Below the pieces are notes generated by a model that searched no databases, had not been told where the DNA came from, and saw only the letters and a program-made list of their open reading frames with translations. A DNA stretch of 64,000 bases from Candidatus Rhodoblastus alkanivorans. GTDB lineage: Bacteria > Pseudomonadota > Alphaproteobacteria > Rhizobiales > Beijerinckiaceae. The stretch is from the NCBI RefSeq assembly GCF_022760755.1, contig NZ_JAIVFP010000001.1, positions 2,832,001-2,896,000 on the forward strand, given 5' to 3'. This document shows, in pieces, positions 1 to 64,000 of the stretch. Every line of letters begins with the position of its first letter. Within the stretch, counting starts at the first letter, position 1. The translations under genes were made by a program, and so were the position numbers.

Positions 1-78
1 CGCGCAAATCCAAATATCGATGTCGGGCTGGCCCATGCTCGCTGCGGGCGCGGTTTTTGCTTCTTTCGCGGGACAAAC

Positions 79-106
79 GCGCGGCCGGCGATTCGGCCGC
101 GCATTT
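79..106 (+). terminator. Rho-independent terminator-like hairpin at left edge
   Basis: A perfect 9-bp stem (79-87 with 94-102) and 6-nt loop are followed by ATTTT. It would end a plus-strand transcript entering from the left edge. Positions 1-78 hold no gene I can support. A minus-strand frame opens with ATG at 36-34 and runs off the edge, but it is too short to identify. Confidence 0.45.
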
Positions 107-123
107 TCGCATCGGAGACCCTG

Positions 124-729
124 GTGACCCATTCCCCGCCGGAAGCGCTGAAAAGATTCATCTGGGACATTCAGTCCATGGTCGAACTCGCCGACAGCGA
201 ACGGGAAATTCTTGTGATCGGCCGCGATCTCATGACCCGGCTGATCGCGGCGGACGATTGGCTCCCGTCCGCCTTTTCCGCTACTGATCCCGCTTGCGGA
301 CAACAATTTCAGCTCTATGCCGACGCCATGGACCGCTTTACGGTTGTCAGCACGGTTCTCGCGCCCGGTCAGGCGACGGCGGTCGGCGTCGAACCCTTCT
401 GGCAGATTTGCGGCGTCCTGCGCGGCGCTTTCGCGCGCCGCAGCTTCGATTTCGACGCCGAAGGCAAGGTTTTGCGCAGCGACAAGGAACAAGAGCTCGA
501 CCGTGGAGCCGTCCTGACTTCGCGGGCGCAAGGCGCGGCGCAACTCGCCAATCTGCATTCGGATCGCGTCTCGATCGCCATTCAGGTTTTCGGCGGCGAT
601 ATCGGCAAAACGCCGCGTCACACTTTGACCACGGAAGGCGCGGCGCTTTTCGGGCCGACCTCCTACGCCAATGCCCCAGACGCGCCGCCTTACGACATCT
701 GGACGATCCAGACCCGGATCGAGGACTGA
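124..729 (+). CDS. Cysteine/3-mercaptopropionate dioxygenase-family cupin lacking iron ligands
   Basis: A 201-residue protein with the overall sequence pattern of the bacterial type I cysteine dioxygenase / 3-mercaptopropionate dioxygenase family: DDWLP near residue 44, RFTVVS at 71-76, GVLRG at 97-101 and DRVSIAIQVFG at 147-157. Its length is normal for the family. Active members carry a His-x-His pair just after the APGQ segment and a third His about 50 residues later; together these bind Fe(II). Here the pair reads Gly-Val-Glu (88-90) and the third position aligns with Ala139. The fold is probably kept while thiol dioxygenation is not expected, so a sensor, scaffold or decaying paralogue is more likely. 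The GTG start at 124 is preferred because GGAG lies about six bases upstream. The gene stands alone between the left-edge terminator and a toxin-antitoxin pair. Family assignment is firm; loss of activity is inference. Confidence 0.8.
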   Translation: MTHSPPEALKRFIWDIQSMVELADSEREILVIGRDLMTRLIAADDWLPSAFSATDPACGQQFQLYADAMDRFTVVSTVLAPGQATAVGVEPFWQICGVLRGAFARRSFDFDAEGKVLRSDKEQELDRGAVLTSRAQGAAQLANLHSDRVSIAIQVFGGDIGKTPRHTLTTEGAALFGPTSYANAPDAPPYDIWTIQTRIED

Positions 730-858
730 TCCGCGCGGATCATAATCCCGCGATCCTGGCCTGTTGCCCGTTTCATCAAACACCTCATTCTCAGTGTCCA
801 CGAAACCAGCGGCAGGCCACTAGAGCTTCCTCTATTGATAGCGCACTAAACGCGAGTT

Positions 859-908
859 GCGATAATATCGCTTGCTTCGATCAAAATTATCGCTATCTTT
901 ATCGCTAT
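859..908 (+). promoter_or_regulatory. Likely autoregulatory operator of the toxin-antitoxin pair
   Basis: An 8-bp inverted repeat, GCGATAAT at 859-866 and ATTATCGC at 886-893, is followed by the direct repeat TTATCGCTAT at 887-896 and 899-908, the last copy overlapping the toxin start codon. Toxin-antitoxin operons with an HTH antitoxin usually repress themselves through repeats of this kind. The binding itself is inferred. Confidence 0.5.
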
Positions 909-1158
909 GAAAACGATCGTCCTCACGCATCGAGCCGCCAGGGACCTCGACGCCTTGCCGCCCGACGCGCGCGCGGCAGTTTGCGAAGGGCTGATCGCTT
1001 ACGCGGTTTCGGGAGCCGGCGACGTGAAGCGGCTTTCAGGACGCGAGGGCTTCAGGCTTCGCGTCGGACGCTACAGGATTATTTTTGACGAGGATCAAGA
1101 GACGATCCTCGCCATCTATATCGGCAGACGTGAAACCACGACTTATCGGAGGCATTGA
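907..1158 (+). CDS. RelE/ParE-family toxin
   Basis: An 83-residue protein of the RelE/ParE superfamily, the usual size for these toxins. The N-terminal helix THRAARDLDALPP and the C-terminal strands GFRLRVGRYRIIFDED and ILAIYIGRR match the pattern of RelE-type mRNA interferases, including the basic residues on the central strands. Toxin precedes antitoxin, the HigBA-like order, and the stop overlaps the antitoxin ATG by one base (TGATG), which suggests translational coupling. The start lies inside the second direct repeat of the operator, so repressor binding would cover translation initiation DNA. Target specificity cannot be read from the sequence. Confidence 0.8.
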   Translation: MKTIVLTHRAARDLDALPPDARAAVCEGLIAYAVSGAGDVKRLSGREGFRLRVGRYRIIFDEDQETILAIYIGRRETTTYRRH

Positions 1159-1541
1159 TGAAACCCCAAATCATCACAACCCCCAGCGGCGAAGAACTTG
1201 TCGTCATCCCTCGGGCTGAATATGACGCCATGATCGCGGCGCTGGCGGAGGCGGAAGAAGACGCCGCGGACGTGGCGATCTATGACGCCCGCAAGGCCGA
1301 GCTGGCGCGCGATGCGCACGCGGCCTTGCCGGAGGACGTCAGCGCCGCCGTGCTGCGCGGCGCGAGCCTTCTCACCGCCGTTCGGAAATGGAAGAAGCTG
1401 ACCCAGCAAGATCTGGCGGGGCGGCTCGGCATGTCGCAAGGCTATTTGAGCGACCTCGAATCCGGCCGCCGCAAAGGGACGCCGGAGACGATGGAGGCGA
1501 TAGCCAACGCCCTAGACGTTCCCCGCTCCTGGTTCGAATGA
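1158..1541 (+). CDS. XRE-family HTH antitoxin
   Basis: A 127-residue partner of the preceding toxin. The N-terminal part (ITTPSGEELVVIPRAEYDAM) resembles a toxin-binding or Phd-like segment. The C-terminal part (about 72-127) is an XRE helix-turn-helix with QQDLAGRLGMSQGYLSDLE followed by a final helix ending in VPRSWFE. The ATG at 1158 is preferred over an in-frame TTG at 1155 because CGGAGG at 1147-1152 is well spaced from it. The HTH domain most likely binds the repeats at 859-908 and represses the pair. Confidence 0.8.
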   Translation: MKPQIITTPSGEELVVIPRAEYDAMIAALAEAEEDAADVAIYDARKAELARDAHAALPEDVSAAVLRGASLLTAVRKWKKLTQQDLAGRLGMSQGYLSDLESGRRKGTPETMEAIANALDVPRSWFE

Positions 1542-1618
1542 TCAGCGCCCTGCGAAGGCGAGAGCCGCTCGCCAAATGACGTTTAATTTCTGGCGCATAT
1601 TCCCGAACAAATCGGGAA

Positions 1619-1703
1619 TGGTGGGAGAGGTAGGACTCGAACCTACGAAGGCATAGCCAGCGGATTTACAGTCCGCCCCCTTTGCCGCTCGGGACACTCT
1701 CCC
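1619..1703 (-). tRNA. tRNA-Tyr (GTA)
   Basis: On the minus strand the gene folds as a class II tRNA. The acceptor stem GGGAGAG (1703-1697) pairs with CTCTCCC (1629-1623), the anticodon loop reads ACTGTAAAT with anticodon GTA, there is a long variable arm, the T arm contains GGTTCGAGTCC, and CCA is encoded at 1621-1619. The 85-nt length is normal for bacterial tRNA-Tyr. Confidence 0.95.
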
Positions 1704-1730
1704 TGACCGAAAATTCTCTTTCCGGCGACG

Positions 1731-1753
1731 AAAAAGCCCCGTGCAACGGGGCT
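1731..1753 (-). terminator. Minus-strand rho-independent terminator upstream of tRNA-Tyr
   Basis: An 8-bp perfect stem AGCCCCGT/ACGGGGCT (1735-1742 and 1746-1753) with a 3-nt loop is followed on the minus strand by TTTTT (1735-1731). It sits upstream of tRNA-Tyr, so it would insulate the tRNA from antisense transcription coming from the rlmB side. Confidence 0.6.
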
Positions 1754-1885
1754 GCTCGTTGCGGCGCTTATGCGTTCGCGCGCCTTTCATGTCAACTGCA
1801 AAAACGCGCTGCGAGCGCCGGGGCGATTGTCAAAGCCCTTCGCCCGTGACACGACAGACCGGAGGCGAAGCGGGCGGAGGCGCGG

Positions 1886-2773
1886 ATGAAAAAGCACGGA
1901 GGACGTCGGCAGGAAAGGAGTCCCAGCCCCTCCCGCACTGGGCCGGGCGCCCCCAAAAATTCGCCTCAATCGCGGCCCGCGCCCAAAGCTCGCGCGCGCG
2001 AGGACAAGCCCCGCGCCGGCGAGGATAAACCCGGCGCGCGCCTTTTCCGGCGACCCTCGGCCGAACTCGCGGCGCTCTATGGCTTTCATGCCGTGCGCGA
2101 GGCCTTGCGCAATCCGCAGCGCAACTGCCTCGATCTTTTCGCGACCCCGGCGGCGGCGGAAAAGCTCGGCCCGGACCTTTCCGCGCGGGGAATCGCCCTT
2201 CATATCGTCGAGCCGGAGGCTTTGACCGCGCGGCTCGGGGCCGAGGCAGTGCATCAGGGCGTTTTACTCGAAGCCCGTCCGCTGCCGCCGCTCGATGTGA
2301 GCGAGATCGCGCGAAAATCCGGGCTGGTGCTCGCGCTCGACCAGATCACCGACCCCCATAATGTCGGCGCCATCCTGCGCACCGCCGCCGCTTTCGCCGT
2401 GGACGCCGTGATCGTGACCGAACGCCATGCGCCGGAACTTTCCGGCGTGCTCGCCAAGACCGCCTCCGGCGGGCTCGAACACGCGCCGCTCGTCGAAGTG
2501 GTCAATCTCGCCCGCGCGCTCGACCAATTGGGCGAGGCCGGCTATCTGCGCGTCGGCCTCGATTCGGACGGCCCGGCGAGTCTCGAACAGACCGTTCTCA
2601 GCGCCCCGGTCGCCCTCGTGCTCGGGGCCGAGGGAAAAGGCCTGCGCCGACTCACCCGCGAGAAATGCGACGTCCTGGCGCGGCTCGACATGCCCGGCGC
2701 GATCAAAAGCCTGAACGTCTCCAACGCCTGCGCCGTCGCCCTCGCCTTGACGCGCGCCAGACTCTCAGAATGA
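1886..2773 (+). CDS. rlmB: 23S rRNA (guanosine-2'-O)-methyltransferase RlmB
   Basis: A 295-residue SpoU/TrmD-fold (SPOUT) methyltransferase. Residues 1-55 are a basic, proline-rich, probably disordered extension. Residues about 62-130 form the substrate-binding domain (ALYGFHAVREALRNP). The catalytic domain has all three SpoU motifs: motif 1 DPHNVGAILRTAAAF, motif 2 VLGAEGKGLRRL and motif 3 KSLNVSNACAVALALTR, which form the knotted SAM site. RlmB methylates G2251 (E. coli numbering) of 23S rRNA at the peptidyl-transferase P loop. GGCGGAGG just before the ATG supports the start. It is transcribed divergently from tRNA-Tyr. Confidence 0.92.
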   Translation: MKKHGGRRQERSPSPSRTGPGAPKNSPQSRPAPKARAREDKPRAGEDKPGARLFRRPSAELAALYGFHAVREALRNPQRNCLDLFATPAAAEKLGPDLSARGIALHIVEPEALTARLGAEAVHQGVLLEARPLPPLDVSEIARKSGLVLALDQITDPHNVGAILRTAAAFAVDAVIVTERHAPELSGVLAKTASGGLEHAPLVEVVNLARALDQLGEAGYLRVGLDSDGPASLEQTVLSAPVALVLGAEGKGLRRLTREKCDVLARLDMPGAIKSLNVSNACAVALALTRARLSE

Positions 2774-2920
2774 TCTTATACTTTTTGCTGAATCGCGCCG
2801 AACAGCCTTCGGCAAGGGCTTGCCCTCGCCCGCGCAACCGCGTCATAGTGTCGCGTAATTGATCTGAATCAAAAAAAACATAAAGCGAACAAAGAACTTT
2901 CTCGCGGGAGGAATGCAGAT

Positions 2921-4597
2921 ATGACCCAGGCTGCCTTTGCACGGGCGGACGACCGTAGCCGTCCCATGACGGCGCAGGAAAAACGCGTCGTTTTCGCCTC
3001 GTCGGCGGGTTCGATCTTCGAATGGTATGATTTCTTCCTCTATGGCTCGCTGGCCTCGATCATCTCCAAGCATTTCTTCTCCAACGTCAACCCGACCGCC
3101 GCCTATATCTTCACTTTGCTCGCCTTTTCCGCCGGCTTCGCGGTGCGTCCGCTGGGCGCCATCCTGTTCGGCCGGCTCGGCGACATGGTTGGCCGCAAAT
3201 ATACCTTCCTGATCACCATTCTGATCATGGGCATTTCGACCTTTCTGGTCGGCCTGCTGCCCACCTTCAACGGCGTCGGTTTCGTCGCGCCGATTCTGCT
3301 TGTCCTGTTGCGCCTTCTGCAGGGCCTGGCGCTCGGCGGCGAATATGGCGGCGCGGCGATTTTCGTCGGCGAACATTCGCCGCAGCGCCGGCGCGGCTAT
3401 TACACCTCGTGGATCCAGACCACGGCGACGCTCGGGTTCCTGTTGTCCCTGATCGTCGTCCTGGCCTTCCGCGCCCTGATCGGCGAGCAGGATTTCGAAC
3501 TCTACGGCTGGCGCTTTCCGTTCCTGATGTCCTTCGCTTTGCTCGTCGGCTCCGTATGGATGCGCCTTCAGCTGAAAGAGACTCCGGCCTTCCGCATGAT
3601 GAAGGCTCAGGGGCGCGGCTCGCGCGCGCCGGTTTCCGAGGCCTTCGGCACATGGGGCAACGCCAAGATCGCCCTGATCGCTTTGTTTGGCGGCGTCGCG
3701 GGCCAGGCGGTAGTCTGGTACACGGGGCAGTTCTATGCCCTGTTCTTCCTCACCCGCATCCTGAAGGTCGATCTCGGCATAGCGACCATGCTGCTCGCCG
3801 GCGCGCTGATCATCGGCGCCCCGTTCTTCCTGTTCTTCGGCTGGCTGTCCGACAAAATCGGCCGTAAGCCGGTGATCCTGGGCGGCTGCCTGCTCGCCGC
3901 CCTGCTCTATTTCCCCATCTTCAAAGGCCTGACCGTCGCGATCAATCCGGCGCTCGCCCATGCGCAGGCGACCGCCCCGGTGACGGTGGTCGCCGATCCG
4001 GCGCAATGCTCGTTCCAGTTCGACCCGATCGAGAGCACCCAATTCGTGACCTCCTGCGATCTGGCCAAGAACGCGCTGGCCAGTGCGGCGGTGAATTATT
4101 CCAACGCCGTGGGACCGGCGGGCGCAGTGGCGCACATTACGATCGGCGGCAAACAGATCGCGGCCTTTGACGGAAGCAAACTGTCCAAGGAGGAACTGGC
4201 GCAGAAACGCGCCGCGTTCGAGGCTGAGGTCCTGACCGCGATCGAGGCCGCCGGCTATCCCGCGGCGGCAGATCCAGCGCGGATGAACAAGCCGGCGGCG
4301 CTCGGCCTACTGACCTTGCTGATCATTCTCGTGGCGATGGCCTATGGCCCGATCGCGGCGCAACTGGTCGAGCTTTTCCCGACCCGCATCCGCTATACCT
4401 CGCTGTCGCTGCCCTATCACATTGGCAACGGCTGGTTCGGCGGCTTCCTGCCGCCGCTCGCCTTCGCCATGGTCGCCGCCAGCGGCAATATCTATTTCGG
4501 CCTGTGGTATCCGATCGCGGTGGCGCTGATGACCGTGGTGGTCGGCTTCTTCCTGGTGCCCGAAACCAAGGATCGCAACATCTACGCCAGCGACTGA
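2921..4597 (+). CDS. MFS transporter, metabolite:H+ symporter (MHS) type
   Basis: A 558-residue inner-membrane major facilitator protein of the MHS (ShiA/ProP-like) group. The N-terminal signature SSAGSIFEWYDFFLYG, the loop 2-3 motif GRLGDMVGRKYTF, the motif RLLQGLALGGEYGGA and the repeat motif GWLSDKIGRKP in the second half are all present. A segment of about 110 residues (roughly 345-455), with two cysteines and a helical KLSKEELAQKRAAFEAE part, separates two transmembrane helices of the C-terminal half. It is probably a periplasmic insert, as in other long members of this group. The substrate is probably a small organic acid or osmolyte but cannot be named. GGGAGGA at 2905-2911 supports the start. 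It appears to be a single-gene unit between rlmB and tRNA-Thr. Confidence 0.85.
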   Translation: MTQAAFARADDRSRPMTAQEKRVVFASSAGSIFEWYDFFLYGSLASIISKHFFSNVNPTAAYIFTLLAFSAGFAVRPLGAILFGRLGDMVGRKYTFLITILIMGISTFLVGLLPTFNGVGFVAPILLVLLRLLQGLALGGEYGGAAIFVGEHSPQRRRGYYTSWIQTTATLGFLLSLIVVLAFRALIGEQDFELYGWRFPFLMSFALLVGSVWMRLQLKETPAFRMMKAQGRGSRAPVSEAFGTWGNAKIALIALFGGVAGQAVVWYTGQFYALFFLTRILKVDLGIATMLLAGALIIGAPFFLFFGWLSDKIGRKPVILGGCLLAALLYFPIFKGLTVAINPALAHAQATAPVTVVADPAQCSFQFDPIESTQFVTSCDLAKNALASAAVNYSNAVGPAGAVAHITIGGKQIAAFDGSKLSKEELAQKRAAFEAEVLTAIEAAGYPAAADPARMNKPAALGLLTLLIILVAMAYGPIAAQLVELFPTRIRYTSLSLPYHIGNGWFGGFLPPLAFAMVAASGNIYFGLWYPIAVALMTVVVGFFLVPETKDRNIYASD

Positions 4598-4683
4598 GGC
4601 AATAGGCAAGGGACGGCGCGGCGGCCACCCCTTGCGCCTGCCGCCCCGGACTGCTAGCAAACCCGAACCGCCCCAGCGCGCAG

Positions 4684-4759
4684 GCCGGTTTAGCTCAGCT
4701 GGTAGAGCAACTGATTTGTAATCAGTAGGTCGCGGGTTCGATTCCTGCAACCGGCACCA
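4684..4759 (+). tRNA. tRNA-Thr (TGT)
   Basis: A canonical 76-nt class I tRNA. The acceptor stem GCCGGTT pairs with AACCGGC, the D arm is TAGCTCAGCTGGTAGAGC, the anticodon arm CTGATTTGTAATCAG has anticodon TGT, the T arm is GCGGGTTCGATTCCTGC, and CCA is encoded at 4757-4759. Positions 4760-4986 downstream hold no supported gene. tRNA 3' ends are common integration sites, but no integrase or repeated att core is visible next to it. Confidence 0.96.
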
Positions 4760-4986
4760 ATAACATTCAATGAGTTAGAACAAAAAAGCCGGAGGCGCGT
4801 CGCCCTCGTTTATGTTTCGGGTAACTCATAGGGTAACGATTAGCGCTCGGAGGCCCCTTGGCTCCATCGCGAAAAATTGCCGACGTCAAATCCCGGCGTA
4901 TCTGTAAGCGCCTTTCCAAGCTGCCGCACCTGCCCGCTTTCTGGTAAAGCGCCGATCCATTGGAACGGCGCGGCGAAGGAGCCGCG

Positions 4987-5512
4987 ATGGCCAGCAGCGA
5001 TGTAATCCGCATCAACCGCGCGCCGGTGCTCACACTTTGGACCTCGATCGTCGCCGAGCGACTTGGGCTTCCGGCCGCCACGGCGCTGACGCTTGGGCGC
5101 GCGGTCGCTGGCTACAGCGCCCAAGCCAAGGCGAGGCGCCTGGGGCTCGCCGAGAAGCGCGAGGGAGCCGGAGCGCAGGGAACAGCCCCGCATCCCGCGC
5201 GAGACCGTCCTTTTGCTCGGGCGGCGCATTCCGATCATGGCGACGGACGAGGGCGAGATTCGCGCCGAGGATCACGGCAAGCCGGCCTCCGAGCGCTCGA
5301 CCCTGACCTATATCCGGCGGGCCTTTGGCGCTAATCTCGACGCCGTGCGCGCGGCGATGTTGGCGTTGGCGGCGTCATATCCGCCCGATGAGCTTAACCG
5401 CTTAGGCTTCCACCTTTATGAGCGGTTCCGTCCCGAAGTACCCGATGACGTCAGCGGCTGGGGCGCGAAAGCAGAATTGAAATTGGAACGTATCCGGAAC
5501 GCGCGAATTTGA
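4987..5512 (+). pseudogene. Frameshifted conserved alphaproteobacterial protein of unknown function
   Basis: The N-terminal half (from ATG 4987) contains SDVIRINRAPVLTLWTSIVA and TALTLGRAVAG. The C-terminal half lies in another frame (from about 5165 to the TGA at 5510-5512) and contains PRETVLLLGRRIP, EDHGKPASE, AAMLALAASYPPDELNRLGF and YERFRPEVP. From memory the two parts belong to one protein of about 170 residues found widely in alphaproteobacteria. The frame changes near 5160-5166 (GAGGGAGCC); removing one G there restores GAG GAG CCG and a continuous protein. The gene is therefore a recent pseudogene or carries a one-base sequence error. Function is unknown. Confidence 0.65.
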
Positions 5513-5654
5513 GGTTTGGGTGCCGACGCCCGCGCAACCGTAGGCGCCCCCTCCTTCGGCCGTGATCCTGTCTCCGGATCGGCGGCCTTGAGAATGACGC
5601 AGCCTTCTATGAAGATATGCGCCGGAAATTTTCCCGCTGCAGGGAGGGCGGTCT

Positions 5655-5945
5655 ATGTTCGTAAGGCTGCTGGCTGGCGTGGCTCTCGCCGTGCCCATCT
5701 GGGGCGCTTCCCCATCCCGCTTGATGGCGCAGCAAGCGTCTATCGAGGAGGGTTTTGACATTCGAGGCATCGCGTGTAACGCCGACGGCCGCTGTGCTTC
5801 GTTCCGCCAGCGGACCCAGGCCGCGACGCGGATGCAGTGCCAGAGCGTCGCCGGCATGTTTGGCATGGCAGAGTGGCAGAGCCAACACCCGGACTGGACG
5901 GTCAAAGAATGGCATTGCGCGGCGCGAGGCGAGCACGACCTGTAA
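5655..5945 (+). CDS. Small exported protein of unknown function
   Basis: A 96-residue protein with an N-terminal signal peptide (MFVRLLAGVALAVPIWG, cleavage probably after SRLMA at about residue 25). The mature part of about 70 residues has four cysteines (CNADGRC, MQCQSVAG, EWHCAARG), which suggests two disulphides in the periplasm. AGGGAGGG about seven bases before the ATG supports the start. I do not recognise the family, and the neighbours (a broken gene to the left, decayed DNA to the right) give no functional hint. Confidence 0.6.
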   Translation: MFVRLLAGVALAVPIWGASPSRLMAQQASIEEGFDIRGIACNADGRCASFRQRTQAATRMQCQSVAGMFGMAEWQSQHPDWTVKEWHCAARGEHDL

Positions 5946-6096
5946 CGCAAGCAATCGTGGCGTGTTCGTCCAGACCGAGGCGAGGGCGCGGACCACATAG
6001 CGACGGCGAAACGGCATTTAGGGAAACGCGGGACCGAACCGTGCGGACATGCGGCCGTGCAAGATTTTTGATCCCTGATCGTCGTCGTGACGATAT

Positions 6097-6130
6097 GAAA
6101 AACGCCCGCCAGTTCATCCGTGGCGGGCGT
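6097..6130 (-). terminator. Minus-strand rho-independent terminator
   Basis: A 10-bp perfect stem, ACGCCCGCCA (6102-6111) with TGGCGGGCGT (6121-6130), is followed on the minus strand by a TTTTT run. It lies just downstream of the minus-strand TAA at 6151-6149 and would have ended that decayed gene. Confidence 0.65.
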
Positions 6131-6320
6131 CCTCTGTGTCGTGCGGCGATTAGAAATGCTGGTTCACGGTCAGATTCCGCCCGTCACAAAATTCGGCGAA
6201 GGTCACCTATGCCGCCCAGAAACCCGTCGAACGAATTCCAGCCCTCGGCTTCGAGGTCGAACTCAAAACAGCCATCTTATGCTCCATGTTTCAGGAGAGA
6301 AATACGAGTGAAGGCCAGCA

Positions 6321-6353
6321 AAAAACGCCCCATCGCTGATATAACGATGGGGC
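6321..6353 (-). terminator. Minus-strand rho-independent terminator beside the IS5 element
   Basis: A 9-bp stem, GCCCCATCG (6327-6335) with CGATGGGGC (6345-6353), is followed on the minus strand by TTTTTT. It lies 18 bp outside the IS5 left end, so the insertion may have separated it from the gene it served. Confidence 0.6.
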
Positions 6354-6370
6354 ATTTCTTGTCATGACGC

Positions 6371-7210
6371 TAGGGTTCGGACTCATAACCAGTAGCTGAC
6401 GGTCGCAGCGATGAAGACGGCGGCGAGAAAGTTGGCGGCGTTTCGGTCATATCGCATTGCGACGCGCCGAAAATCTTTTAGCCGACAGAACATGCGCTCG
6501 ATGGCGTTCCGGTTTCGGTAAAGGACTGGCGAGAAGCAATTCTTCCATTTCCGGTTCGCCTTGGGCGGGATGTTCGGCATTGCGCCGCGCTCCTCGACCT
6601 GACGACGGATGGCGTTGGCGTCATAGCCCTTGTCGGCATGTAGAATGTTGCAGGCAGGAAGCTGTTCGAGCAGCGCCGCGCCAACGGTGCAATCGGCGAC
6701 ATGCCCGCCGCTGAGCATCAAGGCCAGTGGGCGACACAGAGCATCGGTCAGCGTGTGGATTTTTGTCGTTCGCCACCCCGCGAGCGACCAACCGCCTAAT
6801 TTTTCTCCCCCCTTTGCCGCCTGCGGCCGAGCGATGCGCCTTGACCGCCGAACTGTCGATCAGAACCTCGGCTGGTGGTCCACCCGCTTGCGCAAGGGCT
6901 TGAAACAAGGCTACCCATACGCCCTTTTCCGCCCATCGGACGAAGCGATTGTAGAGCGTCTTCCTCGGTCCATATTCCGGTGGCGCGTCGATCCATCGAC
7001 CGCCAGACTTCAGAACTTGAACGATGCCGCTGATCACGCGGCGGTCATCAACCCGAGGCTTGCGGCGCGTGTCGGTCGGCAGAAGCGGCTCAATCTTCGA
7101 AAATTGTTCGTCCGTCAGCCAAAATTGATCCCGATTCATCGGTTCTTCCTTCGGAAGCCGTGAATCACAAACCGATGATCATGCCAACCACTTTATGGGT
7201 CCAGACCCTA
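6371..7210 (-). mobile_element. IS5-family (IS427-like) insertion sequence
   Basis: An 840-bp element bounded by imperfect 18-bp terminal inverted repeats, TAGGGTTCGGACTCATAA at 6371-6388 and the complement of TTATGGGTCCAGACCCTA at 7193-7210, with three mismatches. It carries a DDE transposase on the minus strand split over two frames. I could not identify a clear target-site duplication. It lies between decayed DNA and the acyl-CoA synthetase operon. Confidence 0.8.
6383..7139 (-). pseudogene. IS5-family DDE transposase in two frames
   Basis: The 5' frame begins MNRDQFWLTDEQFSKIEPLL and holds the first catalytic Asp (VLIDSSAVKAHRSAAGG). The 3' frame continues with TTKIHTLTDALCRPLALMLS, then HADKGYD (second Asp) and NAIERMFCRLKDFRR (Glu of the DDE triad). 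The frame changes at a GGGGGGAGAAAAA run at 6801-6813 on the plus strand; skipping one base (+1) restores one protein of about 250 residues. Several IS5-group elements make transposase by translational frameshifting, so the element may be active. A simple indel in the homopolymer is the other explanation. Confidence 0.7.
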
Positions 7211-7391
7211 ATCTGAATAGAGCCGCCCAAGAAAACCCGACGCGGGTCGTTGCGGGCCGAACCCGCTTGAAAAGCGGCGCTCACGGAGAATTGAACGCTC
7301 AAACGGCATGGCGGGCCGCCAATTGACGCGTGTCATTGCTTTTTCTCGGCCTTGCGCAGATCATTTTCAAACAACTTGTGGATGGTCCTCG

Positions 7392-9145
<1,754 letters not shown>

Positions 9146-9149
<4 letters not shown>

Positions 9150-10138
9150 GTGCGACAATGGACAAGCCGCACATCACACGGGAACACGCGCTGAATCTTC
9201 TCGGGCAGATGATCCGCATCCGGCGATTTGAGGATAAATGCGCGGAGCTTTACACGCAGGAGAAGATCCGCGGCTTCCTGCATCTTTACGACGGCGAGGA
9301 GGCCGTCGCCGTCGGGGTCATTCCCGTTCTGCAAGAACGCGACCGGATCGTGGCGACCTACCGGGAGCACGGCCACGCGCTGGTGCGCGGCGTGCCGATG
9401 GGCGCCGTACTCGCGGAAATGTACGGAAAACAGGAGGGCTGCAGCCTCGGCCGCGGCGGCTCGATGCATCTTTTCGACCGGTCGAGGAATTTCTATGGCG
9501 GCAACGCCATTGTGGGCGGCGGACTGCCGCTGGCGGTCGGCCTCGGCCTCGCGGACCACATGAGGCGGGAGGACAAGGTCACGGCATGTTTCTTCGGCGA
9601 CGGGGCGGTCGCCGAAGGAGAATTTCACGAGAGCCTCAATCTCGCCGCGCTGTGGTCCCTGCCCATTCTGTTCGTCTGCGAGAACAATCTCTATGCGATG
9701 GGCACAGCCTTGGCGCTCACGGAATCCGAGACGGACATCGAGCACAAGGCCGCCTGCTATCGCATCGAATCCGAAGCGGTGGACGGAATGGACGTCGTGG
9801 CCGTCGAAGCCGCCGCGCGCCGCGCCGTGCGGGCCGTGCGCGAAACCGGAAAGCCTTATTTTCTCGAATGCCGCACCTACCGGCTGCGCGCGCATTCCAT
9901 GTTCGACGCCCAGCTTTACCGCGACAAGGCCGAGGTGGAGTCCTGGCGCCGCAGAGAGCCCATACTGCGCTTCAGCGAATGGCTGCAAGTCAATCACATG
10001 GTCCACGCGGAAGAGATCGCGCGCATAGAGAGCGCTGCCGCCGGCGAGATCGAGCAAGCCGTCGCCTTCGCCGAGGCGGGAACATGGGAGTCGGTCAAAA
10101 ATCTGACGCGTTTCGTCTATGCGGAGACGCCGAAATGA
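9146..10138 (+). CDS. 2-oxoacid dehydrogenase E1 component, alpha subunit (PdhA/AcoA type)
   Basis: A 330-residue thiamine-diphosphate enzyme subunit. The ThDP/Mg motif [17 protein letters not shown] followed by [10 protein letters not shown], the substrate-entry region [16 protein letters not shown] and the loop [12 protein letters not shown] are typical of PdhA and AcoA. With the beta subunit it decarboxylates a 2-oxoacid (pyruvate) or cleaves acetoin, then acylates lipoyl-E2. ATGA overlaps link it to the synthetase upstream and to E1-beta downstream. Sequence alone does not separate a pyruvate from an acetoin enzyme. Confidence 0.88.
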
Positions 10139-11163
10139 ACGAAATGGGCGACGCCGCGAAACAAGAATCGGACCTTCCCGCAATGGTCGAGACGACCTAT
10201 CGTGAGGCCGTGAAGGAAGCGATCCGCGACGCGTTGCGCCGCGACGATCGCGTTTTCCTGATGGGAGAGGATGTCGGCCGCTACGGTGGCTGCTATGCCG
10301 TCAGCAAGGGGCTGCTGGCCGAATTCGGGCCCGAGCGGATTCGCGACACGCCGCTTTCGGAATCGGGGTTCACAGGCGCCGGGATTGGCGCGGCCATGGC
10401 GGGGATGCGGCCGATCGTCGAATTGATGACCGTCAATTTCAGCCTGCTCGCGCTCGACCAGATCCTCAACACTGCGGCGACCGTCCGCCACATGTCGGGC
10501 AATCAATTCGGCGTCCCGCTGGTGATCCGCATGGCGACAGGCGCGGGCCGCCAGCTCGCGGCCCAGCATTCACACAGCCTTGAGGGCTGGTATGCTCACA
10601 TCCCCGGCATCAAGGTTTTGGCGCCGGCGACCATCGAAGACGCCCGGGGCATGTTGTGGACGGCGCTGCAAGACCCCGACCCGGTGCTGATTTTCGAGAA
10701 TGTCATGCTTTACAACATGACGGGTCGCCTTGAGGGCGACGCGGGCGCCGTCGATATCGACAAGGCCGCCGTTCGACGGGATGGAGAGGACATCACCCTC
10801 GTCACTTATGGCGGCTCGTTGTGGAAGACGTTGGCGGCGGCCTCGGCGCTGGAGGGCGATAACATAAGCGCGGAAGTGCTCGATCTGCGCAGCCTGCGGC
10901 CGCTCGACAACGACGCGATTTTGACGTCGGTTCGCAAGACGCGCCGGGCGCTCGTCGTCGACGAAGCCTGGCGCTCCGGCAGTCTCGCGGCGGAGATTTG
11001 CGCCCGCATCGTCGAGGGCGCCTTTTTCGAGCTAGACGCCCCCATCGGCCGCGTCTGCAGCGAAGAGGTTCCCATTCCCTACGCCCGCCATCTTGAAGAG
11101 GCGGCGATCCCGCAGACGCCGAAGATCGTCTCCGCGGTCAAAGCCATTTTCGGAAAAGCGTGA
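10135..11163 (+). CDS. 2-oxoacid dehydrogenase E1 component, beta subunit (PdhB/AcoB type)
   Basis: A 342-residue transketolase-like beta subunit. The start of the conserved domain ([20 protein letters not shown]), GEDVGRYGG, the cofactor-face segment [20 protein letters not shown] and the C-terminal domain ([15 protein letters not shown] and [16 protein letters not shown]) are present. It forms an alpha2beta2 heterotetramer with the previous product. Both flanking junctions overlap: ATGA at 10135-10138 with E1-alpha, and TGATG at 11161-11165 with E2. Confidence 0.88.
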
Positions 11164-12344
11164 TGGCCGGCGGCGTCATCGATTTCCGAATGCCGTCGCT
11201 CGGCGCCGACATGGAGGCGGGCACGCTTGTCGAATGGCGCGTCAAGGCGAACGACAACGTCAAACACGGTGACATTGTCGCTGTCGTCGAAACCCAGAAG
11301 GGCGCTATCGAGATCGAGGTTTTCGAAAGCGGCGAGATCGCGGAAATCCTGGTCAAGCCGGGGGAGAAGGTTCCGGTCGGAACGCCGCTGGCGCGCATTC
11401 GCGTGGCCGTTGCAGCGGAGGCGGCGGCCCGGGAGCCGAGCGCGCCCGCCGCCGCGCATGCAGCGCTTACTGAACGGCCGCCGGCTATGCCTGTGCGCGC
11501 GGGCGTCTCCCGCGAGACCGGCGGCCGCGTCCCCGCTTCACCCGCCGCGCGCGAACTCGCGCGCTCGCTGGGCGTCGATCTTGCGACGATCGCCGGCAGC
11601 GGCGCCGACGGCGCAATCGTTCGCGAGGATGTCTTGCGAAGCCAACCCGCCACGGAGGGAAAGAGGCCGGTCGGACTTGACCTGGGCGCGATGCGTGAAG
11701 CCATCGCAGCCGCCATGGCGCGATCGAAACGCGAGATTCCCCATTATTATCTCCAGCACCAGATCGACGTCACCCCGGCCGAAGAATGGCTTGCGCAACG
11801 CAACGCGGGGCGCCCGCCGGCCGACCGGCTCCTTTTTGTCGCCGTGGCGATGAAAGCGGTCGCTCTGGCGTTGAAGCGCTTTCCAAATTTTAACGGATTC
11901 TGGCGGGAAGGAAAGTTCGAACCCTCCTCCGTCGTTCACGTCGGAACGGCGATCGCCATTCGCGGTGGCGGGCTTGCTGCCCCCGCGCTTCACAATGTGG
12001 ATAAGCTTTCGTTGGACGGACTGATGACCCGGCTTCGCGATCTCGTGCAAAGAATGCGGGCCGGCCGCATCCGCGGCTCTGAGATCGTCGACGCGACCAT
12101 CACGGTTTCCAGCCTTGGCGAGCGCGGCGTTGAGGCCTTGTTCGGGATCATCTATCCGCCGCAGGTCGCGCTCGTTGGTTTCGGGACGATCACGCGGCGG
12201 CCCTGGCTGGTCGGGGATATCGTTCAGGCGCGCCCCATCGTCACGGTCACGCTCGCCGGCGATCATCGAGTGAGCGACGGCCACGCGGGCGCTTTGTTCC
12301 TCGCCGAGATCGGCAAGCTTCTTCAGGAGCCGGAAAAATTATGA
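11163..12344 (+). CDS. 2-oxoacid dehydrogenase E2, dihydrolipoyl acyltransferase
   Basis: A 393-residue E2. One lipoyl domain (about 5-80) has lipoyl-lysine motif VETQKGAIEIEV. A peripheral subunit-binding domain (about 122-160) contains ASPAARELARSLGVDL and GSGADGAIVREDV. The catalytic domain (about 175-393) ends with the active-site motif DHRVSDGHAGALF. It transfers the acyl group from lipoamide to CoA and forms the complex core. The subunit-binding domain shows that an E3 or E1 should dock, but no E3 (lipoamide dehydrogenase) gene lies in the operon, so E3 must come from elsewhere. ATG 11163 is preferred over GTG 11160. The stop overlaps the acyl carrier protein start by four bases. Confidence 0.87.
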   Translation: MAGGVIDFRMPSLGADMEAGTLVEWRVKANDNVKHGDIVAVVETQKGAIEIEVFESGEIAEILVKPGEKVPVGTPLARIRVAVAAEAAAREPSAPAAAHAALTERPPAMPVRAGVSRETGGRVPASPAARELARSLGVDLATIAGSGADGAIVREDVLRSQPATEGKRPVGLDLGAMREAIAAAMARSKREIPHYYLQHQIDVTPAEEWLAQRNAGRPPADRLLFVAVAMKAVALALKRFPNFNGFWREGKFEPSSVVHVGTAIAIRGGGLAAPALHNVDKLSLDGLMTRLRDLVQRMRAGRIRGSEIVDATITVSSLGERGVEALFGIIYPPQVALVGFGTITRRPWLVGDIVQARPIVTVTLAGDHRVSDGHAGALFLAEIGKLLQEPEKL

Positions 12345-12586
12345 ACGAGAACGAGATTCGCGCGATATTTCTGGAGGAGCTGGGGAACATCGCCCCGGAA
12401 ATGGATTTGGTGCAAATCGATTCCGCCGCCGATCTGCGCGAAACCCTCGACATCGACTCGATGGATTTCCTCAATCTCGTGACAGCGATTCATCGCCGCC
12501 TCGGCGTCGATATTCCTGAACTCGACTATCCGAACCTCGTCACGCTCGGCGGCGCTGTGCGCTATCTCGGCGACAGGTTGACATAG
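12341..12586 (+). CDS. Acyl carrier protein
   Basis: An 81-residue acidic four-helix carrier protein with the phosphopantetheine attachment motif DIDSMDFLN (Ser in DSM, residue 46) and a typical helix III segment DIPELDYPNLVTLG. It carries acyl groups as thioesters on a 4'-phosphopantetheine arm. The ATGA overlap with E2 ties it to the dehydrogenase operon. An ACP coupled to an acyl-CoA synthetase and an E1-E2 dehydrogenase is an unusual partnership. It might receive an acyl group from E2 or supply a specialised lipid or lipoate path; both are inference. Confidence 0.85.
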   Translation: MNENEIRAIFLEELGNIAPEMDLVQIDSAADLRETLDIDSMDFLNLVTAIHRRLGVDIPELDYPNLVTLGGAVRYLGDRLT

Positions 12587-12620
12587 CCGCCGCCTTGGCC
12601 ATGGCGCACGCCTGGCCCAC

Positions 12621-12797
12621 ATGGCGCCTGCGGTTGATCCAGGGGATAACGCCCTGTGTCGTCGGCTCCGGCGCCGCCCCGCGTTGTCGGGGATGCTTGG
12701 GGGTCTCGGTATCGCCGCCTCGGTCGGAGTGGATATTTCGCCGGTTGCCACGCTCGATCGCGCCGACGACCTTCTGCTGTGTATCCCTCCGGCGTGA
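12621..12797 (+). other. Possible short reading frame after the ACP gene
   Basis: A 58-residue frame from ATG 12621 to TGA 12795-12797 ends five bases before the IS21 end. Its segment GLGIAASVGVDISPVATL faintly recalls the start of holo-ACP synthase proteins (G-x-G-x-D-I), which would fit an ACP neighbour, but the match is too weak to call. It may be the remnant of a sixth operon gene cut by the insertion. Confidence 0.22.
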
Positions 12798-12802
12798 CGC
12801 GC

Positions 12803-12900
12803 TGTCGATTCCGACGAAGGCGCCCGGCAATTACGAGATAATGGCGCCCATCGATTCCTGGATGATGGCGCCCCCCCGGTAACGGGATGATGGCGCCCGG
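12803..12900 (+). repeat. IS21 left end with internal repeats
   Basis: The left terminus is followed by spaced copies of a motif like GATAATGGCGCCC / GGATGATGGCGCCC (about 12836, 12861 and 12886). IS21 elements typically have such multiple terminal repeats as transposase binding sites. Confidence 0.75.
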
Positions 12901-12951
12901 GTCGTGGGGTTTGCTGGCTGACAATTTCTTGGCGCCTGAGACGGCGCCTGG

Positions 12952-13696
12952 TCAAGAGGCGATCGTGCTCTTGGCGCGAGCGCGCCGCATGCTTTCTCCG
13001 GTCAGTTCGATGCGGTGGGCGTTGTGGACCAGTCGGTCGAGGATGGCGTCGGCATAAGTCGGATCCCCGATGATTTCATGCCAGCGATCGACGGGAAGCT
13101 GCGAAGTGACGAGGGTGGATTTGCGGCCATAGCGCTCTTCGAGGATTTCCAGAAGGTCATGGCGCGCCGCGGCGTCGAGCGGTTCAAGCCCCAGTCGTCC
13201 AGCACCAGGAGATCGGCGCGCCCGAGCGAGCGCAGCAGGCGTGCATGGCGACCGTCGCCGCGCGCCAGGGCGAGTTCCTCGAACAGCCGGGGGACCCGCT
13301 GATAAATGACGGACTTATTATCCCGGCAAGCCTTATGGCCAAGCGCCGAGGCGAGCCAACTTTGCCGACCCCGGTCGGACCGATCAGGGCCAGATTGTCG
13401 TGGGCGTCGATCCAGCCGCCGTTGATGAGTTTTTGCATCATGGCGCGGTCGAGGCCGCGCGGGCTGCGATAATCAATGTCTTCAACGCAGGCCTGCTGGC
13501 GCAATTTCGCGACGCGCAGCCGTGCGGCCAGTCGCTTGTCCTGGCGCAGGGAGGCCTCGCGATCGAGCAAAAGGCCCAGCCATTCCGGATGACTGAGGCC
13601 GCCGGCCTCATCGGACGCCGCGACTTCGACGAAGGCCTTGGCCATGCCGTGCAGGCCGAGGGTGTGGAGTTGGTCGAGGGTTGGATGTTTGAGCAA
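12952..13696 (-). pseudogene. istB: IstB, IS21 transposition helper ATPase (frameshifted)
   Basis: The start MLKHPTLDQLHTLGLHGMAK and [10 protein letters not shown] (Walker A) lie in the first frame. [17 protein letters not shown] and LLVLDDWGL (Walker B) lie in the second, and the end [20 protein letters not shown] in the third. Two one-base deletions explain this: one inside Walker A (AAAAG reduced to AAAG before TTGG, near 13358), the other after DDWG (GGCC reduced to GGC, near 13190). Intact IstB is an AAA+ ATPase of about 250 residues that directs IstA to target DNA. As it stands the gene cannot make a full protein. Confidence 0.8.
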
Positions 13697-13707
13697 AAGC
13701 TTCTCTC

Positions 13708-15253
13708 CTAATTGTAGTAGCGCGGGCCGCGGATGTTGGCGTGCAGGATCGTCGGCGCCTCCGCGGCGCGCTTTTCGGCGGGCCGACGATCAAGCTTCTT
13801 GTCGAGGATGGATTTGACGGAGGAATAGGTGCGCGCTCCGATGGCGATGGCGCGCTCGGCCGCCGCCTCGACGCGCTCGTCTCCATAGGAGTTCGCCAGG
13901 CGAACGATGCCCAGGCAGGCGCGGAAGCCCTGTTCGGGATGGGGGCGACGCTCGATGATCTGCTCGCACAAGGCCGCCGTCGTCGGCCCGATCCGCTTGG
14001 CGTCGGCGCGGATTTTGTCGATCGTCCAGTTCTTGTAGCGGCGATGGCTGGAAGGCATGTGGTCGGCCACGGTGGTGTGGCCGTGATTGCCGCTCATGCG
14101 AAGATGGGCGGCGATCCGCTCGCCCCGGAGGAATATCTCCACCGTCCTGACGGTGATCCGGGCTTCGACCTCGGCGCGGGCGAAGCGGTGGGGAACCGAG
14201 TAATAATGGCTGGAGACTTCGACATGGTAGTCGACGCCGACGCGGCAGGTTTTCCATTGCGCGAACTCGTAAGGTTCGACCGGCAAGGACTTGAGCGCCG
14301 GTCGATCGACGTCCTCCAGCAATTGCCGTCGGGTGACGCCAAGGCGCCGGATCGCCCGTTCGTCATTGAGTTGCCTCATCATTTCGACGATGGCGGCGTT
14401 CAGTTCGGCCAGGCTGTAAAGGTGCGCCGCCGCAGCCGCCCCAGGAGCCAGCGCTCGACGATCAGCACCGCCCGCTCGACCTTGGCCTTGTCGCGCGGCT
14501 TGTAGGGCCGCGTCGGCAGAATGGCGGTTGAGTAGTGGGTCGCCATCTCAGTGTAGGTTCGGTTGACGTCGGGATCGTAGAAGCAGGCCTTGATGACCGC
14601 CGTCTTCGTGTTGTCCGGAACGAGGAGTTCGGGGCGCCGCCAATCGCCGAGAAAGCGCGGACATGGGCGTCGATCCAATCCGGCAGCGCCTGCGTCCAGC
14701 CGGCGCAGGCGAACGTGAAGCTCGACGCGCCGAGAACGGCGACAAAGACCTGAGCCTCGCGAACTTCTCCGGTCAGACGATCGATCACGACGGGCACGGT
14801 GTCGCCGGCGTAATCGACAAACAGCCGCTCGCCGGCGGCATAGGTCTGCCGCATTGTCACCGATAGCGTCTTCGCAAAGCCCCGGTAGAGGTCGCAAAAC
14901 CGCGAGTAGCTGTAGCCGCCCGGATTGACGGCGATATATTCGTCCCAAAGAATCGTCAGGGTGACGTGCTTGCGTTTCAACTCGCGATGGACGATCACCC
15001 AATCCGGCTCGGCGACACGCCGATGCCCCCGCCTGCTGCGGCGATTGGCGTAGAGAGCGCCTTCCAATGCGATGTCGCTCATGCCTTCCGCCTGCGTCCA
15101 GGAAAGCCCCGCGCTTTCGGCTCTTTGCAGCATCTCGCGCACCGTCGAACGCGCCATGCCGAGCCGCCGGGCGATTTCGTGCGCCGAGAAAGAAGAAAAT
15201 TTCAGTCGAATGATTGCGCGCGCCTGGCGCATGGAAATTCGCTCCGCTGGCAT
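13708..15253 (-). pseudogene. istA: IstA, IS21 transposase (frameshifted)
   Basis: The N-terminal part contains the [20 protein letters not shown] and the start of the DDE core ([15 protein letters not shown]). A one-base deletion near 14630 (CCGG to CCG) shifts the frame before [20 protein letters not shown], which carries the second Asp. Another near 14415 (TTCTAC to TTTAC) shifts it again before [12 protein letters not shown] and the C-terminal DNA-binding part (YSVPHRFARAEVEARI). Correcting both gives one IstA of about 500 residues. It lies directly upstream of istB, as usual. Confidence 0.8.
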
Positions 15254-15327
15254 CGATTGCTCCCTTGGATCGCCAAAAGAGCGACTTGAACATGCCAGCG
15301 GCGGCCCCGTCCTTCACGAAATCACCC

Positions 15328-15466
15328 GGGCGGGATCATCTCGTAATTGGGGGCGCCATCATCTCGGAATGGGGGGCAGGATCATTCCGTCACGGGGGCG
15401 CCATCATCCAGGAATTGGGGGGCGCCATTATCTCGTAATTGCCGGGCGCCTTCGTCGGAATCGACA
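15328..15466 (+). repeat. IS21 right end with multiple terminal repeats
   Basis: At least five inverted copies of the terminal motif (GGGCGCCATCATCTCG-like, near 15352, 15375, 15397, 15421 and the terminus) alternate with AATTG-rich spacers. The outermost about 45 bp are the exact inverse of the left end. Confidence 0.75.
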
Positions 15467-15646
15467 CCCTATAGCCCTGACATGAATCCGATCGAGAAAG
15501 CCTTCTCCAAGCTCAAGGCGCATCTGCGCAAAATCGCCGAGCGAACCGTCGGCGGATTGATGCGCGCGCTCGAAACTTGCGCCGAAATCTTCAAGCCCAC
15601 AGAATGCGAAAACTATTTCACAGCCTGCGGATACAATCCAGTTTGA
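15467..15646 (+). pseudogene. IS630-family transposase, 3' fragment
   Basis: In frame from CCC 15467 to the TGA ending at 15646 it encodes PYSPDMNPIEKAFSKLKAHL, the conserved C-terminal box of IS630/Tc1-type transposases with the final catalytic acidic residue. Then come RKIAERTVGGLMRALE and ECENYFTACGY. Everything upstream is replaced by the IS21 element. The other half is not found on the far side of IS21, so the fragment is a dead remnant. Positions 15647-15855 hold nothing I can support. Confidence 0.85.
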
Positions 15647-15855
15647 TCGGAGGCCGCTCTAGGTCAGACGGATCACGTCCTTCAGCCCCGTGGCATTTTC
15701 AAGCCGCGACAGGGTTGGCTGCGAGCACAGGGCGCCGTCGCGCCGATCAGAGCCTGTTGCTTTGTCGCGACGGCGGGGTCAGCGGAAGGGTCTCGGCATC
15801 TACCCACATCAATGCGCGCATTCGACTCGATCGCGGTTTTCGATTTCGGCGCCGA

Positions 15856-18800
15856 TCAATTCTCCGCCGCGACCGCCAGCCGCGCGAGCGCCGGAAGCGA
15901 TTTCACCCCGGTCCGTTTCATGATCGCGGCGCGATGGTTTTCGACGGTGCGCTGACTGATGCCAAGATCCGCCGCGATATTCTTGCTCGGATGACCGGCC
16001 AGAACCATTTCCATGACCTGCTTCTGCCGCGGCGTGAGGCCCTCCAGATGGCTCGCGGCGTCTTCGCGCCAGGCGATCAGCTTGCTCTCATCCTGCGAAT
16101 GCTCCAGCGCGTGCTCGACGCAGGCCAGCAGTTCGTCTCGGCCAACCGGCTTCTCGATGAAATCCGACGCGCCGGCTTTAATCGCCTGAACCGCCATCGT
16201 CACGTCAGCATTGCCGGTGATCATGATGGCCGGTAACCGATGGCCCTCGTCGTTCAGCCGCCGCAACAATTCGAGGCCGCTCATGCCGGGCAGATAGGCG
16301 TCGATCAGCAGGCAGGCCTCCCGCCCCGGCCGGTAGGCCTTGAGAAAGGCCTCGCAATCGGCAAAATCCTCGACGGTCCTTCCGTCGTCCTCAAGCACGC
16401 TGCGGATCGTCGCGCGAATGTGGCTGTCGTCATCGACGACGTAAATGACCGGGGGTCTGGGAACCTCGACCGTTTCGACAGGGCGTTGAAGTTTTGCGCG
16501 CGGCGGCGCGTGCTTCGACGCCAGCGCCCGCTGCACGGCGCGCGTCACATCGTCCAGTTTCACCGGCTTGTTGAGCAGCACGCAGTCGGCGTCCGCTATG
16601 GCGCGCAATGTCCTGGTCGAAATGTCGCCGGTCAGAATGATTGCGGGAACGGCGCGATGAAGCTTTTCGCGCACCTTGGCGACCACTTCGAGACCGTTCA
16701 TGCGGTTGGGCAGATTGAAATCCGCCAGGATGACGTCCGGCCGGAAATCCTCGCGCTCGATCAATTGCATCGCCTCGGAACCGTCGTAGGCGCGCGCCAT
16801 GCGATGCCCCTCTTCGCTGAGAGAAGCAGCGAGCAATTCGCGCAATTCTGGATCGTCCTCGACGACCAGGATCGCGCCCTTGCGGGCCGCCTTTTCGCCG
16901 CTTGCGGGGCCGAAATCTGGACCCGGCTCCGGAAGCTCTGGAGGCGCCGCAACCTGCGGCAGCGCGACTTCAATACTGAAGACCGAGCCGTGGCCGTCAT
17001 GTGAGCGCACGCGCACACGATGGCCAAGCAGATTGCCGATCCGCCGCACGATCGAGAGGCCGAGGCCAAGGCCAAGGCTGCGCTCGCGCGCCTCATTGCC
17101 GACTTGATGATATTCCACGAAAATTGCCTGAATTTCCTCGTCGGGAATACCGATCCCTGTATCCCAGACCTCGATGCTCAACATCCCCTTGCGGCGACGG
17201 CAGCCCAGCAGCACCTTGCCGCTTTTGGTGTATTTCAAGGCATTCGAGAGCAGGTTGCGCACCATCGTTTCGAGCAGGCGGGGATCGCTGAAAATCGACA
17301 GGCCGCAGGAAACCACGCGCAGGTCGAGCGCTTTCGCGTGAGCCTGATAGGTGAACTCGTCGTGCAATTTCACGAGCAGATCATTGACCGGGAACAGCGC
17401 CATCTCGGAGCGGATCGCGCCAGCCTCGATCTGGTTGATGTCGAGCAGCGCATTGAGCATGCCCGTCATCCCGCCAAGGGTCTCCCCGATCCGCGCCACC
17501 AGTTGCCGCTCTCGCTCGCTTTCCACCGCTCGTGTCAGAAGCCCCTGCAGCAGGGCCAGCGTTTGCAGCGGCTGGCGAAGGTCATGGCTGGCGGCGGCGA
17601 GGAAGCGCGATTTCGCGGCGTCGGCGGCTTCCGCCTTGCGCTTGGCGGCCTCGAGCGCGTCGCTGGCGTCTTTGCGATCCGTGATGTCGGCGAAGGTGAT
17701 GACCACGCCCTCCACGCCGCCGCCCTGCGTCCGATAGGGCAGGATTCGTCGCATGTACCAGGCGCCGCTGCGCGCTTCGATCTGGCGTTCGATCGGCAGA
17801 TGCTTGGCCAGCACCGCGCGCGCATCGGACAGAAGCGCGCTGTCGGCCACGAGCGAGGCGAGGTCCGCCAGCGGGCGGCCGACATCGCTCGCAATCACGT
17901 TGAACAGCGATCTGGTCGCGGGCGTGAAAAAACGGATTTTGAGAGCCGCGTCGAGAAAGATCGTCGCGACATCGGTGCTATACAGAACATTCTGAAGATC
18001 GTCGGCGGTGGTTCGCTGCCGATCGAGCGTTTCCTGAAGCTGGTTGTTGAGGGCCGTCAATTCCTCGTTGAGCGATTGCAACTCCTCCTTCGAGGTCAGC
18101 AGCTCCTCATTGGTCGACTGGAGTTCCTCATTGACCGACAAGGCTTCCTCGTTGATCGCCTTCTGCTCCTCGCCCGAGATTTCCAGATTGCGAATCGCGC
18201 CCTGCAACTCGATCCGCGTCGTTTCCAGCTCCTGCTCGAGTTCGGCGATCCGCGAAACGTCGCCCGGCGCGACAGCGCCGCCCTGCCGGCGCTCCTGCGT
18301 CGCTTCGTCGAGAAAACAGATTAACGCCAGTTCCTCGCCCTCGCTTTCAACCCGCCGCGCCGACAGGCTGAAGCATATAGTCCCGCCGTCGTGATCGACA
18401 CGGCAGCCGGCGACGGTGACGGGCGCGTTTTCCTGAAAGACCCTCTGGATCGCCGATCTGAGCTTGGCGCCCAGACCTTGTCGCGCCGTGGCCAAAAGAT
18501 CGTGCGTCGGCTGCCCGGGCGGTACAAACAGATAGCGATCCGTTGGCCCCAGCGAAAACAGGCGCTCGTTCTTGCGGTTAATCAGCACCGCCGCCGGCGT
18601 GTAATGCTCCAGCACCAGCCGCCGGCAAAGTTCGGCGAGAATTGTTTCGCGCGTCGGCGCCCGCCCCTGGCCCTGGCCCTGGCCCTGGCGCGCGGGAATG
18701 CGCACGCCGTCGCCGCCCAGAAAGCCGAAATCTCCCGGCCGCCCCCGCGCCGTATGGCGGAAAATACGCTCGCTCTTGGAAATCGCCGTGAAACAGCCAT

Positions 18801-20268
18801 GCGGCTCGCCGACCGTCTCGGCGCCGCCAAGAAGCAGCACGCCGCCCTCGCGCAGCGCGAAATGGAACAAAGCCATGACTTTCGCCTGCGCCTCCGGACC
18901 CAGATAGATCAGCAGGTTGCGGCAGGACACGAAATCGAGACGCGAGAACGGTGGGTCGGCCAGCAAATCCTGCACGGTGAAGACCACGTCCGCGCGCAAT
19001 TCGGGCAATATTCTGTAGCCCCGCTCCTCCTTGACGAAGAAACGCGCCAGCCGCTCCGCCGACACGTCGGCCTCGATCGACGCCGGATAGAAGCCCTCGC
19101 GCGCTTGCGCCACGGCGTCGGCGTCGATATCCGAGGCGAAGACCTGAAGCTTGACATTCTTGTTGGCGGCGGCGATCGCCTCGCGGAAAAGCATGGCGAG
19201 GGAATAGGTTTCCTCGCCGGAGCTGCATCCCGCGATCCAGATCCGCAATGGCTGGTCCGCCGGTTGATCGGCGACGAGGCCTGGAATGACTTTCTCGGCG
19301 AGAAATTCGAATACTGTCGGGTCGCGGAAAAAACGTGTGACGTTGATCAGCAGGTCCTTGGCCAGAAGATCGAGCTCCTCCGGATCGCCACGCAACTTTT
19401 GCAGATAAAGAACCATGCCGCCGGTTTGGAGCGCCATCCGGCGTTCGATCCGGCGCTGCAACGTCCCCTGCTTGTACGGCCTGAAATCATGCGCCGTCTT
19501 TGTGTGCAAAAGGTCGATGATCTCCGCCAGCCAATCCCGTGCCGATTCCTGCGCCGGCGCATTTCTCCCCGCGCGCGCGTCATATTTGAGGATCGCTTCG
19601 GGAATTTTCGCCGCCGGCAGCACGAGATCCACCGCGCCAGTCAGGATCGCATTGCGCGGCATCCCGTCATATCCGGCTTCTTCCGGGTCCTGCGCAATGA
19701 CCAGCCCGCCTTGTTCCATGATCGCCTTCAGGCCCGAACTGCCGTCGGTGCCCGTTCCCGAAAGGACGACGCAAATGGCGCGGGCGGCATATTCCTCGGC
19801 CAGGGAATGCAGCAGGAAATCGAAGGGCCGCCGCGCGCCGTGACGATCCCGCGGTTGCGAAAGGCGCAAGGCGCCGGCCTTGACCGAGAGATAGGACCCC
19901 GGCGGAATGACATAAAGATGCTCGCGCTCGATCTTCAGGCCGTCGGTCGCCTGACAGACTTGCATCGAGGTATGGCCGGCCAGCAGCTCCACCAGCATGC
20001 TTTCATGGGTCGGATCGAGATGCTGGACCAGAATGAAGGCAAAGCCGGCGTGGGGAGGCAGCGCGTCCAGCACCTTCCTGCAGGCGTCGAGCCCCCCGGC
20101 GGAGGCGCCGACCGCCACGACCGGAAACGACTCGGCCTTGGCGGCGGGCCGCTGTTCCGGCTCGCTTGAAGGCGCCTCGGACTTTTTTGCGGAGCGCTTT
20201 CGAACATCTCGCATGCGAAACCTTCTCGGACGATCGCCCGCGCAGCCAATACTCGTGGATATTATCAC
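15856..20268 (-). CDS. CheB-CheR-PAS hybrid histidine kinase with two receivers and a FixJ-type HTH
   Basis: A 1470-residue signalling protein. In order it has a CheB-like methylesterase domain (about 48-235; VGASAGG, LVQHLDPTHES, VLSGTGTDGSSG) and a CheR-like methyltransferase domain (about 250-505; SAM motif IAGCSSGEETYSL, SCRNLLIYL). A long coiled coil follows (about 673-753; repeated NEEL/SKEEL heptads), then a PAS domain (about 755-870). A histidine kinase comes next (H-box SHDLRQPLQTL, His near 894; NLLSNALKYT; DTGIGIPDEE; GLGLGLSIV). Two receivers follow, with Asp in ILADFNLP near 1181 and in LLIDAYLPG near 1322. It ends in a LuxR/FixJ helix-turn-helix (about 1411-1470; LTPRQKQVMEMVLAGHPSKNIA, ISQRTVENHRA). 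CheB/CheR-fused kinases are known in soil alphaproteobacteria. Kinase, relay and DNA-binding output in one chain is less common. The GTG at 20268 has GGGAGG upstream; ATG 20214 is an alternative with AGAAGG. A (CCCTGG)4 tract at 18665-18688 encodes a Gln-Gly repeat. Confidence 0.9.
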   Translation of the reverse strand: MIISTSIGCAGDRPRRFRMRDVRKRSAKKSEAPSSEPEQRPAAKAESFPVVAVGASAGGLDACRKVLDALPPHAGFAFILVQHLDPTHESMLVELLAGHTSMQVCQATDGLKIEREHLYVIPPGSYLSVKAGALRLSQPRDRHGARRPFDFLLHSLAEEYAARAICVVLSGTGTDGSSGLKAIMEQGGLVIAQDPEEAGYDGMPRNAILTGAVDLVLPAAKIPEAILKYDARAGRNAPAQESARDWLAEIIDLLHTKTAHDFRPYKQGTLQRRIERRMALQTGGMVLYLQKLRGDPEELDLLAKDLLINVTRFFRDPTVFEFLAEKVIPGLVADQPADQPLRIWIAGCSSGEETYSLAMLFREAIAAANKNVKLQVFASDIDADAVAQAREGFYPASIEADVSAERLARFFVKEERGYRILPELRADVVFTVQDLLADPPFSRLDFVSCRNLLIYLGPEAQAKVMALFHFALREGGVLLLGGAETVGEPHGCFTAISKSERIFRHTARGRPGDFGFLGGDGVRIPARQGQGQGQGRAPTRETILAELCRRLVLEHYTPAAVLINRKNERLFSLGPTDRYLFVPPGQPTHDLLATARQGLGAKLRSAIQRVFQENAPVTVAGCRVDHDGGTICFSLSARRVESEGEELALICFLDEATQERRQGGAVAPGDVSRIAELEQELETTRIELQGAIRNLEISGEEQKAINEEALSVNEELQSTNEELLTSKEELQSLNEELTALNNQLQETLDRQRTTADDLQNVLYSTDVATIFLDAALKIRFFTPATRSLFNVIASDVGRPLADLASLVADSALLSDARAVLAKHLPIERQIEARSGAWYMRRILPYRTQGGGVEGVVITFADITDRKDASDALEAAKRKAEAADAAKSRFLAAASHDLRQPLQTLALLQGLLTRAVESERERQLVARIGETLGGMTGMLNALLDINQIEAGAIRSEMALFPVNDLLVKLHDEFTYQAHAKALDLRVVSCGLSIFSDPRLLETMVRNLLSNALKYTKSGKVLLGCRRRKGMLSIEVWDTGIGIPDEEIQAIFVEYHQVGNEARERSLGLGLGLSIVRRIGNLLGHRVRVRSHDGHGSVFSIEVALPQVAAPPELPEPGPDFGPASGEKAARKGAILVVEDDPELRELLAASLSEEGHRMARAYDGSEAMQLIEREDFRPDVILADFNLPNRMNGLEVVAKVREKLHRAVPAIILTGDISTRTLRAIADADCVLLNKPVKLDDVTRAVQRALASKHAPPRAKLQRPVETVEVPRPPVIYVVDDDSHIRATIRSVLEDDGRTVEDFADCEAFLKAYRPGREACLLIDAYLPGMSGLELLRRLNDEGHRLPAIMITGNADVTMAVQAIKAGASDFIEKPVGRDELLACVEHALEHSQDESKLIAWREDAASHLEGLTPRQKQVMEMVLAGHPSKNIAADLGISQRTVENHRAAIMKRTGVKSLPALARLAVAAEN

Positions 20269-20311
20269 CTAAACGCCACCTCCCCCGCCGATTTTTTTGC
20301 TCGTCGGCGCA

Positions 20312-20356
20312 TGAGTAGTTTCCGACTCTGCGCGGGCCCGGCCCGCCGCCTATGCT
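20312..20356 (+). promoter_or_regulatory. Stress-box promoter copy 1 (response regulator)
   Basis: Box TGAGTAGTTTCCGA at 20312-20325, -35-like CTGCGC at 20328-20333 and -10-like TATGCT at 20351-20356, 79 bp before the response regulator ATG. It lies in the intergenic region shared with the divergent hybrid kinase gene. Confidence 0.65.
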
Positions 20357-20434
20357 GAGGATCGGCAGGATCGCCACCGACGCGGAATGGGGATCGCGCG
20401 CCAACCCAAGCGCAGCACCCGAGGGAATCGCCTC

Positions 20435-20797
20435 ATGAAAAAACTGCGCGTGATGATCGTGGAAGACGACGGAATTATCGCCAAGCTGCTCGCCGAACTG
20501 ATCGAGGCGCTCGGGCATGAGGTTTGCGCCATCGAGTCCGGCGAGAGCGGCGCCGTAGCCGCCGCCCGTCGATCCAAGCCGGATCTGATGATCGTCGACG
20601 CGCATTTGCAGGATGGCAGCGGCATCGGCGCCGTCGAGACGATCACGGATATCGATCCCGTTCCGCATATTTTCGTCAGCGGGAACCCGTCCGCGGTCAA
20701 GCTTTTGAAGCCAAACGCAACCGTGCTGCAAAAGCCCTATTTCGAACTCGATCTGCTGCTCGCCATCCAGTCGGCGCTCGGTACTGCGGCGCCCTGA
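20435..20797 (+). CDS. Single-domain response regulator (CheY-like)
   Basis: A 120-residue stand-alone receiver: acidic pair IVEDDGIIAK, phospho-acceptor Asp in LMIVDAHLQDGSG (about residue 53), Ser in FVSGNPS and the conserved Lys in VLQKPY. It has no output domain, so it would act by phosphotransfer or protein contact. It is divergent from the hybrid kinase, the most likely partner. The start at 20435 is supported by GAGGGAA eight bases upstream. A stress-box promoter precedes it. Confidence 0.88.
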   Translation: MKKLRVMIVEDDGIIAKLLAELIEALGHEVCAIESGESGAVAAARRSKPDLMIVDAHLQDGSGIGAVETITDIDPVPHIFVSGNPSAVKLLKPNATVLQKPYFELDLLLAIQSALGTAAP

Positions 20798-20831
20798 ACG
20801 CGAGCGGTGTTTTCGCCTGACGCATGCGGCG

Positions 20832-20877
20832 TGAGTAATTTCCGACGCTGCCGCCAGCGGCGTCGGTCGCCTAGGGT
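20832..20877 (+). promoter_or_regulatory. Stress-box promoter copy 2 (dps)
   Basis: Box TGAGTAATTTCCGA at 20832-20845, CTGCCG at 20848-20853 and -10-like TAGGGT at 20872-20877, about 100 bp upstream of dps. Confidence 0.65.
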
Positions 20878-20977
20878 CCGACGTCATCGAGAGGATCTCG
20901 TTACGGCCCCTTGCCGAACGTCATGCCGGGCTGCTCGCGCCGCCGGCGCCTTTGCCCCTCAATCTGGAGACCCTGCC

Positions 20978-21457
20978 ATGCAGCCGACACGCAACACTTT
21001 ATCGGAAAACATCCGCGCTCAATCCGTTGGGCTCCTGAACAAGCATCTGGCGGCGGCGATCGATCTGCAGGCGCAAATGAAACAGGCGCATTGGAACGTG
21101 CGCGGGCCGGGTTTCATCGCCATTCACATGCTGTTCGACAAGGTCGCCATTGAGGCCGCCGGCTATGCCGATCTCATCGCCGAGCGCGCCGGCGGGTTGG
21201 GCGGGACCGCGCAGGGCACAGTGCAGAATGCGGCGGAACGCACTTTTCTCACGCGCTATCCGTTCGGAATCGCAAATGAAAAGGACCATGTCTTCGCCGT
21301 TTCGGGCGCCCTTGCGGCCTTTGGCGAATCGACGCGTGACGCCATCACCGAGGCGGCGACATACGGCGATCCGGAGACAGCCGATCTGTTCACCGGGATT
21401 TCGCGCGGCGTCGATCAACAGCTCTGGCTCGTCGAATCCCATATGGCTCCGCAATGA
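20978..21457 (+). CDS. dps: Dps-family DNA-binding ferritin
   Basis: A 159-residue ferritin-like four-helix protein with the Dps ferroxidase signature QAHWNVRGPGF...FDKVAIEAAGYADLIAER (His, then Asp and Glu). Dps dodecamers oxidise and store iron with hydrogen peroxide and protect DNA in stress and stationary phase. The ATG at 20978 is chosen because CTGGAG lies just upstream and the product then starts like Dps proteins (MQPTRNTLSENIR). A frame upstream of it is not conserved. The last four bases overlap the next small frame. The stress-box promoter upstream agrees with a stress role. Confidence 0.92.
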   Translation: MQPTRNTLSENIRAQSVGLLNKHLAAAIDLQAQMKQAHWNVRGPGFIAIHMLFDKVAIEAAGYADLIAERAGGLGGTAQGTVQNAAERTFLTRYPFGIANEKDHVFAVSGALAAFGESTRDAITEAATYGDPETADLFTGISRGVDQQLWLVESHMAPQ

Positions 21458-21633
21458 ACGAGCGCCTGTCGGCCAGAAGGCCTTTTGAAGTGTCGGTCGA
21501 GCGCCTGGGGCGCTGCCACATGGTCACGTTGCAATTCGCGAATTCGCACGAGCGCGAGGCTTCAACGCAAGTCGAGGCGCAAATCGCCGCTTGGGTGAAT
21601 GAAGGCGGCGCCGGCGGCGAAGTCAGGCGATGA
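21454..21633 (+). CDS. Small protein overlapping the end of dps
   Basis: A 59-residue frame starting in an ATGA overlap with the dps stop, which suggests translational coupling. The product (MNERLSARRPFEVSVERLGR and onward) is charged, with no signal peptide or membrane segment. I do not recognise it. Confidence 0.45.
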   Translation: MNERLSARRPFEVSVERLGRCHMVTLQFANSHEREASTQVEAQIAAWVNEGGAGGEVRR

Positions 21634-21793
21634 GGGGGCGGAGAAATCCGAACGCCCGACCTTTGCGGGTATCGCCGATCTGGCCGATGAATTCGTGCGG
21701 CTCCATGGTTCCTCTCCGCTGACCATCGACGTTCGATTCCGGGCCGCCGGCGTCGGCGTCCCGCGCTTCGATGGGGGCGTTGGGCGGCGTTGA
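21599..21793 (+). CDS. Possible small coupled reading frame
   Basis: A 64-residue frame (MKAAPAAKSGDEGAEKSERP then FAGIADLADEFVRLHGSS) overlaps the previous small frame by 35 bases and ends at TGA overlapping the next ATG. The family is unknown. The only support is the chain of overlaps and the lack of any other gene in 21634-21950. Confidence 0.3.
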   Translation: MKAAPAAKSGDEGAEKSERPTFAGIADLADEFVRLHGSSPLTIDVRFRAAGVGVPRFDGGVGRR

Positions 21794-21942
21794 TGAAAGC
21801 AATGCCGTCGCAACTTCCGATCAAAACTCCCCTGCCGCCGACGCCTGAATACGGCCGCAAATTCAGCGCGCTCGACGGGTTTCGGGCGCCGAAGCGCGTT
21901 CGCGGACGACGAAGCATCCGGCTTTCATCAAACGGATTTTGA
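21793..21942 (+). CDS. Possible small basic protein
   Basis: A 49-residue frame (MKAMPSQLPIKTPLPPTPEY then GFRAPKRVRGRRSIRLS) starts in a TGATG overlap. The basic tail might bind nucleic acid, but no family is recognised and no clear ribosome binding site is seen. Confidence 0.3.
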   Translation: MKAMPSQLPIKTPLPPTPEYGRKFSALDGFRAPKRVRGRRSIRLSSNGF

Positions 21943-21950
21943 TCGGTTCC

Positions 21951-22709
21951 TCAGGAACGGCCGGGCCAGTCATAATGCTTGCGGAGATCCGCTTCATAGA
22001 CTGGATCGATGTCCCCGAGCGGGCTCCACGGCGGACTCGACCTGACCTGATCCCGGCTGACGTTCAGGCGAATTTCTCGTTCCGCCCAGGAGATTTCCTT
22101 CACGGCATGGGGTGATATGAGCACATGCTCGCCTGACCACCAGTTTCCAGTATCGACGACCAGGAACCGAATGCCCCAGCCGTCATCGTCGATCAGGAGG
22201 TCCCCGACCTTGCCGATCGCGCCGTCGCTGGCGAGGATGTGATAGCCGGCGATGGCGGCGACGCTGCGCAGATGTGGATCGCTGTCGTCGCGACTGATAG
22301 CGGGAGTCCCGGCGGCCGGCGGCGACCCGAAAAGCGGCGGCGCGGAAAAGCGCGAGGCGATCGGATTCTCGCTGAAATAGCTGTCGCCGACAATCGGCTC
22401 CCAATTGTAATAGTCGTAGAGATGGCGCTCCATCTGGGTCGATACCGGTTCGTGCTCGGAAAGCTCCGGGCTAGCCTCGACCTGCGCCCGGGTCAGGGCG
22501 GCCGGCAGTTCCCGACGGTCGTGCTCCGCTTTGCCGAGCGCCGTCGGAAGCAAAAGGACCTTGCGCCCCGTCAGCCAATTTCCGGTGTCGACGACCAGCC
22601 AGCGCACCAGCCATGTCCTGTCGTCGAACAGGAAATCGGAAATGCTTCCGATCGCTCCGTCGCTCGCCTCTATGGCGTATCCCTTCAGGGTCGATCCGAG
22701 CTTGAGCAT
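21951..22709 (-). CDS. Protein with two PRC-barrel domains
   Basis: A 252-residue protein with two PRC-barrel repeats. Repeat 1 (about 10-90) reads GYAIEASDGAIGSISDFLFD and WLVRWLVVDTGNWLTGRKVL. Repeat 2 (about 150-235) reads GYHILASDGAIGKVGDLLID and IRFLVVDTGNWWSGEHVLIS. The linker is proline and serine rich. Such proteins are common in stress loci of soil bacteria, but their biochemical role is not established. There is no signal peptide, so it is probably cytoplasmic or membrane-peripheral. The stress-box promoter at 22747-22793 reads into it. Confidence 0.82.
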   Translation of the reverse strand: MLKLGSTLKGYAIEASDGAIGSISDFLFDDRTWLVRWLVVDTGNWLTGRKVLLLPTALGKAEHDRRELPAALTRAQVEASPELSEHEPVSTQMERHLYDYYNWEPIVGDSYFSENPIASRFSAPPLFGSPPAAGTPAISRDDSDPHLRSVAAIAGYHILASDGAIGKVGDLLIDDDGWGIRFLVVDTGNWWSGEHVLISPHAVKEISWAEREIRLNVSRDQVRSSPPWSPLGDIDPVYEADLRKHYDWPGRS

Positions 22710-22746
22710 TGTTGAGGCCTTGCCTTCTGCATTCTCTATCCGTCGG

Positions 22747-22793
22747 ACGATAAGCGTTGACGCTCATGCGACGACAGACTCGGAAACTACTCA
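22747..22793 (-). promoter_or_regulatory. Stress-box promoter copy 3 (PRC-barrel gene)
   Basis: On the minus strand: box TGAGTAGTTTCCGA (22793-22780), CTGTCG (22777-22772) and -10-like TATCGT (22752-22747), 37 bp before the PRC-barrel start. Confidence 0.65.
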
Positions 22794-22861
22794 GAGAAAA
22801 TATCGCTATCGTTTTCAGGTGCTTCGGGGGCATCCTGATAGGAATGGGCGCGCGGAAACGT

Positions 22862-23098
22862 TCAGATTCCAGGCTCTTCCCGCTCCTCGAAGCCCCGGCA
22901 GGATTGATCGAAGGCGGAGAGGACGTCTTCCAGATAATCCGGCAACATGGGAAGCCTCAGCAAATATTTGGCGATGTCGATCTCGCGCCCCTCGCGGGCT
23001 TCCTTGAGCGCCGCTCGCGCCAATCGGAAGCCTCGAAATCGCCTCGTCCGACCAAAATTCGCGATCGGCTCGACCCGGAAGCTGAAACCATGGGTCAA
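22862..23098 (-). CDS. Hypothetical protein
   Basis: A 78-residue frame from a TTG start. Residues 40-70 (DIAKYLLRLPMLPDYLEDVL) read like a real helical segment and codon use is reasonable, but the start lacks a clear ribosome binding site and I do not recognise the family. It lies upstream of, and in the same direction as, the PRC-barrel gene. Confidence 0.38.
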   Translation of the reverse strand: MTHGFSFRVEPIANFGRTRRFRGFRLARAALKEAREGREIDIAKYLLRLPMLPDYLEDVLSAFDQSCRGFEEREEPGI

Positions 23099-23383
23099 AC
23101 CGCCGATAGGCGATCCGTGCTCGACGCCATCATAAAAAAGCCACTCGCCGGGATGCGACTAGAGACTGGCCGGAGAACGATATTTTTGCACAATTGTCGC
23201 TCTAATGCGTTCGCAGTCCAGCCATGGATTTTTTGACCTTTCCGGGCGGAGGCATGCTGAAAGGAAACATAATTCGTATGAGCTGCTGCCGGTTTCGTGG
23301 TTCGATAGGCTCGATCATGCGCCACCGTTCCGCCAAAACTTGAATTGCTTCCGAATATGAGCCTCGAAAGGCCGAAAACGAGC

Positions 23384-23668
23384 ATGAAATCCGATCAGAA
23401 CAGCCTGTTTCGCAACGGTTTCCCCAAGGGCCGCCGCGAGTCCAGCCCGCACGAGCGTTCCTATGAGTCCAATGGTCCGGACGTCAAGATCCGTGGCGGC
23501 GCGCAACAGGTGGCGGAAAAATATCTTCAACTGGCGCGCGACGCTTTCACTGGCAATGATCCTGTCGCCGCGGAGAATCTTCTCCAGCACGCCGAACATT
23601 ATTTCCGGCTGACGGCGGAGGCCCGGTCCGAGCCATCCAGGCTTTCGGACGCCGGCCGGGTCGACTGA
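23384..23668 (+). CDS. Short DUF4167-domain protein
   Basis: A 94-residue protein whose core (RSYESNGPDVKIRGGAQQVA, EKYLQLARDA, AAENLLQHAEHYFRL) is the DUF4167 domain found at the N-terminus of alphaproteobacterial proteins. Full family members carry a long disordered, basic C-terminal part that is missing here. DUF4167 proteins are not biochemically characterised as far as I know. The frame is open from 23345; ATG 23357 and 23384 are both possible. Confidence 0.7.
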   Translation: MKSDQNSLFRNGFPKGRRESSPHERSYESNGPDVKIRGGAQQVAEKYLQLARDAFTGNDPVAAENLLQHAEHYFRLTAEARSEPSRLSDAGRVD

Positions 23669-23742
23669 GACATCGGCGCCCGCGCGACGTCAAAAAAAGC
23701 GGCCCGATGAGGCGGCCTTTTCCTATCAAGCATGACCGGAAC

Positions 23743-24096
23743 CTATTGAATCACATCGAGGATGCGATGGGTCCGCGGATCGACCAGCACGGTCTGATCG
23801 TTGACGATGGCGTAGCGATAATCCTGCACGCCATATTCGGAAGGAACCTCATAATAGCTCACCCTGCTATCGGTGTGTTCGGCGCCGATCGAGACCGCGT
23901 GACCATAGGCGTAGGAGCGATGGTGTTCGTGAACCGCGTAATCCCTGAAACGGGGCCGCTGGTCCAAGCCGAGCACGCCAGCGACAGCCCCGCTGACGAC
24001 CCCGGCAGGCATGGGCCGATCGGCTCGGGAAGCACTCACGCCATTTGCAAGAAATATTATGAATGTATAATATAAATTGTATTTCGCGTTCTCCAA
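23743..24096 (-). CDS. DUF1236-like exported protein
   Basis: The C-terminal part (YYEVPSEYGVQDYRYAIVND, QTVLVDPRTHRILDVIQ) is the DUF1236 pattern of small secreted alphaproteobacterial proteins. The N-terminus (LYYTFIIFLANGVSASRA) could be a signal peptide, but the region is AT-rich and only a TTG at 24096 is available as start, with no good ribosome binding site in place. The 5' end may be truncated or replaced. Function is unknown, probably in the periplasm or envelope. Confidence 0.55.
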   Translation of the reverse strand: MENAKYNLYYTFIIFLANGVSASRADRPMPAGVVSGAVAGVLGLDQRPRFRDYAVHEHHRSYAYGHAVSIGAEHTDSRVSYYEVPSEYGVQDYRYAIVNDQTVLVDPRTHRILDVIQ

Positions 24097-24129
24097 AATA
24101 AATATTGCGAATTCCTATAAGCAAATACA

Positions 24130-25233
24130 TCAGCCAGACAGAAAATGGCCAAGCGCGGCGAGGGGCCTGATTCCGTCGCAGACGATTTTCGTGATCGCCA
24201 GCATCGGCACGGACAGGATCGCGCCGGGAATGCCCCACATCCAGAACCAGAACACGAACGAGAAGATTACGAGCACCGGATTGAGGGTGAATCGTCTCGC
24301 CAGAATCAACGGCGTCAATGTCTCGCCTTCTACAATGTGAATCGCCAGATAGAGTCCGGCCGGCGCCAGCGCGCCCCACAGTCCGTCGATGGTCAGCAAT
24401 CCGGCAAGGAGGAAGGCGAATGTACAGAGGGCGGGGCCGATGATCGGCGCGTAATTCAACAGAAAAGCCAAAGTGCCCCAAAGGATCGGGTCTCCTACCC
24501 CCGTAAGTTGCATGACCAGGGCCGTGGCGAAGCCGACGAGAGCGTTCATGACGGTGATGGTCGCCAGATAGGCGGAAATATCGCTTTCAATCTGTTGCGA
24601 GATGGCGATTGCCTGGCGCTTGGCGCGGAAACCCGGCAGAATTTCGACCAGCCGCCGCAGGAAGCTGTCGCCCGCCAAAAGCAGGAAATACAGAAACAAT
24701 ATTGTGGTGAACAATGCGTCCGCGAAGCTGCGGGCGCCCGCGAAAAGAAAAGACAACAATCCCGCGCCCACCAGGGGGCCGTTCGCGGCGTTCGGCGCGC
24801 CGGTCGAGCCGATATTTTCCACCTGCTGAAGGAAGTTACGCAACGTATTGATCGGGCCTCGAAAAAATCCGAGCCGTTCCTGCAGCCTGGAAACGCCCTC
24901 GGGAAGCTTGGCCGCCCAGGCGTTGGCCGGGCCGGCGATCGCTGCGCCCAGGGCGACGACCCCGCCCAACAGGGCCAGGATGATCAGCAGGGACGCGACG
25001 GTTCTGGGAACGTGCGCCCGCTCCAGCAGGCGCATCAGGGGTTGCAGCAGGAGTTTCAACGTTATGGCGAAGGCCAGGGGCAGGACGATTTCCCGCGCAA
25101 CATAGGCAGCCGTCAGCACGGCGAGCGCGAAAAGGCCACCAAGGAAAATCACCTGCGGTTCGGACGGCAACGGCATTTCCGACGGCGGCTCGGCCTCGGC
25201 GTTCGTTTCGGTCTCCCGATCCGTGTCAGTCAT
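24130..25233 (-). CDS. AI-2E family membrane transporter
   Basis: A 367-residue inner-membrane protein of the AI-2E (YdiK/TqsA/PerM) family. It has an acidic N-terminal tail, transmembrane pairs near 30-90, a long amphipathic loop (WAAKLPEGVSRLQERLGFF) and the C-terminal bundle with the family motif NYAPIIGPALCTFAFLLAG and PLILARRFTLNPVLVIFS. Family members export autoinducer-2 or exchange ions; the substrate here is unknown. ATG 25233 is chosen because upstream in-frame sequence is not conserved and overlaps the next gene region. It is probably cotranscribed with the small membrane protein upstream. Confidence 0.85.
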   Translation of the reverse strand: MTDTDRETETNAEAEPPSEMPLPSEPQVIFLGGLFALAVLTAAYVAREIVLPLAFAITLKLLLQPLMRLLERAHVPRTVASLLIILALLGGVVALGAAIAGPANAWAAKLPEGVSRLQERLGFFRGPINTLRNFLQQVENIGSTGAPNAANGPLVGAGLLSFLFAGARSFADALFTTILFLYFLLLAGDSFLRRLVEILPGFRAKRQAIAISQQIESDISAYLATITVMNALVGFATALVMQLTGVGDPILWGTLAFLLNYAPIIGPALCTFAFLLAGLLTIDGLWGALAPAGLYLAIHIVEGETLTPLILARRFTLNPVLVIFSFVFWFWMWGIPGAILSVPMLAITKIVCDGIRPLAALGHFLSG

Positions 25234-25271
25234 GCCGAAATCCTGTGCCGCTTTGCGCCGAAGGCAAAGGT

Positions 25272-25430
25272 TCAGTGGAGGCCGCCAAGGAGCCAGACGA
25301 CGACGAGGATCACCAGAACCGTGCCGAGAACGCCCCCAAGCCCCGCACCGCCGTAGCGGCCGTGCGCGTAATAGCCTCCGGCTGCGCCGAACAAGACGAT
25401 CAGGATGATGATGATCAGAAGAGTGCTCAT
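25272..25430 (-). CDS. Small glycine-rich membrane protein
   Basis: A 52-residue protein with two hydrophobic segments (STLLIIIILIVLFGAAGG and LGGVLGTVLVILVVVWLLGG) around a polar YYAHGRYGG loop. The layout resembles DUF3309 proteins such as the one at 27932-28087, but the sequence differs. The start at 25430 follows AAGGGCG. It lies downstream of stress-box copy 4, so it is probably a stress-induced inner-membrane peptide. Confidence 0.65.
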   Translation of the reverse strand: MSTLLIIIILIVLFGAAGGYYAHGRYGGAGLGGVLGTVLVILVVVWLLGGLH

Positions 25431-25548
25431 GGGACGCCCTTTCGTCAGGTCCAGCTTCGGCCTCGCCGCTGACACCGTCAAGATCGACACTTTTCCGGTC
25501 GTCTTGAATCAATATGCGAGGGGCGCAAAAGATCATTGCGTCGGGAAA

Positions 25549-25594
25549 ATGCTAGCGAAGAGAAGTTCCGCGCGGGAGCGCCGGAAACTACCTA
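25549..25594 (-). promoter_or_regulatory. Stress-box promoter copy 4 (small membrane protein, AI-2E)
   Basis: Minus strand: variant box TAGGTAGTTTCCGG (25594-25581), CTCCCG (25578-25573) and -10-like TAGCAT (25554-25549), about 118 bp upstream of the 25430 start. Confidence 0.55.
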
Positions 25595-25656
25595 TGCGGT
25601 ACGTGACGATGAGGTCGACGAGACTGCGTCGTCGAGCCGACGGACAGCGTGGGCGT

Positions 25657-26352
25657 TCATACTGTCGTGCCGAACAAGGCCCCGACGCCCGTCGTAAGCC
25701 CCATGGCCAGCGCGCCCCAGAATGTGACGCGCAAGACGCTCGGCCCCATTGGCGCGCCGCCCGATCGCGCCGCCAGGGCGCCGAGAATGGCGAGAAAGAC
25801 CAGGGACGCGGCGGCGACGAAAAGGATCAGCTCTGCCATGGGCGCCATCGCGGCAATGACGAGCGGCGCCGCCGCCCCGGCGGCGAAAGCTCCGGCCGAT
25901 GCGAAGGCCGCCTGAATCGGCCGCGCCCTGAGCGTTTCGGAAATGCCGAGCTCGTCGCGCGCATGGGCCCCAAGGGCGTCATGGGCCATGAGCTGCGCGG
26001 CGACGGTCTTGGCGAGCGCGGGATCGAGACCGCGCTCGACATAGATGTCGGCAAGCTCACGGTGTTCGCCATCATCGTTCGTCTTGAGTTCGAGACTCTC
26101 GCGCGCCAGATCGGCCTTTTCGGCGTCGGCTTGCGAATGAACCGACACATACTCGCCCGCCGCCATCGACATCGACCCGGCGACAAGTCCCGCCACGCCC
26201 GCGATCAGGATTGCGCTTCGTGTTCCGTGCGCGGCCGCCACGCCCAACACCAGGCTGGCTGTTGAGAGCAGCCCATCATTGGCGCCCAGGACCGAAGCCC
26301 GCAGCCAGCCGATATTTCCCGTCCAATGGCGTTCACCGTGCTGTCCGCGCAT
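25657..26352 (-). CDS. VIT1/CCC1-family iron or manganese transporter
   Basis: A 231-residue membrane protein of the VIT1/CCC1 family. The N-terminal helix pair contains WLRASVLGANDGLLSTASLV and SMAAGEYVSVHSQADAEKAD (family motif). An acidic cytoplasmic segment (about 80-140; HRELADIYVERGLDPALAK) and three C-terminal helices follow. Homologues move Fe(II) or Mn(II) out of the cytosol. It may cooperate with Dps in metal control under stress, which is inference. It is in the same direction as the Spy-like gene upstream. Confidence 0.85.
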   Translation of the reverse strand: MRGQHGERHWTGNIGWLRASVLGANDGLLSTASLVLGVAAAHGTRSAILIAGVAGLVAGSMSMAAGEYVSVHSQADAEKADLARESLELKTNDDGEHRELADIYVERGLDPALAKTVAAQLMAHDALGAHARDELGISETLRARPIQAAFASAGAFAAGAAAPLVIAAMAPMAELILFVAAASLVFLAILGALAARSGGAPMGPSVLRVTFWGALAMGLTTGVGALFGTTV

Positions 26353-26502
26353 TCCTGGTGTTTCCTTGCCGCCGGATGGCGTTCGGGCGCCCGGCGCATG
26401 ACCTGCCTGAAGGGAGGCTTTGTCGAGCCTCGTTGAAGCTTGCCGCCAGCCTAGTCTCGTCGTCCAGGCTCGCGCAACCGTCTTGATGGCGGTGAAATTG
26501 TT

Positions 26503-27036
26503 TCAGCGGCGGCGCAATTCAAAGTCGCTCCGCAGGAACTGGAACAATTCGCGTCTCTGCCGATCGTCGAGGCTGACATAGAGCGGATCAGCGGCGTCGG
26601 CGAGTTCCTTAAGCGAAGCGCCCCTCGCGGTGAGGCTAGCCGCCATTTCGCGCAAGAGCGCGACATCGTTGGGGCGCTGGCTGCGGTCCTGGTCGCCGCG
26701 CTCCTGACGACGGGGGCGCTCCGCGCTTTCCAGGCCGGCTTTCAGCTGCGCGATCCCGTCGTCGTGCAATGCGATCCGCAAGGCTGGCCAATTCTTTTCC
26801 TGGCCGACGGTCAGATGCAGGCTGGCCTTGAGCTGGGCAACCCTGGCGTCGACGTCATTAGCAATCTGGTTGTCCGCCGGCGCCGTCGTCGGCGCCGCTT
26901 GCAAAGGTGAAGTTTTCATCATCGGCTCCGCTTGCGGGGGCGGAGGTTTGTCGCTGGTCTGGGCGTGCAAAGCGTTGAGGCCTGCGGCGCCTGTCAGGGC
27001 TAAGCCGGCAAGGCCAGTGATCAGAAATTTTCGCAT
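26503..27036 (-). CDS. Spy/CpxP-like (LTXXQ) periplasmic protein
   Basis: A 177-residue protein with a signal peptide (MRKFLITGLAGLALTGAAGL, cleavage near NALHAQ), a proline-rich linker, and a helical domain. The domain contains LKASLHLTVGQEKNWPALRI (LTxxQ repeat 1) and a second, weaker repeat YVSLDDRQRRELFQFLRSDF. Spy-type proteins act as ATP-independent periplasmic chaperones or modulate envelope stress kinases. The start at 27036 follows GGGAG and gives a proper signal peptide; the longer frame upstream has no signal peptide. Promoter copy 5 lies about 145 bp upstream. Confidence 0.75.
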   Translation of the reverse strand: MRKFLITGLAGLALTGAAGLNALHAQTSDKPPPPQAEPMMKTSPLQAAPTTAPADNQIANDVDARVAQLKASLHLTVGQEKNWPALRIALHDDGIAQLKAGLESAERPRRQERGDQDRSQRPNDVALLREMAASLTARGASLKELADAADPLYVSLDDRQRRELFQFLRSDFELRRR

Positions 27037-27178
27037 CTCGTGCTCCCAGGAATTCTTGCGAAAGGCGGAATCGACGCGGGCGCCGTCGCGCGACAATTCA
27101 CCGTGGCTCGGACGATGGCGTCGACGCTCGGGGACGGCCGCAAGCTTTCCTTTCGCGGAGCGCCTGAGCCCGTGCGAA

Positions 27179-27225
27179 AAACATCTCATGGCGCAAAGTG
27201 CTCCGGCAGCGTCGGAATACACTCA
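27179..27225 (-). promoter_or_regulatory. Stress-box promoter copy 5 (Spy-like gene)
   Basis: Minus strand: box TGAGTGTATTCCGA (27225-27212) and CTGCCG (27209-27204). The expected -10 position (around 27184-27179, ATGTTT) is a poor match. The box and -35-like element are strong, the -10 weak. Confidence 0.5.
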
Positions 27226-27358
27226 GACCCGGTTGGTTCGGAGACCTCGCTGACGAGGCGCGTTTTGCCTCACACGGCCAGATCGATGTGCCGAGCTGAC
27301 GGATTCTGATCTCGTCGCACACAAATCATGGGGGGAAAACGCATGGGCGTTGCCGGCG

Positions 27359-27405
27359 TGAGTATATTCCGATTCTGTCCGGTCGGCTTCCCGGAGCGGT
27401 AAATT
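27359..27405 (+). promoter_or_regulatory. Stress-box promoter copy 6 (csbD-like operon)
   Basis: Box TGAGTATATTCCGA at 27359-27372, CTGTCC at 27375-27380 and -10-like TAAATT at 27400-27405, about 148 bp before the CsbD-like start. Of all copies this box is closest to the enterobacterial RcsAB box. Confidence 0.65.
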
Positions 27406-27552
27406 CGCAAGTCGAACGGGGCGCAAAACAATCCGCCGCACCTGACGAGTTACGCAAGACGTCCCAAGCGGAACCGATGCGCGCTCAAGCGACCGCCACC
27501 GCTTCGCCGTCGCGACTTGCTCGCAAGATTTCAACAAACTGGAGCCATCAAA

Positions 27553-27735
27553 ATGGACAAAGATCGCATCGCCGGAGTCGCCAAACAGGCCAAGGGCGCT
27601 ATCAAGGAAGCCGCCGGCAAAGCCCTCGGCGACGCCAAGCTCGTCGTGGAAGGCGAGCATGACAAGGCTGAAGGCAAGATTCAGAACGCCGTTGGCGGCG
27701 CAAAGGACGTGCTGAGGAAAAGCCTGAAGAATTGA
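27553..27735 (+). CDS. CsbD-family stress protein
   Basis: A 60-residue hydrophilic protein with the CsbD pattern: DKDRIAGVAKQAKGAIKEAA, GKALGDAKL, EGEHDKAEGKIQNAVGGAKD. CsbD proteins are small, abundant general stress proteins with no known enzyme activity; the sequence predicts amphipathic helices. GGAG at 27541-27544 supports the start. It is the first gene of a plus-strand series with DUF3309 and DUF883 proteins, read from promoter copy 6. Confidence 0.85.
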   Translation: MDKDRIAGVAKQAKGAIKEAAGKALGDAKLVVEGEHDKAEGKIQNAVGGAKDVLRKSLKN

Positions 27736-27931
27736 CGACCGGGACAGAGCGTCGCCACGAAAAAATGTCGCGGCGCGGAAAACGCTCAGAAGGCGAACGA
27801 TGGACAATGCTCCGCCAAAGTCTCGTTGAAGGCTGTCCCCGCCTTCCAATCGTCAACCCGAACAATTTTCGCGCGGCGGCTTCGAAGCCGTCCAAACCGC
27901 CGCCCCAATCGCTCATTGAGGAGTTTTTTCC

Positions 27932-28087
27932 ATGCTCGGCACAATCTTGCTCGTCTTATTGGTGCTGTTTCTGGTTGGCGCGTTGCCGACCTGGTCGCAC
28001 AGCGCCGATTGGGGTTATTTCCCAAGCGGCGGAATAGGCCTCGTCCTCGTTGTCGTTGTCGTCCTCCTGCTCATGGGCCGGATATAG
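27932..28087 (+). CDS. DUF3309 small membrane protein
   Basis: A 51-residue protein of two hydrophobic helices (GTILLVLLVLFLVGALPTW and GGIGLVLVVVVVLLLMG) joined by WSHSADWGYFPSG, the DUF3309 signature. An excellent ribosome binding site (GAGGAG, eight bases before ATG) supports it. Members accompany stress genes in many alphaproteobacteria; the function is unknown. Confidence 0.85.
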   Translation: MLGTILLVLLVLFLVGALPTWSHSADWGYFPSGGIGLVLVVVVVLLLMGRI

Positions 28088-28196
28088 CCCAGAGCGCTTC
28101 GGCGGCTCATCGAAGGCGCTTGCCGCCGACTTCTGCGAACGGAGGCGCGAGAAGCCTTCCGTTTCGCGTCGCCGACCGAATGATCAGGAGGTAAAA

Positions 28197-28511
28197 ATGA
28201 CCAACAATGTTGCAGGTTCCGTCGCCGAAATCGGGGCCGATCTGGCGGCCCTCCGGCGTGACATCGCGCATTTGGCGGAAACGATGCGCGGGACGGCGGA
28301 ACATCGAGCCCAGGCCGCCGGGATTCAAGTCTCCGACGCGGTTGAGGACGCCCGGAGCAAGATTTCGAATGCCGCCGGTGACGCCCAGAAAAGTGTCAAA
28401 GCGGCGAGCTCCCAGTTCTGGGGCGGCATCGAGCGGAACCCGCTGACGGCCGTGCTGATCGCCCTTGGCGTTGGCATAGTCATCGGCTCGCTGGGCCGCT
28501 CGCACGAATAA
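28197..28511 (+). CDS. DUF883 (ElaB/YqjD-like) membrane-anchored protein
   Basis: A 104-residue protein with a helical hydrophilic part (IGADLAALRRDIAHLAETMR; AVEDARSKISNAAGDAQKSV) and a C-terminal membrane anchor NPLTAVLIALGVGIVIGSLG, the YqjD/ElaB/DUF883 layout. E. coli YqjD binds stationary-phase ribosomes at the membrane, so a similar role is possible. AGGAGG directly before GTAAAA-ATG is a strong ribosome binding site. It is the third gene of the csbD series. Confidence 0.85.
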   Translation: MTNNVAGSVAEIGADLAALRRDIAHLAETMRGTAEHRAQAAGIQVSDAVEDARSKISNAAGDAQKSVKAASSQFWGGIERNPLTAVLIALGVGIVIGSLGRSHE

Positions 28512-28568
28512 GCCGCGATGGTCCCGTGAATTGGGGACCGTCGCAGCTGAGCCACATGAGCGGATGCG

Positions 28569-28730
28569 CTAATTTTCGAGTGTGACGCCAGGCGGGCTGG
28601 CGTTGAGCCTGGGCTCCGGGGCAGCCTTCAGCCGCGCTTTTTCGTCGCGCTCCATGACGAGAAGGTCGTGGAGGATCTGAACGGTTGCAGGAAGCGGAAC
28701 GCGTCGTCCGAAGCGAATGATCTGGGCCAT
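28569..28730 (-). CDS. Small hypothetical protein
   Basis: A 53-residue frame with a good ribosome binding site (GGGAG, eight bases upstream). The product starts MAQIIRFGRRVPLPATVQIL and continues HDLLVMERDEKARLKAAPEP; it is charged and has no membrane segment. Codon use looks real. I do not recognise the family. Confidence 0.5.
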   Translation of the reverse strand: MAQIIRFGRRVPLPATVQILHDLLVMERDEKARLKAAPEPRLNASPPGVTLEN

Positions 28731-28852
28731 GTCTGGAACTCCCATTACGCCCGAATTCCGGGCGCTTCGGGCGAATTGAAGGGACGGGCGGCGAATGACC
28801 GCCGCGCCCCAAAATCATCGTCCCTTGTTCCGGCGAGCCGACAAAAGGGAAC

Positions 28853-28990
28853 TTATTTCTTCACTTCGGCCGGCTTGGCCGCCGGGGCGGCTGCGGGGGT
28901 CGCAGGCCGGCCAGGACTGTTCGCGGGCGACGGCGCGGCATGCGGCGCGGCGGGCTTGGCTGGGTCGGACTTCATAGGGCTATTGGTCAT
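28853..28990 (-). CDS. Small Ala/Pro/Lys-rich protein
   Basis: A 45-residue frame dominated by alanine, proline and lysine (MTNSPMKSDPAKPAAPHAAP to PAEVKK), probably disordered. It has only a weak ribosome binding site. It could be a stress-associated disordered peptide or a chance frame in GC-rich DNA. Confidence 0.4.
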   Translation of the reverse strand: MTNSPMKSDPAKPAAPHAAPSPANSPGRPATPAAAPAAKPAEVKK

Positions 28991-28999
28991 GAAAGAAGT

Positions 29000-29337
29000 C
29001 TCACTGTGTTGACGGTTCCAGATTGGCGTACGCCGATCCGGGCTTCACACAAAATAGATGACTGATCGCCCAGTGTTCTTGTGCGTCATTTGGCTTATTC
29101 GAAAGCCAGTCAGGAATATTATGCGCTAAAAAAGATCGCAAAAGCCTGCAAAGCGTAATTGGGTACGATTGTTTAAAATACAAGTGACCGATGATATTGG
29201 TAACAAAACAAACATGTAAATTACGAAATATCACAATCGCTCTAATAAAATAATTGCAATATTGTTATATAAGTGTTATTAGTAATTTAAATCGGTGCTG
29301 TAAGTTATTTTATAACGCCATGCACGGAGGAAATAAA
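29000..29337. other. AT-rich intergenic segment
   Basis: 338 bp of clearly lower GC than the flanks, rich in TAAAAT/ATTATA runs, with no credible gene. It ends with GGAGGAAATAAA in front of the 29338 gene and probably holds its promoter. No stress box is present. Confidence 0.4.
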
Positions 29338-29571
29338 ATGACACACACTTTTTTTGTTCTAGCGCTTCTTCTCGGAGTCGCTCTCTCCGGAGCTCCGGCG
29401 ATGGCCGGGGAACGGCTGAATGAGGGATTGATGGGAGCTGGGGCCGGCGCCATTGTCGGCGGACCCGTTGGCGCGGTCGCGGGTGGCGCGGTTGGCTATG
29501 TGGCGGGGCCGTCCATTGCCCGTGGGTTCCATCACCATCACCACTATCATCACCACTATCGCCACTACTGA
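29338..29571 (+). CDS. Exported glycine-zipper protein with polyhistidine tail
   Basis: A 77-residue protein with a signal peptide (HTFFVLALLLGVALSGAPAMA, cleaved near residue 23), a glycine-zipper segment (GAGAGAIVGGPVGAVAGGAV, GYVAGPS) and a tail of 15 residues made of His, Tyr and one Arg (FHHHHHYHHHYRHY). The zipper could insert into or span a membrane. The histidine tail could bind Ni, Zn, Cu or Co. GGAGG six bases upstream supports the start. A second gene of the same layout is at 35419-35694. I know no characterised family with both parts. Confidence 0.7.
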   Translation: MTHTFFVLALLLGVALSGAPAMAGERLNEGLMGAGAGAIVGGPVGAVAGGAVGYVAGPSIARGFHHHHHYHHHYRHY

Positions 29572-29639
29572 AACCGTCTATCCACGTTGTGCGGGATTTG
29601 CCGTCAAGGGCGGGATTTGGCTTCAGGCTATGCAAAACA

Positions 29640-29663
29640 GGGCCGCCGACTGGCGGCCCTTTT
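29640..29663 (+). terminator. Rho-independent terminator after the polyhistidine gene
   Basis: Perfect 8-bp stem GGGCCGCC (29640-29647) / GGCGGCCC (29652-29659), then TTTT. It ends the plus-strand unit and faces the minus-strand transglutaminase gene. Confidence 0.75.
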
Positions 29664-29703
29664 CGTTGCGCGATTTCCCCCTCCGATCGCGGCAGGATCG
29701 CAC

Positions 29704-30567
29704 TCAAGCCAGAGCCGCGACCTCGACTTGCACCGCCATGCCGATAAAGGCGTCGCTGGCGCCAACGAAACTGCCCGCCACCGGCATGGCCTGGCGGATG
29801 TCGCGCGCGACCGCGACGGGGATGAGATTAAAGCCGCCGAAGCTGCGGTTGGTCGGATCGAACGTGATCCAGCCCGCGCCCGGCACGTAGATTTCCGCCC
29901 AGGCATGCGTCGAGCCGGCGTCGGCTGAACCGTTGGTCCCCGGTTCGGCTCCATGGAGATAGCCGGAGACGATCCGCGCGCCAAAGCCCAGACAGCGGGC
30001 GGCCTCGACGAACAGCACCGCGAAATCGCGGCACGAGCCCCAGCCGCGATCGAGCGTCTGGACCGGAGATTGCACGCCTTCGTCTTCGCGGCTCTGATAA
30101 TTGATCCAGGCCGACACGCCGACGCTGAGGTCCTTCAGCAGCGCCAAAGTGTCAGTCTGCGCGCCGCGCACGAAGGCCCAGGCCCAATCGCGCAGGCGTC
30201 CGGTCGGATCGGCATATTGCTGGAACATCAGGGCGCCGAGATCGGTTCGCTCGTCTTCGGCATAATGAAACGGATAGAAAATGGCCGAGGCCGCAACATC
30301 GAAGATGGGCCAGGCGACGGCGTCGAGAGTCAGCTGCGTCACGCAGTCGATCGTCAGCGTGTCGGCCACGCCATTGAAATGGGCGGTCGCAATGGAATTG
30401 CCGAACACGTCATGCGCGAAAGTCACGGTCGCCTGCGGTTCGATTTTCAACGCGCTCGAAATCAGCCGCAATTCGCGGCTTTCGCGCGGGCGCAGCATCA
30501 GGCGGTGCGGTCCGAGGCTCACGGGCTGGCGGTAGCGATACGTCGTCTTGTGGCGGATTTGCAGCAT
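29704..30567 (-). CDS. Transglutaminase-like cysteine protease-fold protein (1)
   Basis: A 287-residue protein with an N-terminal Bact_transglu_N beta domain ([31 protein letters not shown]). A transglutaminase-like core follows with catalytic Cys in [12 protein letters not shown], His in [10 protein letters not shown] and Asp in WITFDPTN. Such proteins are cytoplasmic, often next to stress or alpha-E/circularly permuted ATP-grasp genes, and substrates are mostly unknown. ATG 30567 fits the family start. It is one of three paralogues within 4 kb, the others being at 31586 and 32408. Confidence 0.85.
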
Positions 30568-30813
30568 GGTCAAGCTGGGCCCCATCCTTCGCCGAAACAC
30601 GGAAGCTGCTTCCGATCAAAATCCCTTTGCCAAGGCGCCTTCAAGGGAAGCTGCCTGGAGGATAAGTATACATTGGCCAATCGCGGGTTCTCGGTCATGT
30701 GGCAAGACGATTGCTTGACGCCATTCCAGATCGCAGATGATCGTGCCATAACGTTGGTTATGCCGCCACCGTCAGCCCGGCGCCCTTGAAATGTGGCGCC
30801 GGCATATTCAGAA

Positions 30814-31518
30814 TCAGGGCGACGGTTTGACAAGCGGTTCGGCGCCGAGCGCGTTGAGCAAGGACTTCGCCGCAAGTTCCGATGACGCCGGATTCTGCCC
30901 TGTGATCAGCCGCCCATCGACGACGACGTAGGGCTGCCAGTCGCCGGCCCTGGAATAAATTCCGCCGTTTGCCTGAAGCATATCCTCGACAAGAAAGGGA
31001 ACGACCGCAGTCAGCCCGACCGCCTGCTCCTCGCTGTTGGTGAAGCCTGTGACCTTCCTGCCTTCCACCACGGATCGCCCCTGCGGCGTTCGCACATGGC
31101 GGAGAATACCCGGCGCATGACAAACGGCGGCGACCGGCTTGTCTGCGGCAAGTGCGCCTTCGACGAGCGCGATGGACATCTTGTCCTCCGCGAGATCCCA
31201 GAGTGGGCCATGACCGCCGGGATAAAATATTGCGTCGAAACCTTTAGGGGAAACGTCGCTCAATTTGAGCGTGCCCGCCAGAGCGGCTTTTGCGGCGGCA
31301 TCTGCTCTGAAACGCCGGGTGGCGTCGGTCTGCGCCTCCGGCGCGTCGCTTTTCGGGTCTTCCGGCGGCTGCCCGCCGAGAGGTGAAGCGAGTGTGACTT
31401 CGGCGCCCGCATCCACGAACACGTAATAGGGAGCAGCGAACTCCTCCAGCCAGAACCCGGTCTTTTGGCCGGTTCCGCCAAGCTGGTCGTGGGAGGTCAG
31501 AACCATCAGAATTTTCAT
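30814..31518 (-). CDS. DJ-1/PfpI-family protein, Hsp31-like
   Basis: A 234-residue member of the DJ-1/PfpI (class I glutamine amidotransferase-like) superfamily. The nucleophile elbow is AAVCHAPGILR (Cys near 131), with an acidic residue in FWLEEFAAPYYVF and FYPGGHGPLWDL upstream. The length and GQKTGFWLEE match the Hsp31/glyoxalase III-like branch, which detoxifies methylglyoxal or acts as a holdase under stress. It lies between transglutaminase genes on the same strand. Positions 30568-30813 hold no supported gene. Confidence 0.85.
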   Translation of the reverse strand: MKILMVLTSHDQLGGTGQKTGFWLEEFAAPYYVFVDAGAEVTLASPLGGQPPEDPKSDAPEAQTDATRRFRADAAAKAALAGTLKLSDVSPKGFDAIFYPGGHGPLWDLAEDKMSIALVEGALAADKPVAAVCHAPGILRHVRTPQGRSVVEGRKVTGFTNSEEQAVGLTAVVPFLVEDMLQANGGIYSRAGDWQPYVVVDGRLITGQNPASSELAAKSLLNALGAEPLVKPSP

Positions 31519-31585
31519 GTCAGCACCTGTGAAGTCGGGGCGGCGTTACTCAAGCCGCCGCGTCAAGAATGAGTGGCGATTCACT

Positions 31586-32407
31586 TTACGGAATGCGCGA
31601 CGGAGACTGCTCGTCGGTCAGAATCTCAAAGCGCACGAGATTTGCGACGCCGAAGGCTGTCGATAAGGGGACGTCCGCGGCGTCGCGGCCGCGTCCCATG
31701 ACGATGCGGCCGATGCGCGGATGGTTGTGTCGCGGATCTATGGTCCACCACCGCCCATCTAGAAAGACCTCGGCCCAGCCGCTGAAATCCATCGGGCTGA
31801 TGTCGGGCGGCACGCCGATGTCGCCAAGATAGCCTGTGCAATAACGCGCGGGAATGTTCAGGCAGCGGCAAAGCGCGATGGCCAGATGGGCGAAGTCGCG
31901 ACAAACGCCGACGCCTTCCTGCATCGAGTCGCTGGCGCTACGCGTCGGGCGCGCGTCGGCATAACTGAAGCGGATTTTCGAATGAACAAAGTCGCAGACA
32001 GCCTGAACGCGCCTGTAGCCGCCAGCTATTGTTCCAAACGTCGACCATGCGAAATCAGCAAGCTTGTCGCTGTCGCAATAGCGGCTCGAAACCAGAAACA
32101 GCAACACATCATCGGGAAGACAGGAGATTGGCGTCAAACCCGTGTCGGGCGGCGTTTCATCCGGCTGGCCGGAATCGTGGATCACGAAGCGGTTGCTGAA
32201 GGTGACCAGGCCCGGCGGCGCTTCCAGACGTGTTACGCGATTGCCGAAAAGATCGAGATAGGACCGCATCGGCAGAGGCGGAACGGAATTGATGACATCC
32301 GGCGAAACCAGATCCGCTTCTCGCGACGGATGGATGTTGAGCTGAAGCAGCATCGGCGTCTGCGCAGGACATTCAAATGCGATGTCAAATCCCGCCCGGA
32401 TGAGCAT
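31586..32407 (-). CDS. Transglutaminase-like protein (2)
   Basis: A 273-residue paralogue of a different subgroup. An N-terminal beta domain (RAGFDIAFECPAQTPMLLQL) is followed by a core with catalytic Cys in GVGVCRDFAHLAIALCR, then PMDFSGWAEVFLDGRWWTID and the family motif RHNHPRIGRIVMGRGRDAAD. The His normally found before WAEV in the other two paralogues reads Ser-Gly here, so activity may differ or use another His; I cannot tell whether this subgroup usually lacks it. Its ATG abuts the stop of paralogue 3 with no gap, so the two are coupled. Confidence 0.8.
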   Translation of the reverse strand: MLIRAGFDIAFECPAQTPMLLQLNIHPSREADLVSPDVINSVPPLPMRSYLDLFGNRVTRLEAPPGLVTFSNRFVIHDSGQPDETPPDTGLTPISCLPDDVLLFLVSSRYCDSDKLADFAWSTFGTIAGGYRRVQAVCDFVHSKIRFSYADARPTRSASDSMQEGVGVCRDFAHLAIALCRCLNIPARYCTGYLGDIGVPPDISPMDFSGWAEVFLDGRWWTIDPRHNHPRIGRIVMGRGRDAADVPLSTAFGVANLVRFEILTDEQSPSRIP

Positions 32408-33415
32408 CTAGCAGTCCTCGTGTTTGGGTTGCTCCGCCGTTTCGTCCGAACGGTTCGACGCGTTCGAGCGATGCGCCTCGCCCGAAATTCCATCCCATTG
32501 CAAAAGATTCTGATCACCCGTGGTCAAAGGCGCGCTTTCGGGGAGCCGTCGAACATGGACGGAGACCTCCATTCCCGCATCGTCCTCAGGGTCGCCGAAA
32601 TAGCATCCATGGAGGGGAATGGCCTGATGCGCCTCCCTTGCCACGGCAATGCGAATGAGATCCCGGCTGCCGACGATGCCATTGGTCGGATCGAATTCGA
32701 CCCAGCCGGCGCCGGGCAGATAGATCTGGCACCATGCATGCGTCGAGCCGCCGCCGAGATGGCGATCGTCGACGTCGCGATCCGGCACATAGATATAGCC
32801 CGAGACGAAGCGCGCGGCGAAGCCCATGGCGCGCGCCGCCTCCATCATCAAGGTTGCGAAATCGCGGCACGTGCCGCGCCCCGAGGAAAGCGTCTGCAGC
32901 GGGCTGCGCGTTCCCTTCGCGGTGCGGCGCTCATAGGTCAGCCCCTCCTTGATCGCATAGGTCAAGGTCATCAGCAGCCTGCCCGTCTCGATTGGGCGTC
33001 CTTGAGGGAATAATCGCTGAACCCAATGATGGAGTTCGCCGGCGGGATCCGGATAGTGCCGCTCGATCAGACGAGCCAGATCCGGAATTTCGTCGGCGTC
33101 ATAGGCGAACGGGTAATGCCGCGCGCGATCCTCCAGGAGAAATTCCGGCCCCTCGTAGGGGGTGTGCTCGAGCGTCAGATTGTTCTCCACCCGGAGGCTC
33201 TGCGTCACGCCGGAGAAATTCGCAATCGCCACGCAATTGTCGAACACGTCGTGAATCCAGCGCAGGTTATGGGGCCGCGGTTCGATATCGAGCGTGGCGT
33301 TCAAAAGCCGCTGATCGTTGCTATCGCGTGGGCGGAGCATCATCCGGTGCTCTCCGAGCCGTACCGGCGTGGCGTAGGAATAGGTCGTGACATGCTTGAC
33401 GGTCAAAATTGTCAT
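32408..33415 (-). CDS. Transglutaminase-like protein (3)
   Basis: A 335-residue paralogue close to copy 1: Bact_transglu_N domain (TVKHVTTYSYATPVRLGEHR), catalytic Cys in SGRGTCRDFATLMMEAAR, His in GSTHAWCQIYL and Asp in WVEFDPTN. A polar C-terminal tail of about 60 residues is probably disordered. ATG 33415 is preferred; in-frame sequence further upstream lacks family similarity. It is the first gene of the minus-strand pair with paralogue 2, and stress-box copy 7 points at it from about 285 bp upstream. Confidence 0.85.
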   Translation of the reverse strand: MTILTVKHVTTYSYATPVRLGEHRMMLRPRDSNDQRLLNATLDIEPRPHNLRWIHDVFDNCVAIANFSGVTQSLRVENNLTLEHTPYEGPEFLLEDRARHYPFAYDADEIPDLARLIERHYPDPAGELHHWVQRLFPQGRPIETGRLLMTLTYAIKEGLTYERRTAKGTRSPLQTLSSGRGTCRDFATLMMEAARAMGFAARFVSGYIYVPDRDVDDRHLGGGSTHAWCQIYLPGAGWVEFDPTNGIVGSRDLIRIAVAREAHQAIPLHGCYFGDPEDDAGMEVSVHVRRLPESAPLTTGDQNLLQWDGISGEAHRSNASNRSDETAEQPKHEDC

Positions 33416-33699
33416 GCGTTTTCGGCCGATCGCTGATCCGTTGGATCGCTGCGGAACCAGGGCCTGCCCAAAAGGGAAAGCCGATGGTCGCGCGAGCGCA
33501 AAGGGCGGGTCGCCGTCGCATGCCGCCGGGTAAGCGCCGCCGTGCTTGGCCATGACCAGGACAACGGCCGCCGTAGCCTAGGACAACGCCCAAGGGGTGA
33601 CAATCAGAAGCGTGTACATTTTTGGCCCTCTCGGCGATCTGGAGCCGCTGGGGCGTAGCCGCCGGGCGGTCCGGCGCCATAACATATCGCGCAGATAGA

Positions 33700-33745
33700 A
33701 ATCTAAGAGACGGAATCATCGCGCGGCAGCGTCGGAAAACACCTA
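33700..33745 (-). promoter_or_regulatory. Stress-box promoter copy 7 (transglutaminase operon)
   Basis: Minus strand: variant box TAGGTGTTTTCCGA (33745-33732), CTGCCG (33729-33724) and -10-like TAGATT (33705-33700). It is back to back with copy 8 in a 557-bp region (33416-33972) that otherwise holds no supported gene. Confidence 0.6.
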
Positions 33746-33855
33746 TGGACCTTGCGGCGATAGCCGGGACTGGATCGCGTCGCGAGGCGTTGGTCCGGCG
33801 CGCCGCCAGCATCGGAACGAAGATGCGCGCGGACGATGTCTCGACTGGAAGGAGA

Positions 33856-33901
33856 TGAGTAGATTCCGTCGCTGTCGCGACCGCTCACTCATCTCCATTG
33901 T
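33856..33901 (+). promoter_or_regulatory. Stress-box promoter copy 8 (small membrane proteins)
   Basis: Box TGAGTAGATTCCGT at 33856-33869, CTGTCG at 33872-33877 and -10-like CATTGT at 33896-33901, 71 bp before the 33973 start. Confidence 0.6.
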
Positions 33902-33972
33902 GCAAAACTGTTAGCGCTGCAGGCGAGACTGACGATCCCGCTGGCAGCCGGCGATCAGAACGGGGCGACAAA

Positions 33973-34125
33973 ATGTCGGTGCTAGGGAGCGGCCTTATCA
34001 GCGTGACATTGTTTGCGGTCGGCTTCGGCTTTTTGATTCCCGTCAGCGGTTGGATCGGCGACCTTGCCGATTTCGGCGGAATTCTTTCGGGAATCGTGTT
34101 TATCGGATTGCTCGAAGGCGGATAG
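33973..34125 (+). CDS. Small membrane protein
   Basis: A 50-residue protein with two hydrophobic segments (LISVTLFAVGFGFLIPVSG and FGGILSGIVFIGLLEGG) joined by a short WIGDLAD loop. No family is recognised. It is placed just downstream of stress-box copy 8, so it is likely a stress-induced membrane peptide. Confidence 0.55.
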   Translation: MSVLGSGLISVTLFAVGFGFLIPVSGWIGDLADFGGILSGIVFIGLLEGG

Positions 34126-34267
34126 CGTTTGGAATGCACGAATTGTGACCCGGTCCAGGCCGAGGCTGTCGGTAACGCAGTGATCAGTATTTTGGCGCGA
34201 CGTTCGACGTCACGATCGGCGCATCACCATTGCTTCTCGTTTTGATCGACACGTGGAGGAGGACACG

Positions 34268-34486
34268 ATGCGCATGCTTATCGCCCTGTTAGTGATTGCC
34301 TATCTTGTCGGCGTTGGCGTCACGCTAGCGCCCACGATTACAGCAAACTGGAACGCCGGCTCCGCATCGCAATTCGTCGAGAAGGTCGTAGCGGAACTGC
34401 CGAGAGCGTTATCCTGGCCGGCGGCGGCTTATCGCAGCGTTGCCCAGAAGCCCAGCGCTCCTGAAAAGCCTGGCGGCGCCCAGTAG
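34268..34486 (+). CDS. Small single-span membrane protein
   Basis: A 72-residue protein with an N-terminal hydrophobic segment (MLIALLVIAYLVGVGVTLAP) that may be a membrane anchor or uncleaved signal. A short periplasmic part follows (QFVEKVVAELPRALSWPAAA, YRSV) and a Pro/Lys-rich tail. GGAGGAGG ending five bases before the ATG is a strong ribosome binding site. Similar small proteins occur in other alphaproteobacteria, as far as I recall, but have no assigned function. Confidence 0.65.
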   Translation: MRMLIALLVIAYLVGVGVTLAPTITANWNAGSASQFVEKVVAELPRALSWPAAAYRSVAQKPSAPEKPGGAQ

Positions 34487-34636
34487 CCATCCTTACGCGA
34501 CGTAGACGTTCGCCCCCAGGCTGATCGAGAACGCTTTCCGACACCATGGGACGGCTTATTGCCGCCCCTGCCGGGCTTTCATCGCCGGGCTGGAAAAAAC
34601 GGCGCCCAAACAGCCGCAACAGCGCCGCGGCGCCTG

Positions 34637-34681
34637 TGAGTACTTTCCGAGCCTACCGGCGGCTTCGTCGACCGTTACGAT
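34637..34681 (+). promoter_or_regulatory. Stress-box promoter copy 9 (phasin)
   Basis: Box TGAGTACTTTCCGA at 34637-34650, CTACCG at 34653-34658 and -10-like TACGAT at 34676-34681, 42 bp before the phasin ATG. Confidence 0.62.
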
Positions 34682-34723
34682 GCAGAAATGCCAACAAGCC
34701 CCGATAGCCAAGGATTTCGAATT

Positions 34724-35116
34724 ATGGCCAACACCTTCGAACAGCAGATCTCCACAGCAAGCGCCGACGCACTGTCCAAGAGCGCCCAAGCCGCGGACAA
34801 GATCATGAAAGAAAGTTCCAACACTCTGACCGAAAGCGGAAAAGGCTCTGCCGCCGCCGTTCAGGACTTGATCAAAACCTATCAGGAATTGGCGGCAAGG
34901 AATGTCAAGAACCTGACCGCCGCCATGGAAGCGCTTAGCGCCGTGAAAAGCCCGGCGGAGTTTATGGAATTGCAGCAAAGGCTGATTAAAGAGAGCGTTG
35001 AAGCAGCCGTCAATGATAGCCGTCAAATCGCCCAGTTGACGAACGCCGTGTTCACTGCCGCTTTCGAGCCGGTGAAAAAGCAAATGGAAGCGGCGCAGAA
35101 GACCACTCGGACATAA
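34724..35116 (+). CDS. Phasin-family protein
   Basis: A 130-residue helical protein with the phasin pattern: FEQQISTASADALSKSAQAA, QDLIKTYQELAARNVKNLTA, AEFMELQQRLIKESVEAAV. Phasins coat polyhydroxyalkanoate granules and some act as stress chaperones. No PHA synthase is in the window, although the DUF3141 protein at 37.2 kb is distantly related to one. ATG 34724 gives the normal family start (MANTFEQQ). It is followed by a good terminator, so it forms a single-gene unit under stress-box copy 9. Confidence 0.85.
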   Translation: MANTFEQQISTASADALSKSAQAADKIMKESSNTLTESGKGSAAAVQDLIKTYQELAARNVKNLTAAMEALSAVKSPAEFMELQQRLIKESVEAAVNDSRQIAQLTNAVFTAAFEPVKKQMEAAQKTTRT

Positions 35117-35153
35117 GTCAGGATACTTATTCGTCCCCCCGATGTTTTTTTTG

Positions 35154-35184
35154 AGCCGTGCTTCGTCACCGAGGCGCGGCTTTT
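35154..35184 (+). terminator. Terminator of the phasin gene
   Basis: Stem AGCCGTGCTT (35154-35163) with AGGCGCGGCT (35172-35181), 10 bp including G-U pairs, followed by TTTTCCTTTT. Confidence 0.7.
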
Positions 35185-35310
35185 CCTTTTGAAAGATAAG
35201 GCGTTACACCATTGCACGTCGTCAGACGGGCGTCTTCGGCCGCTGATCGGGAGGTTGCGAGGAAGAAGTCTGCGTCCGGCGGTTGGCCTGATCTTCGGTC
35301 GCAGGTTGGA

Positions 35311-35357
35311 TGAGTACATTCCGAACCTGCCTCGGCGGTCGGCGCGTCTGATAATTT
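35311..35357 (+). promoter_or_regulatory. Stress-box promoter copy 10 (second polyhistidine gene)
   Basis: Box TGAGTACATTCCGA at 35311-35324, CTGCCT at 35327-35332 and -10-like TAATTT at 35352-35357, 61 bp before the 35419 start. Confidence 0.62.
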
Positions 35358-35418
35358 TCCATGTGTTGCAGGTCTGCCGAGCCAATTCGGGGGCGCAGCA
35401 AGCAAACGGAGTTTACCA

Positions 35419-35694
35419 ATGAAAACCCGGTTGATTTTAACCGCCGGCCTTCTTGGCCTTTCTGTCGTCCTTTCGACGCCCCTCGCCGCACAGGCTCAGG
35501 GCGTTATCAGGGGTGGCGAGCGAGGCGCGGCCCAAGGTGGGCGCGCCGCCGGTCCGGTTGGCGCAGCGGTTGGCGGCGTGGTCGGTGGAGTGACCGGTGG
35601 CGTCGTCGGCGGCGTCAAAGGCGTGGTGGGCGCTCCTCAGCGCCATCATTATCACCACCACCATCGTCATTACCGCCATCACCACCATAGGTGA
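35419..35694 (+). CDS. Exported glycine-zipper protein with polyhistidine tail (second copy)
   Basis: A 91-residue protein with a signal peptide (MKTRLILTAGLLGLSVVLST, cleaved near PLAAQAQ), a long glycine zipper (GPVGAAVGGVVGGVTGGVVG, GVKGVVG) and a tail rich in His, Tyr and Arg (HHYHHHHRHYRHHHHR). Same layout as 29338-29571, with different sequence in the signal and linker. A periplasmic or envelope metal-binding or pore-like role is inference. It is under stress-box copy 10. Confidence 0.7.
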   Translation: MKTRLILTAGLLGLSVVLSTPLAAQAQGVIRGGERGAAQGGRAAGPVGAAVGGVVGGVTGGVVGGVKGVVGAPQRHHYHHHHRHYRHHHHR

Positions 35695-35844
35695 TAGCAA
35701 TCCAGCCGGAACGGTGTGCATCAAGCCTATTGTTCTGGCTTTCTTTGACATTGCCTGAGTGGGTCGTTTTCCGGAAATGGGAAGGTCCGCACGGAGCGAG
35801 CGCGGTCACGCGTTGAGGCTCTACTATGCCGCCCATATAACGCG

Positions 35845-36040
35845 AACTCGCCCAGAATCGCCCGCCTGAAGGCTATGGGCGTCGAGAGCGTCGGCAAGCT
35901 CGCGCCGCGACAGCGGTAAATCATGGAAAGGGTTCTCGCCGGCCATCCCAGCAAGAACATCGCCGTCGGCCGCAATCATAGCCAGCGCATGGCGGCGCGA
36001 GTTCGCCTCGCCCTCGCCGCAAGCCTGGAAGGCGCGCGGG
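35845..36040 (+). pseudogene. Decayed FixJ/LuxR-type HTH fragment
   Basis: In one frame the DNA reads LAPRQR, stop, IMERVLAGHPSKNIAVGRNHSQR, then a degraded ARVRLALAA end. This is recognisably the same motif as the C-terminal HTH of the hybrid kinase at 15856 (LTPRQKQVMEMVLAGHPSKN, ISQR, ARLAVAA). It contains an in-frame TAA and a deletion after NIAV. It appears to be the dead end of another FixJ-type regulator, directly upstream of stress-box copy 11. The rest of 35695-36264 holds no intact gene. Confidence 0.6.
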
Positions 36041-36090
36041 AAAAGCGCGCTCAGCCCCCTCCTTCTGGTCCGCGGGCCGGCGGTCGGCTC

Positions 36091-36137
36091 TGAGTATTTT
36101 CCGAATCTGCCGCACCGCAGCAACCGCGCGCTGTGTG
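36091..36137 (+). promoter_or_regulatory. Stress-box promoter copy 11 (stomatin gene)
   Basis: Box TGAGTATTTTCCGA at 36091-36104 and CTGCCG at 36107-36112. The expected -10 position reads TGTGTG (36132-36137), a poor match. It lies 127 bp before the stomatin start. Confidence 0.5.
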
Positions 36138-36264
36138 CGTCGCATTCCAAAATCGGCCGAGGGGTCTCGTCGCCGCCGACCGGACGGCGCGCCGATCGAG
36201 CTGTGCGGCAGATCCGCTTTTACCGCGACGAATGTCTTCGTATCGGTCTGAAAGGAGCGACATC

Positions 36265-37048
36265 ATGTTTCTCTATGTCATCCCGGCTTTGGTCCTGGTC
36301 GCTCTTGTCGTGGCGCTCGCGGCGGTAAAAATTCTACGCGAGTATGAGCGCGCCGTCGTCTTCACCCTGGGGCGTTTCCAAAGGATCAGAGGGCCTGGCC
36401 TGGTTTTGCTTCTCCCCTTCTTTCAGGAAATGGTGCGGGTCGATCTACGCATTCAGGTCATCGAGATCCCGAGTCAGGACGTGATCTCGCGCGATAACGT
36501 CTCGATGAAAGTAGACGCCGTGCTCTATTTCAATGTCGTCGATCCCGAGCGGGCAATTATCCACGTTCAACACTATCTATCTTCCCGCCACCAACATGCT
36601 CGCTCAAACGACGCTGCGGGCCGTCCTCGGTCAGCACGAGCTTGACGCAATGCTCTCGGAACGAAAAAAGCTCAGCGCCGATGTCCAGAGCATTCTCGAC
36701 GCCCAGACCGAAACCTGGGGCATCAAGGTCAGCAACGTCGAGATCAGAACGGTCGAGCTGACCGACAACATGGTGCGGGCTATCGCCAAACAGGCGGAGG
36801 CGGAACGCGACCGTCGCGCCAAGGTCATCCATGCGGAGGCCGAGTTTCAGGCGTCGCAAACTCTCCTCAACGCCGCCCGGATCCTCGGAAGCATCCCGGC
36901 CGCGATGCAGTTGCGCTATCTGCAGACGCTGGCGGAAATCGGAGCCGAACGGAATTCGACGGTCGTTTTCCCGATGCCGATCGACATCGTCAAACCGTTC
37001 CTCGAGCTGCTTGACAAGGCCGGCAAGCCGCTGGGCGCCAACGCGTGA
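36265..37048 (+). pseudogene. Stomatin/prohibitin (SPFH) protein gene broken by a 4-bp duplication
   Basis: The first frame (from ATG 36265, ribosome binding site AAAGGAGCG) encodes an N-terminal membrane segment (MFLYVIPALVLVALVVALAA) and the SPFH start ([36 protein letters not shown]). The second frame (about 36575-37048) continues with [40 protein letters not shown] and the C-terminal [17 protein letters not shown]. The switch coincides with CTATCTAT at 36573-36580; removing one CTAT restores a slipin of about 260 residues. Slipins form membrane microdomain scaffolds and often pair with an NfeD protease, which is absent here. A replication-slippage mutation or an error is likely. Confidence 0.75.
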
Positions 37049-37178
37049 CCGTCCCATCCCCGCATGAGCATTCCCCGGCATGCGCCCGGACGTGGAAAAC
37101 GCAGACGCCGGGGCGCGAAATCGGATCAGAACAGCCCGCCGACCAAGCGACCCGGACACATCCGTCCCGGGAGATCAA

Positions 37179-39420
37179 ATGACACATCAGCCGACATCAA
37201 AGGCCGCTCCTGCCAAAAATCCTTCCGCCGCGGACTCTCGCGCTTTCCCCGCTCTCTTCGCGGCGTCTCCCGGCAATGTCATGAACGCCTGGCCGGCCTA
37301 CATGATCGATGCGCTCCAGCGCAGCGTTCTGTTCGTTGACCTGCTGCGGCGTCGCGGCAATGAAGAGATCGAGATCACCTCCCGCCCGACCGCGACCGTG
37401 CTGCGCTTCGACCACGAAGTCGTCATGACCGGCCGGTCGCTGCCACGTCCGATCAACTATTCGCTGTTGCGCATCTTGCCGACGCTGGGGCGCGCGACCG
37501 ACCCCCGCAAACGCCCGGTCGTGGTGGTCGATCCGCGCGCTGGCCAGGGACCGGGCATTGGCGGCTTCAAGGCGGAGAGCGAGATCGGCGACGCCCTGGA
37601 GGCGGGCCACCCGGTGTATTTCATCGCCTTCAGCGCACTGCCCGAGCCCGGCCAGCAATTCCTCGACGTCGTCGAGGGACAGGTGAAGTTCTTCGAGCGT
37701 GTGGTCGATCTCCACCCGGGTGCATCGCGTCCGTTTGCGATCGGCAACTGCCAGGCCGGCTATCAGACGCTGATGGTGGCCAAGCTGCGGCCGGATCTCT
37801 TCGGCCCTTGCCTGGTCCCCGGATCCCCTATGTCCCACTGGCAAGGCGTCCATGGCAAGGACCCGATGCGCTATTCCGCCGGCCTGCTTGGCGGAAGCTG
37901 GCTCACCGCCCTGACGAGCGAACTTGGCGACGGGAAGTTCGATGGCGCTAACCTCGTCCTGAATTTCGACATGCTGAATCCGGCCTACTGGATCTGGGGC
38001 AAGCAGTATGAAACCTACACCCACATCGACACCGGGGCGGAGCGCTATCTCGATTTCGAGAAATGGTGGGGCGACTTCATCGAGCTCAACGGCGACGAGC
38101 TGCAGTTCCTGGTCGACAACCTTTTCATCGGCGACAAGCTGACCCGCAACGATCTCAAATCGCACGACGGCACGGTGTTCGACATCCGCAACATCACGTC
38201 GCCGATCATCGTGTTCGCCTCGTCGGAAGACAATATCAGTCCGCCGCAGCAGGCGCTGGGCTGGATCCTGGACATCTACCGCGATGTCGACGACATTCGC
38301 GCCACAGGCCGGACGATCGTCTACTGCCTGAGCCACAAGGTCGGACATCTCGCTATCTTCGTCTCCACCAAGGTGGGGGCCAAGCAGGACGAGGAATTCG
38401 TGCAGATGATGGATGTCATCGACTGCCTCCCGCCCGGCCTGCACGAGATGGTGCTCTCGCCACGGCCGGCTGATGTCCCTGCGGGCGGGTTCGTCACCGG
38501 CGACTGGATCGCGCGCTTCGAACAGCGGTCGCTTGACGACATCCGTGCGCTGGGACGCAACAGTCCCGCGGACGACCGCGCCTTTGCCGCCGTAGCCCGG
38601 CTGTCGGACCTCAACCTGTCGCTCTATCGCACATTCATGCAGCCCGTGGTCCGCGCGCTGGCCAACCAGCCGACCGCCGACCTTATGCGGACCCTTGACC
38701 CGTTGAGGCTCAGCTACACCCTGTTCTCCGACAGAAATCCCTGGATGCGGCCGGTTCAGAAACTGGCTGCCGAGGCAGCGGCGTCGCGCAAGCCCGTCCC
38801 GGCGGATAATCCGTTCCTGGCGCTTCAAAACCCGGATATCCGACCAGATCACCGCAGATTTGGACCCCTACCGCGTCATGAGGGACCACCTGTCCGAGAA
38901 GATGTTCTTCGCCGTCTATGGCTCACCTTTCATCCAGGCGCTTCTCGGGGTCAACGGGGACAGCGACGCGCGGCCGGTTCTAGGCCCTTTGTCCGAAGAT
39001 CTGGCGGCGCGCCAGGCCAGGTCGGACGGCTACGAGGCCATGCTGAAGACCGGCGGCTTCGATGAAGCGCTGACGCGGACGGTGCTGCATGTAATGGCGG
39101 CGGATCGCGCGACCGACCAGCGCTGTGCGCTCGCGCTCAATGTCGCGCGCCAGCGGCTCATGCATTTATCAATCGCCCAGTTCAAGGTGCTGGTGCGCGA
39201 CCAGTTCTTCGTGTTGCAGCTCGAACCCGACCGTGCTCTCGAGGCGCTCGCGTCGATCGTGCCCGAAGCGGACGCACGCAGCGAACTCCTCCGACAGGTG
39301 AACGCGATCATCGACGCGGGGGGATCGCCCCTCCCGGCCGCGCGCGATCGGCTGACGCGCTTGTCAGACCTGCTCGTCGCGCCGCGCGAGAAGCGCCCGG
39401 CTGCTGTTGCGTCCCGCTGA
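37179..39420 (+). pseudogene. DUF3141 (PHA synthase-like alpha/beta-hydrolase) protein, frameshifted near its C-terminus
   Basis: The main frame (from ATG 37179) gives a long alpha/beta-hydrolase related to class III PHA synthases: nucleophile elbow AIGNCQAGYQTLM (Cys), acid in IIVFASSEDNISPP and His in SHKVGHLAIF. DUF3141 proteins are usually about 750 residues. Here the frame changes near 38838, and the C-terminal DPYRVMRDHLSEKMFFAVYG to the end (39420) lies in another frame. Reading ATCTCC instead of ATCC at 38837-38840, a 2-bp deletion, restores SDQITADLDPYRV. The catalytic core is intact, so the truncated product of about 560 residues with an altered tail may still be made. The gene heads a plus-strand cluster with MaoC/PTA and acetate kinase. 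Confidence 0.75.
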
Positions 39421-39510
39421 GTCCCCGGCGCTGCGCGGGACCGAGCGCTTGCTTTTCTCGCGGTCGCCCGCGCCAAGGTCAGACGGCCGATCCCTTCGGA
39501 GTTGAATGTC

Positions 39511-39822
39511 ATGCGGATCATCGTGAACAAGACCTTTGAAGAGATCGCGCCCGGCGACAGCGCGTCGGTCGAGCGCAGACTCCAGGCGGGCGACGTGCGC
39601 GCCTGGGTAGCCGCCGTCGGCGATGTCGACCTGCCGGCCGCGCCGGGCGAGAGCCAGGCGGCGGCCGGCATCGTCACGGCGATCCTGACCGGGCTGGTCG
39701 GTTCGTCGCTGCCGGGACCTGGCGCTTGCGTGCGCGCATCCTCGTTACGGATCAAGGGCGCATTGCCGATCGACGCCGTGATGACCGCCCGTCTCGTCGT
39801 GCGCGAGAAGCGCACCGATTAG
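39511..39822 (+). pseudogene. MaoC-like N-terminal domain of a MaoC/phosphate acetyltransferase, cut off by an in-frame stop
   Basis: 103 residues (MRIIVNKTFEEIAPGDSASV to VVREKRTD) match the hot-dog MaoC domain that is normally fused to phosphate acetyltransferase in this gene family. The frame meets TAG at 39820-39822 and then continues, without any shift, into the transferase domain (GIVVLDGLCSDPAGHVIATA). The catalytic stretch (normally Asp and His in an NPAHVD-like motif, then HGM) reads DVDLPAAPGESQAAAGI, so hydratase activity is not expected even if the stop were read through. Confidence 0.65.
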
Positions 39823-39831
39823 GGGATCGTC

Positions 39832-40872
39832 GTGCTGGACGGGCTTTGCTCCGATCCGGCCGGCCACGTCATCGCGACTGCGGTCCTGGAAGTGTCGGCG
39901 CCGGTGACGCGGCAGCAGCGCGAGGCGCCGGAGCACCGCCTCGAAGGGCTGATCGAGCGCTGCCGGGACCTCAAACCCATGCCGACCGGCGTCGTTCATC
40001 CATGCAGCGCCAACGCGCTGGCCGGCGTGGTCGAGAGCGCCGAGGCCGCGTTGATTCTGCCGGTGCTGTTCGGGCCCGAGGCCGAAATCCGCCGCATTGC
40101 GGATCAGGCGCATCTGGATATCGCGAAATACTGGATCGTGCCGACAGACGGCCCGGAAGACTCGGCGCTCAAGGCCGCGGCCGCCGCCGGCGCCGGCGAG
40201 GTCGCGGCGCTGATGAAGGGCAGCCTTCATACCGAGGTGCTCCTGCATGCGGTCATGCAGAAAGACGCGAAACTCCTTGCCGGCCGGCTCATCAGCCATT
40301 GCGTGATGGTCTCGGCGCCGACCGATGCGCGCCGCTTCGTCATCAGCGATGTCGCGCTGAACATCGCGCTCGATACCGACCAGAAGCGGGACATCTGCCA
40401 GAACGCCATCGGCTTCGCCCGTGCGCTTGGCGTCGACATGCCGAAAGTCGCCGTGCTCGCCGCGGTGGAGATGGTGAGCACGAAGATGCCGGCCACGCTC
40501 GATGGCGCGATCCTGGCCAAGGTGGCGGATCGGGGGCAGATCGTCGGCGGCGTCGTCGACGGTCCGCTCGATCTCGACGCCGCCGTTGACGCCGAAGCCG
40601 CCCGGATCAAGCACATCTCGTCACCGGTCGCGGGTCTCGCCGATGTCCTGATCGCGCCGAATATCGAGGCGGGCAACATGGTCTACAAGAACCTCGCCTT
40701 CATGGCCGACGCGCAGACGGCCGGCCGGGTCGTCGGCGCGCGGGCGCCGGTGATTTTGACGAGCCGCACCGACACGCCCGCGGCGTGTCGGTTCTCGGCC
40801 GCGGCGGCGGTCCTTTATGCCGATGCGATGGCGCGCGATCCGGCGATCCTCTTTCCTCAAACCGCGGAATGA
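39832..40872 (+). CDS. Phosphate acetyl/butyryltransferase domain protein
   Basis: 346 residues from GTG 39832, in the same frame as the MaoC fragment before it. It contains the PTA/PTB core: TGVVHPCSANALAGVVESAE, LILPVLFGPEAEIR, AALMKGSLHTEVLLHAVM, NIALDTDQKRDICQNAI and a C-terminal GADILL-like segment SPVAGLADVLIAPNIEAGNM. It would interconvert acetyl-CoA (or butyryl-CoA) and acetyl phosphate, and the adjoining acetate kinase would make ATP from the latter. As a separate protein it needs its own initiation at GTG 39829 or 39832 shortly after the TAG. The ribosome binding site there is weak, so reinitiation or read-through would be needed. Confidence 0.75.
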   Translation: MLDGLCSDPAGHVIATAVLEVSAPVTRQQREAPEHRLEGLIERCRDLKPMPTGVVHPCSANALAGVVESAEAALILPVLFGPEAEIRRIADQAHLDIAKYWIVPTDGPEDSALKAAAAAGAGEVAALMKGSLHTEVLLHAVMQKDAKLLAGRLISHCVMVSAPTDARRFVISDVALNIALDTDQKRDICQNAIGFARALGVDMPKVAVLAAVEMVSTKMPATLDGAILAKVADRGQIVGGVVDGPLDLDAAVDAEAARIKHISSPVAGLADVLIAPNIEAGNMVYKNLAFMADAQTAGRVVGARAPVILTSRTDTPAACRFSAAAAVLYADAMARDPAILFPQTAE

Positions 40873-40878
40873 TCGGCC

Positions 40879-42066
40879 ATGAGCGACGCCATCGCCGTCT
40901 TCAACGCGGGCTCCACCAGCCTGAAGTTCGCCGCCTATGCGCTGGACGCGATCAATTCGCTGCCGCTCCTGTGCCGCGGCGGTATTGACAACATGCAGAC
41001 CGATCCACATTTCATCGTCCATGACGCCGGCGGCAAGCCGCTGGACGCCCACGCCTGGGGCAAGGACAGCGCGATCGATCATAAGACCGCGATGCAATTC
41101 GTCATCACCTGGCTGGAGGCGAACCTCGCAGGCGCGAAGGTGATCGCGGCGGGCCATCGTGTCGTGCTTGGCGGCGCCCGCTTCGAGGCGCCGGTTCTGA
41201 TCGACGGCGAAGTGCTCGACTACCTCCAATCGCTCACGGCCATGGAGCCATCGCACCAGCCCTTCAACATCCGCGGCGCCCGGGCTTTTGCCGAAGCCTT
41301 CCCCGGCCTGCCGCAAGTCGCCTGTTTCGACTCGTCCTTCCATCGCACGATGCCGGAAGTGGCGCAGACCTATGCGCTTCCGAAAGATGTCCGCGATGCG
41401 GGCATGCGCCACTGGGGTTACCACGGCATCTCCTACGACTATATCAGCCGGCAGGTTCCGAAGTTGGCGCCGCAAGCCCGCCGGGTGATCGCCGCGCATC
41501 TCGGAGGCGGCGCCAGCATGTGCGCCATGCTTGACGGAAAGAGCATCGAAACCTCGATGGGCTTTGGCGCGGTGTCCGGCCTGCCGATGGCGACGCGCTC
41601 GGGAGACGTGCCACCGGGCGCGCTCTTCTATCTGCTGCGCAGCGAGCTGTTCGACGCCGCGTCGCTGGAAAAAATGCTGTACGAACGCGCGGGCCTGCTC
41701 GGGCTTTCCGGCATCAGCGGCGACATGCATGTCCTGCAGGACAGCGAGGCGCCGGCCGCCATAGCGGCGGTCGACTATTTTGTCCATGCGATGACCAAAT
41801 ACGCCGGCGCCTACACGGCCGTGCTTGGCGGGCTGGACGCATTCGTGTTCACGGCCGGCATCGGTGAGCACTCCGTCCGGGTGCGCGCAGCTCTTTGCCG
41901 CAGGCTCGGGTCGCTCGGCGTGACGTTGGACGACAAGGCGAACGCATCCGGCGGACCGCGCGTCTCCACCCCCGACAGCGCCGTGTCCGTCTGGGTCATC
42001 CCCACCAACGAGGAACTGATGATCGCGCAGCACACGCTGGCGCTCGTTCGGCCCTCGCCGACCTGA
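40879..42066 (+). CDS. ackA: Acetate kinase
   Basis: A 395-residue ASKHA-fold kinase: phosphate 1 motif FNAGSTSLKF, AAGHRVVLGGARF (acetate-site Arg; the usual His of HRVVHGG is Leu here), CFDSSFHRTMP, the adenosine-site motif AAHLGGGASMCAM and VFTAGIGEHSVRVR. It makes acetate and ATP from acetyl phosphate. It follows the PTA gene by six bases, so the two form a Pta-Ack pathway giving substrate-level phosphorylation when respiration is limited. The substitutions His to Leu and Asn to Gly (usual HLGNGAS) mark a divergent branch, whose acyl preference may differ. Confidence 0.88.
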   Translation: MSDAIAVFNAGSTSLKFAAYALDAINSLPLLCRGGIDNMQTDPHFIVHDAGGKPLDAHAWGKDSAIDHKTAMQFVITWLEANLAGAKVIAAGHRVVLGGARFEAPVLIDGEVLDYLQSLTAMEPSHQPFNIRGARAFAEAFPGLPQVACFDSSFHRTMPEVAQTYALPKDVRDAGMRHWGYHGISYDYISRQVPKLAPQARRVIAAHLGGGASMCAMLDGKSIETSMGFGAVSGLPMATRSGDVPPGALFYLLRSELFDAASLEKMLYERAGLLGLSGISGDMHVLQDSEAPAAIAAVDYFVHAMTKYAGAYTAVLGGLDAFVFTAGIGEHSVRVRAALCRRLGSLGVTLDDKANASGGPRVSTPDSAVSVWVIPTNEELMIAQHTLALVRPSPT

Positions 42067-42083
42067 TCGAAGGAAGATCCGCC

Positions 42084-44510
42084 ATGACCCCAAATGCAGC
42101 CGAGCCCAAGGTTTCCGGATCGAACCCCGGTTCGCAGGCCAACCCAAAGAATGGTCTGAAAACTCCGCCTTTGGCGGACGTCGACACAAAGTTGGCGTCG
42201 TCGCCGGACGGACTCACCGCGGCAGAGGCGCAAAAGCGGCTGACTCAATACGGCCCCAACGCCATGCCCGACACGAGCATGCACCCTTTTCGCATGGCGC
42301 TGGAGAAATTCTGGGCGCCCGTGCCCTGGATGCTCGAAGTCGTTATCGTGCTTGAACTGGCGCTTGGCAAATTTGTCGAGGCGGCGATTATCGCCCTTCT
42401 TCTGGCGTTCAACGCCGCGCTTGGACTCTTCCAGGAAAGCCGCGCCCAGGCGACGCTCGCCGCTTTGAAGTCGCGGCTTGCGCTGTCCGCCTCTGTCAAA
42501 CGCGGCGGGGCATGGAAAACCATACCCGCCGCGGACCTGGTCCCCGGCGATCTGGTGAAGCTCTCGCTGGGCGCCGTGGTGGCGGCAGATGTTAAGCTCA
42601 CAGGCGGCGAAGTTCTGCTCGACCAGTCCATGCTCACCGGAGAATCCGTACCTATCGAAGCCGACGCTGGCGTTCAGACCTTCGCGGGGGCGTTGGTTCG
42701 GCGCGGCGAAGCCGAGGCGGAGGTTACGGCAACCGGCGCACGCACCAAGTTCGGCCGTACGGCCGAACTCGTTCGTACCGCCCATGTCGTGAGTTCACAG
42801 CAAAAAGCCGTTCTGCGCGTGGTGCGCAATCTCGCCGCGTTCAATGGCGTCGTCATCGTGCTGCTGGTGAGCTACGCCTGGTATCTGGCCATGCCGGTCA
42901 CGGACATCATACCCCTTGTCCTGACGGCGGTCCTCGCGTCGATACCCGTCGCGCTTCCAGCGACCTTTACTCTCGCCGCGGCCCTCGGCGCGAGGTCTCT
43001 GGCAAGGCATGGCGTCCTTCCCACACGCCTTTCCGCCGTGGATGAAGCGGCGTCGATCGTTGTGTTGTGCTCCGACAAAACCGGCACGCTGACAAAAAAC
43101 GCGCTGACGGTTACATCCGTTCGGCCCATGCCAGGATTTGACGAGGCGCATGTTCTGGCGCTGGCCGCGCTCGCGAGTTCCGATGGCGGCGATGACCCGG
43201 TTGATGGAGCGATCCGCGCGGCGGCCGCAAGCAAGGCCGTCTCCGACGCGCCGAAGCTGGTCAAATTTTCCGCCTTCGACCCAGCCAAAAAGATGTCGGA
43301 AGCGACTGCAACCGATGCGACGGGAAACCCGCAGCATATCGTGAAGGGCGCCTTCACCGTCGTCGTCGGCCTTGTCAAGCCGTCGCCGACTGCCGCCGCC
43401 GCCGCCGCCAAGGAGCTTGAAGACAAGGGATTTCGGGTGTTGGCTGTCGCCGTCGGGCCCGCGACAGCGATGAAGCTCGCAGGACTTGTCGCGCTCAGCG
43501 ATCCGCCTCGCCAGGACGCCGCGGCGCTGATCGAAGAATTGCACGGGCTCGGCGTGCGCACCGTGATGGTCACGGGCGATGCGCCGGCGACCGCGGCCAT
43601 TGTTGCGAAAGCCGTGGGACTTGTTGGCGACGTCTGTCCGCCGGGGCCGATTCCCGAGGCCGTTCGTCCCGAGCAATTCGCGGTCTTCGCCGGTGTCTTG
43701 CCAGAGGACAAGTACAAGCTCGTCAAAGCTTTCCAGAAGGGCGACCATACCGTCGGCATGTGCGGCGACGGCGCCAATGATGCGCCTGCCTTGCGTCAAG
43801 CCCAGCTGGGAATCGCGGTCTCGACCGCGACCGACGTCGCCAAATCGGCGGCCGGCATGGTGCTGACCGAACCCGGTCTCGCCGGGATCGTCGCCGCAGT
43901 CAAGGAAGGGCGAATTACCTTTCAGCGCATCCTGACGTACACGCTGAACTCGATCATCAAAAAGATCGTGACGGTGCTCTTCCTCATCGTAGGTCTGCTC
44001 ATGACGGGTCACGCCATTCTGACCCCGCTGCTCATGGTCATCGTGATGATCGCGGGCGATTTTTTGGCAATGTCGCTTACAACTGACAACGTCCGACCGT
44101 CTCCGCTCCCCAATAGCTGGCGGATTGGCCGCTTGACGATCGCGGGAGCCGTCATGGCGATTTTCCTGCTGGCCTTCTGCAGTGGCGTTCTTGCCGTCGG
44201 TAAATTTGAAATGGAACTCGGGATCGATGAACTCAGGACACTCGCGTTTACCGCCTTGGTGTTCGGAAGCCAGGCAATTATCTACGCCATTCGTCAACGG
44301 CGCCATCTGTGGGGTTCTCGTCCGAGCCTCTGGCTCGCCGTATCGTCGGTTGTCGATATCTCGATCGCCTCGACATTGGCGGCGGCAGGCGTCGCGATGA
44401 CGCCTTTGCCGGCCTGGATGCTCGCCAGCGCCTTTGCCGCGGCCGCGGCCTTCGCCATCATCCTTGATTTCGTGAAGCTGCCAGTTTTCCGCCGTCTTGG
44501 AATCGCCTAG
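42084..44510 (+). CDS. P-type (P3A-like) proton ATPase
   Basis: An 808-residue cation ATPase close to plasma-membrane H+-ATPases. An N-terminal cation-ATPase segment (LTAAEAQKRLTQYGPNAMPD) leads into actuator motif MLTGESVPIE. The transmembrane helix with SIPVALPATFTLAAALGA is the PVALP ion-site motif of P3A pumps. Phosphorylation motif CSDKTGTLTKN, then VMVTGDAPATA and MCGDGANDAPALRQAQLGIA complete the cytoplasmic parts, and six C-terminal helices follow. No heavy-metal-binding CxxC is present, which argues against P1B. It would pump protons or another monovalent cation at ATP cost, or possibly support pH homeostasis beside the acetate pathway. AGGAAG eight bases upstream fixes ATG 42084. 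Confidence 0.85.
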   Translation: MTPNAAEPKVSGSNPGSQANPKNGLKTPPLADVDTKLASSPDGLTAAEAQKRLTQYGPNAMPDTSMHPFRMALEKFWAPVPWMLEVVIVLELALGKFVEAAIIALLLAFNAALGLFQESRAQATLAALKSRLALSASVKRGGAWKTIPAADLVPGDLVKLSLGAVVAADVKLTGGEVLLDQSMLTGESVPIEADAGVQTFAGALVRRGEAEAEVTATGARTKFGRTAELVRTAHVVSSQQKAVLRVVRNLAAFNGVVIVLLVSYAWYLAMPVTDIIPLVLTAVLASIPVALPATFTLAAALGARSLARHGVLPTRLSAVDEAASIVVLCSDKTGTLTKNALTVTSVRPMPGFDEAHVLALAALASSDGGDDPVDGAIRAAAASKAVSDAPKLVKFSAFDPAKKMSEATATDATGNPQHIVKGAFTVVVGLVKPSPTAAAAAAKELEDKGFRVLAVAVGPATAMKLAGLVALSDPPRQDAAALIEELHGLGVRTVMVTGDAPATAAIVAKAVGLVGDVCPPGPIPEAVRPEQFAVFAGVLPEDKYKLVKAFQKGDHTVGMCGDGANDAPALRQAQLGIAVSTATDVAKSAAGMVLTEPGLAGIVAAVKEGRITFQRILTYTLNSIIKKIVTVLFLIVGLLMTGHAILTPLLMVIVMIAGDFLAMSLTTDNVRPSPLPNSWRIGRLTIAGAVMAIFLLAFCSGVLAVGKFEMELGIDELRTLAFTALVFGSQAIIYAIRQRRHLWGSRPSLWLAVSSVVDISIASTLAAAGVAMTPLPAWMLASAFAAAAAFAIILDFVKLPVFRRLGIA

Positions 44511-44540
44511 GCGGCGCCTCGCCAGCAAAAAGGAGTGACA

Positions 44541-45410
44541 ATGAACATCCATCCGAAGGACTTTCGCATGCGGGAGGGCGACGACGTCAACCGCAAGAAA
44601 TGGCCGACGATGGTCGATCCCGTCTACAAATCCAAAGACCAATACAAGAGCTTGCTGGAAGAGCACGTCGCGAAGCTCGCCGAGTTGCAGCGCCTCCATT
44701 ACGCCTCCAATCGTCACGCGATCCTGCTGATTTTTCAGGCGACCGACGCGGCGGGAAAGGACGGCGCGATCCGCCACGTGATGTCCGGCGTCAATTCTCA
44801 GGGTTGTCGGGTCTACAGCTTCAAGGCGCCCACGGAAGCAGAGCTGGAGCATGACTTTCTCTGGCGGACGACACGCGATCTGCCGGAGCGGGGACGGATC
44901 GCGATTTTCAATCGTTCCTATTATGAGGAGGTGCTGGTTGTCCGGGTGCATCCTGACATTCTCGAAAGCGAAGCCATTCTGGACGCGCCGCATCATGCCA
45001 AGAAGGTCTGGCGCGAGCGTTACCGCTCCATCAACGATTTCGAAAAGCATCTTGGCGTCAACGGAACCCGCGTCGTCAAAATTTTCCTCCACCTCTCGAG
45101 GGAAGAACAGCGAAAGCGCTTTCTCGAACGCATCGACGACCCGCAGAAGAACTGGAAGTTCAGCGACGCGGATCTGAAGGAGCGCAAATTCTGGAAGGAC
45201 TACGCCAAGGCCTACGAGGAATGCCTGGAGGCGACCAGCGCCGACGCCGCGCCGTGGTATGTCGTTCCCGCCGACGACAAGGAAAACGCCCGGCTGATCG
45301 TCTCGCAGATCCTCCTCGACACGTTCGAGAGTCTCGACATGAGCTATCCGAAGACGAGCGCGAAGCGCGAGCGCGAATTGCAGGTGTTCCGGAGCGAGCT
45401 GACGGGTTGA
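44541..45410 (+). CDS. ppk2: Polyphosphate kinase 2 (PPK2)
   Basis: A 289-residue PPK2 with the Walker A segment [19 protein letters not shown], the Walker B region [20 protein letters not shown] and the lid [23 protein letters not shown]2 enzymes transfer phosphate between polyphosphate and nucleotides, usually regenerating ADP or ATP from AMP or ADP. AGGAG at 44531-44535 supports the ATG at 44541 rather than an upstream in-frame TTG/ATG. It ends the plus-strand energy-stress cluster, where it would add a second ATP source independent of respiration. Confidence 0.88.
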
Positions 45411-45884
45411 AAGTCGGAGCTAGAGCGGAACCGCGAGGCCCGCGCGTTGTTATTCCAGCCGTGCGGTCTGGCCAAAGTTGGCATGAGCCGGAAACCGAAT
45501 CGGCTCGGAATGGCGTTGGACCGGCGGCGGCTACGATCTGCTGGCGGGGGGAAACGATCGCGGTGACGATCGGCGCGAGGCCGCTCCATTGGGTCGATGG
45601 GCTGAACCGGGTCGCTCCGCTTCGGCGCAATCGCATGAATTGAAGGAAGGCGGCTTCGTCGTGACCTTGCGGGTAACGGACCCCGCGAGAGGGAGTCCGT
45701 GAGGCCGCGATCAAAATCAGTGACTGGATTTCCGCGTCGCGAATTTTCCTGAAATCGCACAACGGCGCAGCGACAAAAGCGTCTCGCGAATCTCGCAGCT
45801 TGCTTCGGCGGGTCCGGCGCGGTTCAATCGGCTGCCGCGGCGACGGATTGGCCTTGTCGCGGCGCCTGGGATCGGAGAGCGAAA
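45411..45884. other. Intergenic region without a supported gene
   Basis: A plus-strand frame ending at 45643 (GETIAVTIGARPLHWVDGLN, RVAPLRRN) may be the tail of a decayed gene but has no start or family I can support. A hairpin around ACGGAC...GTCCGT at about 45677-45702 lacks a T run. Nothing else is seen. Confidence 0.3.
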
Positions 45885-46268
45885 TTGCGATTGCATTGGC
45901 GCGCGGCGCTGGCGGCGGCTTTTCTTGCGTCTGGCTTGGCGGCGCCGGCTTTTGCGGCCCCCGCCAACAATTTGCGCGAACTGTTCGCCAATCTCGGCGC
46001 CTGCATGAAGGGCGTCGGGGGCGATCCCGGCGAGCAATTGACGGTCGCCTTCAGCCTCAAGCGCGACGGTTCGCTGTTCGGCAAGCCGCATATCACCTAT
46101 TCCAGACTTCCGGCGGCCCCCGAGGCGCGGCGGCGCTTCATCGACGGGGTCGCGGCCAGGTTCAGCGCCTGCCTGCCGACGCCGATCACCGACGGTCTCG
46201 GCGGCGCCATCGCCGGGCGGCGGCTGACGCTCCGTTTCGTCATCCCGCGCCGCGAAACCTCGACCTGA
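45885..46268 (+). CDS. Exported protein with TonB-C-like domain
   Basis: A 127-residue protein with a signal peptide (LHWRAALAAAFLASGLAAPA, cleavage after AFA) and a compact domain (EQLTVAFSLKRDGSLFGKPH and RFSACLPTPITDGLGGAIAG then LRFVIPR). The strand pattern resembles the TonB/TolA C-terminal fold, and two Cys may form a disulphide. It is probably periplasmic; the partner is unknown. The TTG start is supported by GGAG about 10 bases upstream and by the signal peptide that follows. It is in the same direction as the pentapeptide gene 79 bp downstream. Confidence 0.65.
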   Translation: MRLHWRAALAAAFLASGLAAPAFAAPANNLRELFANLGACMKGVGGDPGEQLTVAFSLKRDGSLFGKPHITYSRLPAAPEARRRFIDGVAARFSACLPTPITDGLGGAIAGRRLTLRFVIPRRETST

Positions 46269-46347
46269 GGCGGCGTAACCAATGCGCGGCCCCGGGCGAA
46301 TGGACCTTTGCGCCCTTTCGCGCGTTTCAGACGGGGTGGAGGAGTCA

Positions 46348-47148
46348 ATGAACAAGAAAAATCTCAAATTGCTCGGAATCCTTCTCGCCATCGCCGCATT
46401 CCCGGCATTCGCCGACGGCGCCCATGCGCAGAATATGTTCGCTGGCGTCGATCTGGCCTCGCCCGCCTTCACCAAGGCCGACATGACCCGCGCCCAGGTC
46501 GAGGCGCTGATCGCCAAACACGGAACCGGCGCTCCGCTCGACCTCTCGGACAAGAGCCTCAACGGGCTCGACCTCTCGAAACTCGATCTGTCGGGCGCCA
46601 ATCTGCGCGGGGCGCGGCTCAACCACGCCAATCTCAGCGGAGCCAATCTCAGCGGCGCCAAACTCGATCAGGTTTGGGCCCTGGACGCCAAGTTCACCGG
46701 AGCCAATTTCGCGAACGCCAGCTTGTTCGGCGCGCAGATGGTTAAGGCGCGAATGGATCGCGCCAATTTCACCAATGCGCGTCTTGCCGGCGATTTCACC
46801 GGGGCGAGCATGGTCGGCGCCAATTTCACCGGCGCCAACGCCTCCGCCGACATGAGGAACCAGTCGATGGGGCTGATGCGCGGCATTCTGCGCTCGGCGA
46901 ATCTCACCGACGCGAATTTCACCAACGCCAATCTCTCGCGCGCCGATCTCGAATTCGCCCAGTTCAAGGGCGCGAATTTCTCCGGCGCTGATCTCACCAG
47001 CGCCGACGCCGGAGGCGCCCATTTCCGCGGCGCGCGCCTCGACGGGGCCAAGGTCAAGGGCATGGATGTCGGCTCGGCGTGGATCGACGCGTCGCAGGCG
47101 GCGGCGCTCGCGGGCGCGCGCAACCTCGACAACGCGATCAAGCAATGA
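46348..47148 (+). CDS. Exported pentapeptide-repeat protein
   Basis: A 266-residue protein with a signal peptide (KLLGILLAIAAFPAFADGAHA) and more than 25 pentapeptide repeats of the A(N/D)LSG / ANFTG type (for example LDLSGANLRGARLNHANLSG), predicted to form a right-handed quadrilateral beta-helix. Pentapeptide proteins include DNA-gyrase mimics and envelope proteins. Export makes the gyrase role unlikely. GTGGAGGAG before the ATG is a strong ribosome binding site. Function is unknown. Confidence 0.82.
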   Translation: MNKKNLKLLGILLAIAAFPAFADGAHAQNMFAGVDLASPAFTKADMTRAQVEALIAKHGTGAPLDLSDKSLNGLDLSKLDLSGANLRGARLNHANLSGANLSGAKLDQVWALDAKFTGANFANASLFGAQMVKARMDRANFTNARLAGDFTGASMVGANFTGANASADMRNQSMGLMRGILRSANLTDANFTNANLSRADLEFAQFKGANFSGADLTSADAGGAHFRGARLDGAKVKGMDVGSAWIDASQAAALAGARNLDNAIKQ

Positions 47149-47431
47149 ACCGCGCGCGCCGATCCGGTCGGCGCTCGTGGTGTTTTTTCTTGTGGTGAGC
47201 TTCGAAGGCCGAACGGCGCCGACATTGCCTCCGGCAATGGCCCCATTCGGGGGGTTGCGGACGGCAACGAGCGCCACCAGCAAGGGCGGGATCACGCTAT
47301 GAGCGGCCGGCAAAAAGCCGTTGCTCTCTTACGCCCTTCGAAACTCACGAAATTCGACAAGATGGAGGTCGCGCCTGTAGCCTTGCGAAAGGTTTACCTT
47401 TTGCAAGCGGCGAGCTGGATTATGACGATTC

Positions 47432-47977
47432 ATGATTTTTGACGCGACACGACAGATTCCCGCGTCCATCGCGATGTGCTACCCACGTCACATGTTGAGC
47501 GACGCCTGTTTCGAATTTCTTGCCTCTCTTAAAGAGGCCGCACAAACGCTCAGCCGCAATGCGGCTCATTATACGGACTCGCCGTTGGGCTACGGCGACG
47601 AAATCGACGCGCTTCTTGCCGCTTGCGAAGATGTGCAGTTAGCGCCTTGGAATGAAGAGGCCGCCATTCGGCTTATCAAGCTGGCCAGTTCCGTGTTGGC
47701 TTACTATGACACAATACCGGGAAGCCCAGAAATTGCAGCCCGACAAGAGCGCATGAAAACCCTTGTCGCCCTCTTTCGTTCTGATCTTGGCGACGCTGTA
47801 GCTGATGAAGTGGCAACGCTGATTCCCGATCTCACATCCGAATCGAAGAAAGCCGAAAGCGCCGCGCTTCAACTAAAACCCCTTCTCGCGAAGCTCGGAA
47901 AGGTCGCCTACGATATGGCGATTAAAATCATATCAGACGTAGCATCGGCAACAGTAACGAAAATGCTCGGACTCTAA
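47432..47977 (+). CDS. Hypothetical protein of accessory DNA
   Basis: A 181-residue helical protein (ACFEFLASLKEAAQTLSRNA, DEIDALLAACEDVQLAP, KKAESAALQLKPLLAKLGKV) with no signal peptide. Codon use is less GC-biased than in neighbouring genes, which suggests transfer. The true start may be ATG 47492 (MLSDACFEFL). I do not recognise it. It converges with the integrase operon at 48024-49661. Positions 47149-47431 upstream hold nothing I can support. Confidence 0.55.
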   Translation: MIFDATRQIPASIAMCYPRHMLSDACFEFLASLKEAAQTLSRNAAHYTDSPLGYGDEIDALLAACEDVQLAPWNEEAAIRLIKLASSVLAYYDTIPGSPEIAARQERMKTLVALFRSDLGDAVADEVATLIPDLTSESKKAESAALQLKPLLAKLGKVAYDMAIKIISDVASATVTKMLGL

Positions 47978-48023
47978 GATTGGGCTTCGAAACTCAAGAG
48001 TTTCGCGAAACCGCTCTTAAAAT

Positions 48024-48986
48024 TCAAATCATTACCCGCTCGACCTCGTCGAGCGACACTTCCTCGGCGCGGCGGTCGTAAAGCTGCGTCGTGCGGGTGC
48101 TGGCGTGGTTCGCCATCTGCGCGGCGCGTTCGAGCGTGCCGCCGTTTTTCAAGTACGCCGTGACGCCTGTGGCGCGAAAAGTGTGGTTGCCGACGCACGT
48201 CTTGAGTCCGGCCGCCTTGGCGCGGCGCTGGATCATCGCATAGGCGTTGGCCTGGGGCAGAGGATTGCCTGTGAGCTGGCCCGTCGCGCGGCTGTAGCTT
48301 TGGAACAACAGCGCCTTCGGCTCCGTCGCCAGGCCCGCGCCGCCGATATAGGCGTGCAGATAGGCTTCAAGATTGTGATGGCAGGGCATGGCGTGCTGCT
48401 TGCCGCCCTTTTCGTGCAAGCGCACCCAAAGCCGCCGGTTCTGCGTGTAAACGTCCTCGACCTGCATGCCGATCGCGGCGCCGATGCGCGCGAAGGAATA
48501 GACCATCAAGCTGATCAAAGCCCGGTCGCGCAGGCCGATCACGGTCGTCGTGTCAATCGCGTCAAGGAGTTGGCGAGCCTCGGACGGATCGAGCACCGGC
48601 GTCTTGCCGCGCCGCACGATATGGCGCGGCCCGCGCACGGCGGCGGCCGGACTGGTCGGCATGATCTGACCGATCACCATCCAGTCGAACAGATGCTTCA
48701 ACGCCGCCAGGCGCAGTTTCGCGGTCGGGGCCGAGCGCGCCTTTTGCAGCTGCTCGATATAAGCGGCGACATGGACGCTTTCGATCGCCGTGAGATGCGT
48801 CACGCCGTGCGCCTCAAGCCAGGCGAAGAATTCCTGCGCGGCGCGCGCATAGGCGCGGCGCGTATGCGGATTCCTGATCTGCGCCATGAAGAATTCAAAG
48901 AAGCGATAAGAGGCGCGCTCGCCCCCGGCGGCGATGATGGTGGGCGCGCTATCGACGAATGCGGCGGGGAGGTTAGAGTTTGACAC
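48024..48986 (-). CDS. Tyrosine recombinase/integrase
   Basis: A 320-residue XerC/XerD-like recombinase. The N-terminal SAM-like core-binding domain (about 30-115) contains NPHTRRAYARAAQEFFAWLE. The catalytic domain contains Arg in SFARIGAAIGMQV, Lys in LHEKGGKQHAMPCH, HTFRAT (His-x-x-Arg), ANHAS and the nucleophile Tyr in TTQLYDRR. All key residues are present, so it should be active. GTG 48986 follows AGGAA and lies inside the end of the DUF2513 gene (14-bp overlap), so it is the third gene of a coupled minus-strand operon. No attachment site was identified. Confidence 0.88.
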   Translation of the reverse strand: MSNSNLPAAFVDSAPTIIAAGGERASYRFFEFFMAQIRNPHTRRAYARAAQEFFAWLEAHGVTHLTAIESVHVAAYIEQLQKARSAPTAKLRLAALKHLFDWMVIGQIMPTSPAAAVRGPRHIVRRGKTPVLDPSEARQLLDAIDTTTVIGLRDRALISLMVYSFARIGAAIGMQVEDVYTQNRRLWVRLHEKGGKQHAMPCHHNLEAYLHAYIGGAGLATEPKALLFQSYSRATGQLTGNPLPQANAYAMIQRRAKAAGLKTCVGNHTFRATGVTAYLKNGGTLERAAQMANHASTRTTQLYDRRAEEVSLDEVERVMI

Positions 48987-49359
48987 CCGTGAATTCCTCG
49001 ATCTGTTTTTTCACGAGACCCTTCGCAAGGTCTTTGAGAAGATCGACGGTAAATCCTCCCGCCGCCGCCGCACCTTTTTTTGTCTTCGCCCAAATTTCCG
49101 GGTCGCGTATGGAGTCGAGGAAATCGTGGCCTTGCCACGTAAGCCCACTGAAATAGAGATGGGTCATAGCCTCAGCGGGGCAATTAATGAAGCCGGCTTC
49201 CTTGATCAGGTTGAGGTGATATTCAATCTCGTGGCCGGAATGCCCGCCCGCCAAAAATGCGGGGCTCTCTGGAGGAATAGCCACGATCGCACCACGTTCC
49301 ATCGGCCAGCTCTCCAAGTTCAGGAGCATCTCGCGAATCAGGTCCATGTCGCGTTTCAT
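48973..49359 (-). CDS. DUF2513-family protein
   Basis: A 128-residue protein with the DUF2513 pattern: start MKRDMDLIREMLLNLE, HEIEYHLNLIKEAGFI, LTWQGHDFLDSIRDPEIWAK and a helical C-terminus. The family has a winged-helix look and is frequent on phages and genomic islands; its function is unknown. ATGA overlap with the gene upstream and 14-bp overlap with the integrase downstream show a tight operon. Confidence 0.8.
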   Translation of the reverse strand: MKRDMDLIREMLLNLESWPMERGAIVAIPPESPAFLAGGHSGHEIEYHLNLIKEAGFINCPAEAMTHLYFSGLTWQGHDFLDSIRDPEIWAKTKKGAAAAGGFTVDLLKDLAKGLVKKQIEEFTGVKL

Positions 49360-49661
49360 TTGAACGTCTCCGGCCCCGGAAAGTCCTCATAGCCGACATA
49401 CATGACCGTGCCGACGTGATCGACGTAAGGAACATGTCCGACCCGCGAAGCATGAGGTGTAAAGCTACGGCCTCGACGCGTTCGCGACGATAAATGCGTG
49501 ATCAGCTTGCCGCTCTTGATTTCGCCAAGATAGCGGCCATCCGAACCAAACACTTTGTCGCCTTGAAAGCGGCCGACATGACGACCGGAGTGAGTCCACA
49601 GTTCATCGCCTGCCCGGCGGCCGAAATACGTGCCGCCCCACGTCCAAAGATCGGAACTCAT
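49356..49661 (-). CDS. Beta-flower-like repeat protein
   Basis: A 101-residue protein with four to five short beta repeats of the G-x-Y-x-G-R / G-R-x-V-G-R type (GGTYFGRRAGDELWTHSGRH, VGRFQGDKVFGSDGRYLGEI), consistent with the 4-fold beta-flower fold. A basic C-terminal half follows. It is the first gene of the integrase operon, with AGGAGG six bases before the ATG. Function is unknown. Confidence 0.65.
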   Translation of the reverse strand: MSSDLWTWGGTYFGRRAGDELWTHSGRHVGRFQGDKVFGSDGRYLGEIKSGKLITHLSSRTRRGRSFTPHASRVGHVPYVDHVGTVMYVGYEDFPGPETFK

Positions 49662-49681
49662 CAGCCCCTCCTAAAACCATA

Positions 49682-49759
49682 TGATAAAAATTATTATCAC
49701 ATAGTTATGCGGCAAAGGCAACGGTTGAAAACTGCGACTTTGTATGCCATTGTCATACA
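49682..49759. promoter_or_regulatory. Divergent control region with two palindromes
   Basis: TGATAA-N6-TTATCA at 49682-49699 faces the integrase operon. TGTATG-N7-CATACA at 49741-49759 ends one base before the DUF1778 antitoxin start. The second is placed like the autoregulatory operator of a DUF1778/GNAT toxin-antitoxin pair. The intervening DNA is AT-rich. Confidence 0.55.
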
Positions 49760-49760
49760 T

Positions 49761-50039
49761 ATGGCGAACACACCAAACACAACCTCGATTCTCAGCGTCC
49801 GGGTCAATCCCGACGAGCGGGCCATTCTCGAAGCGGCGGCAGCGGAAGCTCACACCAGCCTCAGCGACTTCATACGCCGCAAATCCCTCGAAGCCGCCGA
49901 AGTGGAAATGCTCAACCGAAGCATTGTCACCATTCCTGCCAAGGACTGGGAAGCGTTTGAAGCGTGGGTCAATCGCCCCGCCGTGGCGATTCCTGCTCTC
50001 GCCGAACTCGCGCGCCGGCCGCCGTCTTGGGAACGATGA
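49761..50039 (+). CDS. DUF1778 antitoxin (TacA-like)
   Basis: A 92-residue protein. The N-terminal ribbon-helix-helix (TSILSVRVNPDERAILEAAA, HTSLSDFIRRKSLEAAE) binds DNA in this family. The C-terminal tail (PAKDWEAFEAWVNRPAVAIP) wraps the partner acetyltransferase. It directly precedes the GNAT toxin with one base between stop and ATG. The palindrome at 49741-49759 abuts its start. Confidence 0.85.
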   Translation: MANTPNTTSILSVRVNPDERAILEAAAAEAHTSLSDFIRRKSLEAAEVEMLNRSIVTIPAKDWEAFEAWVNRPAVAIPALAELARRPPSWER

Positions 50040-50040
50040 C

Positions 50041-50571
50041 ATGGCGGTGACGCCGCCGCGTCCGCTAGCCGAAGATGACGACCGCAATTTTTTCGATTGC
50101 GGCAGGGAATCCCTCAATATCTGGTTCCGACGCCATGCGTGGGCCAATCAAGCAAGCGGCGCTTCGCGCGTGAACGTGATCGCCGATGCCGCGTCGGGGC
50201 GGATCGTCGGCTATGTGACTCTCAGCGCCTCCCAAATCGAACGCGCGTTCCTTCCCAAGCCGCAGCAGCGCAATCGCCCCGATCCCGTGCCCGTCATGCT
50301 GCTTGGTCAGCTCGCCGTGGACAAGGATTTTCAGAACCAGGGGCACGCCGCCTCGCTGCTGCTGTTTGCGCTTAAATCAGCGCTGCGCGCCTCCGAAATC
50401 GTCGGCAGCATCGGCGTCACCACGCATCCGCTTGATGACGGCGTACGCGGCTTTTACGCGCGCTGGGGATTTCAAGACCTGCCGTTTGATCCACGCCGCG
50501 CCATGATGGTGCGCATGGTGGATTTGCAGCGGAGTTTCGAACCTGACTTATGCAACGACAACACACTATAA
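50041..50571 (+). CDS. GNAT-family toxin (TacT-like)
   Basis: A 176-residue GCN5-type acetyltransferase with DRNFFDCGRESLNIWFRRHA (TacT-like N-terminus), the acetyl-CoA site LLGQLAVDKDFQNQGHAASL (Q-x-x-G-x-A form) and GFYARWGFQDLP near the end. Family members acetylate the amino group of aminoacyl-tRNAs and stop translation. The pair with DUF1778 is the standard arrangement. A short extra C-terminal tail (SFEPDLCNDNTL) is present. Confidence 0.85.
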   Translation: MAVTPPRPLAEDDDRNFFDCGRESLNIWFRRHAWANQASGASRVNVIADAASGRIVGYVTLSASQIERAFLPKPQQRNRPDPVPVMLLGQLAVDKDFQNQGHAASLLLFALKSALRASEIVGSIGVTTHPLDDGVRGFYARWGFQDLPFDPRRAMMVRMVDLQRSFEPDLCNDNTL

Positions 50572-51012
50572 ATTCAACATAATATATTTATATCGAAAGT
50601 CTTGGCTTTTGCGCGCGTAAACGACAGCTTCGAGATTGAAGCGCGCATTGGTCAGCGGCTTCCAACAACGTCCTGACGGGAGTTGCTTGGCCTGCGCCAC
50701 GAGGCGATGGACGGAGCCAAAAAAAAGCTTGGGATGACTTCGGTCCCAAGGACGCGAGGGCGCTCGCGGAAATGATCGCGCCGCCGACGCCGGTCACGCT
50801 GTGTCTGCGGCGCGAATGTCCATCCGGCTTGGAAAAATGACGAATGTCAGCGGTTGCATAGCTCACCGGCAACAGCGCGCAGCCAATCGTCGGCGCCCGC
50901 GAAATTGCCCATAATCTGCGCGCGATTGGCAGGAAGGCAACGTCCCATGTCCTCGGGCTCGGCCACTAAAAATAGCGCCATGGGTGAGAAGCGGATGGGC
51001 GCGGAATGGATT
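50572..51012 (+). other. Intergenic region with a broken coding remnant
   Basis: A stretch ending at TGA 50838-50840 reads AWDDFGPKDARALAEMIAPP then TPVTLCLRRECPSGLEK with natural-looking codon use. Just upstream in another frame is LRHEAMDGAKKK, and the two meet at an AAAAAAAA run at 50719-50726. This suggests an old gene broken in the homopolymer. I do not recognise it. The rest of the region holds nothing I can support. Confidence 0.3.
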
Positions 51013-52722
51013 TCACCGCCGCGCCAGGACCGCGATCAGCGCCAGCGCCAGCAGGGCGGATAAAACCTGCCAGAAGAGCAGCGGATTGCGCTCGTAAAGC
51101 GCTTTCTTCTTCGGCGCGGCGGGGCGGGCGCTGCGGGCGCCGTTTTCGATCTCGAAAGCGAATTCCAGCACGTCGCTGTAGCGTTGCGCGGGATCGACCG
51201 CGATCGCTTTGGCGACCGCGCCTTCGAGCCAGGCCGGCAGGTCCGGGCGGCGAGCGGCGAGCGAGGCCGGCGCGCCAAAACGCGGTTTGGTGAAGGGCTC
51301 GATTTCCCCATAGGGATAGGCGCCCGAAAAAAGGCGGAACACGGTGACGCCAAGGGCGAACAGGTCGGACATTTCATCGCCGGCCGCGCCGGAAAAAAGC
51401 TCCGGCGCCATATAGGAGGGGGTGCCGGGGATGTCCTGCGGCGCGAAATCCTCGACCTGCGGCAGGCGGGCGACGCCGAGATCGAGCAGGCGAAGGCCGC
51501 CGTCCTTGAGCAGCAGCACATTGTCCGGTTTGATGTCGCGATGGATGATGCGCGCGCGATGCAGCACCCCGACGGCGCGGGCGAGGCGCGCGGCGATCTG
51601 CGCGCCTTCCGCATAGGAAATGCGCGGCTCGCGGTTCAGCCGTTGCTCAAGGGTTTCGCCCTCGTAAAAAGGCATGACCGAATAGAGCCGGGTCTGGCGC
51701 TCCGGCGGCTGTTCGATCACCTCGGCGATCCACGGGCTGCGGACGCGGCTGGCGACGAAGGTTTCGTTGACGAAGGCGCGGCGGAAGGCGGCGTCCTCGG
51801 CCACGCGCGGCTGGGGAAACTTGATCACGACATGGGCGCCGCTTCGCAAGTCCTCGGCGCGCAGCAGGCGGCTGTAGCGGCCGTCGGAAAGCAAAGCGTC
51901 GAGCCGGTAATCGTCCAGGACTTCGCCCGGTTGCGGCGGCGGCCTTATCGGCAGGTCGTCGAAAAAATCGCGCAGATCGCTCTCGTCGGCCGGCGGCGTG
52001 TCGAGAATATCGACCACTAGAGCCGTGCAATTGTCGGCGCTGCCCGCGGCAAGCGCGGCGGCGACCAGGTCGTGCGCCGTCTGTTGCGGCGCCGCGCGCT
52101 GGCTGAGGATTTCGCGCATTTTCGCGTCGGAGAGCGCTCCGTGCACGCCGTCGCTGCACAGGAGGAAACGTTCAAGCGGACGCAAAGCGAAGGCAAGGTG
52201 GTCGAGCCGGACCGGGTCCTCCATGCCCACGGCGCGGCGCAGCACGTGTTGGAAACCGCCCCCCATGACGTGATCGTCGGTGATCTGATCCAGCGCGCCC
52301 TCGCGGAAACGATAGAGCCGGCTGTCGCCGACATGGACGCAATGGCCGGTACGGCCGGAAAGGATCAGCGCGGTGAAGGTCGTCGCCATGCCGGCGCGCT
52401 CGGCGTCGACCCGCCCCTGGGCGACGATCCATGAATTGACGGCGTCGAGCGAGCGCGCCGCCGCAAGGCGAACGCCGAGCGATCCGGGTAGCGAAAAATA
52501 ACCGTCGAGAAAGCCACGGACGGCGAGTTCCGCCGCCTCCCGCCCGCCCCTGTGGCCACCGACGCCGTCGGCGACGACCGCGGCGGCGTCGGTGCGGGAG
52601 TCGATGCGCGCGCGCCCGATCCGCGCCGCGCCGAAGTCCTGATTGTCGGGACGCCGCCCCCGCTCGCTGGCGAAACCGATTTCGCAGCGCAGATCGTGGC
52701 CGTGGCGAATGAGCCGGTTCAT
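51013..52722 (-). CDS. Fused PP2C phosphatase / Ser-Thr protein kinase
   Basis: A 569-residue membrane-anchored signalling protein. Residues about 10-245 are a PP2C phosphatase (SERGRRPDNQDFG, VADGVGGHRGG, GDSRLYRFREG, SADNCTALVVDIL, metal Asp residues present). Residues about 262-530 are a Hanks-type kinase (VVIKFPQPRV, catalytic HRDIKPDNVLLL, DLGVARLP in place of DFG, GTPSYMAPEL). Residues about 548-567 are a C-terminal transmembrane helix. Both opposing activities in one chain suggest a self-resetting switch. Similar fusions accompany nitrate or nitrite transporter genes in other proteobacteria, so control of nitrate uptake is likely but not shown. It is last in the minus-strand nitrate series, 12 bp after the DUF6165 gene. 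Confidence 0.88.
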   Translation of the reverse strand: MNRLIRHGHDLRCEIGFASERGRRPDNQDFGAARIGRARIDSRTDAAAVVADGVGGHRGGREAAELAVRGFLDGYFSLPGSLGVRLAAARSLDAVNSWIVAQGRVDAERAGMATTFTALILSGRTGHCVHVGDSRLYRFREGALDQITDDHVMGGGFQHVLRRAVGMEDPVRLDHLAFALRPLERFLLCSDGVHGALSDAKMREILSQRAAPQQTAHDLVAAALAAGSADNCTALVVDILDTPPADESDLRDFFDDLPIRPPPQPGEVLDDYRLDALLSDGRYSRLLRAEDLRSGAHVVIKFPQPRVAEDAAFRRAFVNETFVASRVRSPWIAEVIEQPPERQTRLYSVMPFYEGETLEQRLNREPRISYAEGAQIAARLARAVGVLHRARIIHRDIKPDNVLLLKDGGLRLLDLGVARLPQVEDFAPQDIPGTPSYMAPELFSGAAGDEMSDLFALGVTVFRLFSGAYPYGEIEPFTKPRFGAPASLAARRPDLPAWLEGAVAKAIAVDPAQRYSDVLEFAFEIENGARSARPAAPKKKALYERNPLLFWQVLSALLALALIAVLARR

Positions 52723-52734
52723 GGCGATGGCCGC

Positions 52735-53211
52735 TCAATAAGTGGCGTAGCTTTTCTCTTCCACCAATTCGGACGACAGCAATTCATTGATTCTGCGTTT
52801 GACTTTGGCGCGCGCGTCATTGCGCCGGTAAACGGACCGGGCCAGCGCGATGAAATCGGCGTCGAATTCCTGGCGCGCCTCCTTCTCGCGAATGCGGTCT
52901 TCGATCTCCCACAATTCGGCGTTGATCGCGCGCAATTCCGCCTTGCGCGCCACGACCTCGCCCGCGAGTCGCGCTTCCGCGATTTTGGAGAGCAGCGCCA
53001 GTTCCTTGCGGACATTGGCCAGCGCCGTTTCGCTCGTCAGCCGCTTGCTCTTGATTTCGAGGATGGTCATCTTGTCGATCAGTTCGCCCCACGAGACGGG
53101 CGCCAGAGGCGCTTCGCCGCACGAGACGGGCGCCAGAGGCGCCTGGCGCGACGCGTCCTTCGCCTTGGCTTCGATAGCGGCCGGCAAGGCCTCGGGACGA
53201 ATTTCGGACAT
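52735..53211 (-). CDS. DUF6165-family protein with an N-terminal tandem duplication
   Basis: A 158-residue helical protein. The DUF6165 core is SWGELIDKMTILEIKSKRLT, ANVRKELALLSKIAEARLAG and EIEDRIREKEARQEFDADFI. The segment that normally opens the domain (PVSxGE) is duplicated by a 30-bp direct repeat (53090-53112 and 53120-53142 share 23 identical bases), giving APLAPVSCGEAPLAPVSWGE. The function of the family is unknown. It is in the same direction as, and close to, the PP2C/kinase gene and follows narK. Confidence 0.78.
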   Translation of the reverse strand: MSEIRPEALPAAIEAKAKDASRQAPLAPVSCGEAPLAPVSWGELIDKMTILEIKSKRLTSETALANVRKELALLSKIAEARLAGEVVARKAELRAINAELWEIEDRIREKEARQEFDADFIALARSVYRRNDARAKVKRRINELLSSELVEEKSYATY

Positions 53212-53270
53212 TGGCGCTCTCCTCCGTCCGATTAAATCGCAACCGTCGGGGCAGGCAAGGTCAAATCCGC

Positions 53271-53320
53271 GCCCCCTCCCCGCATGAGGCGTCCTTGCGA
53301 TCGCCCGACGCCGGGAGGGG
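53271..53320 (-). repeat. Palindromic intergenic repeat, copy 1
   Basis: Nested inverted repeat: outer arms CCCCTCCC and GGGAGGGG, inner arms GGCGTC and GACGCC. It contains CCCCGCATGAGGCGTCCTTG, nearly the sequence found in the palindrome at 57334-57369. It lies between narK and the DUF6165 gene and would form an mRNA hairpin 3' of narK, with no T run. Confidence 0.6.
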
Positions 53321-53328
53321 ACGAACCT

Positions 53329-54585
53329 TCAGATGCGCGCGCCCGACACCGCGCCCCAGGTGGTGCGCCAGCGGTGCTTGACGAAGGTCAGGCCGGCGAC
53401 GCCGAGCAGCGCGAGGCAGCCGAAGAACAGGAAGCCGGCCATGAAGCCGCCGGTCATGCCCTTGGAGGTCGCCAGAGCCTTGGCGAGGAAGAAGCCGCCG
53501 ATGCCGCCGGCGAAACCGACGAGGCCGGTCATCACGCCAACCTCATTGCGGAAGCGCTGCGGCAGGAGTTGGAACACCGCGCCATTGCCCATGCCGAGGC
53601 AGAGCGCGCCGGTCGAGAACAGCAGCACCGCGAGCCAGGCGACCGGCGGCAGTTCCGTAAGCGACCAGCCGCCGGTCGCCGGCGCCGGGCCGACCGGAAG
53701 AAAGGCGACGGCGAAATAGGCGGCGGCGACGATCAAGAACATCACCGACAGCGATTTCACGCCGCCGACCCGGTCGGCGATCGCCCCGCCCACCGGACGG
53801 AAGGTCGAGCCGAAGAACACGATCATCGACACCATCAGGCCCGCCGCCACCGGGGTGGTGTGGAACTGGTTGACGAAATAGAGCGGCAGAGCCGAGGCGA
53901 GGCCGACGAAGCCGCCGAAGGTGATGAAGTAGAAGAACATGAACCAGCGGCTGTCGGGATCGAGCAGCAGCTTGCCATAGGTCGAGAACGGAACGCGGTT
54001 GATGGACCCCGGAGCGTCCTTGGCGGCGAAGAGGTAAAAGGCGAGGATCGCGACCATCGGAATGAGCAGCACGCCGTAAACGCCCTGCCAGCCCCAATGT
54101 TCGGCGATCGACGGCGCGAACAGGGTGTCGAGCACCACGCCGAGATTGCCGGCGCCGGCGATGCCCATGACCACGCCTTGAAGATGCGGCGGATACCAGC
54201 GTCCCGCCTGCGGCAGGGCGACCGCGAAAGAGGCGCCGCCGATGCCGAGGATGACGCCGAACAAAGCCACCTGGTTCGGGCTGTGCAGGCCCAACAGCCA
54301 CACCAGGGCGCAGGCGCCGGCGACGACCAGCTGACCGAGCGTGCCGGTCAGTTTCGATCCGATCGTATCGGCGAGGATGCCGAGCGGAATGCGGAAGATG
54401 GCGCCGAACAGCACGGGAATGGCGACGAGCGTCAACTTCTGCTCGATGGGAATATGCATTTCCTTGGCGACATAGGCCATGAGCGGGCCAAGCGAGACCC
54501 AGGCCATGAAGCTGATGTCGAAATAAAGGAAGGCGGAGAGCAGCGTGGGCCAGTGGCCGGATTGTTTCAGCTCGGAGAGTTTCAT
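53329..54585 (-). CDS. narK: Nitrate/nitrite transporter, NarK/NasA MFS type
   Basis: A 418-residue 12-helix major facilitator protein of the nitrate/nitrite porter group. The first helix region FDISFMAWVSLGPLMAYVAK, a loop-2 motif RIPLGILADTIGSKLTGTLG, the nitrate signature GIAGAGNLGVVLDTLFAP and the second signature VGFAGGIGGFFLAKALATSK are present. It would import nitrate for the reductase encoded 21 bp upstream and could export nitrite. Inner membrane. Confidence 0.9.
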   Translation of the reverse strand: MKLSELKQSGHWPTLLSAFLYFDISFMAWVSLGPLMAYVAKEMHIPIEQKLTLVAIPVLFGAIFRIPLGILADTIGSKLTGTLGQLVVAGACALVWLLGLHSPNQVALFGVILGIGGASFAVALPQAGRWYPPHLQGVVMGIAGAGNLGVVLDTLFAPSIAEHWGWQGVYGVLLIPMVAILAFYLFAAKDAPGSINRVPFSTYGKLLLDPDSRWFMFFYFITFGGFVGLASALPLYFVNQFHTTPVAAGLMVSMIVFFGSTFRPVGGAIADRVGGVKSLSVMFLIVAAAYFAVAFLPVGPAPATGGWSLTELPPVAWLAVLLFSTGALCLGMGNGAVFQLLPQRFRNEVGVMTGLVGFAGGIGGFFLAKALATSKGMTGGFMAGFLFFGCLALLGVAGLTFVKHRWRTTWGAVSGARI

Positions 54586-54606
54586 CTATTCACCTTTTTC
54601 GCTCAG

Positions 54607-57300
54607 TCAGGAATTGCTGGCCGCGACGGCGGCGTTGTCTTGCGGCGTTTCCATTCTTGCCTGGTCCAACAAGCGCTGGATTTCGGGTCGGCAGGAGCCG
54701 CAGCCGGTTCCCGCCCCGGTGGCGGCGGAAATGGCGTCGCCGCTGCCGAGTTGTTTTTCGGCGATGGCGTCGAGAATGACGTTCGCGCCGACATTCAGGC
54801 AGACACAGATTTTGCGGCCCGGGTCGCGGCGCGTGCGCGGCGGGCGCCCGGCGACAAGCGCCAGGGGAGCGGCGTCGCCGCTTGCGAATTCTTCGCAGGC
54901 CCAGGAGCGGGCGACGGCGACCGGCCCGGGCGCTACGAAAAGTGCGCCGAGGACTTGGCCTTCCCCGGTCGCCACGCCGCGAAAGGCGTTGGAGCGCGCG
55001 TCGTGCATGGCCGCGAATTCGCCCTCTTGCGCGCCGAGTCCGAACAGACGGCGCGCGAAATCCTCCCAGTCCGCGACCTCGTTGCTCCCGGCGAGTTCGA
55101 CGCGCCAGCCGCCCTCGATCCGGGCCATCGCCCAATAGGCGCAGTCGAGATTGCGCGGCTTGGCGCGGGACAGGGCGAAAGCGTGCCAGGAGGCGTCGAA
55201 CGGTTCGACGCCAACCACGCTTCCCTTGGATTCCGGCTGGCCGGAAAAGGGGTCGACCACCGTCGCGACCAGGGCGTCCACCCGCGCATTGGATGCGAAC
55301 TGGTCGGTCCAATGGATCGGCGCGAAGACGCTGCCGCGCCGCTGCCGGTCGGTGATCTGGGCGCGCAGCAGGACCAATCCGCGCGCATTCGAGAGCTTCA
55401 CCAGACCCGCGTGCTCAACCCCGATCATCGCCGCGTCGAGCGGATTGAGTTCGGCGAAAGGCTCGGCGATATGCTGCGACAATTGCTCGGCGCGCCCGGT
55501 GCGGGTCATGGTGTGCCACTGGTCGCGCACCCGGCCGGTGTTGAGGACGAATTCGCCCTGCCCCGCCTTTTGCGCAAGGCCGCGAAACGGCGTGGCGACG
55601 AAACGCGCCCGGCCGTCGGGCGTGAAGAAGCCGCCGTCGGCGAAGAAACGCCTGGGCGCGTCGGAACGGGCCTCGCCCTTGCGCCACGGCCATTGGAACG
55701 GGGCCAGCGCGTCATAATCCTCGTCGGAAATGTCGGCGCAGGCGGAAATGTCGAAATCGCGCGCGCCGTTGTTCTCGACGCCCGAGAGCGCGGCATGTTC
55801 GCGAAAGATCGCGGCGGCGTTTTCAAAGGCGAAGGCCTGGCCGAAACCCATGCGCCGCGCCACGTCGCAGACGATCTCCCAATCGGCGCGCGCCTCGTCC
55901 GGCGCTTCGCGCAGCTTGCGTTGGCGCGAAATCCGGCGCTCGGAATTGGTCACCGTGCCGTCCTTCTCGCCCCAGGCCGCGGCTGGCAGCAGGACATGGG
56001 CGAGCGCGGCGGAGTCGGTTTTCTCCGCGACGTCGGAGAGGACGACGAAAGGGCATTTCTTCAGCGCGGCGCGGACGAAATCGGCGTCGGGCAGGCTGTC
56101 CGCCGGATTGGTTGCGATGATCCAGACCGCCTTGACCCGCCCCTCGTCGATCGCCTTGAACAGGTCCACCGCCTTCAGGCCGGGCTTGTCGAGGATCGCG
56201 GGCGCGCCCCAGAAATCCTGTGCCAGCGCGCGATGGACGGGATTGTCCAGCTCCATATGGGCGGCGAGCATATTGGCCAGTCCGCCGACCTCGCGCCCGC
56301 CCATGGCGTTGGGCTGGCCGGTCACCGAAAACGGACCGCAGCCCGGCTTGCCGATGCGCCCGGTCAGCAGATGCGTGTTGATGATCGCATTGACCTTGTC
56401 CGTGCCGGACGAGGACTGGTTGACGCCCTGCGAATAGACGGTGACGCTCTTCTCGTTTTCGATGACGAGATCGTAGAACCGGCGCAGGTCGATCTTGTTG
56501 AGGCCGGTTTCGGCCGCGACCCTGTCGAGCGTCCAGATTTTTGCCGCCGCGAGCGATTCCTCCACGCCATGGGTGTGCAGCGAAACGAATTTTTTCGCGC
56601 GCTTGCCCGCGCGGTTGAGTTCGCGCAGCAGGCCGGAAAAGAGCGCGACATCCGAGCCCGGCGCGAGCGAGAGCTGAAGGTCGGCGATTTCGCTCGTCGC
56701 CGTGCGGCGCGGGTCGATATTGACCACCAGCGGCAGGCCGTTGCGCTTCGCGCGCGCCGCGGCGAGGCGCTGGAACAGGATGGGATGGCACCAGGCGAGA
56801 TTGGAGCCGACCAGGACGACGAGATCGGCTGCCTCCAGATCCTCGTAGCATCCAGGCACGGTGTCCGCGCCGAAGGCGCGCTTGTGGCCGGCGACCGAGG
56901 ACGACATGCACAGGCGCGAATTGGTGTCGATATTGGCCGAGCCGATAAACCCCTTCATCAGCTTGTTGGCGACGTAATAATCCTCGGTCAGGAGCTGGCC
57001 CGAGACATAGAAGGCGACCGAATCCGGCCCGTGCGCCGCGATGGTCTGGCTGAAGACGCGGGCGACCGTCTCCAGCGCCTCGTCCCAACTCGCCCGCGCG
57101 CCGGCGATGCGCGGATGAAGCAGGCGCTCCTCGAGCGTCAGCACCTGGGCGAGCGAGGCGCCCTTGACGCAGAGCCGGCCGAAATTGGCTGGATGGGTCT
57201 TGTCGCCGGAAACGCGCGCGCTTTCCGCCGAGACCTCGACGCTCACGCCGCAGCCGACGCCGCAATAGGGGCAGGTGGTTGAGATCGTTTTCGTCATCAT
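54607..57300 (-). CDS. nasA: Assimilatory nitrate reductase, catalytic subunit (NasA)
   Basis: An 897-residue molybdopterin-guanine-dinucleotide enzyme. An N-terminal [4Fe-4S] motif CPYCGVGCGV (Cys spacing 2-3, with a fourth Cys in GRLCVKG) is followed by Mo-bisMGD domains (SRLCMSSSVAGHKRAFGAD, GPFSVTGQPNAMGGREVGG). The end is a C-terminal BFD-like [2Fe-2S] domain (KICVCLNVGANVI, AATGAGTGCGSCRPEI). There is no signal peptide, so it is cytoplasmic. It reduces nitrate to nitrite; the extra C-terminal cluster suits direct ferredoxin or flavoprotein donation, as in large NasA types. It is upstream of narK in the same transcript. Confidence 0.93.
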   Translation of the reverse strand: MMTKTISTTCPYCGVGCGVSVEVSAESARVSGDKTHPANFGRLCVKGASLAQVLTLEERLLHPRIAGARASWDEALETVARVFSQTIAAHGPDSVAFYVSGQLLTEDYYVANKLMKGFIGSANIDTNSRLCMSSSVAGHKRAFGADTVPGCYEDLEAADLVVLVGSNLAWCHPILFQRLAAARAKRNGLPLVVNIDPRRTATSEIADLQLSLAPGSDVALFSGLLRELNRAGKRAKKFVSLHTHGVEESLAAAKIWTLDRVAAETGLNKIDLRRFYDLVIENEKSVTVYSQGVNQSSSGTDKVNAIINTHLLTGRIGKPGCGPFSVTGQPNAMGGREVGGLANMLAAHMELDNPVHRALAQDFWGAPAILDKPGLKAVDLFKAIDEGRVKAVWIIATNPADSLPDADFVRAALKKCPFVVLSDVAEKTDSAALAHVLLPAAAWGEKDGTVTNSERRISRQRKLREAPDEARADWEIVCDVARRMGFGQAFAFENAAAIFREHAALSGVENNGARDFDISACADISDEDYDALAPFQWPWRKGEARSDAPRRFFADGGFFTPDGRARFVATPFRGLAQKAGQGEFVLNTGRVRDQWHTMTRTGRAEQLSQHIAEPFAELNPLDAAMIGVEHAGLVKLSNARGLVLLRAQITDRQRRGSVFAPIHWTDQFASNARVDALVATVVDPFSGQPESKGSVVGVEPFDASWHAFALSRAKPRNLDCAYWAMARIEGGWRVELAGSNEVADWEDFARRLFGLGAQEGEFAAMHDARSNAFRGVATGEGQVLGALFVAPGPVAVARSWACEEFASGDAAPLALVAGRPPRTRRDPGRKICVCLNVGANVILDAIAEKQLGSGDAISAATGAGTGCGSCRPEIQRLLDQARMETPQDNAAVAASNS

Positions 57301-57333
57301 GCGCTCCGACTCCGGCGAAGGGATTCCTCTCTT

Positions 57334-57369
57334 CCCGCATAGGGCGTCGGCAAGGACGCCCTATGCGGG
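57334..57369 (-). repeat. Perfect 15-bp palindrome, intergenic repeat copy 2
   Basis: CCCGCATAGGGCGTC (57334-57348) pairs perfectly with GACGCCCTATGCGGG (57355-57369) around a 6-nt loop, in the 81-bp gap between nirD and nasA. There is no T run, so mRNA stabilisation or a REP-like element is more likely than termination. It is related to the repeat at 53271-53320. Confidence 0.75.
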
Positions 57370-57381
57370 GAAATGGAGAGA

Positions 57382-57726
57382 TCACCCCGAGGCGGCCACG
57401 CCCATGTCGAGATAGATGCGGCCGCGCTCGATCTTCACGGGAAAGGTCCGCACACAGGCTTTCTCCGCGAGCGCTTCGCCGCTTTCCAGATCGAACACCC
57501 AATTGTGCAGCGGACAGGCCACTTTGTGGCCATGGACGATGCCTTCGCTCAAAGGTCCGCCCTTGTGCGGGCATTTGTTCTCAAGCGCGAAAATGTCGTT
57601 GTTCGCGGTGCGGAACACCGCGATTTCGCGCCGCGGCGTCACCACCGTCCGCGCGCCGCGCAGCGGAATCGCGGTCACCGGGCCACAGTCAAACCAATAG
57701 GTCTTGACGTCGTGCATTGTCGTCAT
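57382..57726 (-). CDS. nirD: Nitrite reductase (NAD(P)H) small subunit
   Basis: A 114-residue Rieske-type protein with the [2Fe-2S] ligand motifs CPHKGG (Cys, His) and CPLHNW (Cys, His), followed by DLESGEALAEKACVRTFPVK. It pairs with NirB to reduce nitrite to ammonium in the cytoplasm. It starts 13 bp after nirB. Confidence 0.93.
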   Translation of the reverse strand: MTTMHDVKTYWFDCGPVTAIPLRGARTVVTPRREIAVFRTANNDIFALENKCPHKGGPLSEGIVHGHKVACPLHNWVFDLESGEALAEKACVRTFPVKIERGRIYLDMGVAASG

Positions 57727-57739
57727 CCTTGTTGAAATC

Positions 57740-60211
57740 TCATTCGGCCGCGATGCGCGAGATCACCGCGAGCGGCATGAACTCGTGCAGGTCCCTGCCC
57801 GCGACGCGTTCGGCCCAGGGGTCCTTGCGCGCCACCCGCTGCGACAGCAGGAAACGCTCATAGAGCGCCTTGCGGTTGTCGTGATCTTCCATGATCGCGC
57901 GGCGGACGTGCTCGAGGCCGGTCTTCTCGACCCATTTGTAGAGACGGTCGAGGTAATTGGCCTCCTCGCGATACTTCTGCGCCACCGCCGCGATATATTC
58001 GAGCGCCTCCTCCTCGCTATCGACATGGCCGAGCAGATCGGTCGCCTTCACGTGGAGGCCGGCGGCGCCGGCGATATGGAGGTCGTAGCCGGAGTCGACG
58101 CAGATCACGCCGATGTCCTTGACCGTCGATTCCGCGCAATTGCGCGGGCAGCCCGACACCGCGAGTTTCAGTTTCGCCGGGGTCCAGGCGCCGCACATCA
58201 GCTTTTCCAACTTGATGCCGAGCCCGGTCGAATCCTGGGTGCCGAAGCGGCAGAATTCGGAGCCGACGCAGGTTTTGATCGTGCGCAGGCTCTTGCCATA
58301 TGCGAAGCCCGACATCAGCCCGTTGGCGATGAGTTGCGCCCATACCGCCGGCAGGTCCTGCTTCTTGACCCCAAGCAGATCGATGCGCTGGCCGCCGGTG
58401 ACCTTGACCATCGGGATCTTGAACTGATCCACCACATCGGCGATGGCGCGCAATTCGGCGGCGCTGGTGACGCCGCCCCACATCCGCGGCACGACCGAGA
58501 ACGTGCCATCCTTCTGGATATTGGCGTGGACGCGCTCGTTGATGAAGCGGGCCTGGTAATCGTCCTTGTATTCGAGCGGCCAGTCGCACAGCAGGTAATA
58601 GTTCAGCGCCGGCTGGCACGACGGGCAGCCGCCCGAGGTCTTCCAGCCCAGTTCCTGCATCACCGCCGGCTGCGACTTCAGCGGCTTGGTCTTGATGAGA
58701 CGGCGCACCTCCTCGTGGGTCAGGTCGGTGCATTTGCACATCGGCTTGCGGCCGGAGGATTCGTAGGATTCGCCGAGCGTCGCCGCGAGCAGCAGTTCGA
58801 CCTTGCCGGTGCATTGACCGCAGGAGGCCGAAGCCTTGGTCTTTGCACGCAAGTCTTCGAGGGTCGCGAGGCCCCCCGACGTGATCGCCGCGACGATCGA
58901 GCCCTTGGATACGCCGTTGCAGCCGCAGATTTCCGCATCATCCGGCAAGGCTGCAACGGCCGCCGTAGGGTCCAGCGGGGACCCTCCCTGATAGGCCTGT
59001 CCGAAGATCAAGGTGTCGCGGATCGCGCCGACGTCCTCGCCCTTTTTCAGGAGATCGAAATACCAGCCGCCATCCTCGGTGTCGCCATAGAGCACGGCGC
59101 CGATGATTTTGTTGTCGTGGATGACGACGCGCTTGTAAATGCCGCGCGCGGGATCGCGCAGCACGATCTCGTTGTTCTCGTCGTCGTCGGAGAAATCGCC
59201 GGCCGAGAACAGGTCGATGCCGGTGACCTTCAGCTTGGCCGAGGTGACCGCCGGAACGAAACCGGACGGCTTTTCGCCGGCGAGTTCGCTCGCCAGAACC
59301 TTGGCCATTTCATAGAGCGGCGCGACCAGGCCATAGCATTGCCCGCGATGCTCCACGCATTCGCCGAGCGCGAAAATGTCGGGATCGCTGGTGCGCAGCC
59401 AGTCGTCCACGACGATGCCGCGGTTGCAGTCGAGGCCCGCCGCCTTGCCGAGCCCGAAATTGGGACGGATGCCGACCGCCATCACCACCAGATCGGCCGG
59501 CAGGATCGCGCCGTCCTTCAGCTTGACGCCGGTGACGCGATCCGAGCCGAGAATGGCTTCGGTATTGGCCTTGGTGTAAACGTCGATCCCGCGCTCGGAA
59601 ATCGCCTTTTCCAGCAGATAGCCGGCGCTGGGGTCGAGCTGGCGCTCCATCAGGGTCGGCATGAGATGCACGACCGAAACCTTCATGCCCTTGAGCGCGA
59701 GGCCCGCCGCCGCCTCCAGGCCGAGCAGGCCGCCGCCGATGACCACGGCGTTGCCGCCGGTCGCCGCCGCCGCGTGCATCTTCTCGACGTCGTCGAGGTC
59801 GCGGAACGTGACGACGCCTTCGAGATTGGCGCCCGGCACGGGAATGACGAAGGGCTGCGATCCGGTCGCGATCACCAGCTTGTCATAGGGGACTTGGTCG
59901 CCACCCGAGGTGACGACCGTTTTGGCCTTGCGGTCGATCGCGACGATCGGCTGGCCGGAGCGCAGCCGGACGCAGTGCTTGGCGTACCAGGCCTCGTCAT
60001 GGATGATGATTTGCTCGAAGGTCTTTTCGCCCGAAAGCACGGGCGACAGCATGATGCGATTGTAATTGACGCGCGGCTCGGCGCCGAAAACCGTCACCTG
60101 CAGCGGCGGGCGCTGCTTGGCGAAAAGCTCTTCCATGGCGCGGCCGGCGGCCATGCCATTGCCGATGACGACGATCTTGGTCGGTACGCTGGTTTGATCC
60201 ACTTGTCCCAT
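57740..60211 (-). CDS. nirB: Nitrite reductase (NAD(P)H) large subunit
   Basis: An 823-residue flavo-siroheme enzyme. An N-terminal FAD/NAD(P)H oxidoreductase (KIVVIGNGMAAGRAMEEL; NAVVIGGGLLGLEAAAGLAL) is followed by a BFD-like [2Fe-2S] domain (ICGCNGVSKGSIV, ASCGQCTGK) and sulfite/nitrite reductase half-domains. The siroheme/[4Fe-4S] motifs TCVGSEFCRFGTQDS and SGCPRNCAES are intact. It reduces nitrite by six electrons to ammonium. It is the first gene after the sigma-54-type promoter and the NasT leader at 60336-60412. Confidence 0.95.
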   Translation of the reverse strand: MGQVDQTSVPTKIVVIGNGMAAGRAMEELFAKQRPPLQVTVFGAEPRVNYNRIMLSPVLSGEKTFEQIIIHDEAWYAKHCVRLRSGQPIVAIDRKAKTVVTSGGDQVPYDKLVIATGSQPFVIPVPGANLEGVVTFRDLDDVEKMHAAAATGGNAVVIGGGLLGLEAAAGLALKGMKVSVVHLMPTLMERQLDPSAGYLLEKAISERGIDVYTKANTEAILGSDRVTGVKLKDGAILPADLVVMAVGIRPNFGLGKAAGLDCNRGIVVDDWLRTSDPDIFALGECVEHRGQCYGLVAPLYEMAKVLASELAGEKPSGFVPAVTSAKLKVTGIDLFSAGDFSDDDENNEIVLRDPARGIYKRVVIHDNKIIGAVLYGDTEDGGWYFDLLKKGEDVGAIRDTLIFGQAYQGGSPLDPTAAVAALPDDAEICGCNGVSKGSIVAAITSGGLATLEDLRAKTKASASCGQCTGKVELLLAATLGESYESSGRKPMCKCTDLTHEEVRRLIKTKPLKSQPAVMQELGWKTSGGCPSCQPALNYYLLCDWPLEYKDDYQARFINERVHANIQKDGTFSVVPRMWGGVTSAAELRAIADVVDQFKIPMVKVTGGQRIDLLGVKKQDLPAVWAQLIANGLMSGFAYGKSLRTIKTCVGSEFCRFGTQDSTGLGIKLEKLMCGAWTPAKLKLAVSGCPRNCAESTVKDIGVICVDSGYDLHIAGAAGLHVKATDLLGHVDSEEEALEYIAAVAQKYREEANYLDRLYKWVEKTGLEHVRRAIMEDHDNRKALYERFLLSQRVARKDPWAERVAGRDLHEFMPLAVISRIAAE

Positions 60212-60335
60212 GACGGACCCTTTGCTGGAACGACTCCGGGCAAGGGTTCGTACGCGAGACTTTCGGGAGGGAGTGCATGACGAACCCGCTCTTCCGGCGT
60301 CCTGAACATGTCAGGGCGCCAGCCAGCCTCACGCA

Positions 60336-60384
60336 AAAGCCGCCTTTGGCTTTCACGAACCGATGATCGGGGTCGTCATTGACC
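60336..60384 (-). ncRNA. ANTAR (NasT)-type two-hairpin leader of nirB
   Basis: Read on the minus strand, hairpin P1 is GGTC-AATGAC-GACC (60384-60371) and hairpin P2 is AAAGCC-AAAGGC-GGCTTT (60353-60336), followed by TTGC. P2 extends by G-U and G-C pairs to nine pairs. Both have six-base loops with A at position 1 and G at position 4, the established requirement for ANTAR-protein RNA targets, and NasT (61652-62239) is such a protein. The leader lies in the 322-bp gap 60212-60533. A separate downstream attenuator was not resolved; P2 with its T run, or the hairpin at 60296-60320, could take part. Confidence 0.7.
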
Positions 60385-60397
60385 TGTCGCCTTTACA

Positions 60398-60412
60398 GCA
60401 ATTCCGGCGCCA
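60398..60412 (-). promoter_or_regulatory. Sigma-54-type promoter of the nirB operon
   Basis: Minus strand TGGCGCCGGAATTGC matches the -24/-12 consensus TGGCAC-N5-TTGC with correct spacing and one mismatch. The predicted start (about 60387) puts hairpin P1 at the third base of the transcript. This is typical of NtrC-dependent nitrogen genes. The upstream activator site is not certain. Confidence 0.65.
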
Positions 60413-60533
60413 GCCGACAAATAGACCGTTATCAAATTGATTTAACGATGTTTCTTGTGTTTTTTTGCTTTGCATAAATATGTGGCGCCGCCGAACTGAT
60501 AAGCAAAATCAGCAATAATATTAACCGATCGGC

Positions 60534-61655
60534 CTAAAATGCAGACTCTGTCGGATCGCCACGTTGCGGCTCCGACAGCGCCGCGAGAACGTCGCGCCAG
60601 TCCGCTTCCGCGAATGGCCCGTCGAAAAAGGCCGGCGCGGACGGCGCCGGAGGCGCGCCGTCCTGCGGCCAGAACGCCTCGCGCGCCCGCCCGGCGAATT
60701 CTTCGGAAACCGGCGACTGACGATTGGCGGCGATCAGCACATAGAGCCAGAGCGCCTGCATCCCCGAAAGCGCGGTGGAATCGGCGTCGAGCCGCAGCCA
60801 AGGAGCCGACCGGCCGTCGCGCCCGAGAACCGTGGCGACCATCGCCGGCGTCACGCCGCCGCCAAGCCCCTCGGCGACCAGGAAGCAAAATTCCTTCTTG
60901 TTTTCAGGGCTCTCGCCCCACAAAGCGGCGCGGCGCACGGCGCGGGCGGCGGCGCGCGGCAGTTCCTTTTCCTGGCCCGCGGCGTCGGCGCGGAAGGCCA
61001 GAACTTTTTCGGGGCAGTCGGGCGTCAAGGCCCGGCAAGGATGAAGAATTTCGGCTTCGCCCGCGTCGCGCGCCAGGCTGTTCCATGGCTCGCCGACGCA
61101 GAAGCCGTTGACGAAGCCGCCGCGCAGGCTCTCCCCCATCAGGGGCGGCGGCGTCACCGTCATGCGCACGCCCTCCAGATCGACGCCCCCGAGGCGCATC
61201 CACAATTTGAGCTGATAATGGTGGGTGGAATAGGGAAAGACATGGGCGAAACGCAAGTTCGGGAGGACCTTGTTGCGCCGTTCCGCGACGACCGCCGCCA
61301 GCGCCCGCGCGGTGACCGCCGGATCGGCGAAATCGCCTTTGGCCTTCTCGCGCATGCAGTCGGCGAGCGGGGGTGCGACGGAAATGGCGTTGCCGTCGAG
61401 GCCAAGCGCCACGGCGCCGATCATCGGCGCGGCAAAACCTTCGAGGCCGAGCGTCGAGGCGATCACCACCGGCGCCAGCATATGGGCGGCGTCATAGATG
61501 CCGAGCGCCAGTTTGTCGCGCAGATTGGCCCAGGACGTTTCGGGGCGCAGGTCGAAAACCAGCCCTTCCTCGTGATCGAAGCCCTTGGCCGCGGCGACGA
61601 ACAGCAGGCCGGCGTCGGTGAGGGGCATGTAGCCAATGCGCAGAGGCCGGGTCAT
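60534..61655 (-). CDS. nasS: Nitrate sensor protein NasS
   Basis: A 373-residue protein of the NrtA/CmpA periplasmic-binding fold (RIGYMPLTDAGLLFVAAAKG, HMLAPVVIASTLGL, FPYSTHHYQLKLWMRLGGVD, GFCVGEPWNSLARDAG). It has no signal peptide, which fits the cytoplasmic sensor NasS rather than a transport receptor. NasS holds NasT inactive until nitrate or nitrite binds. Its ATG overlaps the nasT stop (ATGA), so the two are coupled. Confidence 0.88.
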   Translation of the reverse strand: MTRPLRIGYMPLTDAGLLFVAAAKGFDHEEGLVFDLRPETSWANLRDKLALGIYDAAHMLAPVVIASTLGLEGFAAPMIGAVALGLDGNAISVAPPLADCMREKAKGDFADPAVTARALAAVVAERRNKVLPNLRFAHVFPYSTHHYQLKLWMRLGGVDLEGVRMTVTPPPLMGESLRGGFVNGFCVGEPWNSLARDAGEAEILHPCRALTPDCPEKVLAFRADAAGQEKELPRAAARAVRRAALWGESPENKKEFCFLVAEGLGGGVTPAMVATVLGRDGRSAPWLRLDADSTALSGMQALWLYVLIAANRQSPVSEEFAGRAREAFWPQDGAPPAPSAPAFFDGPFAEADWRDVLAALSEPQRGDPTESAF

Positions 61656-62239
61656 TTCAGCAATTCCGCGGCGGTGATGATGGAGCGGGCGATTTCGGCG
61701 ATCTTCTTGCCCTCGTTCATGGCGACTTTGCGCATCATGGCATAGGCCTGTTCCTCGGAGATGTTCTTCGCCTTCATGACCAGCCCCTTGGCCTGATCGA
61801 TCGCCTTGCGGTCGGCGAGCTGGCCCTGGACATGCGCCAGTTCCTCGCGCAGCCGCGCGAAGGCGTTAAAGCGCGAAACGCTCAGGTCGACAATATTTTT
61901 CACCCGCTCCTTCCGGAGCCCGTCCACAACATAGGCCGAGACGCCGGCGTCGATCGCCGCGTTGATCATGGCGCTGTCAGAACTATCCGCGAACATCGCC
62001 ACCGGCCGCGCATTGGCGCCGCTGATGCGGATCATCTGTTCGAGCACATCGCGATTGGGATTTTCGAGATCGATGAGCACGATGTCGGGATCGATCGCGC
62101 CAAGGCGCCGTTCGAGATCGAGCGAGGACTCGAGCACCGTCACCTGAACGTGTCCCGCCTCGCGCAAACCGTCGCGCAAAATCGCGGTGCGCAGGGGATT
62201 CTGATCGACGATGACGATGCGGAGATCTTTTTCCGGCAC
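61652..62239 (-). CDS. nasT: ANTAR-domain antiterminator NasT
   Basis: A 195-residue regulator with an N-terminal receiver-like domain (DLRIVIVDQNPLRTAILRDG, DIVLIDLENPNRDVLEQM) and a C-terminal ANTAR RNA-binding domain (RKAIDQAKGLVMKAKNISEE, QAYAMMRKVAMNEGKKIAEI). It promotes read-through of the nirB leader when released by NasS. GTG 62239 is chosen because the frame further upstream runs into a -35/-10 promoter at 62265-62293. Confidence 0.9.
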   Translation of the reverse strand: MPEKDLRIVIVDQNPLRTAILRDGLREAGHVQVTVLESSLDLERRLGAIDPDIVLIDLENPNRDVLEQMIRISGANARPVAMFADSSDSAMINAAIDAGVSAYVVDGLRKERVKNIVDLSVSRFNAFARLREELAHVQGQLADRKAIDQAKGLVMKAKNISEEQAYAMMRKVAMNEGKKIAEIARSIITAAELLK

Positions 62240-62264
62240 GGCGATTCCGAGGCTTCCGTCGCAC

Positions 62265-62293
62265 ACTATAGCGGGCGGCGCCGCCCGCGCCAA
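62265..62293 (-). promoter_or_regulatory. nasT promoter with an 18-bp palindrome in the spacer
   Basis: Minus strand TTGGCG (62293-62288), 17 bp, TATAGT (62270-62265). The spacer and flank form a perfect 18-bp palindrome GCGGGCGGC/GCCGCCCGC at 62271-62288, which may be an operator or a GC clamp. Confidence 0.6.
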
Positions 62294-62435
62294 TCGCGCG
62301 ACTCAGCCAGACCAGGATTCTTCTATGACGGATTGACTTTGTTCAGCGAATGACTCCGCTTGGCGTCCAGACAGGCGCGCTCCCGCTAAACACCGTTGAC
62401 AATGGGCGGAGGATCACCGACGCAATCGCTGCCGT

Positions 62436-62477
62436 CGCAAGTATCATCGTTCAAACCGCAAGTATCACCGTTCAAAC
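62436..62477. repeat. Two tandem 21-bp repeats
   Basis: CGCAAGTATCATCGTTCAAA-C at 62436-62456 is followed at once by a copy with one mismatch (62457-62477). It lies in the 62294-62669 intergenic region, which holds no supported gene. Confidence 0.6.
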
Positions 62478-62669
62478 TCGGCCGAGCTTTTTATGAGGCG
62501 CCTGGCGCCCGCCACAAATCATCCCGCGCCGGCGCGGCGCGTCGCGACGCCGAAATACGCGGGCAGGAAGGCAACCTGCCCGCACTCCATGTGTCGTCCC
62601 TCCTCCGCGCCTGCGAGCGTCACATTTTCGACCGCCCGCCAGCCCCCTGAACGCGGCGCGGGGGTAACG

Positions 62670-63212
62670 TCATTTGATTTCCCAGCTCGTGTTATGCGGA
62701 ATGTCCATTGCGAAATAACCGCCTTCGCCGGCCAGCGCAGGCATGGCGTTACATGCGAAAGGCTCGCTGCCCGAGATCCCCTTATATTTCCCGGTGCCGC
62801 CCGTAATGATGTGCGTGCCGCAACTCATCGTCGGCTGCGACTTGTCGACATCGCGGGTGTCGAAGGTCGAGAAAATCATGTCTCCATCGGCGTCGGCCAG
62901 GATGCATGCACCGTCGATATATTTCTTTGGCCCTGAATCGACATTCAATGCCGTGCACCGCGCCGACATCTTATCAAGCATCTTTTCTCCCTTCAGATTC
63001 TGGGTGGTTCCAACTGCCTCCAACAGGACGGCTGAAAAGCCGGGAGCCTTGAGGTTCTGCAGCGGCCGGAAAATGAAGTGAGTCACATAGGGCGAGGTCC
63101 CCTTAGATTCGGCAAATGCGATCCCGGGGGCAAAGGCCGCGAGCGCTGTCGAGACAAGCACGATCTTGACAATAGTCATCTTTGCGTTAACCGCCGTTGC
63201 CTTGGTGTTCAT
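62670..63212 (-). CDS. Conserved exported protein of unknown function
   Basis: A 180-residue protein with a signal peptide (TIVKIVLVSTALAAFAPGIA, cleavage after AFA). The mature domain is beta-rich with DGACILADADGDMIFSTFDT, CGTHIITGGTGKYKGISGSE and AMDIPHNTSWEIK. GTGKYKGISG resembles the pattern of allene-oxide-cyclase/lipocalin-like barrels. Four cysteines may form disulphides. GAGGGAGG before the ATG supports the start. I recall similar proteins in alphaproteobacteria but no assigned function. Confidence 0.7.
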   Translation of the reverse strand: MNTKATAVNAKMTIVKIVLVSTALAAFAPGIAFAESKGTSPYVTHFIFRPLQNLKAPGFSAVLLEAVGTTQNLKGEKMLDKMSARCTALNVDSGPKKYIDGACILADADGDMIFSTFDTRDVDKSQPTMSCGTHIITGGTGKYKGISGSEPFACNAMPALAGEGGYFAMDIPHNTSWEIK

Positions 63213-63581
63213 TGACGCCTCCCTCGGTTGTCGCTGAAAACGACCTGCACCGTTGCGTTTTATGCTTATCGATAGCGCTCGATGCGGCTTCAGGTTTTGA
63301 TCATTTTTAAATATCCTGCATAAGGTCTAGCTATAATACGCATTCGCCAATCATAGTTTAGCTAGAACTATTCAATACTTTATATTGTCTGAATTTTATT
63401 CGTTTTAATTATAAAAAACAACGCCATGAGCTTTATCTAAAAATATAATAATAATAAAATTACAGTAGTAATTAACCGATATTGCTGCTTTTAGCTCATA
63501 AATCAAGATGTTAAATATTTAAAAGATATTTTCATATTCACTACATTGTGATGTTCGTTAACAATGAATAAATTGGAGCGG
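63213..63581. other. AT-rich intergenic segment
   Basis: 369 bp with much lower GC than the window average (long A/T runs around 63400-63540) and no credible reading frame. It probably contains the promoter of the minus-strand exported protein at 62670. Nothing else is seen. Confidence 0.4.
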
Positions 63582-64000
63582 TCAGAGTGCGGCTCGGTCA
63601 TCCGATCTCGCATCATGGGCACGCCCTTCACCCTTTTGGTCACCAACCGGCGCGGGCGTCCAAATTTCCGCAATGATCGCGCGCAAGCGTTCTGCTTCGC
63701 GTAAAACCTCCTCGCAGCGCTGACGCAACGCGGCGAAGACGGTTTCGCCATGACCATCTTGCGACGCAGCGGGCGGCGGCGGAGGCGCGGCGAAATCCAG
63801 CTGCGCCATCGCCGCGCGCCGGGTCGCGTCCAGCAGCTTTTCGCTCGCCAGTGGGTCGAGATCACCGCGCCGGTTGCGGATCAGAAGGCGCACAGTGACG
63901 ATCTGCGCGGCGGTGACATAGGCCGCGGCGATCAGTTTGCTGTAATGGGGCCAGACGGCGCGCTGGGCCTCGGGGTCGGCGCGCATCCGCGTCGCCGATT
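63582..64000 (-). CDS. Hypothetical protein, partial at right edge
   Basis: The frame is open to the window edge; an internal ATG lies at 63986. The visible part contains AAAYVTAAQIVTVRLLIRNR, ASEKLLDATRRAAMAQLDFA, a five-proline run and a helix ALRQRCEEVLREAERLRAII. No family is recognised. The N-terminus lies outside the window or at 63986. Confidence 0.55.
   Translation of the reverse strand, partial: SATRMRADPEAQRAVWPHYSKLIAAAYVTAAQIVTVRLLIRNRRGDLDPLASEKLLDATRRAAMAQLDFAAPPPPPAASQDGHGETVFAALRQRCEEVLREAERLRAIIAEIWTPAPVGDQKGEGRAHDARSDDRAAL

Follow-up and report, generated by a model that had tools for sequence, protein, structure and literature searches.

A promoter element that occurs in eleven copies in the window, the 64,000-nucleotide stretch of Candidatus Rhodoblastus alkanivorans DNA analysed here, is confirmed. 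We propose that the boxes heading these promoters are the operators of a FixJ-subfamily activator, namely the C-terminal REC-HTH part of the hybrid protein encoded next to them (15856..20268, minus strand); judging from sequence, we put the probability of this reading at about 0.85.

Eleven promoter copies in the window

A 22-position matrix, built from 127 sites among which are the window's own copies with at most one mismatch, finds exactly 11 copies at 15 bits or more in the window and none in the reversed control, the next best match scoring 11.5 bits at 24038-. These are the same eleven copies that the earlier note had picked out. The box TGAGTA-N2-TTCCGA is present seven times in exact form and twice with one mismatch; the whole genome (4,345,403 bases) holds nine exact boxes, seven of them inside the window, and no copy of the reversed pattern. 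When the box is extended by N2 and CTGCCG, there are 15 matches with up to three mismatches versus 6 for the reversed pattern. The short box at the same tolerance shows no excess (33 versus a shuffle mean of 30.2), so the signal lies in the class with zero or one mismatch and in the longer element. Positions 12000-40000 of the window gave no match to a known structured RNA in Rfam at gathering scores.

Copy 1 (20312..20356, plus strand; CTGCGC after the box, -10 TATGCT) lies where the hybrid and REC genes diverge, upstream of a single-domain response regulator (20435..20797, plus). Copy 2 (20832..20877, plus; CTGCCG, TAGGGT) precedes a Dps-type ferritin (20978..21457, plus), and copy 3 (22747..22793, minus; CTGTCG, TATCGT) a double PRC-barrel protein (21951..22709, minus). 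The variant box TAGGTA..TTCCGG of copy 4 (25549..25594, minus; CTCCCG, TAGCAT; 17.2 bits) stands before a DUF3309 small protein (25272..25430, minus), which is followed by an AI-2E transporter gene (24130-25233). Copy 5 (27180..27225, minus; TGAGTG..TTCCGA, CTGCCG) has an LTXXQ/Spy-like protein downstream (26503..27096, minus), and copy 6 (27359..27405, plus; CTGTCC, TAAATT) a CsbD family protein (27553..27735, plus). Copy 7 (33700..33745, minus; variant box TAGGTG..TTCCGA, CTGCCG, TAGATT) heads a same-strand gene run (29704..33415, minus) with two transglutaminases (32408-33415 and 31586-32407), a DJ-1/PfpI gene (30814-31518) and a further gene judged by eye to be transglutaminase-like (29704-30567). 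Copy 8 (33856..33901, plus; TGAGTA..TTCCGT, CTGTCG) precedes a hydrophobic protein of 50 aa (33973..34125, plus), copy 9 (34637..34681, plus; CTACCG, TACGAT) a phasin (34724..35116, plus), and copy 10 (35311..35357, plus; CTGCCT, with GATAAT at 35350 or TAATTT at 35352 as the -10) a small His-rich protein (35419..35694, plus) that is in the open reading frame list and was missed by the simple gene finder. Copy 11 (36091..36134, plus; CTGCCG, no clear -10) abuts a stomatin/SPFH (Band_7) gene (36133..37048, plus) whose frame is split into two open reading frames. Pfam bears out the gene identities first read from the sequence for the response regulator, the ferritin, the PRC-barrel, LTXXQ/Spy, DUF3309 and CsbD proteins, the phasin, the two transglutaminases and Band_7; the small proteins behind copies 8 and 10 have no Pfam match.

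Eight of the 11 copies (1, 2, 3, 4, 6, 7, 9 and 10) have a strict TAnnnT at a distance of 25-27 bp from the box. With CATTGT of copy 8 this gives the nine -10 hexamers that had been claimed at this distance; copies 5 (GATGTT) and 11 (CGCTGT) are weak, as had also been said.

The element across genomes

The architecture holds across species. The consensus of 294 distinct sites is T[GA][AG]GTA-N-[TA]-TTCCGA-N2-CTG[CT]C. The -10 is not part of the matrix. TAnnnT occurs at offsets 38-43 from the box start in 166 of the 294 sites versus 1-8 in seven other offset ranges. It is concentrated at offsets 39 (30 sites), 40 (70) and 41 (61), with 0-4 sites at each remaining offset from 22 to 74, and a strict TAnnnT at these three offsets is absent from 134 of the 294. 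The three offsets carry it in 11/17 sites of the own genome, 73/124 in relatives' stretches and 76/153 in named and plasmid loci, as against 0-3 in two control ranges for the same groups.

The sites are intergenic in 285 of 294 cases versus 1090 of 5000 random positions. A same-strand downstream gene is present for 281, and its start is at most 300 bp away in 221 of these versus 15% at random. The comparison with coding sequence that the earlier note had called for was run in part, on fetched stretches with a simple hexamer gene finder, and places 9 of 294 sites inside called genes versus 3910 of 5000 random positions. The regulon extends beyond the window locus: six further sites of at least 15 bits are found in three fetched stretches of the own genome, and genomes of the genus have up to 44 pattern matches each.

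By sequence, the promoters have the layout of sigma70 class II activation, with a -10 at fixed spacing, a poor -35 and a predicted activator box abutting it; the imperfect inverted repeat beside the -35, the predicted operator, is a feature of NarL/FixJ-type regulation. A box touching the -35 could equally obstruct polymerase, and the regulator could then be a repressor or a dual regulator. There is a precedent in R. palustris, where unphosphorylated FixJ represses nif (PMC13327599). We consider this unlikely. The box stands just 5' of the -35 and not over it, with about 34 bp from its centre to the -10; the spacing is nearly fixed, with 161 TAnnnT at three adjacent offsets; and the poor -35 (CTGnCG) is what dependence on an activator would be expected to produce.

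The box accompanies one HTH subfamily

The protein of 15856..20268 (minus strand, 1470 aa) has the Pfam order CheB-CheR-PAS_10-HisKA-HATPase_c-REC-REC-GerE, with the HTH at residues 1411-1465. It combines HisKA, HATPase_c and receiver in a single chain, as hybrid histidine kinases do, and a receiver with a C-terminal GerE HTH, as NarL/FixJ response regulators do; Pfam found no HPt domain in it. It is very probably the regulator of the boxes.

Box and HTH occur together. The link to this HTH, suggested earlier from the window, holds across species. Among 59 relatives, the own genome excluded, the box pattern is present in 10/10 carriers of the HTH (identity of at least 66%) versus 2/49 others (Fisher 1e-9), and among 240 genomes of the class, again without the own genome, in 12/14 carriers versus 5/226 others (Fisher 9e-15); these counts ignore phylogeny, and since island genes travel together the same association could arise through a linked gene. 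In the two class genomes with the HTH and without the pattern, variant boxes lie about 1 kb or less from the hybrid. Among the five with the pattern and without the HTH, one with two matches has an HTH just past the cut-off (E 3e-14), about 9.5 kb from a box, and the other four have single matches, near the control rate of 9/241 genomes. Two relatives counted as positive are less direct: in G039 the pattern match lies on a different contig (14.4 bits), the contig with the HTH carrying a box of 19.9 bits, and in G006 there is no box of 11 bits or more in 12.9 kb around the hybrid and two boxes are on another contig.

The two are also adjacent. In 21 of 26 full-length hybrids there is a box no more than 600 bp upstream of the start; such boxes mostly point away from the hybrid gene and so do not support autoregulation. 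Boxes are also found near REC-HTH proteins without CheB or CheR (L159, L114) and, at L215, near a 224-aa protein with only the HTH in common, so the association is with the HTH and not with the sensor. The pairing reaches other alpha-, beta- and gamma-proteobacteria and plasmids; Xanthobacter autotrophicus DSM 432 and a Methylocystis strain are among the environmental relatives that have both box and HTH. Of 80 named loci, selected by their HTH, 67 span at least 8 kb; a box of at least 15 bits is missing from 4 of the 39 with a helix signature, which was picked after the data were seen, and a box is present in 1 of the 28 without it (15.5 bits).

A predicted operator close to that of FixJ

The RcsAB box is, like the window box, an imperfect inverted repeat of 14 bp and belongs to the NarL/FixJ class. 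The box had been likened to RcsAB/NarL-FixJ sites; the NarL/FixJ class stands, and the nearest operator found is the FixJ site and not the RcsAB box. The FixJ site, a close match, is that of PMC4999443. There the FixJ site at Sinorhizobium fixK is TAAGTAATTTCCCTTA, and SELEX gave GTAGTTTCCC and GTAMGTAG; PMC13327599 gives GTACGTAG for R. palustris. TAAGTAATTTCCCTTA and GTAGTTTCCC agree with the box through TTCC and then have C where the box has G. The base after TTCC in 245 box-like sequences is G in 242, A in 3 and never C, and the box thus departs from the FixJ operator proper, TAAGTAATTTCCC or GTAGTTTCCC. The start of the box also permits the published FixJ site TAAGTAATTTCC. The solved structure closest to the HTH is FixJ, which has SPRTVEVHRAN (recognition helix SPRTVEVHRA) where the hybrid has SQRTVENHRAA (SQRTVENHRA). 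The HTHs are of the same family, but here the domain is fused to CheB-CheR-PAS-kinase-REC, and the few targets of the fixK/nifA type named in PMC4999443 contrast with the many stress promoters and the plasmid occurrence described here. The regulator looks like a FixJ-subfamily activator with an operator of its own, predicted to act on sigma70-type promoters.

This closeness raises the question whether FixJ itself or another NarL/FixJ-type regulator binds the box, the hybrid gene being an island passenger. The own genome does encode two other FixJ-like HTHs (47-48% identity), island genes are linked, and boxes and hybrid are on separate contigs in G006. We nevertheless find this improbable: in the genus, FixJ-like HTHs (45-50% identity) are encoded by G003 and G010, which lack both the HTH subfamily and the pattern, 27 of the 28 named loci without the helix signature have no box, C follows TTCC in none of 245 sequences, and the box accompanies the HTH even where the rest of the protein differs.

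A long, strongly conserved element in many copies could also be the recognition sequence of an alternative sigma factor. This is very improbable, as a sigma70-like TAnnnT follows 25-27 bp after the end of the box, with CTGnCG in the -35 position and 17-19 bp between the two.

Target genes

The stress character ascribed to the regulon is retained across species. A simple hexamer gene finder, which overlooks some short genes, placed 229 genes no more than 350 bp from a site; they include at least 21 receivers, 14 CsbD, 13 DUF3309, 11 PRC, 9 BON and 7 ferritin genes. The control was 120 genes drawn at random from the 1194 non-target genes at the same loci, some of which may belong to target operons; it has at least 6 receivers and 4 DUF3309, and both families are thus enriched only mildly, if at all. 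CsbD, PRC, BON and ferritin are absent from the control families listed with two or more members.

These targets resemble those of the PhyR-NepR-EcfG response, whose promoter consensus is GGAAC-N16/17-GTT. Dps, CsbD and PRC are typical of stress regulons, and sigma-factor genes lie behind a few boxes, one with a PhyR_sigma2 match. That the genes simply belong to this general stress response is nevertheless hardly credible: the regulator type differs, and EcfG-type promoters, sought as GGAAC-N15-18-GTT, are nearly absent at the box genes (0/11 in the window and 2/294 overall, versus 42/1112 control upstream regions), so the EcfG regulon was rejected.

Dispersed repeats, a mobile element or chance can be dismissed even though several plasmid islands have IS elements, for the flanks of the eleven copies show no relation to one another (mean pairwise identity 0.27-0.28, versus 0.75 within the element) and so the copies are not those of a single repeat, the pattern is tied to a single HTH subfamily across genera, and chance is at odds with the empty reversed controls (exact box in the genome, matrix in the window), the margin narrowing to 15 versus 6 at up to three mismatches and vanishing for the short box.

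A proposed stress system

We propose the following for the FixJ-subfamily activator. The kinase of the hybrid would sense a signal and phosphorylate the receivers. The HTH would then dimerise on T[GA][AG]GTA-N2-TTCCGA, directly 5' of the poor -35 CTGnCG, and recruit sigma70 polymerase to the TAnnnT -10 located 17-19 bp past the -35, thus activating in the class II manner. The putative regulon would serve stress, maintenance and fermentation, with CsbD, Dps, PRC, BON, Spy-like and DUF3309 proteins, phasin, trehalose phosphatase and stomatin, and on plasmids, for example, alcohol dehydrogenase and oleate hydratase genes; the single REC gene that diverges from the adjacent regulator gene would be a member. 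Box and regulator appear to move as a pair, in many cases on plasmids and IS-rich islands. It is reasonably likely, though less so than the operator assignment itself, that this is a widespread, mobile and self-contained stress system: a single CheB-CheR-PAS-kinase-two-receiver-HTH polypeptide that has a separate operator code (G in place of C) and commands an open-ended promoter cassette, which genes join through the 22-bp element and a -10, the HTH being re-used with other sensors while the operator is kept.

The Burkholderia low-oxygen-activated locus (lxa) likewise groups jointly controlled genes for stress and metabolism, and its likeness to the box cluster is one of description. CheB-CheR fusions are known as well; a CheR/CheB fusion has reportedly been studied in Azospirillum cyst formation. 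The hybrid RC1_3878 of Rhodospirillum centenum is a CheB-CheR fusion (PMC2890560). Such fusions have CheB and CheR in a single protein, as the 15856..20268 protein does, but the parts of the sources available mention no HTH output or operator, unlike what is described here.

No published description of this network of box, regulator and stress genes was found in the open-licence full-text literature. A common regulator is now offered for genes that are individually ill understood (CsbD, DUF3309, PRC-barrel, BON and Spy-like), and the box predicts which plasmids and islands bear a transferable stress programme. The one-base operator change relative to FixJ, together with the short change in the recognition helix, makes the question of specificity directly testable. 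A family of hybrid kinases of very large size, annotated in most plasmid records as chemotaxis protein CheB or as CheR family methyltransferase, is also given a predicted operator and regulon.

Promoter element

On a 22-position matrix with a cut-off of 15 bits, the element T[GA][AG]GTA-N-[TA]-TTCCGA-N2-CTG[CT]C, whose first 14 bases form the box, has exactly 11 sites in the window (C1:2832001-2896000), at 20312-36134. The reversed sequence gives none, and the highest score below the cut-off is 11.5 bits. The exact string TGAGTA-N2-TTCCGA occurs nine times in the whole 4.35-Mb genome, seven of them inside the window (reversed control, 0), and the longer element with up to three mismatches occurs 15 times genome-wide versus 6 for the control; these counts show that the sites picked by eye in the earlier note were of the right class. 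The short box alone, at up to three mismatches in the window, shows no excess (33 against a background of 30.2). A weak twelfth box-like sequence of 11.5 bits, containing TTCCCGA, lies at 24025-24038 (-).

The column profile was derived from 127 sites with at most one mismatch in 618 kb, comprising the window and stretches of its own genome, eight other genomes of the genus and three further relatives. The wider set has 294 distinct sites scoring 15 bits or more: 17 from the own genome, 124 from stretches of relatives (10 from outside the genus), 109 from named loci (none from two in-genus named loci, where the sites were already counted) and 44 from plasmids. Counted from the start of the box, TAnnnT stands at offsets 39, 40 and 41 in 30, 70 and 61 of the 294 sites and at every other offset between 22 and 74 in 0-4; the spacing first read by eye, which puts the -10 hexamer 25-27 bp after the box and leaves 17-19 bp between CTGnCG and the hexamer, is this very peak. 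It recurs in the named and plasmid loci (76/153, versus 3 and 0 in control windows), and a strict TAnnnT is absent at all three offsets in 134/294 sites. By a simple gene finder, 285/294 sites are intergenic, compared with 22% of random positions, and 281 have a same-strand gene downstream, its start at most 300 bp away in 221 (15% at random). The CT of CTGnCG (offsets 16-17) is nearly invariant, at 94-97% across all sites, which exceeds the apparent need of a -35 element; it may also be read by an activator.

Candidate regulator

The hybrid protein at 15856-20268 (-) has, by Pfam, CheB, CheR, PAS_10, HisKA, HATPase_c, two receivers and a GerE helix-turn-helix (HTH). The adjoining open reading frames at 13708-15317 (-) resemble, on visual inspection, pieces of an IS21-type transposase. 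We propose, with a probability of roughly 85%, that the boxes are operators of a FixJ-subfamily activator, the receiver-HTH (REC-HTH) part of this hybrid; the proposal rests on sequence comparison.

Among 60 relatives scanned, the hybrid's HTH (at least 66% identity) occurs in 9 of the 11 genus genomes, own included, in G039 and, as two copies, in G019; the box pattern occurs in all of these genomes, nine in the genus plus G019 and G039, with single matches in G036 and G058 as well. The box of G036 adjoins a REC-HTH that is shorter and 48% identical, and two genomes of the genus (G003, G010) lack this HTH as well as the pattern. In an even sample of 241 class genomes, the HTH (E <=1e-14) was found in 15, the pattern in 18 and both in 13; a control pattern matched once each in 9/241. 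Minus the own genome the table reads 12, 2, 5 and 221 (Fisher 9e-15), a statistic that, like the counts in the relatives, is uncorrected for relatedness. In both genomes with HTH and no pattern (G072, G087), variant boxes lie about 1 kb or less from the hybrid, and in G114, with pattern and no HTH at the cut-off, an HTH just past it lies about 9.5 kb from a box. Four genomes with one pattern match each (G144, G192, G214, G269) have no HTH even at 1e-8; the frequency of such matches is close to that expected by chance. Of 26 full-length hybrids with sufficient flanking sequence, 21 have a box in the 600 bp upstream, in most cases oriented towards the divergent gene; the gene beside the hybrid is a single receiver in the window and in several annotated plasmids.

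The box also accompanies the HTH where the sensor differs. Loci L159 and L114 have a REC-HTH without CheB/CheR, with boxes within about 3.5 kb and directly downstream, respectively; L218 has a split system with a box; and L215 has three boxes within 2 kb of a 224-aa protein that resembles the hybrid in the HTH only and has no Pfam match outside it.

That the regulator works at these promoters in repressor mode we consider unlikely. We also consider it unlikely that another FixJ-type protein binds the boxes; two loose links slightly raise this possibility and slightly lower our confidence in the hybrid. In G039 the pattern match (14.4 bits) is on another contig and a 19.9-bit box is on the HTH contig, and in G006 both boxes are on a contig other than the hybrid's. 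An EcfG regulon was rejected, with EcfG-type promoters rarer at box sites (2/294) than in control upstream regions (42/1112), and a repeat element is excluded because the flanks of the copies are unrelated.

Within the genus, G005 and G009 have 44 pattern matches each, many clustered on a few contigs, a large expansion of the regulon. The genome of L225 (G008:C29:186000-189500) may have lost the system: its hybrid gene is decayed, and the stretches examined contain only three boxes that reach 15 bits.

Relation to FixJ

FixJ is the closest solved protein to the HTH of the hybrid. PMC4999443 gives TAAGTAATTTCCCTTA as the FixJ site of S. meliloti and GTAGTTTCCC and GTAMGTAG as SELEX sites; the box fits the first two as far as TTCC. 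The next base is G in 242, A in 3 and C in none of 245 boxes, whereas the FixJ site has C. In the recognition region the hybrid has Q, N and A where FixJ has P, V and N; 34/41 motif-linked proteins have Q-N-A or Q-N-S at those positions and unlinked proteins mostly do not, though some of the unlinked ones are on short contigs that cover little beyond the HTH. One of these residues, we guess, recognises the G.

A scan of named genomes by HTH, from which the best 80 of 565 loci were kept, gave a box scoring 15 bits or more in 41/49 of L125-L173, the holders including Rhodopila, Magnetospirillum, Rhizobium, Xanthobacter autotrophicus, Nitrospirillum, Acidisoma, Roseiarcus, Paraburkholderia, Pseudomonas baetica, Asticcacaulis and Shinella, and in 1/31 of L174-L204, nearly all ordinary FixJ-like HTHs (L187, 15.5 bits). 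When loci shorter than 8 kb are left out, together with L125 and L126 from the genus itself, a box accompanies 35/39 loci with the helix signature, which was chosen after looking, and 1/28 without it; L174 (signature, no box) is a broken gene piece, and L140, L150 and L154 are the remaining exceptions.

Plasmids and putative target genes

A tblastn search of a plasmid collection with the REC-HTH gave 25 records at E <=1e-40; each of the ten examined has one or more boxes that reach 15 bits (45 boxes in total; reversed controls, 0), a single one in Methylocapsa, Acidiphilium and Agrobacterium. Methylocystis plasmids share much of the window gene set (DUF3309, AI-2E, CsbD, response regulator), with Dps and Spy also in plasmid MJC1. 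The Phyllobacterium, Lichenicola, Polymorphobacter and Caballeronia islands jointly contribute oleate hydratase, alcohol dehydrogenase, acetate kinase, phosphoketolase, universal stress proteins, BON and slipin; some of these lack a box of their own. On the Agrobacterium pusense plasmid (L214), which has a divergent hybrid relative of 49.5% identity, the one box lies inside a polysaccharide cluster; the wiring may thus have been re-used there.

The families listed among 229 genes called near boxes are CsbD (14), DUF3309 (13), PRC (11), BON (9), ferritin/Dps (7), Spy/LTXXQ (at least 7), oleate hydratase (MCRA; 4), phasin and trehalose phosphatase (at least 3 each) and some sigma factors; 120 control genes gave DUF3309 4 and receivers 6. 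The regulon reads as one for survival under starvation, drying or low oxygen. We class the system as FixJ-family control that has an operator of its own, a fused sensor of an unusual kind and a stress regulon that is mobile; a search of open-licence papers found no description of box or regulon.

Boxes also stand upstream of sigma-factor genes at L098 17240-17827 (+) and L211 1466-2326 (-), one with a PhyR-like sigma2 match, a possible link into other stress circuits. In the window, just upstream of copy 11 of the box, a degraded fragment of another HTH from the hybrid's subfamily lies at 35903-35990 (+), the remnant of a further regulator gene. The stomatin/SPFH gene at 36133-37048 (+) occupies two reading frames, each of which matches part of the Band_7 profile, and is either a broken gene or an assembly error.
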